DNA of 64,000 nucleotides. It comes from Owenia fusiformis. Its lineage: Eukaryota > Annelida > Polychaeta > Sabellida > Oweniidae. The stretch covers positions 29,949,375 to 30,013,374 of the forward strand of contig CAIIXF020000005.1 in assembly GCA_903813345.2 (NCBI GenBank), written 5' to 3'. Positions within the stretch are counted from its first letter, which is position 1. Each line of letters opens with the position of its first letter. Below, piece by piece: positions 1 through 64,000 of the stretch. The notes under the pieces were generated by a model. It saw only the letters and a program-made list of their open reading frames with translations. It had not been told where the DNA came from and ran no database searches. The position numbers and the translations under genes are program-made.

Positions 1-159
1 TGTAAAAGTAGATGATGGTTGAATATGATATAAGATAATATTTGAATGAAACAGTTTAATGTTAGTTGATAATTGAAGTGAAATGTCACATCTAGCAAAA
101 CAAATATAAATTGTTACAAGGATCAACATTCAAGCACAATGTGTTAGTTTATGAAGCAC

Positions 160-1068
160 CTGTTGGAGGGGATCTGCCAGAGCAATGGTCACATGGGTTC
201 TCACTTAAGCCCTCAATGAACCCATATTTCACACATGTTCCAGGGGCGCAACATTTTTTGTATCCCTTGTTCTTATCACAGTGGTAGAAACATTTGTCAT
301 CTTTCCTTATATACCAATCATCAGCTTTCTGGCTACAAACTGTTAGTAAAAACATGTTAGTTGTGCAAATGCATGTTATATAATGGTGCATTTATCATTA
401 TTTTGATTAAGGAATTATGTCCAAGTGTAAACAGTTGTGGAAGTACAAAGTAAATGTAAATGAATCAACATTTTAAACTTTCTCTTAGGGATAACAGGGG
501 ATTGTCAGCATTAAACCACTGTGAAATTAACTTCAGTTATCCATATCTGTTGATATTTGGACATGATCCCTAAATGCTTATGTTAATGATTGAAATATAT
601 TAGTTAATGACTATGTTAACATGTCTTCTTCAAATGAAATCTGTATGAATATTAGTATTAATGAATGATGATGACCTGAATCATCAGCTAATGCTGATTG
701 TACACAAATTCCACATGGATTGCCAAATCCTTCAGTAAAGCCTGCTTTCACACAACTTCCAGGAGCACATGTCTTCTCATATCCAATTCCATTGGCACAT
801 TGTAGGAACTTAAATGAATCAATCTTGATGAAAAGTCCAGTATCTTTGCCATCGCATGATGGAGGCGGGGGAGGGGTCGGTTCTGGGGTGTCACAATGGC
901 CACATGGATTATCCAGGCCTTGACGGAATCCTTTTACGACACAAGAGCCTTCAGCACAATATTTATGGTAGCCATTTCCATGGGAACAATGCAGGAATGT
1001 GAAGTGTCCTGTCTTGATAAACCAGCCCTCTGCCTTATCACTACAGTCTGGTGGGGGTAGGGGAGGTT
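160..1068 (-). CDS. Gene A exons 31-32: three more chitin-binding-like domains
   Basis: Exon 676-1068 encodes two domains in one exon (CSDKAEGWFIKTG... and CDGKDTGLFIKID...), separated by a TPEPTPPPPPS linker, with no internal intron. Its donor (GTCATC) is weak at +3, but the junction to 160-339 keeps frame and restores a Val-Cys. Exon 160-339 encodes one domain (DDWYIRKDDKCFYHC ... CCAPGTC ... NPCDHC) and ends CCTCCAACAG at donor GTGCTT, matching the end of exon 3813-3992. The coding sequence therefore continues beyond the left edge. Confidence 0.72.
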
Positions 1069-4000
1069 CTGATAGAGATTAACATTATGATAATTAATAT
1101 TCATGTACACTGTACAGTGTGTGTACAAAATGATTGTGATTAGTTGAGTTAGTTCTTATTCCGTTTGAGGTAAAGTCATTATTAGTTCAAAGTAAATCAT
1201 TAGTAAATCAATAAGTAAAAGATTAGTGAAGCAAATATTATTTTACAAAATCCCTCCCAGATTATAATTATATATGTGTACTCAACATTCTTATGAATGA
1301 ATTCCATACTATTACTTTAACATTCTCACAATTATTATATAACAATATATTACACAACTCGCATCAACCATAGCATATTGTACCAAACACACCGACTCAC
1401 ATACAATACTACAACAACAAAGGTCATCATACACTTTACTTTTATCGAATGTAATTTTGGAAAGCAATTACAAAGATCTACTCACCAATAACAAGCTATG
1501 TATAATTGATTTTCTCAGATTAACAAGCACTTTAAAGCAGACAAGCTACATGTAGTTACATAATACCTGAAAGAATCCCTGAAAAAAGGTTGCTGAATTA
1601 TACATATTCAACATTAAGACATGTCATAAGCATTATAAGCCAATGTTTTCAAATAAATTGAATGTGAAGAATAACCTTCAAAGTTATTCATCCTGCCTAT
1701 TGCCTACAATACAATATAAAAGCATATTTATATATCAAATGAACATATTGAAAGTGATACATGCATGCCCCTGAATGTTACTACATCTACCAAGCTAACC
1801 TGTGTAATCTATATCACCAAATGCACGCTTCTTTCGCCCACTGAGGTGATTAGTGATATACTGTGGAATATCAGTGTTAGCGTTACAGTTGTCTCCTTGG
1901 CAACAAAAGAAGCAGAATGGACTAGGGCTTGTTGCAATGCAATTGTTGGTGTTGCCCTTAGCGTTGTTTGTGCATGCTTCAGCTTGCTTTGCTCTCTTTG
2001 TGATGCGTAATTGCCTGCTGTTGTAGTCATAGCGTATTTCAGTCTCACAAGAGCAAGTTGGCTGTAGGGTTAAAGCAAGCAAGGCATAATTTCAAAGCAG
2101 TTAAGATATACATGCTCTACAATAAGCAATTTCATATTTACTATAAGAATTTTGAGTACATGTAAGTGGTAAATTATGCTGGTATAAAGTAATTAAGTGT
2201 TCACCGAGTTTCTTTGATAATTCAAAAAAAATCAAAGCCTGCATCCATGTTAAAACCAAAATTTTGATGCTATTATCTGAAAGAATTCATAATATCATAA
2301 AGCAGAAAAGCTTACAAATTCATTGCAAACAGTTGTTGATCCTCTTTGTAGGCACTCTGCATCACTGGCAGCATTATTGCAAGTGTGACAAATAAAACTT
2401 GATTTTGGTAGGACAGCTTTTGTTGGAGCAGCAGTAATAGCTACACCTGGTTCAGTTGTTGTTTGCTCTGCGACAGTTGTTGGATCTTCTACAGTTGATG
2501 AAAGATGATCTAGAGTTGTTGCTTGATCTGCTACAGTTGTTGACAGATCCGTTACAATTGTTGTTTGATCTTCTATATTTATCTCTGGATCTCCAATCAT
2601 TGTTTGATCTGCTACAGTTGATGCTTGATCTGCTATAGTTGTTGACAGATCTACCAAAGTTGTTGCTGAATCTGTTATAGTTGTTGTTTGGTCTGCAAAA
2701 ACTGTTGTCTTGTCTGATAGAATCGTTGCTTGATCTTTGACAGATGTTACTGAAGAACCTATTGTTGTTGGACGTGGCACAGATGTTGTAGGATATGTCA
2801 CAGCTGTAATGTGTATATAAAATGGTATTCTAAGTACTATAAAGCATAACAAGCAATGCATAAGTCTGCATTTATAAATAAGCAAAGCTAAAGACATGAA
2901 GTTTGAGTAAAATAACAAAAAGCCTCAAACCTGTAGAGTTCCCTTTACTGCAAGTAGCACATGGTCTAATGGTTCCTGATGAGAAACCATCTCTGATACA
3001 TGTGCCTGGTGGGCAGCACACACGTACAGGATTCTCCACTACACAGTGGTAGTAGCATTGTTCTGATGAGCTGGTTTGTTCTTCATCTTTCATGTACCAG
3101 TCTCCGAAACCACCTGGACATGTTGGTCCTTCATCTAACCAAGCAAAGCATCATACATATGCGTGAAAGCTTAATATGAATGTATGATACAAACAATAAA
3201 GAAGCAATATTAAAGCATGGATATATATGTTGTAAGCATTTGCAAATATTGAGAACTTAAGCTACTGTATTTTAAAGCATTTTCAGTGCAAGTATGTCAT
3301 GTTCAAAATGTAAGAAACCCTGAATCGTCAATTATGTTTCACTCTAATTAAGCTATATGTAAGCATTTAATAAAGCATTCGATTGAAAACATTTCTCAAA
3401 GAAATCATTTCAAATTAAGCTAGATGATAATTAAATGATAATAAGCATTTTCTACTCATGTAGCATATTTTTAAGCAGTTTAATAAAGCACATTTTATGG
3501 AAAGTTTTTAATTACATTTTTTGTCTAAGAAGAATTAAAAAAAATAAAATTTTGGAAAGCTATGTTCATAAGACCTATGAAACAAAAAATAAAAAATTAC
3601 ACATATCCCATATAATCACAACATTCAATCCATCATTCTTATTCTAATAATGCATGCTAATTCTCTCATCCAATCTCCTACAAATAGCACATCACAAAAA
3701 CAGCTTGTTCTGGTTTAGATCCTAATGTAATGTATCTCATTTTCCACTGTGCTGCTGAAAATTGAAGACATAAGTCCTAATTCCTATAAGTAAACTAATT
3801 GCTTTAACATACCTGTTGGAGGAGCTCCGCTGCAGTGATCACATGGGTTGTCCTCTCCTTGGCTGTAGCCTGGACGTACGCATGTTCCTGGGGCACAACA
3901 TAGCCTGTAGGGCACTTGGTTAGAGCACTGGTAGAAGCATCTGTAGTCTGTTGGGTCAGCGATGTACCAGTTAGTAAATTTGCCCTCACAGCCTACAGTT

Positions 4001-7000
4001 CAATACATATGGGGAATATTAGTATTGCATTGAACAAAAATGCAATTAGAATGGAATTTTGAATACCTACTGGTTTTGACTTAAAGGGTAACGCATATCG
4101 TTTAGCAAGTCTAACACTCGTTTTTGGTGTTGCTCACTGTTTATGATAAAAGGCACGATCCCGGAATAATACTCAAGGGTGTGAAGGTTGAGGTCAGTGT
4201 GTAAACACCTCTGCCTGTTTATGCAGCACTAGTGTAGTATAGATGGCCATGTGTGTGTAAAAGGGAAATTTTTATTTTGATGATCAATTTTACCTTTAAT
4301 TGGTGAAGTTTCATGATCTTCTGTTTGTATTTAATGAAAAAATTTATCTCTTGATTTACCTACCAAGTATACGTACAAAGCATGGTCTTATGAAATATCT
4401 CATTCATAGATGAAATAAAACATTTTGGACTAATACAAGGATGTTTTTCATGCATCCTTTGGATAAGTCACCCACTCAACCTCTCAATATTTACAGATTG
4501 TTAACTTTTCTACGCATTGTTTTATCTTTGCGAAGACAACTTGAATAAACTGGAATATACCAAACTCCCCTAAATAGACTGATCTAGTGGACTCGTCTGG
4601 AGTCGCCATACTGTATTTATACGGGAAGGTATACATAACCCTTTAAAGTCCTATTGCAAAACAGAATATATTATGTATAATTTTTAGACAATTATGTGAT
4701 AAACAGTGGTAATCTTCCTTGCAAGTGTATTTCTGAAACAGGAACAGTGTAAACACAAGGCATTAACATTCAAAATGTAATCACTTGCCATTTGTTACAT
4801 TTCTTACAGATGCCGAACACAAAATGCCAACCACCACCACTGAACACCACGTGTCAAACACCATCCACAAAAATTGGAGACTATAACAAAACATTGTGTT
4901 ACTATTGAAAAGCAATGTATCCATGTTCTCACCAGATCGTGCATTGTAATTGATCCAAGCTTGTATTGCTCTGGGTGCACATTGATCACATGGGTTGTTG
5001 ATCCCCTCAGTGAATCCAGCTTTGATGCAGGTACCTGGGGCACAACACTGCTTATAGGCGACTTCATTGGAACATTGGTGATAGCATCGGTCATCGACTT
5101 TGATGAAGTAGTTGGATTGCTTGCCTCGGCATACTGAGGAAGAAAGTAGAACATTAACGCCTAATCACACATTTCCACAAGTAGATTGTATTTACACAGT
5201 ATTTCATCATATAGCAAAATAACACTGTAAGTGGTCCACTATAATATTGAAAAGTAGACCTGGAACTCATAGGGTACCAAGTGCAATTCCTGATTTATTC
5301 ACTAAACCAGTGAAGCTAATTTAAATAATCCGTATTATTGATGAGCATTAACCAATTCTATGGGAAAATTCACGATGGGTAAATACTCAGTTTGTTTTCC
5401 TTACCATTCTGTTCTGGCTTGATATCCACGCATGCACTACATGGATTCTTACGTCCTTCCTCCCAGTTGTCTGTCATACATGTACCAAGACAACAACATG
5501 TGTAGATTGGGGTACCATCAACACATGCATAGAAGCAATTTCTGTTGATTGCATCTCCTTTGATGAAATAGTTGTTCTTGTGAGCAGCACAACCTTTAGG
5601 TGGCGGTGCGGTTGTCCAGGGTGCTAGCGTTGTGGTTACTAAATATACAATTTTCATATTATTTCATTTATTTCTTTTATCATTCATACATTTGTAGAGT
5701 TCACATATTCAATGGTATATGTAATGTGAAGTTTAAAAAATTAAATCTACAATAACTTAAATCAAAAGATAATCGTTTTAATGCATGAGACTGCAAGCAC
5801 TTGGATCATGCTGGCTAAAAAACAGTTTCGAGATGATATATAAAGAAATACAGTATAATTACATAAAAATGTTTTTTACTTATATTTCAGCTGGATTTAC
5901 ATGTACATGTAGTGAGACTTGTATTGTATTTTAAATGTTGGGGTTTTCTTAGTAACCTCAAAACTGAATTGTGCAGCAAATCAAGTAATAGAACTTACTT
6001 GCTGGGTTGCAGATAGGATCTAAGATTACAAGAGCAGCCTTAAGTTCAGCTTCTACCCTGGCTATAACATCATCTCCACATCCAATGGTTGCCTTAGCGA
6101 TACACTCGATTGTGATCTTAACATAGCTACAATATAATGTGAACAATATAATTAAATATAATAGTTCATTAAGATTTAGAATATATGTAGTACAGTTTAT
6201 GATAGCATGAGTGACTGAAGACGATATACATGTAAGTTAATATAAAATGTGAAAAAAAGTGAAAAAAATATGAAACTATGGAAATTAAACACCAAGGGTG
6301 TGTAACTGTGCTCTTCATTAACTTCTGATGCATTTCTTTAATTCAATGCATGTGAAATGACCTGAAGGCATGCCCATCTGGGAGCTGTAGTGTAACGAGC
6401 CAGATATTAGACATGAAAGGGATTGTGCTAAATTCAATGCCCAATACGGGAATTGAACCCAGGACCCTTCGCTCACAAGTCATACGCTCTACGTCCGAGC
6501 CATAAGGGCTAGCCACTACAGCTGAGACTGTAGAAGCGACTTGCTATTAAGGGTCATTCCACATGAAATATTCAAATCTTACTTACATGCAAACCTCTCT
6601 GTAGTCCCGCCTGATGATCACTGCTTCAGTGTTCTGTTTGGCAGATAGTTCAAGGAGACACCTGGGAAACATCAAAAATATGAAATAATTACCATTTTGG
6701 TATGTATATTCATTTAGTTAACCATTGCAATACAGATATAGATATATTGTAGATAAAAACTGACAAAACATCTCTCTGACTCAAACTCAAAACATACTTT
6801 GCAGCAGCATCGGTTACATAATATTCATCACACACTCCAGGAGGAGGAGTAGTTGGTGGTTTTGTGGGGCCATCATTGCAGTTACCTCCAACCAATCTCA
6901 GAGCCTCTTCAAATGAAGCCTTTATCCTCAGTTTCACAAAGTCTGAGCAGTCAACTGTGGCATCAAGGATACATTTACGGGTTGCTTCGATAGCGCTAAA

Positions 7001-10000
7001 ATACAATTAATAATCATTAATGTATACATAAAAATATTGGGCGAGACTTGAAAATTTGCATAAAATGTCACTCAATATAAAGTATTTAAAATTTGTTATG
7101 CACTGTACTCTTCAGTATTAACCATTGTTCCATGCTGTTGGATAAAAAAAATAAACAAATAATGTCTAAACTCTGAGGATTCTTATTATGAGACACCCCA
7201 TTCTTGAATGCAGTTTCCAAGATCAATAGTTAGCTTATTTTACTTACATACAGACTTTTTTCCATGATCCTTTACCATATTTGGCATCCAGAATAAGTAT
7301 ACTGAGGTCACTAACACACTTGCTGGCCACGGTAAACTTGCACTTGTCTCCTACAATGAATATAAATAATTCATCTTAATAGTTTAATACAAAATGAGGC
7401 TTACAGGACATGTGTCTCAATATCACATGGAACTGCACAGGGTCGAAGCACAAACATTAGAAATATTAGCTAAAGAGTACATATTGTACATGTTCATACA
7501 TACCTTCACATGGAGCTCTGAAGCATTCCTTCGTCTGTCTCTCCTTGATCTTAGGGATAATCTCTCCAATCTCCCATGACTTGGGCAGTTTAATAGATTT
7601 ATATGAGCCCTTGCCTGATTTTCCCTTGCTGTATCCCTTGCTAGATTTTCCCTTTGATTTGCTCTTGCTCCTCTTTCTTCTTCCTTTTCCTCCCTTGGCT
7701 GATTTACCTCCTTTGCTTGATTTTCCTCCTTTGCTTGATTTTCCTCCTTTGCTTGATTTTCCTCCTTTGCTTGATTTTCCACCAGATTTGCATTTGGATT
7801 TTCCACCCTTGGATTTACACTTTGATCCTTTACATTCACATTCATCAATGATCTCTTCACTTTTACATTTCTTTGATTTACCTTTGCTATCTTTACACAG
7901 GCATTTACCATCTTTGCTCTTTCCTCCAGTGCATTCCTTTGATTCAGGTTTTTCTGGCTTCTTGCAGCCTGCTCCTTTGCAAATCTTGCAGATTTGTTTA
8001 GGTGGAGGTTTAACATCAACTTCACAACTTCCCTTGCTGTACTTTCCAGATTTTCCTGATTTCCCTCCTTTTCCTTTAGAGTTGCACTTTGATCCTTTTC
8101 CAGAATATTTTGATTTTCCTCCTGAGTATTTGCCTGATTTACCTTTTGACTTTCCTTTACTCTTGCTCCTCTTTCTTCTTCCTTTTCCTCCCTTGCTTGA
8201 TTTTCCTCCCTTGCTTGATTTTCCTCCCTTGCTTGATTTTCCTCCCTTGCTTGATTTTCCTCCTTTGCATGATTTTCCTCCCTTGCCTGATTTTCCTCCC
8301 TTGCAGGATTTTCCTCCTCTGATTATGTCTTTATCATCAGGGATCTCCCTTGTTTTGGGTTCAATATCTTCACAGACACAGTTTTCATCCTGAAAATGAC
8401 AGTTTCATATGTTATTTCCAAATAAATGTGCAAAAATGTTCCTCTTTTCTGTTCAAACAAATTTAAAACCTATCCCGATATGAGATAATTATAAATACAA
8501 CTTGTACAATGACAAAATTATGTTTATGCAAAGAAATTTGCAGCTGGAATGTTTTAATGTGGATATGGACAAGGACTCTAAAACATATAAAATTCTTAAA
8601 AAGTCATGCCATTTAAATGGTATATCCATCATATGCAGGAAAGAATTATGCTATAATACAGGGTAACCCAAAATAAATGTTATCATCGTGGTGGAATTAT
8701 ATTGCATGTTTAATTTTGAGATATAGAGTAATCACATTTTCCATCCAGGTATGCTCTCATGTGAAAGTGTCCATAAATGTCAAAAAAATACAATTTTCTG
8801 ATATTGAAATTTCTTTCTGAATTGCTTTCATCCATATTATCAATAGTACAACGTATGTCATATATGCCCCTTTTCTAAACAATTTTGTCAAATATGATGA
8901 TCTGACTTGCTTATTGGGTTTTAAAAAAGATAGATTTCCTTACATATATTTTTGAGTGATTTGGAGTCAAAACATGCCTCCATGAAAAACACAATATATC
9001 CAAGTATTCAAGATGTTGATGCTACACAAGGACACCAATGTTTCATGCATTGAACATCTAAAGATTCCTTTATAATTGAGAAATTCAATCCTAAACTAGA
9101 CAGTAACGTTTATGGTATCACCCTGTATATATCACAACATATCGCAGTTACCTCCTTTGGATCGCAGACTTCCCAAATGCCATCTCTCTTGCATTCTCGC
9201 TCTCTGATTCTCTTTCCAATTCCGCAGTCCTTATCACATTTGCTCCATGCTCCCCACTGAGCCCAGTTCTTGCACTCCTCTGCAAAACAATAAAACTAAT
9301 TTAATCGGTATGACATCATATAAGACTGAATGCTTTAAGATATAGTATCTACAACTATTTTTGATGTTTTGAGTTTGGTTATCAATTTAAATTTATTCTT
9401 CAACAAGTATTGTAATGACTTCAGTATGAATGAAAAATCCATTGGTGATCTGGTCTCGGACTGTGATAATGGAACTTTAATGGTGGGAAGGGTGTTTAAG
9501 ATACTGTTTCTTTTCAAGTTAATTGTTTGGGATAGTTGGGCTTTGTTTTCCTTATGACTCTGATGTACCCTAAGCAGTATATGTTTTATTTTTCTTGCTG
9601 TGTTCTGTTACAGTTTTTGCTCGTTTCCCTTTGGCACTTGTGCATACATATTTATATTTATTTGTGTGATTTCTGGTGATATTGGTTTCTGAATAAGCAT
9701 CTGTGGGAGAAGGGTGTTTTCAGCATATTCATGTTTATTATTGTTCTTTTTTATGATTCCTTAATATGTTTGTAATTCCTCGGCAGAAATTGTTATTTAA
9801 ACAAGTGCAAATAAGTTTAAATTTTCAACAAAGTATTAAGCATATGTATTATATTTCAACATTGAACAACGATGAATATATACTTTTTGGCAAATTGAAC
9901 TTACCTCCTGGATACTTGGGTATTTTATCTGTGTTACAAAGATTGCTATTGCAACATTCATGGCATCTGTCAATAACTTGGCCATCATCACATTCATCAC

Positions 10001-13000
10001 GATTGTTAAGTCGCTTATTTTGACAAGCCTATGAAAAATAAAGATAAATGCATGGAGAGAATTGGAGAATGTGAATAAATTGAGTTAACATATTTACTAG
10101 ATATTTCTTTTGTATTCAGCAGTAAATTATTACAAAAATATAATCCACTGGATATCCTTGTTACATTCATAACTTTGTGACATTCATAATTTTGTGACAT
10201 TCATAACTTTGTGACATTCATAATTTTGTGACATTCATAACTTTGTGACATTCATAATTTTGTGACATTCATAACTTTGTGACATTCATAATTTTGCGAC
10301 ATTGATAACTTTGCAACATTCACAACTTTGTGACATTCATAACTTTGTGACATTCATAACTTTGTGACATTAATAACTTTGCGACATTCATAACTTTGTG
10401 ACATTCATAACTTTTAATATCATTAAAAAAACTGAGTTGAAAAGTACAATATATATTGTATGTTGAGACTGGTAAGTTAAACAGTGAAGTACATACATTC
10501 TTTCTCCTGCAGCCTTTAGACATGACGAGTCGTCCATCATGATTCTCAGTCTTGATGAAACAGCTGAACTGACCATTGGCAGGACATGGGACTGTCTCAC
10601 TAGATTTGTTGCAAGTACTTGGATTCAATCTATCGCAGGTGTAACACTCAAAGGTCTCGACAAAGACTGGAACAACAAACAAAATACAGTAATAACTGAA
10701 TCAATGTAAAAGATGCAAGTTATATAGAATAAAATCTGTATATCCCAACACCCCTCTAATCTGAACACATCTAAATGTGAACATTTTTTATCTCATATTG
10801 ACTCACATTAGTGAGTTAAAGTGAGTTAAATCTTAGTGATAACAACTAAAAAAAGATATTTTATTTTTAATTTTGTTACCCTTTTAAATTTAAATTTGAA
10901 ACCACATTGTGCGCTGATTAGAGAGAATATGGTATTTGTAATAACAGTACTTACTTTCATCACAATTTGGTCCTCTAAATCCTGGTGGACACTTGCAGAA
11001 ATAATAGTTATCTAGATTAAAGCAGCTTCCTCCATTTCGACATGATCCACGCCAGCAAGAACAATAGCCCTGCACCTATACATTAACAATACGAGAAATT
11101 ACTACTTTTTCTCCATCTTTTACACAATTAAATTTCATATCTGCAATTAATGACTTTGGCAATTCATGTAGATGCTAGTGGTTGCATCATACTAAGTCTC
11201 AAAACATAGGAAATCACAAATTGATAAGAGCCCTTGTTCATTTTAACAAAACCACTAATGATGATAAAAAAATGATAAGATATTGATAAAATTAAAAACT
11301 TTACAACTCAATGTATCTGTTTTATGTTTTATGGATCTATGAAAAAAGCATTTTCATATTAACAAGATTTATAGTTTCATTTACATGACGAAGTGCGATT
11401 ATATTCTTCCTGTTTATTATAAATGCAAGTGTATCAAAGGAACTTTTTTATAGGGGGATATATCATGCAAAATGAACATAGTAGTTGTTAGGGGGATATA
11501 TCACACAAAATGAACATAACAGTCATCTATATATGTGTACCTGTCTGAACATCGCATCAAATTCTGCCATGATTGAAACAGCTAGACTTCCAAATGGACC
11601 AGTACATTGTGATGCAAACTTGTAGACACACTGTTTCCTGGCAGAGATGTCTCTACAAAATACATACACATACAATGTAATAGAGTAAAACTTAAAAAGT
11701 GGAACACCTCTGTAAGTGGAACACCTCCATAAGTGGAACATTTTGCAGTGTCACATGACTAACTGACTCAATGTTAAACAAACCTTTGTTTGGAAGTGCA
11801 ACACCTCCCAAGTGGAACACTTTTTAGAGGTACCAAATATGTTCCTCTTACACAGGTTTTACTGTAAATTGACTCTGAAATATATTATCTGTAAAAGGCC
11901 AGACTGTATAACACATATGGAGAGACAAGTTTGTGTCCCCTGAATATTTATAAAAGAATTAAAACTAAATACGCACTTCAATATAAGTGTGTATGTAATG
12001 CAACGTATGTGTGCATGTACTATACCAAAAACTAAATATCCTCAAGGTTCACATTTGTTAAAGGAACATTCCTTGCCAAACCATCTCTCTCCTCATATGG
12101 TAGCTATAACCATATATATGCTTGCCATGTTTAGCAAAACACACAAAAATGTTTTGATATGGTCAAATTTGATCACTTAGAAATGTGATGCTCAATTCCA
12201 GTAAGCTGCCATCTTTTAAAATTTCACACAGGAAGTGATGTCATCGACTCTCAACTTTGCATATAGCATTAGGTGAGGAGCTATTAAGAATAACAAAACC
12301 AGCTAAATATTCTTTTTCAACTTTGTATCTTATTTAATCCTTCTGAAAATCTCTTCTTTTATTCTAAGTTTACAAGCCCTGAACATATTTTTGCACAGAA
12401 ATTAATGATCACTTATCTAGAAGTGATTTTGTGCTACTTTCCTATACTGTTATGGGCAAGGTTATAGAAGTTGAGAGTTGATGACATCACTTCCTGCAAG
12501 AAATCTTAAAAGATGGCAGCTCACTGGAAATAAGCACTAGATTTTTAAATGATCAATATTGACCATATTAAAACATTTTCCCATGTTTTGCTAAATATGG
12601 AAACTATATATATGATTATAGCTACCATATCAAGAGAGAATGGGTCTGGCAAGGAATATTCCTTTAAGCATAATCTCCTTCCTGATGGAAGAAATGAAAT
12701 GAGGAAAACTATAGCAACTGTCATAATTACTGATAGTGCGATTCATATGGGAATCCTAAAACGTTCAACCCTATTTCATTTATTTGAATAATGTTCCAAA
12801 AGCCTCAAGGTATTTCCATTCCTAATTAAAAAATGGGAATTTATATTGTTTTGTAAGTGCTGTCTGCTGGGGAATCAGTCTTTTGGGATCCATTTGTTCA
12901 AATATGATCTTGTTTCAAAATTAGTAGTTATGTCGTTACAGTGACAGTTAAATACTAAAGTAGTTTTCTATTGTTTTAATGTTTTGATTATGCATTGAAA

Positions 13001-16000
13001 TAACAATACCTGGGTGTTAATCCATAGAAAATCCTTGAAAATGAGAAATATTTTTTAGGATTATATATATATTGATGGTGCAATATTATAGTCAATAAAA
13101 TGTTTTAAAGGGTATTGATGTTTTTTAGATGAAAAACACAAGCGAAATGCATGAAAAAGCTTCCCAGATTCATTCAACAAACAACTCGAGGTCCTTTCTT
13201 TCAAAGTCATGCGGTTTTTTACCATTTTGGGACAAAATCATCAACCCCCCCAGAACAACTGAACAACCATCCATGGGAGAGGTAGGTTACAATTGAACTC
13301 CATAAATGTGGTAAATAATCTGACATTGAATGTTTGAGATGCTTCTTAATTAGATGATCTCCAGTGTCACTTTATTTAATTCTACATGCATCAGCTTTTC
13401 TCAATTTATTTCTGCCATTACAGTTCCATATTAAATCATTAATCATGCATTGAAAGCTGTTGAACATCACAAATTAGAGTTATTATGCATGTTTTGGTTT
13501 GAGAAGTAAATGAAAATACAAGATGCTCACAACATAAAGATTGGATCTGAGAAATAATGTGATAAACAATAATTTATAGTATATTTGTAGGGAAATAAAA
13601 ACGACATATAAGTAAAATGAAATTTCTTTAATATGAGAAACGGTATTATTGTAAATTGAGTTTGCAGATTAATAGCTTGTCTGTGTGGCTAGAATGAATT
13701 AGGATTTCTAGGTTTGCTTATACAACTGCAAATGATACAGATGCAGCATTACAAGACATAAATTTGTTGCAACTGGGCTGTATCAAAATTTGACTGAAAC
13801 TATAGCTCTATGGATGACAAACAAATCAAATAAAATGAATAAAAAACAAAAATCATCACTGGTGAGTCCTAATACAAAAGTACAGAGATTACAAAACTAA
13901 ATTATAAAAAATAAATTACATTATCTGGTAGCATGCTGACATACAGTATGCCATACATTATACATATCAGTACAGGAATCATCTGAATGAACAAGTTAAA
14001 CAGTTAGACAGTGAAGAAGACCCAAATAAAAAAATACAAGAGCTACAATGGATATATGTCAGTCGGACAAGTGTGCTTTTTGGCCAGACAATTCCACAGA
14101 CACTAAAGAAAATGTCAATATTTCAACGGGATTTGTATTTTACACAACTATTGTAGTATATAATATTATTACTATATTTGGACTCATAGGAAACGGACTA
14201 TCATTGATTGTATATAGTCGAGAGAGGAGACCATGCACGAGGGTGTTACTTTTGAAAGCACTGGCCATAACAGACTCTTTGCATTTATTTCTACACATGC
14301 CATACTCATGGATCATTGGCCATCACTTTGGAGTCGTGGACATAGGGGAGGATCTATATGAAAACACAGCTCGTATTTTATCAAAAATGCTACCATTGGT
14401 TGCGACTTCTGTTACATTGACATCATGGATGGTTGTTTTGGTGACCTTGGATAGATTTATACATGTGTGTATTCCATTACGGGCAAACACACTGTCAACG
14501 ATAGTTCGTACAAAAATAGGAATCGCCATATTAGTCCTAGCAGCGATATTGTACAACCTCCCAAGGTACTTTACAGCATATCTAAACCAAACACAAATGG
14601 CTACGTACCGAATCATTTATGAATTAATTCTTGATTTCATATTCAGACTATTTGGTCCAGTATTCACAGTGTTCTACCTTAATATCAAACTATGTCACTC
14701 TATCAGAGAATCGCAAAAACTAACAAGACAACTAACTAACAAAGAAAAGGATGAACAAAGTTATACACTGACAATGATTGCAATCGTTTCCCTTTTCATT
14801 TTATGTTCAATTCTCGGCTTTATCACAAGAATATTTCGTATATTATCTGTGCTTCGGATAAGTTCTTACATGGATCCATATTCATATATTTTCAACCAAC
14901 TTAGCTATCTTTTTCAAGTATGTAATTCTGCGTTTAACTTTGTAATCTATTTTCTAATAGGGAAAAAATTTCGTAGAAAATTAAGACGTATTTTTCAGCC
15001 AGAGAGTATAAGCGCTTCAGATGAGAACAATATTCAGTAAAATAAGATAAATATGACCAAACTAATAAAGGGAAACCAACCATACTTAACTGATGGAGTA
15101 ATTCATGCATTGCTTAAGGATAATAAAGCTCATTAGATGAGAGTGCTTTATCCAATTTTACAATACATTTTGCTCATATTTTTCTTGTTCTTTCCTTGTC
15201 AGGGTATAAAGAACAACATTATTTAACACATAATGCATGTCTCAGATTGCGATGTATTATTGTTAGATAATAAATAAACAAATAAATAAATAAAATGAGT
15301 TTATTTCATGATAATTACAAGGCACTGATTTATGGGCTTTTGACCTCAAAGAAAATCTTGACCTATGTAAATCATACTAACTGAACACATGACGTTTAGC
15401 TTCAGAAAGCTTTGAAATACACAACATGGATACATTATTACCCTGCGTGCAGAGTCTAGTTAAACTACACTCTGCCTAGTAGAGACCACATTACAGTTTA
15501 GTAGCCCCGCCCCCACGACGGGTACCGGTGACAGTTTGGGTAATAAATCACTTTTGACCTACGCGCTGACCTTTCTTCCACCAATCAGCGAGCTTGAAGA
15601 AACATACGCCAAATGCTTCTAATTAAATATGCGCATGTCATTGGTCAATTCCGGGCTCAACGATGACGTCAGAAGGAATGACCATATATAGAACGTCGGT
15701 CAAATTTGGCCGACGAACACTGATTGGCCGGTGTGAGTTCACAGGTTTATTTTAGTTTGAAAGAGTGAAGACGAAGCTCTCTTTTAAGAAAAGAAGTCAA
15801 ACGAATGCAAAGGGTAATACATTATGGAATGACACAAATGAATTGACCTTTGACAAACAACTATAAATATGAAAGTTAGCTGATGACCTTGAATTGACCT
15901 TTGACCTTGAGTCCATCGCCGTCCCATGTATGATACTTTATCCCATGATAATGCTCCACCCGTTAATTAAATTGAGAGTGTTTGTGATAACATAGGTTCA

Positions 16001-19000
16001 TAAACATCAATGAATACAAGTGTAAATATATCCAATTGCCTCAGCCCTACTGAATAGTACAAGAGGCATAATGGATAAATAACATTAAGGAAATACAATT
16101 TATTATAAACCTTTACATCTCCCATGATTAATAGAAAGTTTAATATCTATACATCATTAATAGAGTATCAAGGTTTAATATTTATCTTGAGTAACAACTG
16201 GAAAATAAGAACTTGAATGTCAAAGTGACCTTTCAATTGTGTTAAAAAATGATGTAAACAACGTGAAAAACAGCACCTGTAAATTGAAATATTTTTTGCA
16301 CTGTAATTAACTGCATAGCCTTTAATCATAATATTGAATTGTATTGTTTTAGATTAATTTCAATATCCCAGTCTTAAAATGCCAATATGATTGGTTAATT
16401 AAAAGTCGACTACATTGACTGTTGACTGCTATAATGTACTGTTCAATACTGATATGGTTTATATTCTTACTTAACTATTCTCACACATTCAGGCCCGTAG
16501 CCAGGATTTGCCAAGGGGGGCTCACTTTTTGAAAAATTCCAGGGGGGGATTCACTTGTGACAATTTTGGTCCAAAAATGCCCAAAATCACTTAAAAAGTG
16601 CTCAGAATGGTGAAAAACTGCATGATTTTGAAAGATTTTTGGCCAGGGGGGGGGTGTGCTCGAAACCCATCTAACCCCCCCCCCCCTGGCTATGGGCTTG
16701 ACATTGCATATATTCAAAATGTTCAGAAATTGGATGTGATTGTGGGGCTCCTATTCTATGTTTAGTTTGCATGACATTATTACTTAAATCAATAACATAG
16801 CAAAGGTTGTTCAATAAATACTAATATAAGCTTTCTCATTTTCTTGTTAATGTGAGGGAATCAAGATGACATTTTCAGGAATTGAAGACAATTTGTATTT
16901 CTTTATACTGACCAAATTATATTTTATTCTGGGTACTTTTAAAGTTACAGCAAAAGTATATACACGTATGGATGAGGGCACCCAGAGCAGTTTTTTCCTT
17001 ATTTTAAGTTCCCTAAATAAACTATCGCATTGCTCAAATCTTTGAAAATTTCATCTTGTTTTCTTTACAGATCACAAATGAGACAATTTGTATAAGTATT
17101 AATTGAACAAACCTTATTAATGTGGTTTGAGGGAAATCAAAATACCATTACTTGTTGGAAAGGATAAAGTTATGGATAAGTCCCATCTCTTGCTGACCTA
17201 TCCAATTTTAAAAACAAATATACATACAAAAGTATGTAGCTTTTGCTTCAGAGAATTTCTTCCCTATCACATCATCCAATGCACTATCACGATCTCCTGA
17301 TATCATGATCCTGACCAATTAATACTAATAACTAGACACTGTAGTCACATCTGACTGCTCTTACAGATATATAATATACTTAGTGTTCAGAATCTAAAAA
17401 CAATTTTCACCTTGATCCTATCATGTTAATAAACACTTCAAATATTCTTTTATGTCAATAAACACTTCAAATATCCTATTATGTTAATAAACACTTCAAA
17501 TATTCTATTATATTAATAAACACTTCAAATATTCTATTATATTAATAAACACTTCAAACATCCTGAATAATTGTTTAATATTTCTTTCATTTAATGTTTT
17601 TGTGAATATATTTATATGAGACTGGGACTTAATTATTATGTGACGCCTAATATCATGGGCTTTCTAGTTGAAAGCCCATGCTAATATCAATGAATAATGT
17701 ATCATTGGTTTATCTTTAATAATCATTTTCAAAAGGACAAGATACATTTCTTAATTTAAGCAATAGGCTATATAAAGTTAACCTATCTTGTTATAATGTG
17801 AATTTCCACAAAAATTAATTTAAATTATACTTACACACATGTTTGTTTGTTAAAGATTCCTATGACAATGCTAGCCTTGAATTCTACAAGACATTTTGCC
17901 GCAGCATTCAGGTCACATATAATTGGGGGCGAAGTTGGAGCAACAGTGCTGACACCTGGTGGGCGGGTAGGAGGCAGAGTTGGCGGAAGAGTTGGTTTTG
18001 GTGGGCATTTTACAGCCACAAATGCATTTAGTTCTTGGATGAGTGAAAAAGAAGTAATCTGCGTTTTTGCTGAACACGTATTGACATTTTCAAATATGCA
18101 GGTGATGCTGTTTTTCAGTTCCCTAGAAACAAAGATACATGTATGCATTTAGTATAACAGATATTTCATTTTTTGTTTCACAAAGGATAACTCTTTTAAG
18201 TAGAAAAAGTTACAGCCATTTAAAAATGTAGTGTGCCAAAATGGAAATGTTGCGTCACTTTCAATGGAGGACAGAGTAAAACAAGAGTGTTTCAATGAAG
18301 ACGTGAATAAGTCTAATTGTGTAAAAATCCTAAGAATAGACTACTCACAGTTCCATAGTACCACAGACCAATCTTGGCCCAGAGAGGTAGATAGCCACCT
18401 TGCCGTAGAACTCAATAGCACATGTCATTGCAGCATCAATGTTACAGCTAGGTGGTTCTGTAATACACAAATGATGACATGTGCATTCATTTTTATTAAA
18501 TGCAGAAACAGTGAAACCTATAAAGTGGAGCATCTCTACCATATGATAAAGTTAAGAATTTAGATAATTGTGATGTCAAAGAGGTAAAGAGTGCATTCTC
18601 TCATTCTTGTGAATGTTGAATTCATTTTTTGAGTTGAATCCTTCTATCAGTGATTTTATATATAAGTACATTATTTGTCATCATCAATGGTAGAATCTCA
18701 TGATCTTAAAATGCCCTAATCATATTGAGAAAAGGATTGCAATCTTAAAAATGCCGAATACAGCTTCAAATACAACACAAAATATCCCAAATGATACCCT
18801 TATGGGTTTTATGTTTGAAGCCAGTGATGTATTTTTACAGTGGTATAAAGAATTATGTGTATATATCTATAAAATATAAGGTATTATGTTATAAAATGTT
18901 AAAAACATCAAAAACAACTGAGATTTATTTTTGTAATTCTCAATCATTTTTGATGATCATAAAATATAAAATAAACAAATAAAAAAATTGTAGAGAGTAT

Positions 19001-22000
19001 AAGCTTACCTGTGGGTAGTACAGTAGGCACTGTTGGTACTGTTGGTACAGTAGGCACTGTTGGTACAGTGGGAGCACTGGGGTCTGTCACAACAGGAGGC
19101 AGAGTTGGTGGTGAAGGTGTCACTGAAAAGATCGATTCAGTTTCAAACAGTTAACTTAATTACAATTGTTTTAGGGGCTTGGTCGATATTTCAATGTCTG
19201 TCAAAAACGTAATTAATTCTGGAGTTAATCAGGTCTTAACCCCCTCCCCCTTCCCTTTCTAATGATATATTACGAGTGAATTCAGAAGATTGATTTTAAG
19301 GTACATGTATTTCCAATGTTTCTTCATGATGCATGATGAAATACTGCATGTCAAAATGATAAACGATGAACTGTGTAAAAAGTCTATTGAAAAAACACAT
19401 GTGTTCTTTCTGCACTGTATTATTACAAATAAGTCATACATACCTCTTATTTTACACTCTGATTCAAATGATGAAAATGTTTGTTGGAAAAATTTATCAG
19501 TTTCAATTTTGATACTGTCTGGGCAGGTGGTGATAGAGGATGACAAACACTCAAGCTTTTCATCTTTGTACTTGGCACTACAAATTAAGAATTAAATTCA
19601 AATCTTGCTACCTGGTAAGCTATTACAAATGATTGCAAAAGTGACAATCTCGCTACCTGGTAAGCTGTTACAAATGATTGCAAAAGTGACAATCTCGCTA
19701 CCTGGTAAGCTGTTACAAATGATTGCAAAAGTGACAATCTCGATACCTGGTAAGCTATTACGAATGATTACAAAAGTGCAATGGTTTGTACAGACAGATC
19801 AAACGACAATGGTGGCTAAATCAAAGCTCATTGCTTCTTGATGGTGACACAAATATGTCTGATATTCATCTTGAATCAAAACTATCAAATATGCTGAAAT
19901 TATCAAATGGTTTAACTTAAATCACTGTACAATTGTTTGTGTGTTATGGGATATTGCTGTCTACTAGTACAATGGTATAATCTTACACTAAGGAGAGTAT
20001 TGAAACACTCAAAATGTATGTAACTATATTATGCTTATTGGTGCATGTTAATGAAATAACAATCACTGAATGATAAACAAAGTTGACTTACTCGCATACA
20101 ACATTGGCATCAACGAGTCCAAGGATCACCTTGACAACAAGCTCTGCAATTTCCTGAGTACATTTCCTTGCATTCTCAATCTGTAAATATGTAAATGCAC
20201 ACATTCTTTGAGCTTCTGTTTCAATTGTACATGTTAATGATGTAAACCTGTTCAATAAGATTTGAACCCTTCCAGCTTACATGTATTTAACCCAATTCAT
20301 TATTTCAATTTTACTGTCCTTATAAAATATTGAACTTCGACAAAATATTTGACATTAATATGCATTTTCTAATCTTCTACAGACCCGGGAAATCCCAACA
20401 GATCTGAGCCCTTGAGCAGGCTTTCTACTCTTTTCTTAAAGTGAAATGTTTAGTGGATTGAATTATTTTTTGAGGCTAAAGTTCCACAACTGGTATAGAA
20501 AATCTACAACATACAAACTGATTATCCAGCTATGGCCACAGTATGGATCAAGTGTGACTGAGGCATTAGACACTGTTAATTTTCTCAGTTTGTCAATTGT
20601 TACACCTTAATTAACATTACCTTGCAGGTGACAGGTATAGGTGTCGTCACTGGTGGTGAAGCTTCACAGGCGCCACCTATAAACTCTAGAGTAGACTCCC
20701 ATTCTGCTCTTATATAGTCCCTGATCTTGCCATTACAACCAACCACGTTCTCAAATACACAAGACTCCTTTGCCTTGATTGAACTAGAACATATACACAA
20801 CTATAATACAGCATGCTTTTAGGTTAACAATACATGTATGTACATGATTATGAACATTTACTAAATATGCTTTATAAACTGACAAAAATACAAAAATAGA
20901 AGCTTGATATGAATTTTTCGAATGAAAAACATGGTGAACAGTTTGACATACTTCCATTAAAAATGAAGTCTCACATTTATAGCAGCATTATTTTCCCTTA
21001 ACTATTTATCAGCATTTACCTGCAAATTTGTGTGTAGTCGCTAGAGCCTGATGTGATGAACTCTATGATGACAACTCCTACCTCAGTCAGACACTGCATG
21101 GATGTATCTTGTTTGCAAAATAGCTTATCTGTAAACATACAGTAGAAGGTGGTAAGTGAAACACCTCTGTATGTGGAACAACTCACAAGTGGAACAGGTT
21201 ATTTGTAAAGTCCTGTGGCCCATTGACTCCATGTTAATGAACCTCTGTAAGTAGAACTCCTCACAAGTGGTACATTTTTTGTGGTTCCATGGGCGTTCCC
21301 ACTTACACAGGTTCCACTGTACAATGTATGAAATTGGTAGTTTAGCTACAAGCCATTGTGAACCCTCTTTACACACAACCCACAATGCATCCATTCTCAA
21401 TAACTAGGCACATTTCCATGAGTGAAATGGACCAAAAGTGAAGTTGGTTTAAATGGTTTCAATTTGATGTTTTATTATTTGAATATATGTCAAGTAGCTA
21501 AACCGCAAATATCTTCATCAATCTCAAACCCCTTCATGAAAAATTTGCATGTCGAAGTGCATATGATATTATCTTAAAAATGCAAGTCTCTGTCATTAAC
21601 GTTATAGTGGGGTGTCATATCAAGAGACCTGTATTTTGAGCCAAAGCAATATTCTCATGTTTACTTTTGCATCTAAAAATAAGGATATATTTTGCCTTGA
21701 TAATGAATCATATATCAGAAATTTTGGAGATATATAATTGAAACAGACTCACATTGAAGACGGAAATCACAGATGAACTTATTATTCCCTTTCACGAACA
21801 AATCCTAAGTGCTACACGTCATTTCAATTTTGAAGAAAATCAGTCTAACTACGTTACATTTAGCTTTCTTTTCTGATGATGGATAGTATGAAGAATAAAA
21901 TGATAGCTACGTTTTGGTGTTTGACACAGGAGGCATGATTTAATTGAGATTTTTATATCATGACACCCTTGGTAACGTATATGATTCAAAAATAGTAACA

Positions 22001-25000
22001 TCGTAGAATCAGTTATATCATTATGAATAATTGCAAAATATCAACTGGTGTTTCTTATACCATGTTTACACTGAAGTTAAAGCAATAATAACACTTGAAA
22101 CAGACATAGTCCAACGCCTAATCATGTTACGTAAATGATGGTGAAAGTCACTAAATTCTAAAATAGCTACATTAAAGATAACACCAACCTCAACTATGTA
22201 TGCAACACATATGTAATTAACTAAGTGCAACATGCGCTACATGTTTTAAAGAAAAAATGCAGGCTTAAAGTTACTTTTTCTTTCTTTACACATTTTAAAT
22301 GCTAAAATCCTTTGTAACGTAAATGATACAAAACTCACAATCGCGGAATCAATACTATTTAGTATAAAATATGTGAGTATCGTCAAGAAGAAGTAACGCT
22401 AAGTGTCTCCTGATATCGCTAAGTGTCTCCTGATATCATACGATACATAACTACTAAAAACTTAACTTATTCCTCCATTACCTTTACTTTGTCATATATA
22501 TCCTGGGCTAAGTTTGCATCTCAGGACTCAGTTCGAATAGCCTTGGGGTTGGCTTCTCCATTTCAGATAAAATATTAGTATTGGAGATTTTCAGACAAAT
22601 AATGTCACTTTTTAGAGGAAAAAGACACATTTTGCTTCTCCATAAAATAATTTCCCTATCATTAGTATCTACACTTACAAAAAATATTTAAATCAGCGGT
22701 TATCATAAACTGCAGTGACATATTCGCCAACGTGTACCCCAATATCTTCACTGTCAGTATGCATGTCTCTGACATTAACACTCTTGAAAGGTGTTGTTGT
22801 ATCTTCTTGTATCCATAAACCTGTGTGCAGTTCGGCTTTGACACGATTTATTTGCGTTGACCAAGGTAGCCTATGTCCCTTTGCCTGTGACAACCGTCGG
22901 GTACACAGTCCCGTTTTGTTGTCCTATTGCAAAATTCATGTTTAATGTGTTACTTGATCATGAAACACTGTCATAGCCGCTTGTGTCACAATGATTATTT
23001 CGGCATCACTGGGGTCAATAGCTGCCAATAGTATCTTCTCTGATTTTTCTTTTGTTTTTTCTTGCTGTTAGGCTATTTATTTATTCTTAAAACGACCTCT
23101 TTATCTTTTCAGATGACATTGCAGCTATTGGGACATAAAATTATTGAACACGTTCTTTGGCCTTGTATGATCCACCTATTTTGTTTTTTCCTCTCATGAT
23201 AGTATTTTTGAATTTCTGCACTAGTCTCTCCCATCTACAGAGTGTACATGTTGATAAATAAATATACCGGTAAAGTATTGACGGCAAACAAATGTGTGCA
23301 GCAGAGTTCATCAACTACGTTACCATCGGTAAAGTAAGTTATCATATAAAAACACAGGGCCAGAGCTTCAATATAAAATCAATGAGAGAAACATGTTTTT
23401 ATGTTCATTTTCACATTTATTCTAACAATGTTTATGCCATAGTTAACATTAAATTAACAACATAAATTCGTTTCACATGAGAGATACTATATAGGGTGTA
23501 ATACATACCTTAAATTGCGTGGTTTTACTCCGAAAAAGTGGTAGACTTTCTTGATTCAGATTCAAACCAATATGTGAGCTTAAATTTCCCTCGTTATAAA
23601 CTTTATTCAGAGCTAGGAGTATGGTAATAGTTATTTTCGTACCACAAGGTATCGAAAATGATGGTATTGTAAATGATGCAAACGACACTCTCGCTGCTGT
23701 ATTGTATTCAAACAAAGTTAAATTGGTTGAACATAGTGATTAATCAGGTACACCCCTACCATACAATTGGTTGATATAACATGAATATGCTCAACTACGT
23801 ATTGACCGTGGAAACATTGATCACGTAAATGATTTTCTTATCTATAACTTCATGAAAAACTGTGATTATAATTTTCTAATGCCCAAATCTTCACGTTTCC
23901 AACAGCAACTTGTACGACGATATTTTTGTTTGGGGTAATATGACTTCACCACAATTTGACATCGGTTTCTAAATAGCTACGTATTTACAGATTTGACCTA
24001 AATTAAGCTAAATTTTGAAATAATTTGTAACAAATTGAATTTCAAAAACAATTTTAACATTCTGGTCAATCCTATCCTATTAAACACCATTATAATCCAC
24101 AGGTAAAAGCAAAACTGAACCAAGCAGGAGTGACTGTTATAATGTTACAATGTTATGATGTTACCCCTGAAAGGTCACATGTTAAATCCATGTGAAACAT
24201 TTCACTTTGTCCAACAAAAGGTAAGCGATCGGTGGCTACCTGTGAGTCATTGGACGAATATGGCCTCCCGATCGTAGGCCAACGAAATTTTGAAGAGTGC
24301 AGACTCACTGTTAATGATGCCTTAAATGACAAAATACAAGCATTTTCTGGAGATTTTATGAGATGTGAGCTATTGGAAAAGATTTTTTAATCGAGTGAGA
24401 AAGTAGGAAATGCTGTAGTGGTAGGATGGGATAGAAATCCACGGAGGGGTGTCTTTAAGTGCTCTGATAAACCTTTTTAGACTTAAAGCCAACAAATCAT
24501 ATGATACATGCACCTACCCATGTATTGAGAGTATTAATAGGGGTCTTCCCTCTTAAACGATAATAAAACCACATTTACAATATTCCTATTTAGGAGTTAA
24601 AACATCTCCAACACATAGTAACAATATCTTAAGAGAACATATAAACCATATGTAATGCAATTAGTTTGTAATCAAAATGTAATCAAAATGATTTAAAACT
24701 CTTTGAAACTGCAAAACTGGAAATTTTCGTCGAATTTTGTTAAAACATGAACATTTTTAAATTGCTTGTTTTTCATCAATATTACTTAAATTTCCAAATA
24801 AAAAAATTTGAGTGTCACAAAATGTTTCAAGTTAAAGTATGCCGAATTTCATAAGCAAACTCTTTTTGGATATTTTTCTACAATACATCAAAGTAGGCGA
24901 CAAAATTGTGTGTGGGGTACTATATAATTCATAGCACAAGGGGGTAAACATAAAAAAGACTGGCGACATTTGCTTGGGAATATTTTTGGTAAGGTGAAAA

Positions 25001-28000
25001 TGTCAAAATGATCGTTTCTGTCATTTGACTAGAAGCTAGGATCATGTTGTGTATAAGAAAACACTTTATATGGGATGTTACGTTTAAAAAGTTCATCAAT
25101 GACACCATACAATCCTGATTTTTGATATGGCGAAAGTCACGTAAATTATGAATAGGCAAATTCTAGTACATATAATAAAATATGTGTAACTTAGAAATCA
25201 TATATTACATACGTGCTTGGTAGAGGGTCATATATACTACTTGTAAACACATCAAAAATTGATGTCAGTAATGTTAATACTAAGACTGAGCCTGGCGACA
25301 TCAATTGTGCCTAGTTATTGAGAATGGATGAATGGTGTTGGTGAAGCAAATATGGAGACTTCAAGCAAGATAAAAATTACCTATAGCAATATGGGATCAA
25401 AATATACGAAATGGTGGTAAAGTATAAACAGCAAGACCAGACCATGTGAATCGAAATAAGCATAGGATTACCTCCACAATTGTCTCCACTCCATCCATCA
25501 GGGCAAACACATTCATAGTCTGGTCCAGGGATGACTTTACAGGTGGCACCATTCTGGCAGGGGGACTTATCACAGGGGGGTTTACATGTATCACCAAGGA
25601 CAGCCTCGTACTCTAAGAGTTGTCGATTGTAGACCTCTTTAATGTTATCCGCACACTCGAGGACTGCCTTGTTTAGACAATCTACTGCAACCTTAACATG
25701 TCTGAAAAGGAATGCTTAGTGTTAATACAGTATAACCTGTGTACAATGAACACCTATTGAGTCACAAAAATGTGCTCACTGTAGGTAGGTGTTCACTACA
25801 GAGAGACATTTTATAAAAAAATCAGTGGAGTACATGTATGTGTTGAAAGGGATCTTCACTACACACAGGTCTTCATCAGAGAGAGGTGCTGAGAGGTACT
25901 AGGCTATTGTTCAAATATGTAAGTTAACGTCATTGTTGAGAGGATGCTCTTTTTATTTGACAAGTGGATTAAATTGTTTTTAGTCACCATAATGATGAAC
26001 ATTCTTAAAGGCAGAATCAGATCTAGCAAGTAGTCAGTATCATGATCTGGACAAGAATTGCTTCAATTTTAGAATATTTTGGGCTTATATCATTCCTTGT
26101 CATATATTTTTTCAAAAATTACCCAAATTGTACACTTTGTTTGAGGAAATTTTTTTTTTCAATATTCAGTTTACCATTTTTATTATTTGGGAGAATTTTG
26201 AATTTTTCCCCACTTTGGCACTTTGAACCTTTAATAACTAACAGTTTATAACATATCGTGGATCTTTTGGGAGATAATATTTTGAGATTGTAAGGAATAT
26301 ATTGGTGGGTCAACTGTACATGTTGCTTGCAATTTTTCACCCTCTATGGATCTGATTCTGCCTTTAATTATGCTCTCTCATATTATAATGCAGAATCATT
26401 GTGTGTCAAACATAAATAGTAATCCACAAAAATATATATATTGAACATATGTAAAAGTAATAGAATTAATGTGTTCATGTATGTAACTAATCTCCTCTGA
26501 AAGATTTACATCTTACATGTATGTCCAGTACTTACACACAAATTGCACTGTTTGTGATTGTTGGGTTGAGAATCTTGGCACCCAGGTAAGTAACACATTC
26601 AGTGGCTTTCTTGATGCTACATTTCACTGGAGGTTTAGTTGGTCCAGGAGTGGTGACAGGGGGTGGCACTACAGTGCATTTGTCTCCAATGATCACATCT
26701 ATGGTTGCGACAAAGTCCAAAATGTCCTTCTGGATTGAATTGTCACATTCCACTATTGAAGTCATGATGCAGTTCAGTGCGGCTTCAAATTTGCTGAAAT
26801 AGATATCGAAAAAGAACGAAGGTTATATATGTTACATTGTATGGGAGGTATAGGATATGAGGTGTATCTTGAGGAAAATATAAGGTCCAAGGTAAGATAT
26901 TGTAATTCCCCATAAATATTCCACATGTTAAAAAGTGAATATCACAATTCGCAATTGATATTTAAAATTTGTCATAATTTCAATTACTTTCATTATTCAT
27001 ACTTTAGCTATAGTTCTGTCAAAGAAAAGACCATCAAACCCAACACATTTTGGTAAAACAAAAAAGCTAGGACATACTGGTTAGATCCATTGATGATATC
27101 ATTGGCTGTAGGTAGCAATCTGACCATGCGAAACTATATGATAAACTTATTGCTAACTTGAAAAAGGTACAACCAATGACATAATCGATCTACCAATACG
27201 ATAGCTTCTTTAATTTACCAAAAGGTGGCAGGGTTTATTGGAAAAGTCTATTATTTCAAATAATTACAATGCATGTATACAGAACATATCAGAATTTTGT
27301 ACTTACTAGCAAAAACCAGTTGCAAGTATACTACTGGGAGCATTGAGGGCATTAAACAAGCGAGCATTGATGTCTATGAGGCACACCTTGGCCTCATCCA
27401 CCAAGCAATTGGGATTCTGTGTTGGAGGGGGTTGTGTGGAGACTGGTGTATCTGGGGTGGATTGAGGCACCTGGGTACCAGCTGGGGTGGTAGTGATCGC
27501 TGGTGTAACTGAAAAAAATCAATATTCTTCAATACATAGATGTATATGTACAGTATTTCAAAACATCACCAAAAAGTACTTTTTCAGTGGCCACAGCGGA
27601 CAATACACTGCCAATGCAATGTACATCTACATTCTCATTGTGTTTCCCATTGTGTTATGAATGGGTCTAAAACTCTGTTTACACAAATGGAGACATGACA
27701 TACTTGGATCAGGTCTGCAGGCTCCGCTGAGGGTCACTTGTTCCACAATTGCTTCAAAGATGAAGTTGATTTCTGTTTGTTGATCTTTGGTACATTTGAA
27801 CATCCCTCCCCTGATGCACTGCCTTGTCTCTTCAATCATCCTGTAATGACATAAAATACTGAAGTGTGCAGTTCTGTTGAATCACACAAAAATACTATGT
27901 AACAATTAACACTATTATTTGGGAGAATTTTTAAATTTTTCCCCACTTTGGCACTTTGAAAAAAATTACTTTTGGGAGATAATATTTTTGAGATTGTACG

Positions 28001-29629
28001 GAATATATTTTAAGTGTTTTATGTAAGAGCATAAAGTGCATTACTTATTCAACAACATAAAAATACTGAAGGGTCTTGTAACTAAAATTCTACACTTCGG
28101 TTTGACTTAATAATAGACCAATTATGAGAGTAACTAAAGATTGATTATCCAAAAATTTAATTTCTGTGACTTTCTATTAATTTAAACAAATGATTACATA
28201 AAAATTTATTGTATTATGATTAATTTCAATCTTGGAATTCATTTCATTTTAATATATGATGTAAGATCAGAATTTTCAAGTTTCTGTTCAAAATTCATTA
28301 CAATTTCACATTTGGGTATCCACCTCAAAATATTTTCTGAAACATATTTGAAACAACTTTGAATCAATTATAGTTACTTACACACAAAGTTTGGGTTTAA
28401 GTGAAGCATCAAACAAAGAATCAAGAACAGTTCTCCTGAGCGTTTCCAAGCAGACTTCAGCAGCTTTGATCTCGCATCCCTCGACAGGGGGCTGGATCCA
28501 ATCAATGATCACCTTCCACTTCACTTCATATTTGATCCTGATCTCAGAGGAGCAACCCTCAACTGAGTTTCGGATGCAAATGTCAGCTTCTTCCACTTTG
28601 CTAGAAACCAAAGTATATTGAACTGAGTTGGAGCATTATGTACATCTATATAGGTGTTAATTACTATTTATTGTGTCAAAATGGTTCACAACTAACAAAC
28701 AATAAATAAATTGTGGGCTTAGCAGTTGAAGCCAATATGTAGTTGTCTTTTTATTTTTTAATCAAAACTCGTTATTTCCTACATTATTTTAATAAAGCCA
28801 AATTATAGTGAGAACCAATATCTACAAATTTTTCTGATATTACAGTTCTGGTTTCTTTGAGATTTCTATCGAAATAATACATAAAATACATGTAAGAACT
28901 CCATGCATTCTTCCAATTTATTGCAACTTTTGTGAAAGAATAACAAATATCTTTATTTTAAGAGACTTACCTGATGGCAATATTAACATCATAAGTTCCA
29001 TCTATGATCGTATTTTCCAAGTAAGTGTTTACACTGTTGTAACAGATGTCTGCTTCCCTGATGTTGCAAACTCCTAAAAATATTCAAAAAATGAATCAAT
29101 TAAAAGAGCTGCATCAGAAGGATGATATTAGAGTAATATTTGGGAAAAACCATCAAAATTAGGCATGCCCAAAATAATATCTAATATTTCAGGCACTAAA
29201 TATCGACCTGTAACAGTTAATTTACATATACAATTGAAGTCTGTATAAACCTCTCCTCATCAAAATAAAATGCATCTTTGCAATTTTGATAATAATTGCA
29301 CAATTTTCATTATCATAATTCCAAAATCCATCAAAAAAACAAAATGAAATATATAGTGTAAACCACTTTTTGCAAGGACTGTTTAATAATGATTTAAGAT
29401 GATATGAAAATTTTCAAATATCATCATAATCCATAAACTCCTATTTCCATCATTTTATTTGATTTTATATTACATGTAACAAATAACACAATATCTATTC
29501 TTCCATAACTTTATGTAAGTAAAAAATAGTACTGAAATTACCACCATCTTTTATTTCCTGATCTTGAGCATTTGCAGCAGTTGCAAGACATAACGAAAGA
29601 AATAATACATATCCTTTATGATTGGCCAT
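160..29629 (-). CDS. Gene A: large secreted multidomain matrix-like protein, 3' end outside window
   Basis: Thirty-two coding exons were joined by eye and every junction keeps frame (about 6.4 kb coding, about 2,140 codons in the window). Exons in transcript order: 29542-29629, 28971-29073, 28382-28600, 27704-27840, 27307-27508, 26536-26793, 25472-25701, 21020-21128, 20621-20783, 20092-20180, 19444-19577, 19009-19122, 18349-18457, 17835-18122, 11541-11652, 10955-11075, 10497-10666, 9905-10028, 9152-9279, 7504-8389, 7248-7350, 6798-6995, 6587-6661, 6000-6127, 5405-5638, 4933-5133, 3813-3992, 2931-3134, 2316-2803, 1800-2061, 676-1068, 160-339. The last exon ends at a donor, so the gene runs off the left edge. 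Domain order: signal peptide, four six-Cys repeats, EGF, four more six-Cys repeats, EGF, Ly6, TSP1 with a KGS-rich insert, two six-Cys repeats, four chitin-binding-like domains, Thr-rich linker, Ly6, three chitin-binding-like domains. An extracellular matrix, cuticle, shell or mucus role is inferred. I do not recognise a named orthologue. Confidence 0.85.
1800..2803 (-). CDS. Gene A exons 29-30: Thr-rich mucin-like linker and second Ly6/uPAR domain
   Basis: Exon 2316-2803 encodes about 130 residues of imperfect 8-residue Thr/Asp repeats (DQTT, VADQ, STT), probably O-glycosylated, then SSFICHTCNNAASDAEC. Exon 1800-2061 continues PTCSCETEIRYDYNSRQ and reaches CCQGDNCN, the C-terminal Ly6/uPAR signature. 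Together they make a complete three-finger domain split by a phase-0 intron. Shortly after it the sequence SGRKKRAFGD contains an RKKR site (codons 1825-1836) that fits furin-type cleavage. Confidence 0.75.
2931..5638 (-). CDS. Gene A exons 25-28: four chitin-binding-like Cys domains
   Basis: Exons 5405-5638, 4933-5133, 3813-3992 and 2931-3134 each encode one domain and are phase 1 at both ends. The shared pattern is C...(W/Y)-(F/Y)-I...C-(F/Y)-x2-C-x8-CC-x2-GTC-x6-G-x(5-7)-PC-x2-C, for example RCYHQC...CCAPGTC...NNPCDQC. The Gly-aromatic start and the aromatic-x2-C...CAPGTC core resemble peritrophin-A/CBM14 chitin-binding domains, but the cysteine count differs from the classical six. The first is preceded by a TTTLAPWTTAPPP linker. 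Chitin or other polysaccharide binding in an extracellular matrix is inferred, not proven. Confidence 0.65.
4780..4907. repeat. Dispersed repeat R, copy 1
   Basis: Contains CCATTTGTTACATTTCTTA, several CAACCACCACC-type blocks and GGAGACTATAACAAAACAT. Related to 34020-34150 and, inverted, to 53823-53936. It lies directly beside gene A exon 4933-5133. Confidence 0.6.
6000..7350 (-). CDS. Gene A exons 21-24: six-Cys repeats 9 and 10
   Basis: Exons 7248-7350, 6798-6995, 6587-6661 and 6000-6127 encode two further units. Unit 9 is C-x7-C-x21-C-x8-C-x7-C-x22-C, ending GGNC. After a TKPPTTPPPG linker, unit 10 is C-x11-C-x22-C-x8-C-x7-C-x22-C, ending DPIC. The phase-2 intron after the third Cys is present in both. 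Unit 10 has one extra intron between its first and second cysteines, making a 75-base exon. The copies lie downstream of TSP1, so the repeat is used in two separate parts of the protein. Confidence 0.78.
6370..6545 (-). mobile_element. tRNA-derived SINE or tRNA pseudogene
   Basis: On the minus strand GGCTCGGACGTAGAGCG resembles an A box and GGGTTCAATTCCCG is a good B box, 40 bases apart. The cloverleaf arms pair poorly and the 3' region continues into unrelated sequence, so a SINE head is more likely than a working tRNA. Confidence 0.5.
7504..9279 (-). CDS. Gene A exons 19-20: TSP1 domain with a long Lys/Gly/Ser-rich insert
   Basis: Exon 9152-9279 reads CKNWAQWGAWSKCDKDCGIG followed by KRIRERECKRDG, the WxxWxxWSxC...CGxGxRxRxC core of a thrombospondin type 1 repeat. 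Exon 7504-8389 (886 bases) then runs from DENCVCED through about 270 residues dominated by GGKSSK hexapeptides and GRRKRSKSKGKS blocks, and ends ERQTKECFRAPCE, which resembles the C-terminal strand of a TSP1 repeat. The basic part holds two related halves separated by a Cys-containing segment (CKICKGAGCKK). The DNA shows an 18-base coding repeat at about 7700-7790 and 8190-8310. The exon has no in-frame Met at its start, so it is easy to miss. TSP1 repeats usually bind glycans or matrix, and the basic insert could bind polyanions (inference). Confidence 0.78.
8660..9125. mobile_element. Mariner-like MITE (CAGGGT ends, TA flanks)
   Basis: CAGGGTAACCC at the left and GTATCACCCTG at the right, each flanked by TA. 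Interior non-coding. Located in the intron between exons 9152 and 8389. Confidence 0.62.
9905..10666 (-). CDS. Gene A exons 17-18: Ly6/uPAR three-finger domain
   Basis: Exons 10497-10666 and 9905-10028 join at phase 0. The first carries FECYTCDRLNPSTC and a CF..K..NHDGR strand, and the second ends in CHECCNSNLCN, the CC-x4-CN signature of the Ly6/uPAR (LU) fold. Ten cysteines with the C-x2-C start and terminal Asn fit a three-finger domain. No GPI signal is seen because the protein continues into a TSP1 domain. The intron between the exons is almost filled by a 17-base tandem repeat. Confidence 0.8.
10155..10412. repeat. 17-base minisatellite between the two Ly6 exons
   Basis: About 15 copies of GACATTCATAA(C/T)TTTGT, with C/T alternation giving a 34-base higher order in the first part. 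It fills much of the intron between exons 10497-10666 and 9905-10028. Confidence 0.88.
10955..11075 (-). CDS. Gene A exon 16: EGF-like domain
   Basis: Reads VQGYCSCWRGSCRNGGSC then a short loop and CKCPPGFRGPNCDE. This is a compact EGF with the usual C-x-C...G-x2-C ending. The exon begins at phase 0, so its first cysteine probably also closes six-Cys unit 8. It is bounded by consensus acceptor (TATAG) and donor (GTAAGT) and joins a Ly6 exon. Confidence 0.8.
11541..18457 (-). CDS. Gene A exons 13-15: six-Cys repeats 7 and 8 across the GPCR-bearing intron
   Basis: Exon 18349-18457 starts unit 7. Exon 17835-18122 finishes it, adds a PPTLPPTRPPG-type linker and begins unit 8 (ICDLNAAAKC). Exon 11541-11652 continues unit 8 (ISARKQCVYKFASQC), and its sixth cysteine is supplied by the start of the next exon. 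The 17835 exon ends with two bases GT and the 11652 exon begins with A, restoring a Val codon, the same phase-2 position seen in the other units. This frame and domain continuity shows that the 6.2-kb interval 11653-17834 is an intron, although it contains a GPCR gene on the other strand. Confidence 0.75.
11690..11872. repeat. Dispersed repeat S (AAGTGGAACACCTC), copy 1
   Basis: Several iterations of (G)TAAGTGGAACACCTC and ending TTACACAGGTTTTACTGTA. Matches 21140-21325 in order of blocks. Confidence 0.6.
12058..12667. mobile_element. TTAA-flanked foldback MITE, about 610 bp
   Basis: Begins TTAAAGGAACATTCCTTGCC and ends GGCAAGGAATATTCCTTTAA. Inverted similarity extends about 200 bases inward (TAGCTATAACCATATATAT versus its reverse, GTGATGTCATCGACTCTCAA versus its reverse). 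TTAA at both ends fits a piggyBac- or Kolobok-type target. No transposase frame is present. Confidence 0.8.
14048..15040 (+). CDS. Rhodopsin-class GPCR, FMRFamide-receptor-like orphan (single exon)
   Basis: A 330-residue uninterrupted frame with seven hydrophobic segments. TM1 has GLIGNGLSLIVY (Asn1.50), TM2 LAITD (Asp2.50), TM3 ends in LDRF rather than DRY, TM4 runs into NLPRYF, and TM7 has NSAFNFVIY followed by a basic helix 8 (GKKFRRKLRRIF). These match the class A clade that includes FMRFamide-like receptors, commonly expanded as intronless genes in marine invertebrates. The N-terminus has NST and NIS glycosylation sites. Oddly, I see no cysteine at the top of TM3 or in the short second extracellular loop, so the usual class A disulphide appears absent. 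The start is CTACAATGG. It lies inside gene A intron 11653-17834, opposite strand. AATAAA follows at 15064. The ligand is unknown. Confidence 0.85.
   Translation: MDICQSDKCAFWPDNSTDTKENVNISTGFVFYTTIVVYNIITIFGLIGNGLSLIVYSRERRPCTRVLLLKALAITDSLHLFLHMPYSWIIGHHFGVVDIGEDLYENTARILSKMLPLVATSVTLTSWMVVLVTLDRFIHVCIPLRANTLSTIVRTKIGIAILVLAAILYNLPRYFTAYLNQTQMATYRIIYELILDFIFRLFGPVFTVFYLNIKLCHSIRESQKLTRQLTNKEKDEQSYTLTMIAIVSLFILCSILGFITRIFRILSVLRISSYMDPYSYIFNQLSYLFQVCNSAFNFVIYFLIGKKFRRKLRRIFQPESISASDENNIQ
15064..15069 (+). terminator. Poly(A) signal after GPCR
   Basis: AATAAA 24 bases after the GPCR stop, with further AATAAA copies near 15122 and 15266-15295. Close spacing supports a short 3' UTR. Confidence 0.5.
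15495..15770 (+). promoter_or_regulatory. CpG-containing promoter- or enhancer-like island inside gene A intron
   Basis: A short stretch richer in G+C and CpG than its surroundings: CCCCGCCCCCACGACGGG near 15507, a CCAATCA box at 15581-15587, a full CRE TGACGTCA at 15664-15671, TATATA at 15685-15690, and TTGGCCGACG-like CpG sites after it. The CCAAT, CRE, TATA order reads as a plus-strand core promoter. It lies downstream of the GPCR and no plus-strand coding frame is visible after it, so it could be a non-coding RNA promoter, an alternative start or an enhancer. Confidence 0.4.
15844..15910. promoter_or_regulatory. Cluster of nuclear-receptor half-sites
   Basis: TGACCT at 15844, TGACCTTGA at 15884-15892, then TGACCT-T-TGACCTTGA at 15895-15910. 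On the minus strand the last is TCAAGGTCA-A-AGGTCA, a DR1 overlapping an extended TCAAGGTCA half-site. Two more TGACCT sites lie at 15555 and 15567. Known binders of DR1 and TCAAGGTCA include RXR/HNF4-type and ERR-type receptors; use here is inference. Confidence 0.4.
16490..16700. mobile_element. CAGGCCCGTAGCCAGG-ended MITE, copy 1
   Basis: Starts CAGGCCCGTAGCCAGGA and ends CCTGGCTATGGGCTTG, with long G and C runs inside. Flanked by an exact 5-bp duplication ACATT (16485-16489 and 16701-16705). Lies in the GPCR-bearing intron. Confidence 0.8.
17418..17565. repeat. 30-base tandem repeat
   Basis: Five copies of TTAATAAACACTTCAAATAT plus TCTATTATA, in the GPCR-bearing intron about 270 bases from exon 17835-18122. 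Confidence 0.85.
19009..21128 (-). CDS. Gene A exons 8-12: six-Cys repeats 5 and 6 with PT-rich linkers
   Basis: Exons 21020-21128 and 20621-20783 form unit 5 (C-x7-C-x22-C-x8-C-x7-C-x22-C). Exons 20621-20783, 20092-20180 and 19444-19577 form unit 6, with two extra residues in the third spacing (x10) and an additional intron after its first cysteine. Exon 19009-19122 is a pure linker of Pro-Thr-Val triplets, resembling an O-glycosylated spacer. The alternation of compact Cys domain and PT linker resembles beads on a string. All splice phases agree. Confidence 0.75.
19605..19775. repeat. 45-base tandem repeat
   Basis: Nearly four copies of CTACCTGGTAAGCTGTTACA, AATGATTGCAAAAGTGACAA, TCTCG. 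It begins about 30 bases upstream of gene A exon 19444-19577. Confidence 0.88.
21129..25471. other. 4.3-kb gene A intron
   Basis: Repeat S copy 2 at the left edge, then AT-rich sequence with repeated short ACGTAAATGAT / CTACGTTAC motifs and a 20-base direct repeat (CGCTAAGTGTCTCCTGATAT, twice at about 22395-22436). No exon-like frame; the flanking exons join directly in frame. Confidence 0.6.
21140..21325. repeat. Dispersed repeat S, copy 2
   Basis: GTAAGTGAAACACCTCTGTA, ACTCACAAGTGGAACAGG and CTTACACAGGTTCCACTGTA. Same family as 11690-11872, interspersed in a gene A intron. Confidence 0.6.
25472..27508 (-). CDS. Gene A exons 5-7: six-Cys repeats 3 and 4, then EGF
   Basis: Exon 27307-27508 opens with a Thr/Pro-rich linker and the first half of unit 3. 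Exon 26536-26793 holds the second half of unit 3, a PPPVTTPGPTKPP linker and the first half of unit 4. Exon 25472-25701 completes unit 4 and adds an EGF domain (CKPPCDKSPCQNG..., ending CPDGWSGDNCG). Unit 3 spacing is C-x7-C-x23-C-x8-C-x7-C-x22-C and unit 4 is C-x7-C-x18-C-x8-C-x7-C-x22-C. Both units are cut by a phase-2 intron just after the third Cys. The exon 7 donor joins 21128 in frame across a 4.3-kb intron. Confidence 0.78.
26005..26367. mobile_element. TTAA-flanked MITE, 363 bp
   Basis: Starts TTAAAGGCAGAATCAGATC and ends GATCTGATTCTGCCTTTAA, perfect inverted ends with TTAA borders. It is non-coding and lies in a gene A intron. Confidence 0.82.
27704..29073 (-). CDS. Gene A exons 2-4: six-Cys repeats 1 and 2
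   Basis: Exons 28971-29073, 28382-28600 and 27704-27840 encode two tandem units of an unrecognised helical-looking domain. Unit 2 spaces its cysteines C-x7-C-x21-C-x8-C-x7-C-x24-C. Unit 1 matches (CNIREADIC start, ..DICIRNSVEGC) but lacks the third cysteine, having Ser-Lys there. An intron of phase 2 falls directly after the third-Cys position in each unit. The two units share the boundary cysteine region (PPVEGCEIKAAEVC) with no linker. Function is unknown; the six-Cys pattern and secretion signal suggest a disulphide-stabilised extracellular domain. Confidence 0.75.
27917..28012. mobile_element. Fragment of the 26005 MITE family
   Basis: Matches the interior of the 26005-26367 element (TTTGGGAGAATTTT, CCCCACTTTGGCACTTTGAA, GGGAGATAATATTT) but lacks its termini. 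Confidence 0.65.
29542..29629 (-). CDS. Gene A exon 1: start codon and signal peptide
   Basis: The ATG is at 29627-29629. The reading is MANHKGYVLFLSLCLATAAN followed by a short polar stretch, a typical secretory signal with a basic n-region, Leu-rich core and small residues before the likely cleavage. The exon ends in GGTG at donor GTAATT, phase 1. It is 88 bases long, like the first exon of gene B at 44066-44153, and the two leaders are clearly paralogous. There are no other good ATG-plus-signal candidates between here and the left edge, which supports one long gene. Confidence 0.88.
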
Positions 29630-29735
29630 GATGGCTCTACAGCACCTTTAGGGCGACTGCTCTCTAAGATTGAAGCCGAGGAAATGATGTTGGGAGGCTG
29701 GGGAAATATAATATGTGAGGCCCAGACAAAGATGA

Positions 29736-29910
29736 CAGATTATACCACTCGCCACCCTCTAAGTCAATAACTTTACATGTGGACATCTTTTGTCAACATA
29801 AAGTACAAAAAAATGAATTTAACATTGCGGCAATGAATTTAGATTATGTGCTTTACTAAAAGTATGTTTGTTTTGCTCTTAGTTTTTCAGGATGGATTAC
29901 ATTGCGGATA
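29736..29910 (-). promoter_or_regulatory. Putative gene A promoter block, paralogous to gene B promoter
   Basis: Upstream of the gene A ATG the minus strand has a TATA-like GGTATAATCT (about 29737-29746), preceded by TATTGAC-TT-AGAGGGTGG (29753-29769) and, further up, a GTAATCCATCC block near 29889-29900. The same elements in the same order lie upstream of gene B. The transcription start was not determined. Confidence 0.45.
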
Positions 29911-30355
29911 TCAAAGAGATTGTGTACAGAATCATATTTCACAGGTGCAATAATGTACTTTAGAAAATTAGTAATAAAAGTACAAAAACACAAAATATCG
30001 CCTTTTGAGATACTGGTCATAATTGTTAAGACTTAAAAATAAATTTACAATCACGAAAATATCGATAAGTTATTATCTATTAATGATCGACAAATTCAAC
30101 TCTTTAAAAATTTACTCAATACTTTCAACAATAAATTTTGAAAGAATTATGGATTGTGACATCAAACTATAATCTTTTGATCTAGATTTAACTAATCAGA
30201 ATCCTGGGAATATGATTGATAGAAATCCAGCTACCCAAGCGAGCAAATTAGCATTCACTTAATTTATGCTTTCATTAGTTTTAATGTATCTGCCATTCAT
30301 TTCATAATGAAACTCTAATTAATGGCCATGACAGCAACACTTATTATGGGTGCAT

Positions 30356-30685
30356 TTAAGGTAAGTGTGTACTTTCGGCCATTTTGATACAATCCCCATA
30401 GAGTCACATGTCACTTTAAAATATGAACTCCTCCTTCCCCACATAAAATAAAATTCAGCGACCTACTTTTTAAAAGTACAAAAAAGTAGGTCACTGAATT
30501 TTCTCATTTTTCATTCATTTTATAAATAAATATTCTCCACTTTTTTCTAAGTACATTAGTGCACTTTCTGAAAAATTGAAAGATGTAGACTATATGGGGA
30601 ATGAGGAGTTTATATTTGAAAAGGAACATGCGACTCTATGAGGATTGCATCAAAATGGTCTGAAGAAGTCACTGATGACCTAAAT
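30356..30685. mobile_element. Foldback element, about 330 bp
   Basis: The left arm (GGCCATTTTGATACAATCCC, then ATAGAGTCACATG) is inverted on the right (CATGCGACTCTATGAGGATT, then GCATCAAAATGGTC). The centre holds a second hairpin, GACCTACTTTTTAAAAG against its reverse. It lies between genes A and B. No coding. Confidence 0.72.
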
Positions 30686-31694
30686 CTTTTCAGTTAAAAT
30701 ACTGAATATATTTATTTCTCCTATTCAGAGGTGAATTGCTCTGACACTCTGTACAAGTTTATACTTGAAAAGACCACTTAAATATGTTTAATGTTTAAGA
30801 TGTAGGTGTGGATTGTTTAAAGACAAATAGACTGTCAAAATATATGTTTTTTGCAATCAAGCAATATTTGTTGAAGACAAAAAAAGAGAGGCTAAAGAAA
30901 GTTTAGATTTTAAGATGATACGAATACAAACCCCTTCAACTTTCCTTTATCCCACCATACAAGTGGACAATCTATATTAGCACTCAATTTGTTTATATTA
31001 CAACAGAATATAGCTGATGAATTGTTTATTTGGAGATATTACGAACGGCACTGACCTGCTCAATTGGTGTATGGACTAAAATACCCATCACAGACAAGTA
31101 AAATTGGATCTAACAGTTAGGGTTTAAAAAGTTTCCTAAACTTTTCACAGTTTGGCATTTATAAACAAAGGAGAATGGGAAACTAAGGATTTTTAATTAT
31201 TTTATCCATATATATAAAATGTTTGTATCTAGAGAATACCATTGATTCCCATGAGAAATGATCAGTTAAATGCTGCTATGGATTTATCACTTGTACAGAG
31301 TGTTATAACTAAACACATTTAAAATTCAAATTACTTCATATGTTTAATTTTCAATCAAACCCATATATGATGTGTGATTAACTATATCCATGGCCAATCA
31401 CAAGTGCATCAACCTATATGTTATACAATCACATGCTAGTTTAATGGTTCTCATACAATTGGCGATACATGACGTACACCATATTTAAAATTGTTTTGAC
31501 AATATCATTTGCAAACATTTGGTGTTTATTCAATGGGTATGAAACATAACCTGGAACTCAGTCGAAAAAACTAAATCCATCCATCCATCCATGAGCAAAT
31601 ACAACTATATTCTTGCACCAATTACCTTTATAATCATGTGTTCATCAAGTAAATGTTAATTCAAAATTATTAATATAATGTGTAATGAACTTAC

Positions 31695-32468
31695 TTGATT
31701 CACAGTGTTTCCCTTGATAATTCTCCTTACACTGGCACTTGTAGGCTGGTAGTGACTTGGAGAAATCCACCATTTCACCTGAACCTGAACCCTCTAAAAA
31801 TATTGATGAAAAAGACAATTTAAATGGATGAAAGTGGAGGAACGAAGTAAATGAATCCCTTGCATCAAAAGACTATTTCTGGATCCTGCTTTGGTTTCAA
31901 TGTCTTATATGAGTATGTGCCATTTCTTGTAGATGACATTATTGATCTGCTGAATGTGCATATGTGCATTATCTTTGCATGCTTTAATGCTATCACCTAC
32001 CATTGTTGCAGCTCTCCATACATTCTTTTTCTGTGTTAAAATTGTTGCCATTCCCACGGCAACCTCCATATGTAAAGATCTTACACGACATGGAACTGAC
32101 ATCATAATGCCAACGTTGATGCCTAGCTCTGCATGGTCCGACTTCTGGAGCTAACGAACAGAAGGAATTGTCCTTATCGCAACGTTTCAAACATTCTTCC
32201 TTGGTCTCAAAGTTGTTACCATTGGAATCACAACCGCCATATGTGAAGGTTTGACAAGATTTTGTATCTTCATCAAAATACCATCGTTCAAAGAGAGCTT
32301 TACAAGGACCGGTGTATGCCTTGAGAGAGCAAATGTCATTGCTTTCGCCAGATCCACTACCTGACATATCGTCCATGTCAAAGTTCTTGATGTCTTTGTA
32401 GTTCTCGTCATGATAGCTTACACAAATTCCTTCATTTTCACATGGATTTTTGAAACAGAAATCGACCT
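31695..32468 (-). CDS. Gene B exons 19-20: two Kunitz domains inside an EGF
   Basis: Exon 32001-32468 starts with EGF cysteines 1-3 (VDFCFKNPCENEGIC), then a DDMSGSGSGES spacer, then two Kunitz/BPTI domains, each with exact spacing C-x8-C-x15-C-x7-C-x12-C-x3-C and FTYGGC cores. Exon 31695-31793 supplies EGSGSGEM and the closing EGF half (YKCQCKENYQGKHCE). The residues after GPC are Lys in the first and Arg in the second domain, the P1 position in this family, which predicts inhibition of trypsin-like serine proteases. The start of exon 19 is homologous to exons 10 and 14. Confidence 0.88.
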
Positions 32469-35400
32469 CTAAAAGTAGAAAATTAAAAAGCTGAGTTTAA
32501 TTCATTGTTCCATGCTCTTCCACTTCAAAATAAGTCGTGATGAGAGGGAGGAATAATAATTCAAGACATTATTAGACAGTGTATTTCATTTTGTTAATAT
32601 ATAAATCCACCTACTGATTTCACAATTTTCGCCTCTGAATCCAAAAGGACATTCACACTCATAAGTGTTGGGGAAATTGTCATCAAAATAATCACTTTCA
32701 TCCTCTCCAGATCCTGATCCTGATCCACTTCCAGATTCATCCTCTTCCTTGTACATCGGATTGCATGAACCACCATTAATACAGGGGTTTCTCTTACAGG
32801 GGTGAACTGTAAAGATAAAACAGCATGCAGCACCATTAATACAAGGGTTTCGCTTATTAGGTCAAATATAAAGATAACATGTAGCAAGTACCACTATTAA
32901 TACAAGGGTTACTCTTATAGGGGTCTACTATAAAGATATAGCACGTGCCATCATTAATATAAGGGTAGCTTTTACAGGGGACAACTATAAAGATATAGAA
33001 AATGGAGCGTACACCACTATTAAGACAAGGGTTGCTCTTACAGGAGTCAAAGATAAAGATAACACAGGTTTTTGTACCACCATAAAAGTTGCATTAAATA
33101 TCAATAAATGTGTATCTTAACTGTATGTATGTGTTTTCTAAACTAAATAAATTCACACATTTTTAATAAAAACAGGGTAATTCCTAACCTTTTTCACAGT
33201 GTTTGCCACCAAAAAAGTCTGGACATTCACAGGTATATGGATCTGCCACACCAATTTGGAAACCTCCACTCACGCAACGTCCTCCGTTCTCACATGGATT
33301 TGTTTTGCACAGTTCAATCTTGATCTCTGCAAATAGTATATAACAAAATACTGGATGTGCTCTCTTCAAAATGTTCAACGTTTAAAACATTCTGTTGGAT
33401 CTGGCCTTTCTTATTTGACCTACAAGTGATTGGGTCTATAGCTACATTGTATAGCTGTCAAATATGCACAAAAACTTTTGCTCTGTCCAAGGAGATCTAA
33501 GCAGAACTCTAACTAGTTACTTGCTATTTTCAGTGTATGCTCTCTCTTAGATCCTCCACCTACACAACACATACTTACCAATCTCACATCTGATGCCTTC
33601 AAAGTCTCGTTCACATTCACAGCGATATCCCTCCATGTCTTTGTCATCCATATCTCCTGAACCTGAACCTGAACCTGAACCTGAACCTGATTCAGAAGAT
33701 GCTGTACGCATGTCATCATCATCTAGAAAATCAAAATGTATTAGAATAATCAGCTGTATTTTTTCAAATGTCTACATCCCAGTAAGCTCAAAATGTGCTT
33801 TCTCTAAAATAGGAGAGAGGGTAGACAATTTATATCTTAGACTATTGTTATAACTGAAGAGATTTATTTAACTGGACAATGAGAAATAAGATCACCCCAG
33901 CATGGAGTTCATTGTGAAGAGTTAACATTTATTTGTGCATTTCCTCTCTTTATATTTCAGCTCAACAATGTGAATTCAGTCTCACTGAACATACAAAACA
34001 AGGCATTTACATGCATAGTGTCACCGCCTGCCATTTGTTATATTTGTTAGGCCAGCCGCCAACTATCACACATTTGTGCAACAACAACCGCCGCTTCCAC
34101 AATAAAGTTTGAGACTATAACAATATGTCACCACTATTTGGGGTGGTGACATAACTAGTTTTCAGATTAGACTTGTATATTTAATTCTGAGCACTCGGGA
34201 TCCTATCTTACATATTGGTTCCATGCAGGTATGGCCACAGCCATTACTACAGCATAGTTTGTCATCAGGGCAAGCCATCTCACCCTTCCCACCCTTGGCA
34301 CAACTCTCTACACATATACCAATACCACCATCAACCTTGGGGCACTGGCCTTGGCGAGCTGAACAAAGTAAATAATCTAACTATACTATGTGGATTACAA
34401 AAAGCACTGTGTAAACCTATTTTATAAAACTATTATATTTTATTAATCTATTATGAAACTACATGTAGGTGTTTCATTTCTATAATATATATATGTCTGT
34501 CATCATAAAACCATAACAAAACTAATTTATAATAGTCAGTATATATATATTATTTGCTAGTTATACCATGCGTGCTAACTAATAATAAAATATAGTTTTA
34601 CTAACTACTAACAGTTGTTTTATTATAAAGCTTTAACCACACAAATCGTTTTAATCTTATAATATTAAAATATATCTCCCATTCACGTTACTCACCCTTC
34701 TTGAAATCATCATCATGGAAGCTGATGCATTTAGCATTGTTTTCACATCTGTGGTTTATGCAGAAGTCAACTCCTGAAAATATGAAACAACCATATACAT
34801 GTATGTACTTTGGCAATTCCTCAAATTACTCAACTTTTTTGTTTATTACATTAGAATTAAAAAATAAAACAAGGTAAAAGGAGTGCAGAGGGAACCCCTT
34901 GACCTAATCATAATTTTGTATTTTGTGCTATTAATGTACCCTTCCATAATGCCTTCGGGCGACTGAAGGGATTTATATTATGATATTTTTATGAAGCAAT
35001 AAATATTTCTTAATATAAAAAAAAAGGTAAAAGGAATTGCTATTGTTACTATCACTGTGACATGTCTACTTACTGATTTCACAATTTTCGCCTCTGAATC
35101 CAAAAGGACATTCACACTCATAAGTGTTGGGAAAATTGTCATCAAAATAATCGCTTTCATCCTCTCCAGATCCTGATCCACTTCCAGATTCATCCTCTTC
35201 TTTGTACATCGGATTGCATGAACCACCATTAATACAGGGGTTTCTCTTACAGGGGTGAACTATAAAGATAAAACAGCATGCAGCACCATTAATACAGGGG
35301 TTTGTCTTACAGGGGTGAACTATAAAGATAAAACAGCATGCAGCACCATTAATACAGGGGTTTGTCTTACAGGGGTGAACTATAAAGATAAAACAGCGGT

Positions 35401-38400
35401 ATATATCAGCATTAATACAAGGGTTGCTCTTATAGGGGCCAACTATAAAGATATAGCATGTACCACCATTTATACAAGGTTTGCTCTTACAGGGGTGAAC
35501 TATAAACCTAACACAGCATATATCACAATTTATACAAGGTTTGCTCTTACAGGGATGAGCTATAAACCTAACACAGCATATATCACAATTAATACAAGGT
35601 TTGCTCTTACAGGGATGAGCTATAAAGCTAACAGCATATATCACAATTAATACAAGGTTTGCTCTTACAGGGGTGAGCTATAAAGATAACACAGCAGTAT
35701 CAGCATTAATACAAGGGTTGCTCTTATATATAATATGTATTTAGATGTCAATGGACCAGATAATCAATAATTATTATAAAATGAGTGAGATTGATTTAAT
35801 TCAACTAACTAGAAACAATAAAAACGAGATAATTCCTAACCTTTTTCGCAATGTTTGCCACCAAAAAAGTCTGGACATTCACAGGTATATGGATCTGCCA
35901 CACCAATTTGGAAACCTCCACTGACGCAATGTCCTCCATTCTCACATGGATTGTTTAAACAAAGGTCAATCTCGATTTCTGTCAAACAACATCAAAAAGA
36001 AATCACTTGAATGAATAAATGAATGCAATATATAAGATATTTTTAATTCTTACATGTATATCGAATAAAGGTTCAAGAAGCTTACCAATCTCACATCTGA
36101 TGCCTTCAAAGTTATTTCCACATTCACAGCGATATCCCTCCATGTCTTTGTCATCCATGTCTCCTGAACCTGATCCAGATCCAGATTCAGAACCTGATCC
36201 TGAACCTGAACCTGATCCGGATACTGATGAATCCATATCTAAAAATGCATCAAATAAGTTATCAACCTCATTTTGTATCAAATCTGACATATTAAAGTAA
36301 ATAGTAGAGTTATGATGTGTTGGTCAGAGTTTCTTTGCTTAATTAATACCATTTACTAACTTAACCAACTAACTCGATGATCAAACTAAGAAGTGTGAAT
36401 CCCTCTCTCAAGATACTTACATTTCTTGAAATCATCGTCATGGAAGTTGATACATTTAGCATTGTTTTCACATCCATGGTTTATGCAGAAGTCAACTCCT
36501 GAAATGGGAAGACAATCAATGTGAAATGCAAAGTGATGTGCAAAAAAATTAAATTAAAATGTGCTAGTCCAATTATCAGTACTTCCTCACACATGTCATT
36601 TTAAAAAAACAATATTAATCAATGGAAACGCAAATAACATGTAAATCATTTAAGACAGTAGTAAGTAAGTAAGTAAGGTATTTATTAAGACACTGACTTT
36701 AAAATCTCACTCCAGTAGAATGGAGATGAGATTGTTCAGAGACATACTATATAATTATGATATTACATATATATATGTTATATAATTATAACATTCATTT
36801 TTTGTTTCTGTTTTTCTTGTAATTCAAAGAGGTGACGTCAGGCAATACCAAGAAAACAGGAACTGAACATCCACATAGGATTAAGGTTCTGATCCTATGT
36901 AATTCTAAAGTAAATATTGAGGTTTGTAATGCAGTGGTCCAGAATAAATAAATGAAGTACGGTATGAAACTAAACCAAAAGTTCAAGTTCATCGTCCGAT
37001 AAATTTTAAGATAAATATTGCAATTTAGGCCTAGGACAGGCATCTATTGTACATCTGAAATATGTAAATGTAACGAATAAAACAATAAAACTGATACTTT
37101 GGTAACCTAACCTGATTAGGCAATTAACATGTAAGTACTAAATAAAGATGTTGAGGACAGTAAAGTTTTAACTCACTGATTTCACATGTTGGCCCAGACC
37201 AGACTTGATTAGGCAATTAACATGTAAGTACTAAATAGATGTTGAGGATAGTTAAGTTTTAACTCACTGATTTCACATGTAGGCCCAGACCAGCCAAATG
37301 GACAGCTGCATTCATAAGCGTTTGGAAAATCATCATCGCCATCACTAAATTCAAGCATTGCCTCTCCAAGACCTTTAATAAAAAGTAATAAATGTTGATG
37401 ATATTGACATACAACATTGATCTGTATCTAACCTTGCATCAACACTATCTCCTCTATTTGTTTAAGTTTCATTAAACTGTATATCTGAGAAAGGTAACTT
37501 GATTGAAGAGATAGAGAAAGGCAAGGACTTCAAGAAAACTATTAAATAACATTCCAATATTTATGAAGAGTTTAGTGGGTGAACAAGTGTTCAGTTGAAA
37601 TATAATATCTCATCTTGTATTTTGTTTTTATAATAATAGTATCGATCATACTCAAAAACTACTTTACTAACTGAGACAGCACACAAAGATTATGCTGATT
37701 ATGCCAAATCTTACCTGATCCAGATCCGGATCCAGATCCAGATCCCTTGCTGTTTTCAAATACATCAAGACTGAAGTAACTGCTACACATTCCTCCATTT
37801 TGACAGGGTTTGGCCATACATGGGTCAGCTGTAAAACAAGGTATCATTTATTTATTTTAAATATTCTACCACTTATTATAATCGATCTGATATACAAACA
37901 GTAATTTATGGTGCCTGGTTAGATGGCAATATTAGCATATAATATCATATCGGTTCATTTCAAAGAAGTCCAAGGTTATGATCCTTTTTATTAGAAGATT
38001 CACCATTCAAAATTGAAATTTGAATATTTGATAATAAAATATTTATAATGTTGTTCAAGTCATATTCATATAAAAATCTTGAACATAATATATTTGCTTA
38101 ATACTTCATATTTAAACTGCATAAATATACAATTACATGTAAACATTTAACTAAAAGATAAATGTCAAAATATTTATTTTCAGTCATATTACAGGAGTAT
38201 TATGGTTGAGCTAAATACTATGTAGGATGGATACAATTCTGATTTGAAAAACATATAGCTATATAATATACGCCCTTGGTTGTTAGCCCTATCGGCAAAA
38301 GTATTGTTATGTAACATTATGTAATTTATAATAAAATTACGTCATCATATTATATAGCCAACAACAAACCTACTTAGTTGTGTTTCTCTTAACTTTTGCC

Positions 38401-41400
38401 TATCAAAGAGCGCAAGTACACCCAGAACACTACAGCTTCATAAATAATATATGACTTATTTCTTGATGGAAATCTAAATTGGCTAACAGCTACATGGAAC
38501 TGATAACATGCCTGCATGCTGTTATAAGCCTGTGTTGTGATCATTAAAAGCTTTTTAGACACTGTGTCTCTAGGAAATTTTTAGAAAACTTAAAATTCTG
38601 CAAAAAATGAGAATTCACTTCAAGTTCAAAATTTTTAAATACTTTTTAGAGTTAGTTACATAACATTGGTCATTTATGTTTATGAGAAATGCATATTTTT
38701 TAAATCAAAGAATTCAAATTCAAACATAATCATGAGTGGTCAAACTTTTGTGTATATGTCAATCTGGAGTGTATAAAATCATACGTTTTTCACAAAGCTT
38801 GCCACCATATCCTTCTTCACAGTCGCAAGAGTATCCGTCATCTCTGAAGTCAAAACCAGTCACACAGCTTCCTCCATTAAGACAGGGATTCTCAGCACAT
38901 GCATCTTTTATTTCTGAAAGCCAATTCTTACACCATAGCAAATTCACCAATGACTCATATATAAATTAACACCCTTGCACCATTTAATCCAAGGGGAACA
39001 AGTGTCATATTTGAACGCATGTTATAATACTAAAATAAACACTATGAGAGTTCTCCATATTCCATACATTAAATACTGTCTCATAAGTGTTCACCTTAGA
39101 TGTAAAAAAAATAAAATAAAAACTTCCCATTTCCATACTTTTCCAAGCAACATTTTTTTTCAAATAAATGTTATATATTAGCACATTTGATTCCAATGTA
39201 ATGTTATATAAGCACTAGGTGATCTTTAGCAAATTCCTTATTGGACACGTTTTGTATATGATGGCCTACACTCCAGAGTGAGTGTGTTACATCAATAAGG
39301 TTTTCTCTGAAACACCTTGCCCCATTAATGCAATACAGAGTGAGGATGTGAATCAAATATTGCAATAGTTCTTTCACCAAAGCATTATGAATAATAACCA
39401 GAAAGCTGATCTCCAAAAGCTTTGATCATTGAATTATTTCAGAAAGCTCACCTATTTCACAATGATCTCCATTCCAATCAACAGTACATTCACATCTGTA
39501 TGTGTACATGGTCTCAGCCTCATCTTCCATTCCTGATCCTGATTCCATTCCTGATCCCATGCCTGATCCCATACCAGATCCTGATCCTGATTCCATTCCA
39601 GATCCCATTCCAGATCCTGATCCAGATCCCATTCCTGATCCAGATCCACTCTCAGAGGCATCTCGTTTTACTAGTTCCTCGATGCACTTACCTTCATTCT
39701 CACATGGATTTTTCACACATGGACGCTCTGGAAATATATGAATTATATGATTGTGTCAATTATGTATCTATTATTCCCCATCTTCATGCTAAGCCTCATT
39801 TTCCAAAAATTACAAAGTAGCATGGACATTCACAATAATTCACACGTGCATGTAATAAGCGAGTAATTCATGAATTATTGTACTTTAGTTAAAGGTGCAA
39901 CAATTAGTGCAGGGGGGCCATTCAACGATCATCGACCAGTGTCAAAATATATTTAAGTTTGGATATTTCATCCAGACACATATATCTTTATTATCTACAA
40001 AGAAACCCCCTGTATGGACATTATATCAGCTGATATTCCTCTTGAAACGTGTGAATCTTAAAAATCTGTAAGTGGAACTCCCTTTATAGAAGTTTTGAAC
40101 TGAATTTACACTTCTTTATGCTTAAATTGAGAGTTTATCCATACATTTTAAGAAAATAGGTATATCAAAGAAGATGTTAAGCCAAATATTAACCTGATAC
40201 CTCAGAAAAAATAAAAATTGCGAATTTCTCTCTACAGTCCTTGTTGCCCCTTTAAGTTAAGATTGAATATTCTATATTTTACTATTTTGAAAACCTCCTA
40301 CTGAAAATATACCAGATACCCTTACCCTCAGAAGGAATTCATACAATAATATTCTATTCGATTCAGTGCTAATCTAGAATGTTTTTTATTATATTATTTC
40401 TGAAATCTGACTTATTGGAGTTGAAATAAATAAATGTAAAATGCTTATGGATGGTCAGAGGAGAGAAGAAGTAAAACAGCATACCCTTTTCACATGTCTT
40501 TCCATAAAAGTTCTCTGGACAAGTACAGGTGAATACATCAGGTGTCATTGCATTAAAGTTACATTCGCCTCCATTCTCACAAGGGTTATTGCAACACAAA
40601 TCACCTGGAAGGACAAATAGTAAAACCTATAGCAGCATATACGTAATAAGTTTGATAAACGTTAATCAAAAAATATTCGCACATAATATGTGTATTTCAA
40701 CAGAGATTTTAAAAACAACTAATAACTAGAACTTCACTAAAAAGTAAATGCATTTTTACTCAATAAGAATATGATTAAGTGCATTTTTACTCAATAAGAA
40801 TAATAAGAATATGATAAATTGCACTTTTACTCTTGAATAATATGATTTAATGTAATTTTACTCAATAAGAATATGATTAAGTGCATTGTTACTCATGCTC
40901 AAATAAGAATATAATTAAATGCATTTTACTTACGCGCATCACACGTTGCCCCTGTCCAGCAATCTTCGCAAACACAGACGGTTGCGAGAATATATTGGTT
41001 GTAAAAACATTTGCCGTGGTCGCATGGGGAAGGATCACATGGGTCGCTTCCTGAAACAAATGAAAATCACCTGTAAGTTCTGCTTACACACTTCAAAACG
41101 CTGAACAAAATCTTTTAGTATCGAGGTGAGTACTAACGTTTGGAGAAGTTGACAATGGCTTTTCTTAGGGATAAGATGAATTCAAAATTACGTATTGGCA
41201 GTGGTAAATCTCAAACGGGTATGATACGTTAACTGTATTTTTTTATTTCAATTTATTTATGTCTTACTGTATGGGAATAATACATTGTAAATCAACATTT
41301 AGTTTTAGTTTCATCAATGGTAAATGAAAAATAAAATATCATTTTTTAAAGCAATAAACATAATAGACCTAGGCCATTTTGGACGATGATATGCCTAAGA

Positions 41401-44153
41401 CTCCAGTGAATTTCATCCTGCTATGGACCAGTGTGCATGTATATGGTTTTATCAATTTTGGAGATTTCAGATATATTACATACATTATATTATTACAACA
41501 ACGTTCTATTAAATGGATGTAAAGAGTATGTCAACTCTATGATTTCACATGCTAACGTCAAACACTAAAAACTGTCATTAAAGGTGCAACAATTAGTGCA
41601 GAGGGGCCATTCGACAATCATGGACCAGAGTCAAATATATTTAAGTTTGGATATTTCATCAAGACTTATGTCTATTTTTATTATCTACGAAGACACCTCC
41701 TAGAAAAACATTATTTCAGCTGATATTCCTCTTGAAACATGGTGGATCTTAAAAATATAAAAGTGGATTTCCCCTTTTTGAAGCTTTGAACTGAATTTAC
41801 ACTTCTTAATGCTGAAATTGATAGTTTATCCATACATTTTAAGAAAATAGGTATGTCAAAGAAGATGTTAAGCCAAATGTTGCCTTGATAGCTCAGAAAA
41901 AGTTAAAATTTTCCTATTTTATCTCTACAGGCCTTGTTACCCCTTTAAAGTGTCTTTATGGTATGCGAATGTCTAATAGTGCAAAATAAACAGGCAAATT
42001 AAAACACAAGCAAAATAAAAAAAATTGAAAACGCACATTGCGAAATCACACTTACGTTTCTCACATGTGTCACCCTCCCAACCAAATTCGCAAAGACAAA
42101 TGAATGTCGATGATTCACCATTGGTAAGGCAACTTCCACCATTGTCACATGGGTTACTCGTGCAAGGGTCTAAGTAATGGAAAGGCCATGCGAGGATTAA
42201 AAATATTAAAAAGCATCCCAAACTTACCAATCTAGTAGACGTGTGGAAAATTGTTAATCTAGTAGACATGTGGAAAATTGTTAATAAGCAGTGATGACAT
42301 GATACAATTAAAAAACGTAAAACATCAAAAAAAGGCTTAGTTATTGTTGTTAGTAATAAATGGTTGGTTGTGATGAAAAAGTTGTCACTGGGTAAAGCAA
42401 TAACATCAGATGTAAGTTCATCAAAACTTTGCAATGTCATATTTAAATAGTGTTAACATCGTGTTAATAACAAACCTTCGGATGTAGTGGGTGCTGGGGT
42501 AGTAGTACTAGTAGTGGTAGACTTAGCTGTTGTAGAGGTAGTAGTACTAGGGACAGTAACTGTAGTACTGTATTGGCAAGGTACCTCTGAACAAGGACTA
42601 TTCCCGTCACCCACTTTTGCCCCAAAACCACGGGGGACACAAGTGGTGGGGGCACATGGCATTCTTTGTGCCACTCCGTTATCACATTGAAAATAGAAAT
42701 ATGGGTCGGATGTGTCCTCAGCGTACCAGCCCTGTTCAGTGGGAGGAGCCCCCGCACAATCTAAGTAAACAACGATCGACAAAGAAATAGCAATGTGTGG
42801 GAATGTGCATTGAATATATGAACCTTTGGAAAATTGACAAAATTGACCAAAAGACAAAAATTATTCAAACAATGGCGAATGGAGAAAGTAACGAGCCACA
42901 ACGAAATAAGTGCATAATGAATAAATTAATCTATCAAAAAATGGGGGAGAACACTATTGATTGAGTATTTGCAAGATAAATTGATGACACAACTAGCATT
43001 AAAGAAACGGGGGTTTACTTTGAAACATATAAATCTATTAAGATTCCAAATTGGGGAAAATATATACTTAACTCATCAAAAAGATCGATCGACGTTGATC
43101 AAATAATTGTAAATAATGGTGAATGACAACAAGCAACAAAAAAATCGGGAAAATACTAACTTCACCAAGTTAATCAGATAATTGCAAAAAAGGATGGATA
43201 GCCAAAAAGTAATAAATAAAGGTGGAAATAAATTTAAAAAAATAAAAATGAATAAATAAACAATTAACGTCAAAGAAATTGAATGGACTTTGAGCATTAA
43301 AACTGTAGAGAAAAATGAGAAAAAATAAAATGATCGAAACGAGGAAGGTAAAATCAAATGTCTTGCAAATAATGGCGGATGAAATTATTATATTATGTAC
43401 GTTATCATTACACAATTATCTGCCATATGACCTACTAACCACTAACTGGGGTAGTTGTAATTTGTAAATCATATTTTTCCTTCAACTTTCAAATATGTAA
43501 TATTGATCTGCCATCGTTCGTTTTCCTGCAACCTTAACTTGCAAATTATGATCCATAAAAAATAAGCGAACAAAGATAAATATTGTTAATTTTAATAAAT
43601 AACATATATATTAGTTTAAGTATACAAATGTAGGCAAACGTGTATAAAGAAATTAGAAGGAATGTACTATAAATTGTTGGAATCAATCTTTTCATGATCA
43701 TGCCAATCTTTTGTTATAATCTTAATCGCATTTTAAATCTTTTTTAGAAAAGTCGTTTTGAGTCTAAAAAGAAATTGAGGTATCTGAATGCGCAAGTTAT
43801 TGAAGATGTAGAAAATGTAATTCGTATCATTACAACTGAAAACAAGACGTCCACATTTTGCCAGAATACCTGGAACAATATTAAAGGCACTTTAAGAAAA
43901 AGGCATGACATGAAATGATGAGATCAAAAAACATTTTTTCAAAACGCATTCTCAAATCTTCTCTATCCCTTCTAGCTTCTTTATTGGTTAATAGCAATGA
44001 ATAAAAAAAATATTAGAAAAGTATTAACAATTTTCTTAAGAAATATCAAAGTAGTGTAAAATTACCATCATCATTTATTTGCTGATCTTGGGTATTTCCA
44101 ACAGCCGCAAGACATAGTGACAAAAATAATATATATCCTTTATGATTAGCCAT
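31695..44153 (-). CDS. Gene B: secreted EGF / Ser-Gly / WAP / Kunitz mosaic protein
   Basis: Twenty exons joined in frame: 44066-44153, 42476-42760, 42056-42169, 40934-41050, 40485-40604, 39452-39727, 38785-38913, 37715-37828, 37268-37372, 36421-36498, 36086-36238, 35841-35978, 35074-35259, 34696-34773, 34212-34358, 33579-33722, 33189-33326, 32615-32806, 32001-32468, 31695-31793 (3,169 bases, about 1,056 codons). Every internal exon is a multiple of three and every intron is phase 1. Domain order: signal peptide, chitin-binding-like domain plus Thr-rich linker, EGF series, SG-opened EGFs, a WAP domain, EGFs, two Kunitz domains, EGF tail. The last exon ends GAATCAA at donor GTAAGT, so at least one more short exon must lie between 29.7 and 31.69 kb; I could not choose it. 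A secreted matrix protein with protease-inhibitor modules is inferred. Confidence 0.85.
32615..34773 (-). CDS. Gene B exons 14-18: EGF block 2 with a WAP exon inside an EGF
   Basis: Exons 34696-34773, 33579-33722, 33189-33326 and 32615-32806 correspond one to one with exons 10-13. Between the first two lies an additional 147-base, phase 1-1 exon (34212-34358) encoding CPKVDGGIGICVESC, CPDDKLCCSNGCGHTC: the eight cysteines of a WAP four-disulphide core. The WAP domain therefore interrupts the EGF between its cysteines 3 and 4. The exon order and phases show clean insertion of one exon into an intron. WAP domains are often protease inhibitors or antimicrobials; which applies here is unknown. 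Confidence 0.82.
32760..33065 (-). repeat. Decayed copies of the 60-base acceptor array
   Basis: Upstream of the homologous exon 32615-32806 there are four to five degenerate copies of the same unit (ATTAATACAAGGGTT...CTATAAAGATA). Some have lost frame or the acceptor. They share an origin with the array at 35229-35725 and predate or accompanied the block duplication. Confidence 0.75.
34020..34150. repeat. Dispersed repeat R, copy 2
   Basis: GTCACCGCC at the left, TTGAGACTATAACAATATG and a terminal hairpin GTCACCACTATTTGGGGTGG at the right. Sits just downstream (on the gene strand) of the WAP exon. Confidence 0.62.
34212..34358 (-). CDS. WAP four-disulphide core domain exon
   Basis: Forty-nine codons, bounded by acceptor TTCAG and donor GTAAGA, phase 1 on both sides. 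All eight WAP cysteines are present with the hallmark GICVESC and KLCCSNGCGHTC segments. A WAP exon is absent at the equivalent place in the duplicate block (intron 36239-36420). Confidence 0.85.
35074..36498 (-). CDS. Gene B exons 10-13: EGF block 1 (no WAP)
   Basis: Exon 36421-36498 carries cysteines 1-3 of an EGF (VDFCINHGCENNAKC). Exon 36086-36238 carries an SG-rich acidic stretch and the closing half (YRCECGNNFEGIRCE). Exon 35841-35978 is a complete EGF (DLCLNNPCENGGHC ... CPDFFGGKHCE). Exon 35074-35259 is an EGF with an ESGSGSGSGEDESD loop. The block is the duplicate of 32615-34773; the nucleotide match is very high in exons and in adjoining intron sequence. At its 5' border the last exon is preceded by a 60-base tandem array of extra acceptors. 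Confidence 0.82.
35229..35725 (-). repeat. 60-base tandem array duplicating a 3' splice site and EGF start
   Basis: Eight to nine copies of a 60-base unit, the first three almost perfect (35229, 35289, 35349). On the gene strand each unit is TGTTTTATCTTTATAG followed by 43-44 coding bases (HPCK-x-NPCING), so each copy contains a polypyrimidine tract, an AG acceptor and the first three-cysteine segment of an EGF. The unit is a multiple of three and the frame stays open through the array to about 35644. Confidence 0.88.
37114..37293 (-). repeat. 93-base tandem duplication containing a 5' splice site
   Basis: Two copies (starting at 37114 and 37207) of a segment that includes the last bases of exon 37268-37372 (GGGCC-ACATGTGAAATCA), its GTGAGT donor and intron sequence. 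The second copy on the gene strand is a decoy exon end without an acceptor. Confidence 0.8.
37268..42169 (-). CDS. Gene B exons 3-9: EGF-like domains, some with SG inserts
   Basis: Exon 42056-42169 is a plain EGF (DPCTSNPCDNGGSC ... CEFGWEGDTCE). Exon 40934-41050 is a variant EGF (DPSPCDHGKC ... CEDCWTGATCD). Exons 40485-40604 and 38785-38913 are plain EGFs. Exon 39452-39727 is an EGF whose C3-C4 loop holds about 45 residues of SGSGSGMGSG type. Exons 37715-37828 and 37268-37372 together form one EGF: the first carries cysteines 1-3 and a KGSGSGSGSGSG stretch, the second CSCPFGWSGPTCE. All are phase 1-1. Confidence 0.8.
39889..40255. mobile_element. TTAA-flanked MITE, copy 1, about 367 bp
   Basis: Starts TTAAAGGTGCAACAATTAGT and ends CCTTGTTGCCCCTTTAA, with imperfect inverted termini. 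It is nearly identical to 41578-41948. It sits in the gene B intron between exons 40485 and 39727. Confidence 0.82.
40739..40925. repeat. About 33-base tandem repeat next to gene B exon 4
   Basis: Imperfect copies of ATGCATTTTTACTCAATAAG plus AATATGATTAAG, abutting the donor of exon 40934-41050. Confidence 0.75.
41578..41948. mobile_element. TTAA-flanked MITE, copy 2, about 371 bp
   Basis: Second copy of the element at 39889-40255, same orientation, ends TTAAAGGTGCAAC and GTTACCCCTTTAA. It lies in the next gene B intron. Confidence 0.82.
42476..42760 (-). CDS. Gene B exon 2: chitin-binding-like domain and Thr/Ser-rich linker
   Basis: Reads DCAGAPPTEQGWYAEDTSDP then FYFQCDNGVAQRMPCAPTTC, ending NSPCSEVPC. 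The GWYAE..., aromatic-x2-C-x-NG, CAP and final C-x4-C order is close to a peritrophin-A/CBM14 chitin-binding domain, clearer here than in gene A. A run of Thr/Ser with VPSTTTSTTAKSTTT-type repeats follows, a probable O-glycosylated spacer. The intron phases are 1-1, as in the gene A domain exons. Confidence 0.72.
44066..44153 (-). CDS. Gene B exon 1: start codon and signal peptide
   Basis: The ATG is at 44151-44153. Reads MANHKGYILFLSLCLAAVGN then TQDQQINDD, ending at donor GTAATT, phase 1. Length (88 bases), phase and residues match gene A exon 1 almost throughout, so the two genes carry duplicated leaders. Confidence 0.88.
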
Positions 44154-44324
44154 AATGGCTATCTTTATTTGCGTCACTAAAACACCAGAAAATATCCTGT
44201 CTTTCTGGTGACTGTGCGCCCTCTTAGAAATCAGCTAAGAAAGTGATGGTTCGAGAATGGTAACGTAAAACCCGGATGACATTGATAGATAGATGGGTCA
44301 AAGGCCAAATAGTGCCAAGATCAG

Positions 44325-44510
44325 CTGCTTATATTTTAAATGCACCACCCTCTTTGTCAATATTACGATATGTGTGCATGTGGTCAGGAATATATCGTTC
44401 AGAAAAGAATTTAACACTTGGCAAATATTCTTCTAGAGATTCTAACAATGATTTTTAAGTTTATGTACTTAACGCTGTTTATTTTGCGCTCAATTTTAGG
44501 ATGGATTACC
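44325..44510 (-). promoter_or_regulatory. Putative gene B promoter block, paralogous to gene A promoter
   Basis: The minus strand has an AAAATATAAGC TATA-like site (about 44328-44339), TATTGAC-AA-AGAGGGTGG (44346-44362) and GTAATCCATCC at about 44499-44509. Order and spacing match the gene A upstream region (136 versus 153 bases between the last two blocks). Confidence 0.45.
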
Positions 44511-46854
44511 TGACAATTCTTTAGTGAGATATGTGAAAGCATTTTTGTTAAGAATGTGTATTCCAAGTACATGTACAATATACGTGAGCAAAAAAGTCTT
44601 GATTGCAACAAAAGTACAAATTTAGGAGTGAAACATGAAACGACTGACATTGTGACTCTGCCATAATGCCATGATCATCAAAAATTGTAACATGAAACGT
44701 TTGTCATTGTCACTGTCGTATAGTCATGAAGTTGTTTGGGTAGAAAACTAAACAGAAAGTCCCACAACAGTATAAAACACTTTATTTTTATAAAAATTTT
44801 ATAAGCAAAACCATAACTTCATATTTAATCAGACATGAATGTTATTTCTGATTGCTATTTCATGCAGAATGCTGCTTATCGCAGAAGAGTCCAAACAAAT
44901 ATGCCACTAAAATAAAAAAGGGATCCATCATCAAAATGAAAAGGTGAACTAATGCAACGGGTCTATACGTAGACTTTGCCATCACAGTCCATCACAGTCC
45001 ATATCTTACACAAAAATCAATAATATCGTAAATAATGCCCATTTTAGGTGGTCAGAGGTTTTCCGACCAAAGTACTACAATACTGTTTTGATTTACCAAA
45101 CCATGTCTTATTTATTGCTTGCATGGAGGTTTTCTCTTTTGGAAATTCAAGATTGGCTGTGTGTATCGCGATGCTAGAAAATTTTCAAAACCCATCCCAT
45201 GGCCAGGTGGTTTAACAGTACGCTGCAGAGCAACATGGTTGTTTTCAACTAGATCTAAAGAGATCTTAACAACCGAAACCTTGTTGTGGATCAAGATAGC
45301 GTGGCAATTTCAAGTCTAAACTTCAGAGTTAGCAAATTCCAAATCAATTTAGATATACCCCCTATTGTTTGACTTATACTGGAATTCCAATGCAGGACTA
45401 ACTCGTGTATTTTGTAGATTAAACAGAAAGCTTAAGTTGTAACAAGGCGTGTCAGTTTAAACAACAACAATAATGAATTTGAGACCTAGAGTATTTCACA
45501 AATATTTGGGGACAAAATGGCTTTCACCTACGCAAACACATTTTGTCTTTTTAACAATGTGATGTTTGATCGATGAATACAGGCCATCTAATTAACATTC
45601 AAAGATAGATATCAATATATATGATAAAACGGGAGACCGCCACAGTGACATCACCAACACAAGACAAAACCAAATAAACCAACAAAAGGTTGAGTAAACC
45701 CCCGGTAAACCCCAACAACATATGAAAGCACTCCTACGTTGATTCTATGATTGAATCTATGGTTCTTTAATGGAGGGCAGAGGAAGACGTTAGAAACTGT
45801 TTGTTGGAACACATTCTTGATAATGTTGGTTTTTCCTTATTTATTCGGTTGTACTTATTTTCAAAAATGCCTCAAATATCCAAGGAGGGAAAAAGGATTA
45901 TTACCAAACAATATAACTGGAGTTTGCATGTGCTCTTTTTATCCAATATTGAAAATATTTCGAATTTCATACTTACTTAGTTAATAATTATTTTACTGCA
46001 ATTTGAATATCCACGCACATACACAATGTATGCAGACATCCACAAACTGACCATGATTCAAATCTCTAAACGTGTCATGTCAGCACCTCAACTGTTTTAT
46101 TTAACTACGAATGTAGATTTATTTGTCCCAAATAAACTTTATTATCTGAACAAATATTTCCAAGAATATGTTGCTAAACGCCTGGTTTATATCAGATAAC
46201 ACCGTCTATCTTACGAGCATGCAATTAATGAATATAACAAATAAGAAAACGATACGGGTTGAAAACGGGCAAAAAACTTTGAGACTATTAGACGAACCAT
46301 ATAAAACATATTACCATTATATTATCACGGTGCCATGCCCGGGGCCAGTAGCTAGTTACTATATAGTTTCACCATCAGGCGGGTAGCTGATTTGGGAAAA
46401 AAACATGGCAGCTATTGGAAAAGTTCATTAGATTTACTGAATCAATTTTCATATAACCTTTCCGAGTTTGACAATTGAAAACATGTGTCCAGTAAAATAG
46501 TATCCGTCCAATATAAGAAAATAAAAAATGAAGCAAAAATACCATATATGGAACAACAGTATCTCAAATAGCAATGTGGACTACTTAATAATTGTAAATA
46601 ACACAATGTATAGAAGGTGTTTAAAGTTGCGTCTAACCTTCCTGGAGCTGAAGGATAGATGGAGGAGTACTATTCAATACATGTAAAAGTAGGAAGGGGG
46701 ATAGATGGGAGGATATCAAAAACAAATGTGACTGCAATTTCAAATTGTTCATATTCATGTAAATGCTCACACGTCTAGGGAAACGTGTAGACATGTCTAT
46801 GTTAGGTTATGTTTTGCCAATGGATGTAATATGTTCTTTGTAAAATGGATATTA

Positions 46855-47417
46855 CAGGGTGACACAAAAAATGACACCCACCTTACGTTGCATAACTTGT
46901 TTATCCATTAACATATAGACTTGTCCTGGGCATAATCCGAAAGCACCTTGAGATATTTCAGATGTGTAGCTCAACTGGGTCAAATTTTCGGAGCGTTACA
47001 ACATTTGCTCTAAACATCGTCCATTCATTTGCAGACACACATGGATTCTACACAAAAATTCCACACAGCTTTGGTAATATAACTTTGTGAATACTTATAA
47101 TTTTGGCTTTTACTTTCAGGGAATTGAAGTCCATTCAAATGAACACAAAATAAAGCATTATGACTTATTTCCAAAATTATGTTACAAAGGGTGGGTGTCA
47201 TTTTTTGTGTAAGATCCAGATGTACCAGCAAAGGAATAGACGACACCTTTTGTAACGCTCATAAATGTACATCTAGGTGAGTCAGTTAACTGAAACTTCT
47301 TGTGAAGTTGCGAAATGGATTGCCGTTTTAATGTGCGAAAAAAGCAAGTCAGAATTTCTTCAGACAAAACTGTAATGAAACATTATGTGAGTAGGTATCA
47401 TTTTTTGTGTCACGCGG
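46855..47417. mobile_element. Mariner-like MITE (CAGGGTGACACAAAAAATG)
   Basis: The left end CAGGGTGACACAAAAAATGA is inverted as TCATTTTTTGTGTCACGCGG at the right, TA on both sides. A second inverted copy of the motif lies at about 47187-47210, suggesting a nested or rearranged element. Intergenic between genes B and C. Confidence 0.65.
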
Positions 47418-48292
47418 TATATTAATCCTGTGCGACATCCATAATATTGTAACACTTCCTCTTTCAACATTAACTGTGGATATGTACTGTTAAAACTGAA
47501 ATAAAAACCGATTAAGAAATATTGTAATAGCAATGTATAAGCGAATAATTCGATCAAGGTTGAATTAGTCAATCGGAGTCTATCTAACCTTCATAAGCTT
47601 AAGAATGTCAAGCTAGCCCAAAAGAATAGCACAATTCGGCAATTCAAAGCGATAGAAATTAGAAATTGAAAACCCCTGTTTACACTTATGCATAATTTAA
47701 TATAAGGAGCATTGTGATAAAGGATAAGTTGAGGCCATTTGCTTAAATTCAAAGAATACTATTCAAAAGTTCATAAAAAGTTTACTCATACAAACTTCCT
47801 ATATTGTCAAAGACATCTCGCTTGACATTAGTTGACGTATTAGTGTTGAAATTTCAGATTAACGAGGTGTGTGTTAAAAAATAAAATGTCACCTTCGGAT
47901 TAATGTATTAAGTAAACAAGCAATATTTGTTAAAGATTATATGTTAAGTTGGAAGTTTTTTGATCGTGACATGGCCCGTTAGAGTGCTGGTATCATGACG
48001 TGTATGGGTGCACTTTGAACCAGACGTATAAACCTTTTCATCCATTGATGAATGTTGATCTTTCTGCCATTCATGTTTGCATGATTAGAATGGTTCAAAT
48101 ATGTTTTTATTGTATTTACCATCCAGTGAATGCTACCATTTAAAAAGTGTTGATATGATTTTGAACTTGATATTTGAAATTAATCCCCAAATAAAGTCAC
48201 TAGGCAACAAAATGCAGAATATGTCCTGGAGACCAAAAAGAAAATTTTATGATTAAAAGTACACTAAATCTGTGCTCTTTGAGTACAATCAG

Positions 48293-48319
48293 TTTATTTC
48301 TGAAGGTGACATCTTTATT
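48293..48319 (-). terminator. Poly(A) signals downstream of gene C
   Basis: TTTATT on the plus strand (AATAAA on the gene strand) at 48293-48298 and 48314-48319, 130-160 bases after the stop at 48451. They support gene C ending here rather than continuing to the left. Confidence 0.45.
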
Positions 48320-48450
48320 TGTCATTGAACACATCTAAAGGCTAAAATATGATAAATATGTAACTCACCGTCATTTACATCACCATTAGAATGCCATCGT
48401 TGATTTCTTGTGCATTGCCATTATCAAACTTAACTTACTTTTCTCTGCTT

Positions 48451-51400
48451 TCAGATTTTCTTCGTACTAAATCTAAGTTTTCTACTGATCCAATAATGAT
48501 ATTGATTAAACTTACCACTACCAGAGCCAGATAAATCATCATCAGTAGATCCAGATTCGCCAGATCCTGATGAATCTCCCGATCCGGAAACATCCACCAC
48601 AGTTACTCCCGATCCAGATTCGCCAGATCCTGATAAATCTCCTGATCCCGAAACATCCACGACATTTACTCCTGATCCAGATTCGCCAGATCCAGATAAA
48701 TCTCCTGATCCTGAAATATCCACAACAGGTACTCCTGATCCAGATTCGCCAGATCCAGATTCTCCAGATGCTGATAAATCTCCTGATCCCGAAACATCCA
48801 CGACATTTACTCCTGATCCAGATTCGCCAGATCCAGATTCGCCAGATCCTGATAAATCCCCTGATCCTGAAACATCCAGGTTGTCACAAAGCGGTCCGCT
48901 GTATCCAGATGGACATTTGCACTCGAAAGTGCGTTTCCTTGATGTAGCAGTTTTATCACCACTTCCCATTCCTATTTCTACGTACCCTCCACTCCCCAAA
49001 CCACTTGACGATCCAGAATATGCGTTGTCAGTTTCACTGTAGCCGTATATCCCATCGTTTGAGCCCCAACCACTAAAGCCAGATCCGGAGGACGATCCAC
49101 TTGAATCATTTCCAGAACTGTCCCCGCTTCCAGACATTGAGCCATCACCCGACATAGTCCCACTGCCTGAATCTGTTCCACTTCCTGACATATCGTTAAA
49201 GGTGATATCAATGCATGTGGCATCTCCAAAGCATGGGTTTGACAAACAGGCAGATTCGCCTGATCCTGATAAATCTCCTGATCCGGAAACATCCACGACA
49301 TTTACTCCTGATCCAGATTCGCCAGATCCAGATAAATCTCCTGATCCTGAAATATCCACAACAGGTACTCCTGATCCAGATTCGCCAGATCCAGATTCTC
49401 CAGATCCTGATAAATCCCCTGGTCCTGACACATCCAGGTTGTCACACAGCGGTCCGCTGTATCCGGATGAACATTTGCACTCGAAAGTGCGTTTCCTTGA
49501 TGTAGCAGTTTTATCACCACTTCCCATTCCTATTTCTACGTACCCTCCACTCCCCAAACCACTTGACGATCCAGAATATGCGTTGTCAGTTTCACTGTAG
49601 CCGTATATCCCATCGTTTGAGCCCCAACCACTAAAGCCAGATCCGGAGGACGATCCACTTGAATCATTTCCAGAACTGTCCCCGCTTCCAGACATTGAGC
49701 CATCACCCGACATAGTCCCACTGCCTGAATCTGTTCCACTTCCTGACATATCGTCAAAGGTGATATCAATGCATGTGGCATCTCCAAAGCATGGGTTTGA
49801 CAAACAGGCAGATTCGCCTGATCCTGATAAATCTCCTGATCCGGAAACATCCACGACATTTACTCCTGATCCAGATTCGCCAGATTCAGATAAATCTCCT
49901 GATCCTGAAATATCCACAACAGGTACTCCTGATCCAGATTCGCCAGATCCAGATTCTCCAGATCCTGATAAATCCCCTGATCCTGACACATCCAGGTTGT
50001 CACAAAGCGGTCCGCTGTATCCAGATGGACATTTGCACTCGAAACTGCGTTTTCTTGATGTTGTAGCAGTTTTATCACTACTTCCCATTCCTATTTCTAC
50101 GTACCCTCCACTCCCCAAATCACTTGGTGATCCAGAATATGCGTTGTCAGTTTCACTGTAGCCGTATATCCCATCGTTTGAGCCCCAACCACTAAAGCCA
50201 GATCCGGAGGACGATCCGCTTGAATCATTTCCAGAACTGTCTCCACTTCCAGACATTGAGCCATCACCCGACATGGTCCCACTGCCTGAATCTGTTCCAC
50301 TTCCTGACATATCATCAACGTTGATATCAATGCATGTGGCATCTCCAAAGCATGGGTTTGACAAACAGGCAGATTCGCCTGATCCTGATAAATCTCCTGA
50401 TCCGGAAACATCCACAACATTTACTCCCGATCCAGATTCGCCAGATCCAGATAAATCTCCTGATCCCGAAGCAACCACGACAGTTACTCCTGAACCAGAT
50501 TCGCCAGATCCTGAGAAACCCCCTGAGCCACTCGCTTCACTTTCTCCAGATCCAGAAACATCTCCTGAACCACTACCAGAGCCGGAGATTGACCCACTAC
50601 CTGATCCCGAACCACTTTTCCAATTGTCCTCTGAAAATGAATAATACGTATGAGGTAAATTTAAAAACAACCAAATATGATGTGGGAATAGGTACCATTA
50701 ATACCACTATATCCAGTACAATATATATATATTCACCTTTATCGCATTTGAGTCCTTTGAATCCATCATCGCAAACACATACAAATGCTCTTTTACGACT
50801 CTCTTTATGTCCTCCATTTTTATTGTTGGACCTTGAAAGTGGATCTACGAACCCATTTTCTGTCTTTCTAGTGACAAGATCATCGGGTCCGTATTCTTCA
50901 TATGTGACATTTTCTAGATCTCCAGATCCCAATCCTGAGCCAGATCCAGATCCAGACGATTCACCATACCCTGGTGATGATTTGTTCACTGGTACGCATA
51001 TGCCATGGACACATGGATTGTCTTTACAAGGCTCTACATCTAATACAGAGAAAGAAATAACTCAATAGATTGTAACATTGGCAAATCGACAGTCCATTGT
51101 ACTATTTGAGAAGCGAGGACGTAAACAATTATAGGGGGTATATGAGTTCATACTAGGATGTGATTACGAATGGTCAATGTCGCGAACTTATTCGCATTAT
51201 TGACATGACAAGTCATAATATGTATTTGTTCTTACTATTTTCACAAAGATCGCCAGTAAAACCAGGTGGACACTTGCACATAAATGCCGGTTCTAAGCCG
51301 CTTCCCTCTCCACTAGCCATACCACTTCCACTGACATCATCTCCGCTGGACCACGATTCACCTCCACTGCCACTTCCAGCGCTAGGAAGGTCATCCTCTT

Positions 51401-54400
51401 CGAGTCCGAAGCCATATATACCACCCTCTGAGCCCCACCCACTAGCTCTAAATCCAGATCCGGATCCAGATTCACCTTCTAAGTTTGAACTATCACTGCC
51501 TGATGCGAAACCATTTCCAGATGATGATGATGATCCACTTCCTGATATACCCTGATCAAGATCAATGCAAGTGGAACCTCCAAAGCAAGGGTTTGACAGG
51601 CATCCAGTTTTTGGTGGATTTCCTGTAAAAATAAATTACTCAACATTCACTAGTAGCACAAGAATGTCATCCTGATTCTCAAGGTTTCAGTTGCTCCAAC
51701 TTGTGTTATAACCACCTTGGTTCGTCAAAGATGCAAAAATGTATCATAGCTTATAAATATTTATATTTAATATCAAAACTGAAAGTGAAGCTTGAAATGT
51801 TTTTGTCCAAACTTACGTTTGTCACAAAGTGGTCCGCTATATCCAGATGGACATTTGCACTCGAAACTGCGCTTTCTTGATGTAGCAGTTTCATCACCGC
51901 TTCCCATTCCTATTTCAACATATCCTCCACTCCCTAAACCACTTGGTGATCCAGAATATGCGTTGTCAGTTTCACTGTAGCCGTATATCCCATCATTTGA
52001 GCCCCAACCGCTAAAGCCAGATCCGGAGGACGATCCGCTTGAATCCTTTCCAGAACTGTCTCCGCTTCCAGACATTGAGCCATCACCCGACATAGTCCCA
52101 CTGCCTGAATCTGCTCCACTTCCTGACATATCATTAAAGGGGAGATCGATACACGTGGCACCTCCAAAACATGGGTTTGATAAACAGCCAGATTTCGGTG
52201 GAATTTCTGAAATAAGTAAATAAGACTAGCGATTTATACACTAATATCACAATGCAACTATCGTTAATGAAGTATGGTTATACGATGCTCATCATATTGT
52301 TATGGGTTCAAAAGTTTATGATTGAGAATTTGATTTAGCAATACTCCAGTCTTACCTTTGTCACAGAGTGCTCCAGTGTAACCGGGCGGACATTTACACA
52401 TAAATGTTCGTTTGTTGGTTGACATGTCAGTATCATCGCCACTACCTCCGCTGCTCAAGCTATCTCCACTGCTCATGCCACTTCCACTGCTCATGCCACT
52501 CCCACTGCTCATGCCACTTCCACTGCCCATGTCACCTCCACTACTCATACCACTTGACTGACCACTCCCACTTGACATGATTGAATTACCACCAATTCCA
52601 CTTCCATAATCTCCATTACCAATATCATTGAAGCCATATATTCCATCTTCAGAACCCCAACTATCAGATCCAGACCCTGATCCAGAGCTTGATCCCGATC
52701 CTGAATTAAACCCTGATCCATTTCCAGAGTTGTCACCACTTCCTGATCCACTTACAGACCCGGATGTGGTTCCACTCCCAGAAATACTTTCACCTTCTCC
52801 AGATTCTGCACCACTTGTACTTTCATCACCAGGTAGATCAACGCACGTGGCACCTCCATAGCATGGATTGGACATGCAACTCGATCCACGCGCACTTGTA
52901 GATGTAGTTGCTACTACTGTTACATCTTCTACAAAAGGTATAACCAAGTAATATTAATGTGCACCATACATGTATATGTTCATTTTTAGATAACCAATGG
53001 CGATATATCTTTATATATTTTTTTCTCTTATATATAACAATATATGGGCCTTTTGTGTTGTCATATAATGTTGTCCGTTGTGTCATTACACTTGGGCTAA
53101 TCGTACAGATCAAACTGAATAAGAAATCTCTAAAACACACACCTTTTTCACAAAAGTTTCCTTTGAAGCCTAGTGGACACTGGCATTTTATACCCTTGTT
53201 TTTATAATATAAATACTGCCTTAGGAATGTATCATCTCCATTTATAGTATACTCTTCTAGGATGCACATTCCTCCATTTTCACACTGCACATTTTTACAC
53301 AGTAGGTCTGGAAAAATTAAGATAAAGATGTAAATTTCTTTGGAGACGTGTTTCTGTAATGTAACGATCTTCGTATTCAAATGTTGCTATTTGTGATTTG
53401 ACACTCAACTGAATTTTTTCAACAAATTCAAACATGCATGAAAATTGCAAGTATGATAGAATGAAATGTGTTAGTATTACACAACTGTAACTCAGTCTTG
53501 TTTAAAACAGGGTTATGTTAAAGAATATCAGTGCCCGAGGCCAGAAGCCAGAAGCCTGTTTCTGAAGCCTCTGCTCGCAGGCTCGTCGCATACATCTGTA
53601 AAGGTATGTTTTATTTTGTGTACCTACTCACAACAACACATACCATTTATAGTGTGTTCAGAGCATGTATCTTCAAGTAAGGAGAGGGCAGCTGCAAGAG
53701 AATCAAGAGCCTGCTCTTTCATATCCTCCATGCATCCCACCGTGTGTCGAATAACGCACTGCACAACGTTCGCCCTTTCACTGCAACAAAAATATGTGTT
53801 CGTTATACAGCTTCAATTTTATGTCACCCCCACAAGTGGTGACATGTTGTTATAGCCCCCAATTTTTGTGGCGGCTATCGGCAGTTGGTGGTTGGTGTTC
53901 GTCAGTTGGCGTTTGGCGTTTATAACAAGGGGGTGATATTTTGCCCGCCAAAGTCTGTTATTTGTTGTTATGAAAATAAAATGAAATTGTCTTATTTTGT
54001 CTTTAAAACTAGGATTCCTTCACCCTCGATAAAAGTAGAGATTATACTTAAAATACCTGCATATATCTATGTAGTCATTTCCTAAGATGGAATCTATTAT
54101 TCCAGCACCAGTCGCCTCATTGACGGTCAAAGTAAAATTGGCTATACAAATCGGAACTTTTCCAAATTCGCATGGTTCTGAAAGTAAAATGTTTAAGTAC
54201 AGTAGATATCGTTATTATGTTATTTTTATTTAATTTTTCATTATTTCTTTACAGCATTTTACAGTGGCACTTTATAAGCACGTTAACATTTAAAATCTTT
54301 AATAAAAACCTTTTTTATTATAGGTGAAATAAAGATCCATGGTCATGTGAAATGCAGTTGGTCAACTTATGAAACTCATTGCATTTCACTACAAAGTAAA

Positions 54401-56938
54401 ATTTATTCTAGGATTTGAGAGTAAATAGCGCACGATCTTACAGTACTAAAGAACAACATGTTTTGAGTTGCAGACGCTTTTTATAGAGAACACCTTGCCC
54501 ATTCTAATTTTACCATTAAGTCCTAAAATAGGTCTTATAATATGTGACAAGTTGCACATATTCATATATCTACTCATTTAAGCATAATTTAAAGTTTTGC
54601 ATCTGGATGTGACCCTTAAATTCGATCACAACCAGTCCATTTATTTTATGGGCAATAAGAGCTTGAGTGAAACGAAGCCTCTATAGTCCATCTTCGACAT
54701 CTAAGGTGATATAACACAGTCGGAGCAACTGAAACATTGTGAATCAAGATGCTACAGTCTCTGAGTCTGGAACTCACATATCTAGAGAGCATATCTAATA
54801 ATTTAACGGGATTGTGCAAATTGTGCGACTCTTTAGTTAAACGTGTTCTGAATTATTACCGTGTTTTTAAATACCTATAATTGTATTTTCTTTTAGAAAT
54901 GGTGCCTGTTCTTAAAATATGTGCAACAAAGCTGGAACGTTCATTTACTGGAATGTTTAAATAGGAAAAGCACAATGACGTCTTTGAGAAAAACTTTGTA
55001 CACAATTGTGGAGAGTGAATAAACAAGATTACAAAGAACTTTCCAATACTTTGACATACGAACTGGAATTACAAACATTGGACTTTCTATTCTTAACATT
55101 TGGTTTAGTGTACCATTATCTTGCGTCCTTTATTTACCTTCTGGGTGGGGAAAATTGCATTACATAAACATAAACTTTTAAACTTTTTGTAGGATAAATA
55201 AAAGACTGTCTATTACTTGCGAAACAAGAAAAGAATTGTACTTTTAAAGTAATTTTAAACTCAAGGTCGCTCACTTGGAGCAAAAATCAACATATTTAAT
55301 TACTTATATTCAGGAGACTTTTCAATTTCTGTCAGACAGTTAACGATGAATCCAAGCAACCAGAAGACTTTAGTAAAACAGTTTCATCAACAACAAAATA
55401 ATCAAAATATTAAAATATTGCAATCTATGAAAATCAGAAATATTAATGCAATTTCTCATGGCAGGTAACTCAGCTGATTTCAGTCATATATCTTTCTTTG
55501 TATCCAAACCATTTCCATTTGATTTTGCTTCTTAACGGTGCATTATCTCTTAAGTACCAGGCTCTTACATGACCGATATATATTTTTAAATAGCTATGGT
55601 TTATCATATCCAGTCTAATTGACTTTATCATATCTCTACTATTCTTAGAAAAAATAAGCTAGTTTAGCAGACGCGCTTGTTTAAATGATTAGAAAATACT
55701 CAAAATCCAAGATATTACGAAAAAGATTGACTGTACTATCAGCCAGGATCATAGAAGTAAAACAATATCTATGCCGTGTTTTGGATTCTTCGAGAGGATT
55801 TGTCTAGAACGTATCCCTCTGGACTTTTGGTGAAATCATTACGCTGCTTTTGATTCATAATGATAATATATCGTTCACAATCAACACAGAGACAAAAATC
55901 TCCTTTTCTGTAATTTCTTAGCTTGAAAATGTCATTCATGTAAAATTGAATTTATTGTCATTCTTACTTGGTGTGTCAATTTTTCATAGAAAGTGCATAT
56001 ATCTCCAAATCTGTTGATTGTGTACGTTACATGTAAATATGAATCAAAAATATTTAGGGTTATTTAAGGTGTGAATTACAAATACTGGCCCTGTAATCAC
56101 TCGTCAAGAATTTATCAATTCAGAATAAGTTCAGTGTCAATTCAAGCATCAATATGCCAATTTGTCTTAAAAGAAATCATAGGCGCAATTTGTCTCTCGA
56201 ACACTGAAATTCTTCTTATGAATGAAGCTCTCTTTGTATTTATTTAGTTTTTTAAGACTATAAGTAAATGTACATACACTTCAAGGTGCGTTTTTTATCT
56301 CCAGATATCTGTAAATTGCTTTTAATTGTAGGAAGTAAATATTTTAAAAAATATTCAAGTACGTTTTAGTACTCTTTCGAACTAACACGCAATATTTGCT
56401 GCTTGAGGAGATATAAGAAGTCCTGTTTGCAAAACCTTTTAGAAGGGATGGATTAAAATTCACTTTGATTGACAAGGTGTATAAAGTCCTTGGAAGATGT
56501 TTCTGTATCTATGAATGCGATAATGACCTCAAAAGATAGTTTCAGAAATAAAACGTAAATTTTTGGACTATCCACGTAGCTTTCATTTAAATAAGTTCAT
56601 GTTTCACCTATATTCTCAGATTTATAAAAAATTTATAAAATGCTATAATCGTAATATCGACATTTATTGATTGAACACAAAAAATGTAAAAAAAATCTAA
56701 AATAAAGTTGAAATTTGTAAAGCATGAAAGTTCCACCATAGGAATAAATCATGAAAGATGCCAAAACATATTATGCAAATTTTTCCAAGACCTACAAAAC
56801 TCTTTTCCCGTATTTTGCTGTTGATATTGTCTGGAAAAATAGTAATTTATAATAGTTATGTAAAAATGACATACCTGATTCTTGCGCGGACACTGTTATA
56901 ACAAAACACAGGACGGCAAAAAGTCCAGCTTTTACCAT
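48451..56938 (-). CDS. Gene C: secreted Ser-Gly-repeat / EGF protein with one six-Cys domain
   Basis: Nine exons in frame: 56875-56938, 54057-54177, 53644-53780, 53143-53307, 52356-52928, 51817-52206, 51236-51622, 50737-51039, and 48516-50630 with possible read-through to a TAA-type stop at 48451. The ATG at 56936-56938 starts MVKAGLFAVLCFVITVSAQE, a signal peptide. The mature protein has one six-Cys domain, a plain EGF, then seven EGFs each opened between cysteines 3 and 4 by a long Ser/Gly-rich insert, and a Ser-Gly-Asp/Glu tail. If the last exon is unspliced the protein has about 1,440 residues. Dense SG dipeptides beside Asp/Glu fit glycosaminoglycan attachment (inference). TATATATA lies about 210 bases upstream. 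Confidence 0.83.
48516..50630 (-). CDS. Gene C exon 9: giant exon with three tandem EGF plus SG-insert units
   Basis: A 2,115-base exon containing three near-identical units with a period of about 558-561 bases. Each unit has CLSNPCFGDATCID, an insert of about 98 residues carrying GWGSNDGIYGY, and CKC(P/S)SGYSGPLCDNL. The units are separated by VSGSGDLSGSGESGSG runs. After the last unit a tail of SGSGDLSGSGESGSG continues to GSG at 48516. A consensus donor (GTAAGT) follows. If it is not used, the frame adds about 20 residues (KFNQYHYWISRKLRF...) to a stop at 48451, and two AATAAA signals lie 130-160 bases further. Confidence 0.82.
48530..50400 (-). repeat. 558-561-base tandem coding repeats of gene C
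   Basis: Three near-identical copies of an EGF plus SG insert. Matching landmarks recur at 49301, 49859 and 50420. Differences are single bases and one in-frame codon-scale indel, implying recent expansion or gene conversion. Confidence 0.88.
50737..53307 (-). CDS. Gene C exons 4-8: EGF domains with long loop inserts
   Basis: Exon 53143-53307 is an EGF with a charged, non-repetitive C3-C4 loop (DLLCKNVQCENGGMC ... CQCPLGFKGNFCE). Exon 52356-52928 begins with a VVATTSTSARG linker and is an EGF with about 120 residues of SG/MSSG repeats. Exons 51817-52206 and 51236-51622 are EGFs (CLSNPCFGG(A/S)TCIDL) with inserts of roughly 90-100 residues; the latter has no in-frame Met. Exon 50737-51039 is EGF CKDNPCVHGIC ... 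CVCDDGFKGLKC with a shorter SG insert. Three inserts share a WGS-x-x-GIYG(F/Y) motif. All exons are phase 1-1. Confidence 0.8.
53644..54177 (-). CDS. Gene C exons 2-3: six-Cys domain
   Basis: Exons 54057-54177 and 53644-53780 encode EPCEFGKVPIC...DYIDIC | SERANVVQCVIRHTVGC ... LLEDTC, spacing C-x7-C-x30-C-x8-C-x7-C-x22-C. The intron falls in phase 2 directly after the third Cys, exactly as in the gene A copies. This is the only gene C unit. It places genes A and C in one family in spite of otherwise different bodies. Confidence 0.78.
53823..53936. repeat. Dispersed repeat R, copy 3, inverted
   Basis: GTCACCCCCACAAGTGGTGA followed by TGTTATAGCCCCCAATTTTT and GTTGGTG/GTTGGCG blocks, the reverse complement of copies 1 and 2. 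Lies between gene C exons 2 and 3. Confidence 0.62.
54178..56874. other. Gene C intron 1, 2.7 kb
   Basis: AT-rich, no recognisable repeat family apart from poly-T and A tracts, and no coding exon seen. It separates the signal-peptide exon from the six-Cys domain. Confidence 0.6.
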
Positions 56939-57148
56939 GGTATTATCCTTTTTGTCCGATATTCCTTCTCTTATCAGAATATCCAGTCCAAATTATTTTA
57001 ATTTTAAGTTCAAATATGTAGAACAAGAAAGAACTTAACTAGTTCACAAATTCTCGTAAAGTTGTTGTCAGCTAAACAACATCTTTAAGCTGTACTTTCC
57101 CTTTTGTATCAATGTCAAATTTGCAATTAGTCCGGTACTTTCTCCTGT

Positions 57149-57158
57149 TATATATATA
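57149..57158 (-). promoter_or_regulatory. Candidate TATA box of gene C
   Basis: TATATATA run about 210 bases upstream of the gene C ATG, the best core-promoter-like site there. Weak evidence on its own in AT-rich DNA. Confidence 0.35.
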
Positions 57159-57793
57159 ATTACCGACAAATTCTGGAAATTCAAACTGTTCCGAAACTTA
57201 AAACTGGACTTGGTGGAGTTGTCAGGGAGTCAAAAGGCAGAATAGTACGTGCAATCATCCCATCATCCCATGTTCTTGGACGGACCATTTGCTTACAAAT
57301 TATACTTATCTTTTTCCACATCGTCATCAATAGAAATAGCTATTTCAGTATTTTTAACATTATATGTTATGTATCTATTTTTCCATAGAATATAGTTTAT
57401 GGAATATATTTCGATAAAATGACAATTAAGAAATCGTATGGCAGAATAAGAGGGTACCAGAATCTTATGATCTGTCCCCAGTATACATTTACCCCATATG
57501 ATCACACCCTCTACAGAAATCTTAATAGTTCTGATCAAACAGAATTCTAAAGTCCTTCTGGTTCAAACCTCAGAAGAGCAAACATCCTTTGTTTGCGATT
57601 CTTAACTAACTTAACAGTTTCTTTCAAAAATTTGGCCGTTCAAAAATGTTGTATGCTAAGATAATTTATAGAATTCAGATTCGTTTACAATTAGTATTCC
57701 TCTTAAAAAGCATATAACATGACGTGTAAAACTTTCTTGGTGAGTAGCACCATTATACCACTGTATAAAATTTACTAATATTTATAAAAATTG

Positions 57794-57799
57794 TTTATT
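57794..57799 (-). terminator. Candidate poly(A) signal of gene D
   Basis: AATAAA on the minus strand about 320 bases after the gene D stop at 58119. Other, weaker signals exist in this AT-rich spacer. Confidence 0.35.
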
Positions 57800-58118
57800 T
57801 CTAAAATCACATTGTACATCCAGCCCTAGTAAGCAGACTTAATTATATTTATCTAAATAATTAGAAATAGAAAGTGTATAATTCCAAGTAAAAAATCATG
57901 TAAAAATGCAGGGAAGTTTTATATTAATATAAAATCAAACACAGACACAGATAAAGAAATAACATAACTGAAAAAGACTGAACATTTTGTAAAAATGTAA
58001 AGAAGGTCTTCTTTAAATATTCTAAATGATGTATATAATCTGTCTAAAATTCAATTTTAAAACATTAACAGCAAAAAATATCATAAAATTATATAGATAC
58101 TATAAAGGGAATAATAAT

Positions 58119-61100
58119 TCATAGTCCTAAATCATCTAAGTAACTGGAGTTTCCTGACATGTATTTAGTTTTTGACTTCTGTACACGTGGATCCTTTGGG
58201 TCTTCGCGGGGAGAGGTCAACTTCCTTTTAGGGGGTGGTTTCAAAGGTCTTTGAGACTCATCTCTAAACATGGGGAGTGTGTCAAGATAGTGTTCTGATT
58301 CACACTTATATGAGTAGTTTTGTAATTTTTCAGAAGACCCCTGGGATTCTACTACACATGGATTATTTGAGTCTTCGCGGGGAGAAGTAAACTTCTTTTT
58401 AGTTTTTGACTTTAGTACACGTGGATCCTTTGAGTCTTCGCGAGGAGAGGTCAACTTCCTTTTAGGGGGTGGTTTCAAAGGTCTTTGAGACTCATCTCTA
58501 AACATGGGGAGTGTGTCAAGATAGTATTCTGATTCATATATATTTGAGTTTTTTAATTTTCCATCAACAACATGCCCTTGGTATGCTGCACCACTTACAG
58601 GAGTTTCAGCACCATTTGTTCCCTTATCATATCCAGGACTTTGAGATTCAAGTGTTTCCATTTTTGAATTACCATTATTTTGAAATGAGGTCCCATTTTG
58701 TATTTTACATTCCAAGATGCTGTCTATATAGCTTTCCTCTTCAATGGAAGCTGGAGCTAATGTAGTTCTACTGCCCATCTCATTCAGTTCACCTGTGTCG
58801 ACCACTCCCGTCAATTCATCGATATTACTTTCCATATTGCCTTCCAAACTAACCTCGCTAACAGGGTAAGTATTGTTGGGTTTGTCAATCAATATAGTGA
58901 TCTCATCAGGCTCACTGTCACTATCAAGACAGGGTTTGTTATTTTCTTGACAGATATGTTTTGCATTGTCGGTTAAATCAGATTCACTCATAGCTTTAAC
59001 AATAGAACACTGCAATGATAGTGATTTTTTAGTTGTCTCTCTAAGCCTGAAATGGTAATGTTAACACAAATTCAAGGTTTTTAAATAAAAAAAATCATTA
59101 TTAACCTTTTAGCATTCTTGAGCAATTATAATGGCTTCCCATAAAAACCAAAAAAACGATAAGTACGGTAACCACAAAATAATCCTACCTTTTCTTTGGT
59201 CTCTTTGGTGCATCTTTGCTTCTGGTGTACATCCACTTAGGCAGATTCCGCGAGCTTCCAGTTCTTGTAAGATTGACAAGAGAGGTAGGTTCTACTTCCA
59301 TTGTTGCTTTATTTGGTGAAATTGTTGGCTTAACAACTTTGGGAGAAGTTTCTGTTATCTTACATCCATCACTTGGCGTTTTTTGGACCCATTTTGTAAT
59401 TCCATTTTGGTATCTAAATAATGTGTATTTGCATTTTTAAAAAATCCATGAACGTTTTGGATATAGAGACAGTATAGTAGAAACCAAAGTATCACTCAAG
59501 ATATGATCATACATCATGCATATATACTTGTGTTAATTGTAAAGGAGAGACGAGTGTATTTTTTGAAACGTGAACATTTTTCCAGTTTCATGTAGATTGT
59601 CTAAATCTTTGGATGACAAGTACCCAGCCGTGTCATATATTATTGTATTTTGACATTAACCACCATTTTATGTATTTACCATCCGAAGATCAATGGTTAA
59701 AATTCTCATTCCCATACCTATCAAGGGACTCATTTGAAGCTGCAAGATAAACTGTACAATCCTCATCTAGATCTATCTTTGCAAAACCTGAATTAACCTT
59801 CGCTTCCTCATACAATGGGAGCATCTCATTTTCCACTGAGTACTTCTTCCTCTCACCAATAGGGGGAGTTAGCATAAAATCGGAGAACATCTTAGGAACA
59901 ATTGGTTGCACTGCACATGGAGATTTAACCTTAATATACAAAATGTAAATACATTGCTGGAGAATTGACAAGTAGCTCAGGCCACAAAACGATTGACTTT
60001 GTCACCAGTGGATAGTTACAAGTTTCAACATGAGGTGGCCAACTTGGCAGGAATATCACGTTTCCTTGAACTTGAATAAGTAAAAGAGTTGAGAGAAATT
60101 TTCCATCTACTGTAATCTTTTTGAGTTTGATGATTATACCATTTAGAAAATGTTCAGGGAAAGAAATCACATACATGTACATGTAAAATGTACTATCTAT
60201 TAAATATAAGATTAATTTTCATTTTTCATGGTTAACAATGGGATTTATGAATACCACGTTTTAAGATAATATTTTGTAGTAGGATTTCAAACATAATATG
60301 AACATCACGATTATGTCTACTAGCATCTAGTGATTTGAAAATATTTTGGTCACATTGAAGCTCAACTAGATACAGGGTCGTCAAAAAAACTGGAAACCCT
60401 AACACCATTTTTTGACCACCCTGTACTTTACTTCAACAATACTCACCAAACACAGTGTTTCCTTCTAAAATGAAAAAGTGTTCTGAAATTAATAAATTAA
60501 TGAAATCATGCATATTTATGAAAATCACTTTAATCTATTGACATTAAGTCATTTAGAGTTCTGCTGTCAATTTTACATGTAGCCAACTTTGATGGATTTT
60601 TACACATTTTAGTATATATTTTTGTGAGAACTTGGAAGTAAAATAACATTTCTAACAGAGCATGACTAACAAAATAACATGTTAAAGATTTTAAATTAAT
60701 CTCATGAATAGGTGATGACTTTCAACTCTTCCTTCAGGTGATTCTTACCTTGATATGTCTGACACCTGCGTTGATGGCACATTCCTTGTGCTGGTTGGTT
60801 GTGTAGACATACATTGTGGCCTGAAATCATATAACAGATAATGGTAATGATGCAGTGATACAAGGAAACTACAGTACACATAATGTTTATGCTAACCTCA
60901 CAATAACGAACATTTTCATTGATTTAAGCATACTTAATATGATACTTCTACTTGAACTTTATATACTGTATGTACCACAATACAAAGTGAACCATTGTGT
61001 GAAATGTAGGTTTGTTCATGTATGCACATGTAGCATAACACAGTCTTAAAGATCTTATAACCACAATACCATTTTGTTGTTGGTTGATGAAATAAGGCCT

Positions 61101-63550
61101 GGAGTGTCCATCAACCTACATGGCACATTAAACTTTATATATCCAGATGCAAAAGTCGTTACAACAGTGCAAATATGGGCTTTCAAAAAATTGTTACTTT
61201 AGAAAGCGCATGGTGGAATCAAGCCAAACTGTTGGGGACATTTTTTATTTATTATGCTTTATTCAATAAAAAAAATATATATTAAAAGGAAATTTCCAAA
61301 AGGCGACTTTGTTTAAACAGTGTTTACAACAGTGCAATTATGGGTTTTAGATCTGATAGACCATCATCACTGTAATGTCCAAAGATTGTAACTTACTTTG
61401 CAATGTATATCCAGATGAAGAAAGCGTTGCAACACTGCAATCAAACCTGGCTGTGGAGGAGTTCTGAACGGACACTTCCCTTTCAATAATATGGCAACAA
61501 CTGGGGTGTCCACCTGTAATCATATATTGAAACTGAGATCATGTGCAACAAAGGGATGACGCAAACAAATGTGAAGTAATAGACATAAGAGGGCAACATT
61601 ATAACATTATAGAAGTCAACGCATTCAAAAGCAGGGATAGCTAAATATATAGAATTACAATAAAACCTAGTAGCGCTAAGAGGGCACCGCATAAACGGTA
61701 AATATATCAATGGTATCCCCGGGATAGTATCATCAAACATCAATTTTTATATATTAGAGAACAAAGTTAAAAAACGGGGCATCGCAATCAATAAGAGAGC
61801 AGTACAATGAAAGTCATTTCAGTAAATCAAATTGAAATAATTGTACCAACCTTTTTGGCTAATTTCATCAGTTTCCCTTTAATGTCTTCATATGAATTAC
61901 CAACATCGGTCTTGACTATTATGAGCCTGCCATCTGGATAAGAGTGGGTCCATGATTCCATCTCTTGCAGAAGAGCAGGCTGAATGACATCTTCATCCCT
62001 TCCAGAAAATACGCTGCACCATTCAATGATCAAACCAGGAACATTGAACTGTTTAAATACAACATACATTTACAAACAATAGGTGTTATTAATGATACAT
62101 TATATGTTATTTTATGTACAGGTTGTAAAATAAATAAATAGTATTTAAATCCAGCAGAGAGCATACACATTTTGTCTGAACAAGAACCAGGTCTTTAAAT
62201 ATATATTTTGGGATGAGAGAGTAAATATACTACAAATTATTAAAATGATGTATGGCAAGTGAAAAATACCTTATAAAAGCTTTGTATAGTTGGCATAGAA
62301 ACAATCTCTTCAACTTTGCATTGTTCAGTAAATTCATCAGGGACATCTATTTAAAACAGAAAATAACAGAATTCATTCTATCTAAAGATGCAATATTTGT
62401 TATAATTGAATTGAAAAGTGATAACTCGTATTTACTTCTCAAAAGATTTCCAGGGGGTTCACTTCACAATTTTGGCCCAAAATCACAGGAATCACAGGAA
62501 AAGTGCTCAGAATGGTGAAAAATTGCATGCTTTTGAGAGAATTTTTGCTCAAACATCTGGAACCCACCCCCCCCCCCCCCCACCCGGCTACAGGCCTGAC
62601 TACTGGCTACCATAAATATCTATTGCGCTTATTAGACTTATGGAACTGTACATACTGTAGTTTCTATCTTGTTTTCAGAAAAGACATGTACTTTACTAAT
62701 ATAGTTACAAAACAATAAGTTTAAAGACATCCTCTTTAAGTGCACTGTACCTTGAACTCCATCAAGCCATTTGTTGAGGTCTCGAGTTCTTTTACATGGT
62801 ATATGTGCTAGTCCCGCCTCAACAATGCAATGTTCTGATAACCATTGAACTTGGAAGTTCCCATATTTTGCAACAAACTTTAAGCAGAGTAAGGAACAGT
62901 CTGGAACCTGAAAGAATCAACAAGAAATTTGTTAAAGAAATGCCCATGAGACATTTTTGTTGTGATTTCTAGTTGTCTTTTACCATGATAATGCTTTTAT
63001 CTCATCTTTGACTCGATAAAGAAGAATTATCAAAGCTCATCAAGAATGGACAATCTTGCAAATATACTCATACAAGAACCTCTACATCTAACAGGTACAT
63101 GAGCAGTGTATATCAAATTCATCACTCAGTTGGTTTTTCAAAAAGTATGGCCAATTTAGAGTCAGAGATTAATTCTTCCAGCAATACATCAGGCCCGTAG
63201 CCAGGGGGGTTCGATGTTTCTGAGCAGGTTCTTTCAAAATCATGCAGTTTTTCACAATTCTGAGCACTTTTTAAGTGATTTTGGCCATTTTTGGACCAAA
63301 ATTGTCACAAGTGACCCCCCCCCCCCCTGGAATCCTGGCTATGGGCCTGATAGATACATGATTGAGTTCAAACAATGAGGCCATTGCAATGAAATCTAAA
63401 TAAAAGACATACATAGAGTGATGGACCCACCCCTTCCCCTTTTTGCACATTAATAGATTTATCAACACAAACCTTCTTTTTAATCAGAGTGTAATATGAT
63501 CTCCTTGTCTGTATTTTGTAGTTTTCATCGTCCAGGACAACATTATGACC
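58119..63550 (-). CDS. Gene D: uncharacterised protein, 5' end outside window
   Basis: Nine exons in frame: 63473-63550, 62751-62907, 62270-62346, 61851-62048, 61397-61513, 60749-60820, 59718-59929, 59189-59413, 58119-59046 (688 codons with stop). The first visible exon begins phase 0 with GHNVVLDDENYKIQTRRSYY, so upstream exons are missing. The N-terminal half looks globular (for example FNVPGLIIEWCSVFSGRDED and VDTPVVAILLKGKCPFRTPP). The C-terminal 300 residues are polar and disordered-looking, with two copies of a segment around YLDTLPMFRDESQRPLKPPP followed by KRKLTSPRED, 75 codons apart, which may include nuclear localisation signals. There is no signal peptide in view. I do not recognise the family. 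It is probably unrelated in function to genes A-C. Confidence 0.72.
58184..58536 (-). repeat. Intragenic coding duplication in gene D last exon
   Basis: Segments of about 120 bases at roughly 58184-58302 and 58409-58536 are nearly identical and lie 225 bases apart, encoding the repeated SRE-like peptide block with LDTLPMFRDE and PKRKLTSPRED. A shorter third partial copy (KKKFTSPREDS) lies between them. Confidence 0.8.
60373..60423. mobile_element. Minimal CAGGGT hairpin element, 51 bp
   Basis: CAGGGTCGTCAAAAAAACTG is inverted as CATTTTTTGACCACCCTG with TA flanks. Probably an internally deleted relic of the same CAGGGT-ended family, in a gene D intron. Confidence 0.6.
62448..62598. mobile_element. 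CAGGCCCGTAGCCAGG-ended MITE, copy 2, left end lost
   Basis: Shares CCAGGGGGTTCACTT, AAGTGCTCAGAATGGTGAAA and the GGCTACAGGCCTG right end with copy 1, same orientation. The left terminus is missing. In a gene D intron. Confidence 0.72.
63190..63349. mobile_element. CAGGCCCGTAGCCAGG-ended MITE, copy 3, inverted
   Basis: Starts CAGGCCCGTAGCCAGGGG and ends CCTGGCTATGGGCCTG. The interior matches copy 1 in reverse orientation. Flanks ATACAT and ATAGAT are a possible imperfect target duplication. Confidence 0.78.
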
Positions 63551-64000
63551 CTGAAATAATGCAAATTGAAAGTTAATCTGTTCCAATTTTCGAATTATAT
63601 GACATTTTTGTTCTCTAAGAAACGGATAATTCAGAAAGCAAATCACTCTGGGTGACATGATTCCAAAAAATCTTAAATAAAAGCCTTGTTATTTACCCAG
63701 TGAGCCAAACCTAATTAGGTCTGGCTCTTCTGCAGTCCATAACACTGTCTGCTAAGTGCTCAAAAAAACAATTAAGGGATCCGTCAAATATCAACCAGGT
63801 GGGTGATATCTTTCACCTTTCAGGTTTCAAAGTTTGATAAATGCTTGACTTCCTTAAGTTGACATTTGACAGACTCTCGTGGAATATTGGCCACCAGAAA
63901 GGAATAAAAAATAATTGACTGACTGTCCTTTGTAACACTTAAAGCTTGTCTAGGATAAAATGGCGATCAAATAAATTAATGTACATGTCACATGCATACA
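63551..64000. other. Right edge, presumed gene D intron
   Basis: Follows the acceptor of exon 63473-63550. I could not find an upstream exon with a compatible phase-0 donor in this stretch, so gene D probably continues beyond the window. Confidence 0.5.

Follow-up and report, generated by a model that had tools for sequence, protein, structure and literature searches.

A six-cysteine unit of Owenia fusiformis, apparently a previously undescribed protein building block that occurs in many copies within several very large secreted proteins

Genes and six-cysteine units at the locus

The window, which is the whole 64,000-nucleotide stretch of Owenia fusiformis DNA that was analysed and in which positions are counted, carries 11 six-cysteine units; gene A has ten and gene C one, just as an earlier note on this DNA had claimed, and all are encoded on the minus strand. 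The domain is about 70 residues long, with the consensus C-x7-C-x17-28-C-x8-C-x7-C-x22-C. Gene A (160..29629, minus strand) is an in-frame model that stays open across 32 predicted exons and 2143 aa, without a stop, up to the window edge. It appears to extend past that edge, and the half-unit matches found there (place L003), two of half B (E 5e-7, 8e-5) and a weak one of half A (0.2), probably belong to it. In the same model the first exon (29542..29629, minus strand) is signal-peptide-like by eye, MANHKGYVLFLSLCLATAANA, with a phase-1 donor. Gene A also contains, alongside the domain array, EGF, Ly6-like, TSP1, Lys/Ser/Gly-rich, CBM14-like and Thr-rich stretches.

Most units of gene A (all minus strand) are split over two exons. 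Unit A1 (28477..29073) consists of exon 28971-29073 and the start of exon 28382-28600, with Ile in the place of C3 and no C6, while A2 (27717..28476; 28382-28476 and 27717-27840) follows it with no linker. Unit A3 (26676..27407) comprises 27307-27407 and 26676-26793, and A4 (25584..26621) comprises 26536-26621 and 25584-25701, the latter exon continuing into an EGF domain. Unit A5 (20666..21117) is built of 21020-21117 and 20666-20783, and A7 (18005..18446) of 18349-18446 and 18005-18122; between them lies A6 (19454..20626), in which an additional phase-0 intron between C1 and C2 gives the three pieces 20621-20626, 20092-20180 and 19454-19577. Unit A8 (11061..17917) is assembled from 17835-17917, 11541-11652 and 11061-11075, its C6 falling in the next, EGF-like exon. 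Finally, A9 (6878..7342) joins 7248-7342 to 6878-6995, and A10 (6009..6832) joins 6798-6832, 6587-6661 and 6009-6126, with C1 and C2 separated over an additional phase-2 intron. Gene C has a single A-B unit, C1 (53663..54172, minus strand; 54057-54172 and 53663-53780), placed after a signal exon; this probable first exon (56875..56938, minus strand), MVKAGLFAVLCFVITVSAQES, is read as a signal peptide by hydrophobicity, and it has a phase-1 donor that connects it, in frame, with the exon at 54177.

The spacing C4-x7-C5 occurs in 11/11 window units and C1-x7-C2 in 10/11 (x11 in A10), while C2 and C3 are 17-28 residues apart. The spacing C3-x8-C4 is found in nine of the 11, counted in A1 from the Ile that stands in the C3 place, and the x10 (A6) and x12 (A7) exceptions lie here rather than in the fourth block, where the earlier note had put them; its claim of near-fixed spacing holds for the overall pattern. 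The C5-x22-C6 spacing, previously given without exceptions, is kept in 8/11 units and is longer in A2 (x24) and A8 (x25). The earlier observation that the first unit lacks its third Cys stands, and A1 also lacks C6, provided that the cysteine on the A1/A2 border is assigned to A2 as its C1. Likewise, the strong divergence reported between cysteines is evident, since the inter-Cys stretches are very diverse and identities to the first sequence of the window set are 15-30%.

Every window unit (11/11) has a phase-2 intron between C3 and C4, just after Cys3. The gene A introns at borders of units or linkers are phase 1 in 7/7 cases (joins 0/1, 3/4, 6/7, 10/11, 11/12, 19/20 and 23/24), as is the signal-exon join of gene C, and five gene A unit borders fall inside one exon (A1/A2, A3/A4, A5/A6, A7/A8 and A9/A10). 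Pro/Thr linkers, where present, fall outside the units, between B and the next A, and the six that were checked are all 58-66% Pro+Thr+Ser. Among the neighbouring modules, Pfam recognises EGF (5.2e-8) and TSP_1 (2.5e-6), with Ly6 (0.0013 and 0.0026) and CBM_14 (0.0051) under the cut-off; for most of the CBM14-like pieces that were tested Pfam returned nothing, and upstream there are two Kunitz domains. With its phase-1 edges and other shuffled modules alongside, the domain behaves like an exon-shuffled module of class 1-1.

Gene D, 8.4 Mb from the window, contains at least 26 auto-paired units. The counts of half-A events (13) and of half-B events (37, of which 13 fall within contiguous copies of one type) are lower bounds, as the donor pattern missed half-A exons. 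In 14 of the units a single reading frame holds the uninterrupted domain at the window spacing, these having been gathered with a pattern requiring x7, x8 and x7; a reading free of that requirement gives C-x7-C-x21-C-x8-C-x7-C-x22-C for the intronless copies. The 13 copies of the array are nearly the same, sharing 91-99% nucleotide identity with a mean of 95%. The alignment named A3 takes 13 of the 18 distinct gene D units, leaving out near-identical copies; five rows ended in CC and had the second of these cysteines trimmed. Some units of this gene have additional cysteines or an odd count of them, a pattern that three disulphides leave unexplained.

Chance controls and searches for relatives

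A strict search for an acceptor followed by C-x7-C-x20-25-C gave nine matches on the minus strand of the window and none on the plus strand, compared with a mean of 0.1 and a maximum of 1 in 20 first-order Markov shuffles. Half-unit profiles, which were built including the window units themselves, found 12 half-A matches in 11 ORFs and 12 half-B matches in 12 ORFs on the minus strand, one marginal in each case, and none on the plus strand. Leave-one-out scoring served as the independent control: each of the 11 window units scored 25-57 bits, whereas none of the Cys-fixed shuffles (100 per unit) exceeded 20 bits and 11/11 units scored above all of their own shuffles, which argues at the sequence level that the units are homologous beyond their cysteines. 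Wrong exon joins, which the earlier note had named as a way to refute its pattern, are not borne out, since the intronless gene D copies with the same spacing support the joins.

A profile match strong enough to name the domain was also sought, and all units stayed below the cut-off of every Pfam model. Profile searches of Pfam, NCBIfam and PDB with the units were empty or weak (best PDB E 0.19). Protein database searches, which depend on common 5-residue words and on comparable length and so may pass over distant or longer relatives, returned 173 candidates for the unit profile, none at E<=0.01, and 2351 for gene A residues 20-385, none at E<=0.1. For A1-A8, 7998 candidates of about 450-1444 aa were scored, and the two EGF-bearing proteins that matched (8-11% query cover) presumably did so through the EGF domain. 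No relative was found through the six-Cys domain itself in the databases searched, nor any description of it in the open literature searched. The earlier statement that the pattern is not recognisable as a named domain therefore agrees with these results, DUF1397 being the best Pfam lead, below its cut-off.

Predicted fold and proposed role

The unit is predicted to be helical. An AF2 model of exon B3-A4 (half B of A3 and half A of A4), built on a shallow set of 18 aligned exon pieces and spanning parts of two units, has pLDDT 74 and pTM 0.56, with pLDDT 83-87 in the first 30 residues and helices at 2-13, 18-38, 60-74 and 81-84. A helix is expected to peak at 95-100 degrees of hydrophobic periodicity; in eight half-B sequences the peak is at 95-100 degrees over columns 9-28 and at 180 degrees over columns 10-27. 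The amphipathic-helical look remarked on earlier thus survives, with helices in this partial model and a mixed periodicity in half B. Foldseek matched no PDB chain to the partial, moderate model of exon B3-A4.

The most likely fold, on these predictions, is a three-helix up-down-up bundle, a 'twin CX7C' hairpin with a third helix. Helix 1 would begin at C1 and bear C2, helix 2 would span C3 to C5 and bear C4, and helix 3 would span C5 to C6. From geometry, bonds C1-C5 and C2-C4 might cross-brace the antiparallel CX7C helices like a ladder, while a C3-C6 bond could pin the top of helix 3, and the outcome would be a small, stiff, protease-resistant bead. The putative C3-C6 pairing has sequence support from one unit, because A1 alone among 24 aligned units lacks C3 and also lacks C6. 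This argument depends on giving the border cysteine to A2; were it instead C6 of A1, at the x25 spacing seen in A8, A2 would lack C1 and the argument would fail.

Such beads may be strung on Pro/Thr linkers, which are probably O-glycosylated, and the strings would be mixed with EGF, Ly6-like, TSP1, basic Lys/Ser/Gly-rich and CBM14-like modules in a secreted protein of >2000 aa. The bead strings could act as structural spacers, and a mucus-like or chitin-associated extracellular matrix or tube is the most likely setting that we infer. The full proposal, a secreted, exon-shuffled three-helix module of about 70 residues serving as a structural spacer in extracellular matrix or tube, seems to us marginally favoured. 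As to its origin, one possible reading, which falls short of an even chance, is an undescribed one-lineage domain family, a twin CX7C hairpin with three layered disulphides, that exon shuffling and then, after internal intron loss, recent tandem amplification expanded into giant secreted matrix proteins.

The units could also be a divergent branch of a helical Cys-rich invertebrate family, chiefly DUF1397 (PF07165; 27-kDa hemolymph glycoprotein-like), which is catalogued and uncharacterised; we regard this as possible, though rather unlikely. Unit A2 matches positions 142-204 of 207 of the model (E 0.0094, 15.8 bits; cut-off 25.7), the alignment beginning at C2 and ending 18 residues beyond C5; three joined units match at E 0.15 in two stretches. 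However, A2 is the only one of 24 units to match, all matches are below 25.7 bits, and Tissue_fac, an unrelated model, does better on another unit (E 0.0049). A genome search with DUF1397, in which one candidate was scored, did not recover the units and found nothing over the cut-off; its best place (L058, E 0.238, 18.7 bits) lies outside them and is at most a candidate gene, a short ORF of 40 aa flanked by stops that reads C-x8-C-x7-C. This ORF scores 18.2 bits against DUF1397 over positions 167-197 and 9.3 bits against the unit profile, C3, C4 and C5 being in register; none of the 999 plus-strand ORFs of the window scores as high against the unit profile. As both profiles match it over the same C-x8-C-x7-C, they seem to share a C3-C5 core. 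Of the loose likenesses suggested earlier, that to the 27-kDa hemolymph family thus gains some footing from these sub-threshold matches in the same Cys register, while DUF19 (PF01579) was unreported at E<=1 for the 24 units, in a search where HMMER filtering removes most matches with E above roughly 0.1.

A true domain used for recognition, that is, a diversifying ligand-, glycan- or microbe-binding or inhibitor module of secreted immune-type proteins, would fit the high inter-Cys diversity (15-30% identity in the window set), the Ly6-like and TSP1 companions and the two upstream Kunitz domains. It is nevertheless improbable, as the consistent non-Cys positions in the tabulated half-B columns are hydrophobic, no conserved surface motif was noticed, and the gene D array, at mean 95% identity over 13 copies, is more like a structural repeat. 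Still less credible is a fold unit of half the size, a duplicated C-x7-C-x22-C hairpin for which B(n)-linker-A(n+1) in one exon would be equally valid. In its favour, the A and B halves are similarly spaced, AF2 predicts helices in each of the two parts of exon B3-A4, and the profile-profile comparison of A with B has a local P of 0.0068, but with 5.6% probability and a global P of 0.058 it is weak and cysteine-driven. Against it, gene C has its single A-B unit and gene D its 14 contiguous A-B copies, the Pro/Thr linker, where present, divides B from the next A, and three cysteines per half is an odd number. That the joins, which were located by looking for the pattern, were simply made to fit it is hardly believable, given 32 predicted exons in frame, contiguous copies elsewhere with the same spacing, and a plus strand and shuffles that yield essentially nothing.

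If the one-lineage family is the right reading, it would add a domain to the animal matrix module kit, and unnamed giant proteins of related animals could become annotatable. It is rare for a new extracellular domain to be met in so many copies, with its intron at a constant position and with intronless copies to serve as a control within one genome. The unit may also be a test case for extracellular use of helical hairpins with regular Cys spacing, which are known from mitochondria; if the DUF1397 lead is true, an uncharacterised insect hemolymph family would be tied to a repeated matrix module.

Comparison with known modules and hairpins

The nematode DUF19 / T20D4.11-like proteins are Cys-rich, probably helical and extracellular, as the unit is predicted to be, yet no match was reported at E<=1. 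DUF1397 comes closer, weakly recognising unit A2 and the L058 ORF, but in the single unit it stays under its cut-off, at 15.8 bits. Class 1-1 modules bordered by phase-1 introns in secreted animal proteins include EGF, Kunitz, CBM14 and TSP1. The unit resembles them in its phase-1 borders and is mixed with such modules, but differs in its all-helical prediction and in its internal phase-2 intron, which is lost in some gene D copies.

No unit matched the twin-CX9C (CHCH) family in Pfam, and the spacing is 7 in 10/11 (C1-C2) and 11/11 (C4-C5) window units, as well as in 13/13 gene D units, which were gathered with a pattern requiring 7. Twin-CX9C proteins have two antiparallel helices with two spaced cysteines in each (PMC3848088), and the unit would resemble them in its proposed pair of antiparallel helices, each with a spaced Cys pair. 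The hairpin of that family is braced by two disulphides, and C1-C5 and C2-C4 would do the same in the unit. The unit differs in having a spacing of 7 against 9 or 3, in adding a third cysteine pair and a predicted third helix, and in forming repeats of secreted multidomain proteins, whereas the twin-CX9C proteins are mitochondrial and of about 10 kDa.

Spacing and homology of the six-cysteine unit

Units were reconstructed from splice sites and six-frame translation, in a genome of 498 Mb and 525 contigs where the window lies at C5:29949375-30013374. All 11 window units are on the minus strand, and this rebuild returned the count of the earlier note, ten in gene A (A1-A10) and one in gene C. 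Each unit is divided immediately past its third cysteine by an intron (phase 2 in 11/11) into half A, C1-x7-C2-x17-28-C3, and half B, C4-x7-C5-x22-C6, with C3-x8-C4 straddling the splice junction. The C4-x7-C5 spacing is present in all 11 window units, C1-x7-C2 in ten, C3-x8-C4 in nine and C5-x22-C6 in eight. Among 24 aligned units, A1 is the sole exception to the presence of both C3 and C6, lacking C3 and, provided that the border cysteine is assigned to A2, C6 as well. Nine matches to the strict half-B pattern lie on the minus strand of the window and none on the plus strand, and 20 shuffles gave a mean of 0.1. Moreover, in a leave-one-out profile test with cysteines fixed, every window unit (11/11) reached 25-57 bits, and none of the 100 Cys-fixed shuffles per unit equalled the real score of any of them; therefore, the domain is homologous by sequence, not by cysteine spacing alone.

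Gene A opens with a signal-peptide-like exon (29542-29629, minus) whose join to unit A1 is in phase 1, and the gene model has no stop across 32 predicted exons (2143 aa) as far as the window edge, past which the gene appears to run on with further CBM14-like exons and more half-units. Past this edge, a CBM14-like exon in a tight tandem array (L002:2298-4450, minus) has a period of about 430 bases, and the single ORF tested from it had no Pfam match. The gene C model covers its first exon (56875-56938, minus), a probable signal peptide, and the unit joined to it in phase 1.

A genome search with exon B3-A4 (half B of A3 plus half A of A4) returned 18 matches including one self, of which 13 (E 0.019-0.24) lie in gene D, on the same chromosome as the window at about 38.434-38.460 Mb; the others are one gene D-like copy on chromosome C1 (E 0.02) and three weaker matches, one of them within gene D as well. 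The reverse search from a gene D exon gave 48 matches, among them four places in gene A (E 0.0125, 0.24, 0.53 and 8.9). Read directly, gene D exons contain an intron-free unit, C-x7-C-x21-C-x8-C-x7-C-x22-C, and a pattern requiring x7, x8 and x7 counts 14 contiguous copies (6 distinct) and another 12 units paired over a phase-2 intron. Gene D supports the exon joins, and the repeated unit described in the earlier note is confirmed and strengthened.

In part of gene D (L023-L024, C5:38.435-38.451 Mb), two unit types alternate, and the one without the C3/C4 intron is found in 13 copies of 91-99% nucleotide identity (mean 95%). N-glycosylation sequons are present in 13/13 aligned units of gene D, 0/10 of gene A and 1/1 of gene C. 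A Kringle domain (L022:7308-7613, plus, E 9e-21) lies directly upstream of gene D, and the isolated gene D-like copy on C1 (L008, C1:60.298-60.301 Mb, minus) adjoins a long Thr/Pro/Ser repeat.

Architecture, role and neighbouring features

Pro, Thr and Ser make up 58-66% of all six linkers checked, and A1 directly abuts A2 with no linker. Interspersed with the units are EGF, Ly6-like (under cut-off), TSP1 and CBM14-like modules and a basic Lys/Ser/Gly-rich stretch; among the CBM14-like ORFs tested against Pfam, one had a weak CBM_14 match (E 0.0051, under cut-off) and the remainder had none. The basic repeat (KGGKSSKGGKS), with scattered cysteines, occupies a long gene A exon (7504-8389, minus) that had no Pfam match. 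The most economical interpretation gives the units a structural role, in a matrix that is mucus-like or associated with chitin, and recognition instead of structure, the main functional rival, is considered unlikely.

The Pfam matches in the window to EGF, TSP_1 and Kunitz domains and to a rhodopsin-type receptor are indicative of an animal. A single-exon rhodopsin-type receptor (14030-15037, plus; 7tm_1, E 2.3e-10) is nested, on the opposite strand, in the 6-kb intron of unit A8. Upstream of gene A are tandem Kunitz domains (31993-32496, minus; E 3.9e-40, two stretches), preceded by an EGF-like segment. Two nearby blocks of 60-base tandem copies (35066-35677 and 32589-33093, minus) encode a short Cys-rich, EGF-start-like segment, HPCKSKPCINGGTC. 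As well, an EGF-like plus Ser/Gly-rich segment is present in three copies about 558 bases apart (48451-50697, minus), which share a 300-base core at 96-100% identity; a further, fourth copy lies near 51878 (93%).

Predicted fold and disulphides

Since no window unit is contiguous, AF2 was applied to the contiguous exon B3-linker-A4, giving a partial model rather than one whole unit (pLDDT 74, pTM 0.56; helices 2-13, 18-38, 60-74 and 81-84). C4 lies within the first helix and C5 directly past its end, while C1 is directly ahead of the third helix and C2 within it. The model implies that the order in a single unit would be helix 1, C3, helix 2, helix 3. If helices 1 and 2 were antiparallel, C1 would stand opposite C5 and C2 opposite C4, and C6 would come back to the C3 end; from this geometry we infer pairs C1/C5 and C2/C4, with C6 near the C3 end. 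A C3-C6 disulphide is suggested by the joint loss of both cysteines in one unit, A1, which is the sole sequence evidence for any disulphide. Hydrophobic periodicity of half B is helix-like across columns 9-28, not across 10-27. Foldseek found no match for the partial model among PDB chains, a null that, the model being partial, carries no evidence for a new fold.

Relation to known families

A Pfam scan of 24 units (11 from the window, 13 from gene D) found ten families at E<=1, each on one unit only and none on two, the best being Tissue_fac (E 0.0049) and DUF1397 (E 0.0094). No PDB profile match fell under E 0.19, and three protein database searches found no relative traceable to this domain. 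The view that the pattern is not a named domain is supported by these searches.

A distant relationship to DUF1397 (PF07165, the 27-kDa hemolymph glycoprotein family) is possible if doubtful. The genome search with its profile gave nothing above the 25.7-bit cut-off, and its sole candidate (E 0.238) is a 40-aa ORF, C-x8-C-x7-C, at C1:3846800-3846943 (minus), possibly an exon from a different gene that carries a related domain. This ORF matches both profiles weakly, scoring 18.2 bits with DUF1397 and, with C3-C4-C5 in register, 9.3 bits with the unit profile, a score that 0/999 plus-strand window ORFs reach with the latter; the double match therefore makes a distant tie a live rival, not membership. 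However, DUF1397 matches just one of the 24 units.

The mitochondrial twin-CX9C hairpin (PMC3848088) is the closest working analogy, but its spacing and location are different, so the unit is not a twin-CX9C member. The domain is a family without a name in the libraries searched, yet of a known kind, the disulphide-rich, exon-shuffled extracellular module.
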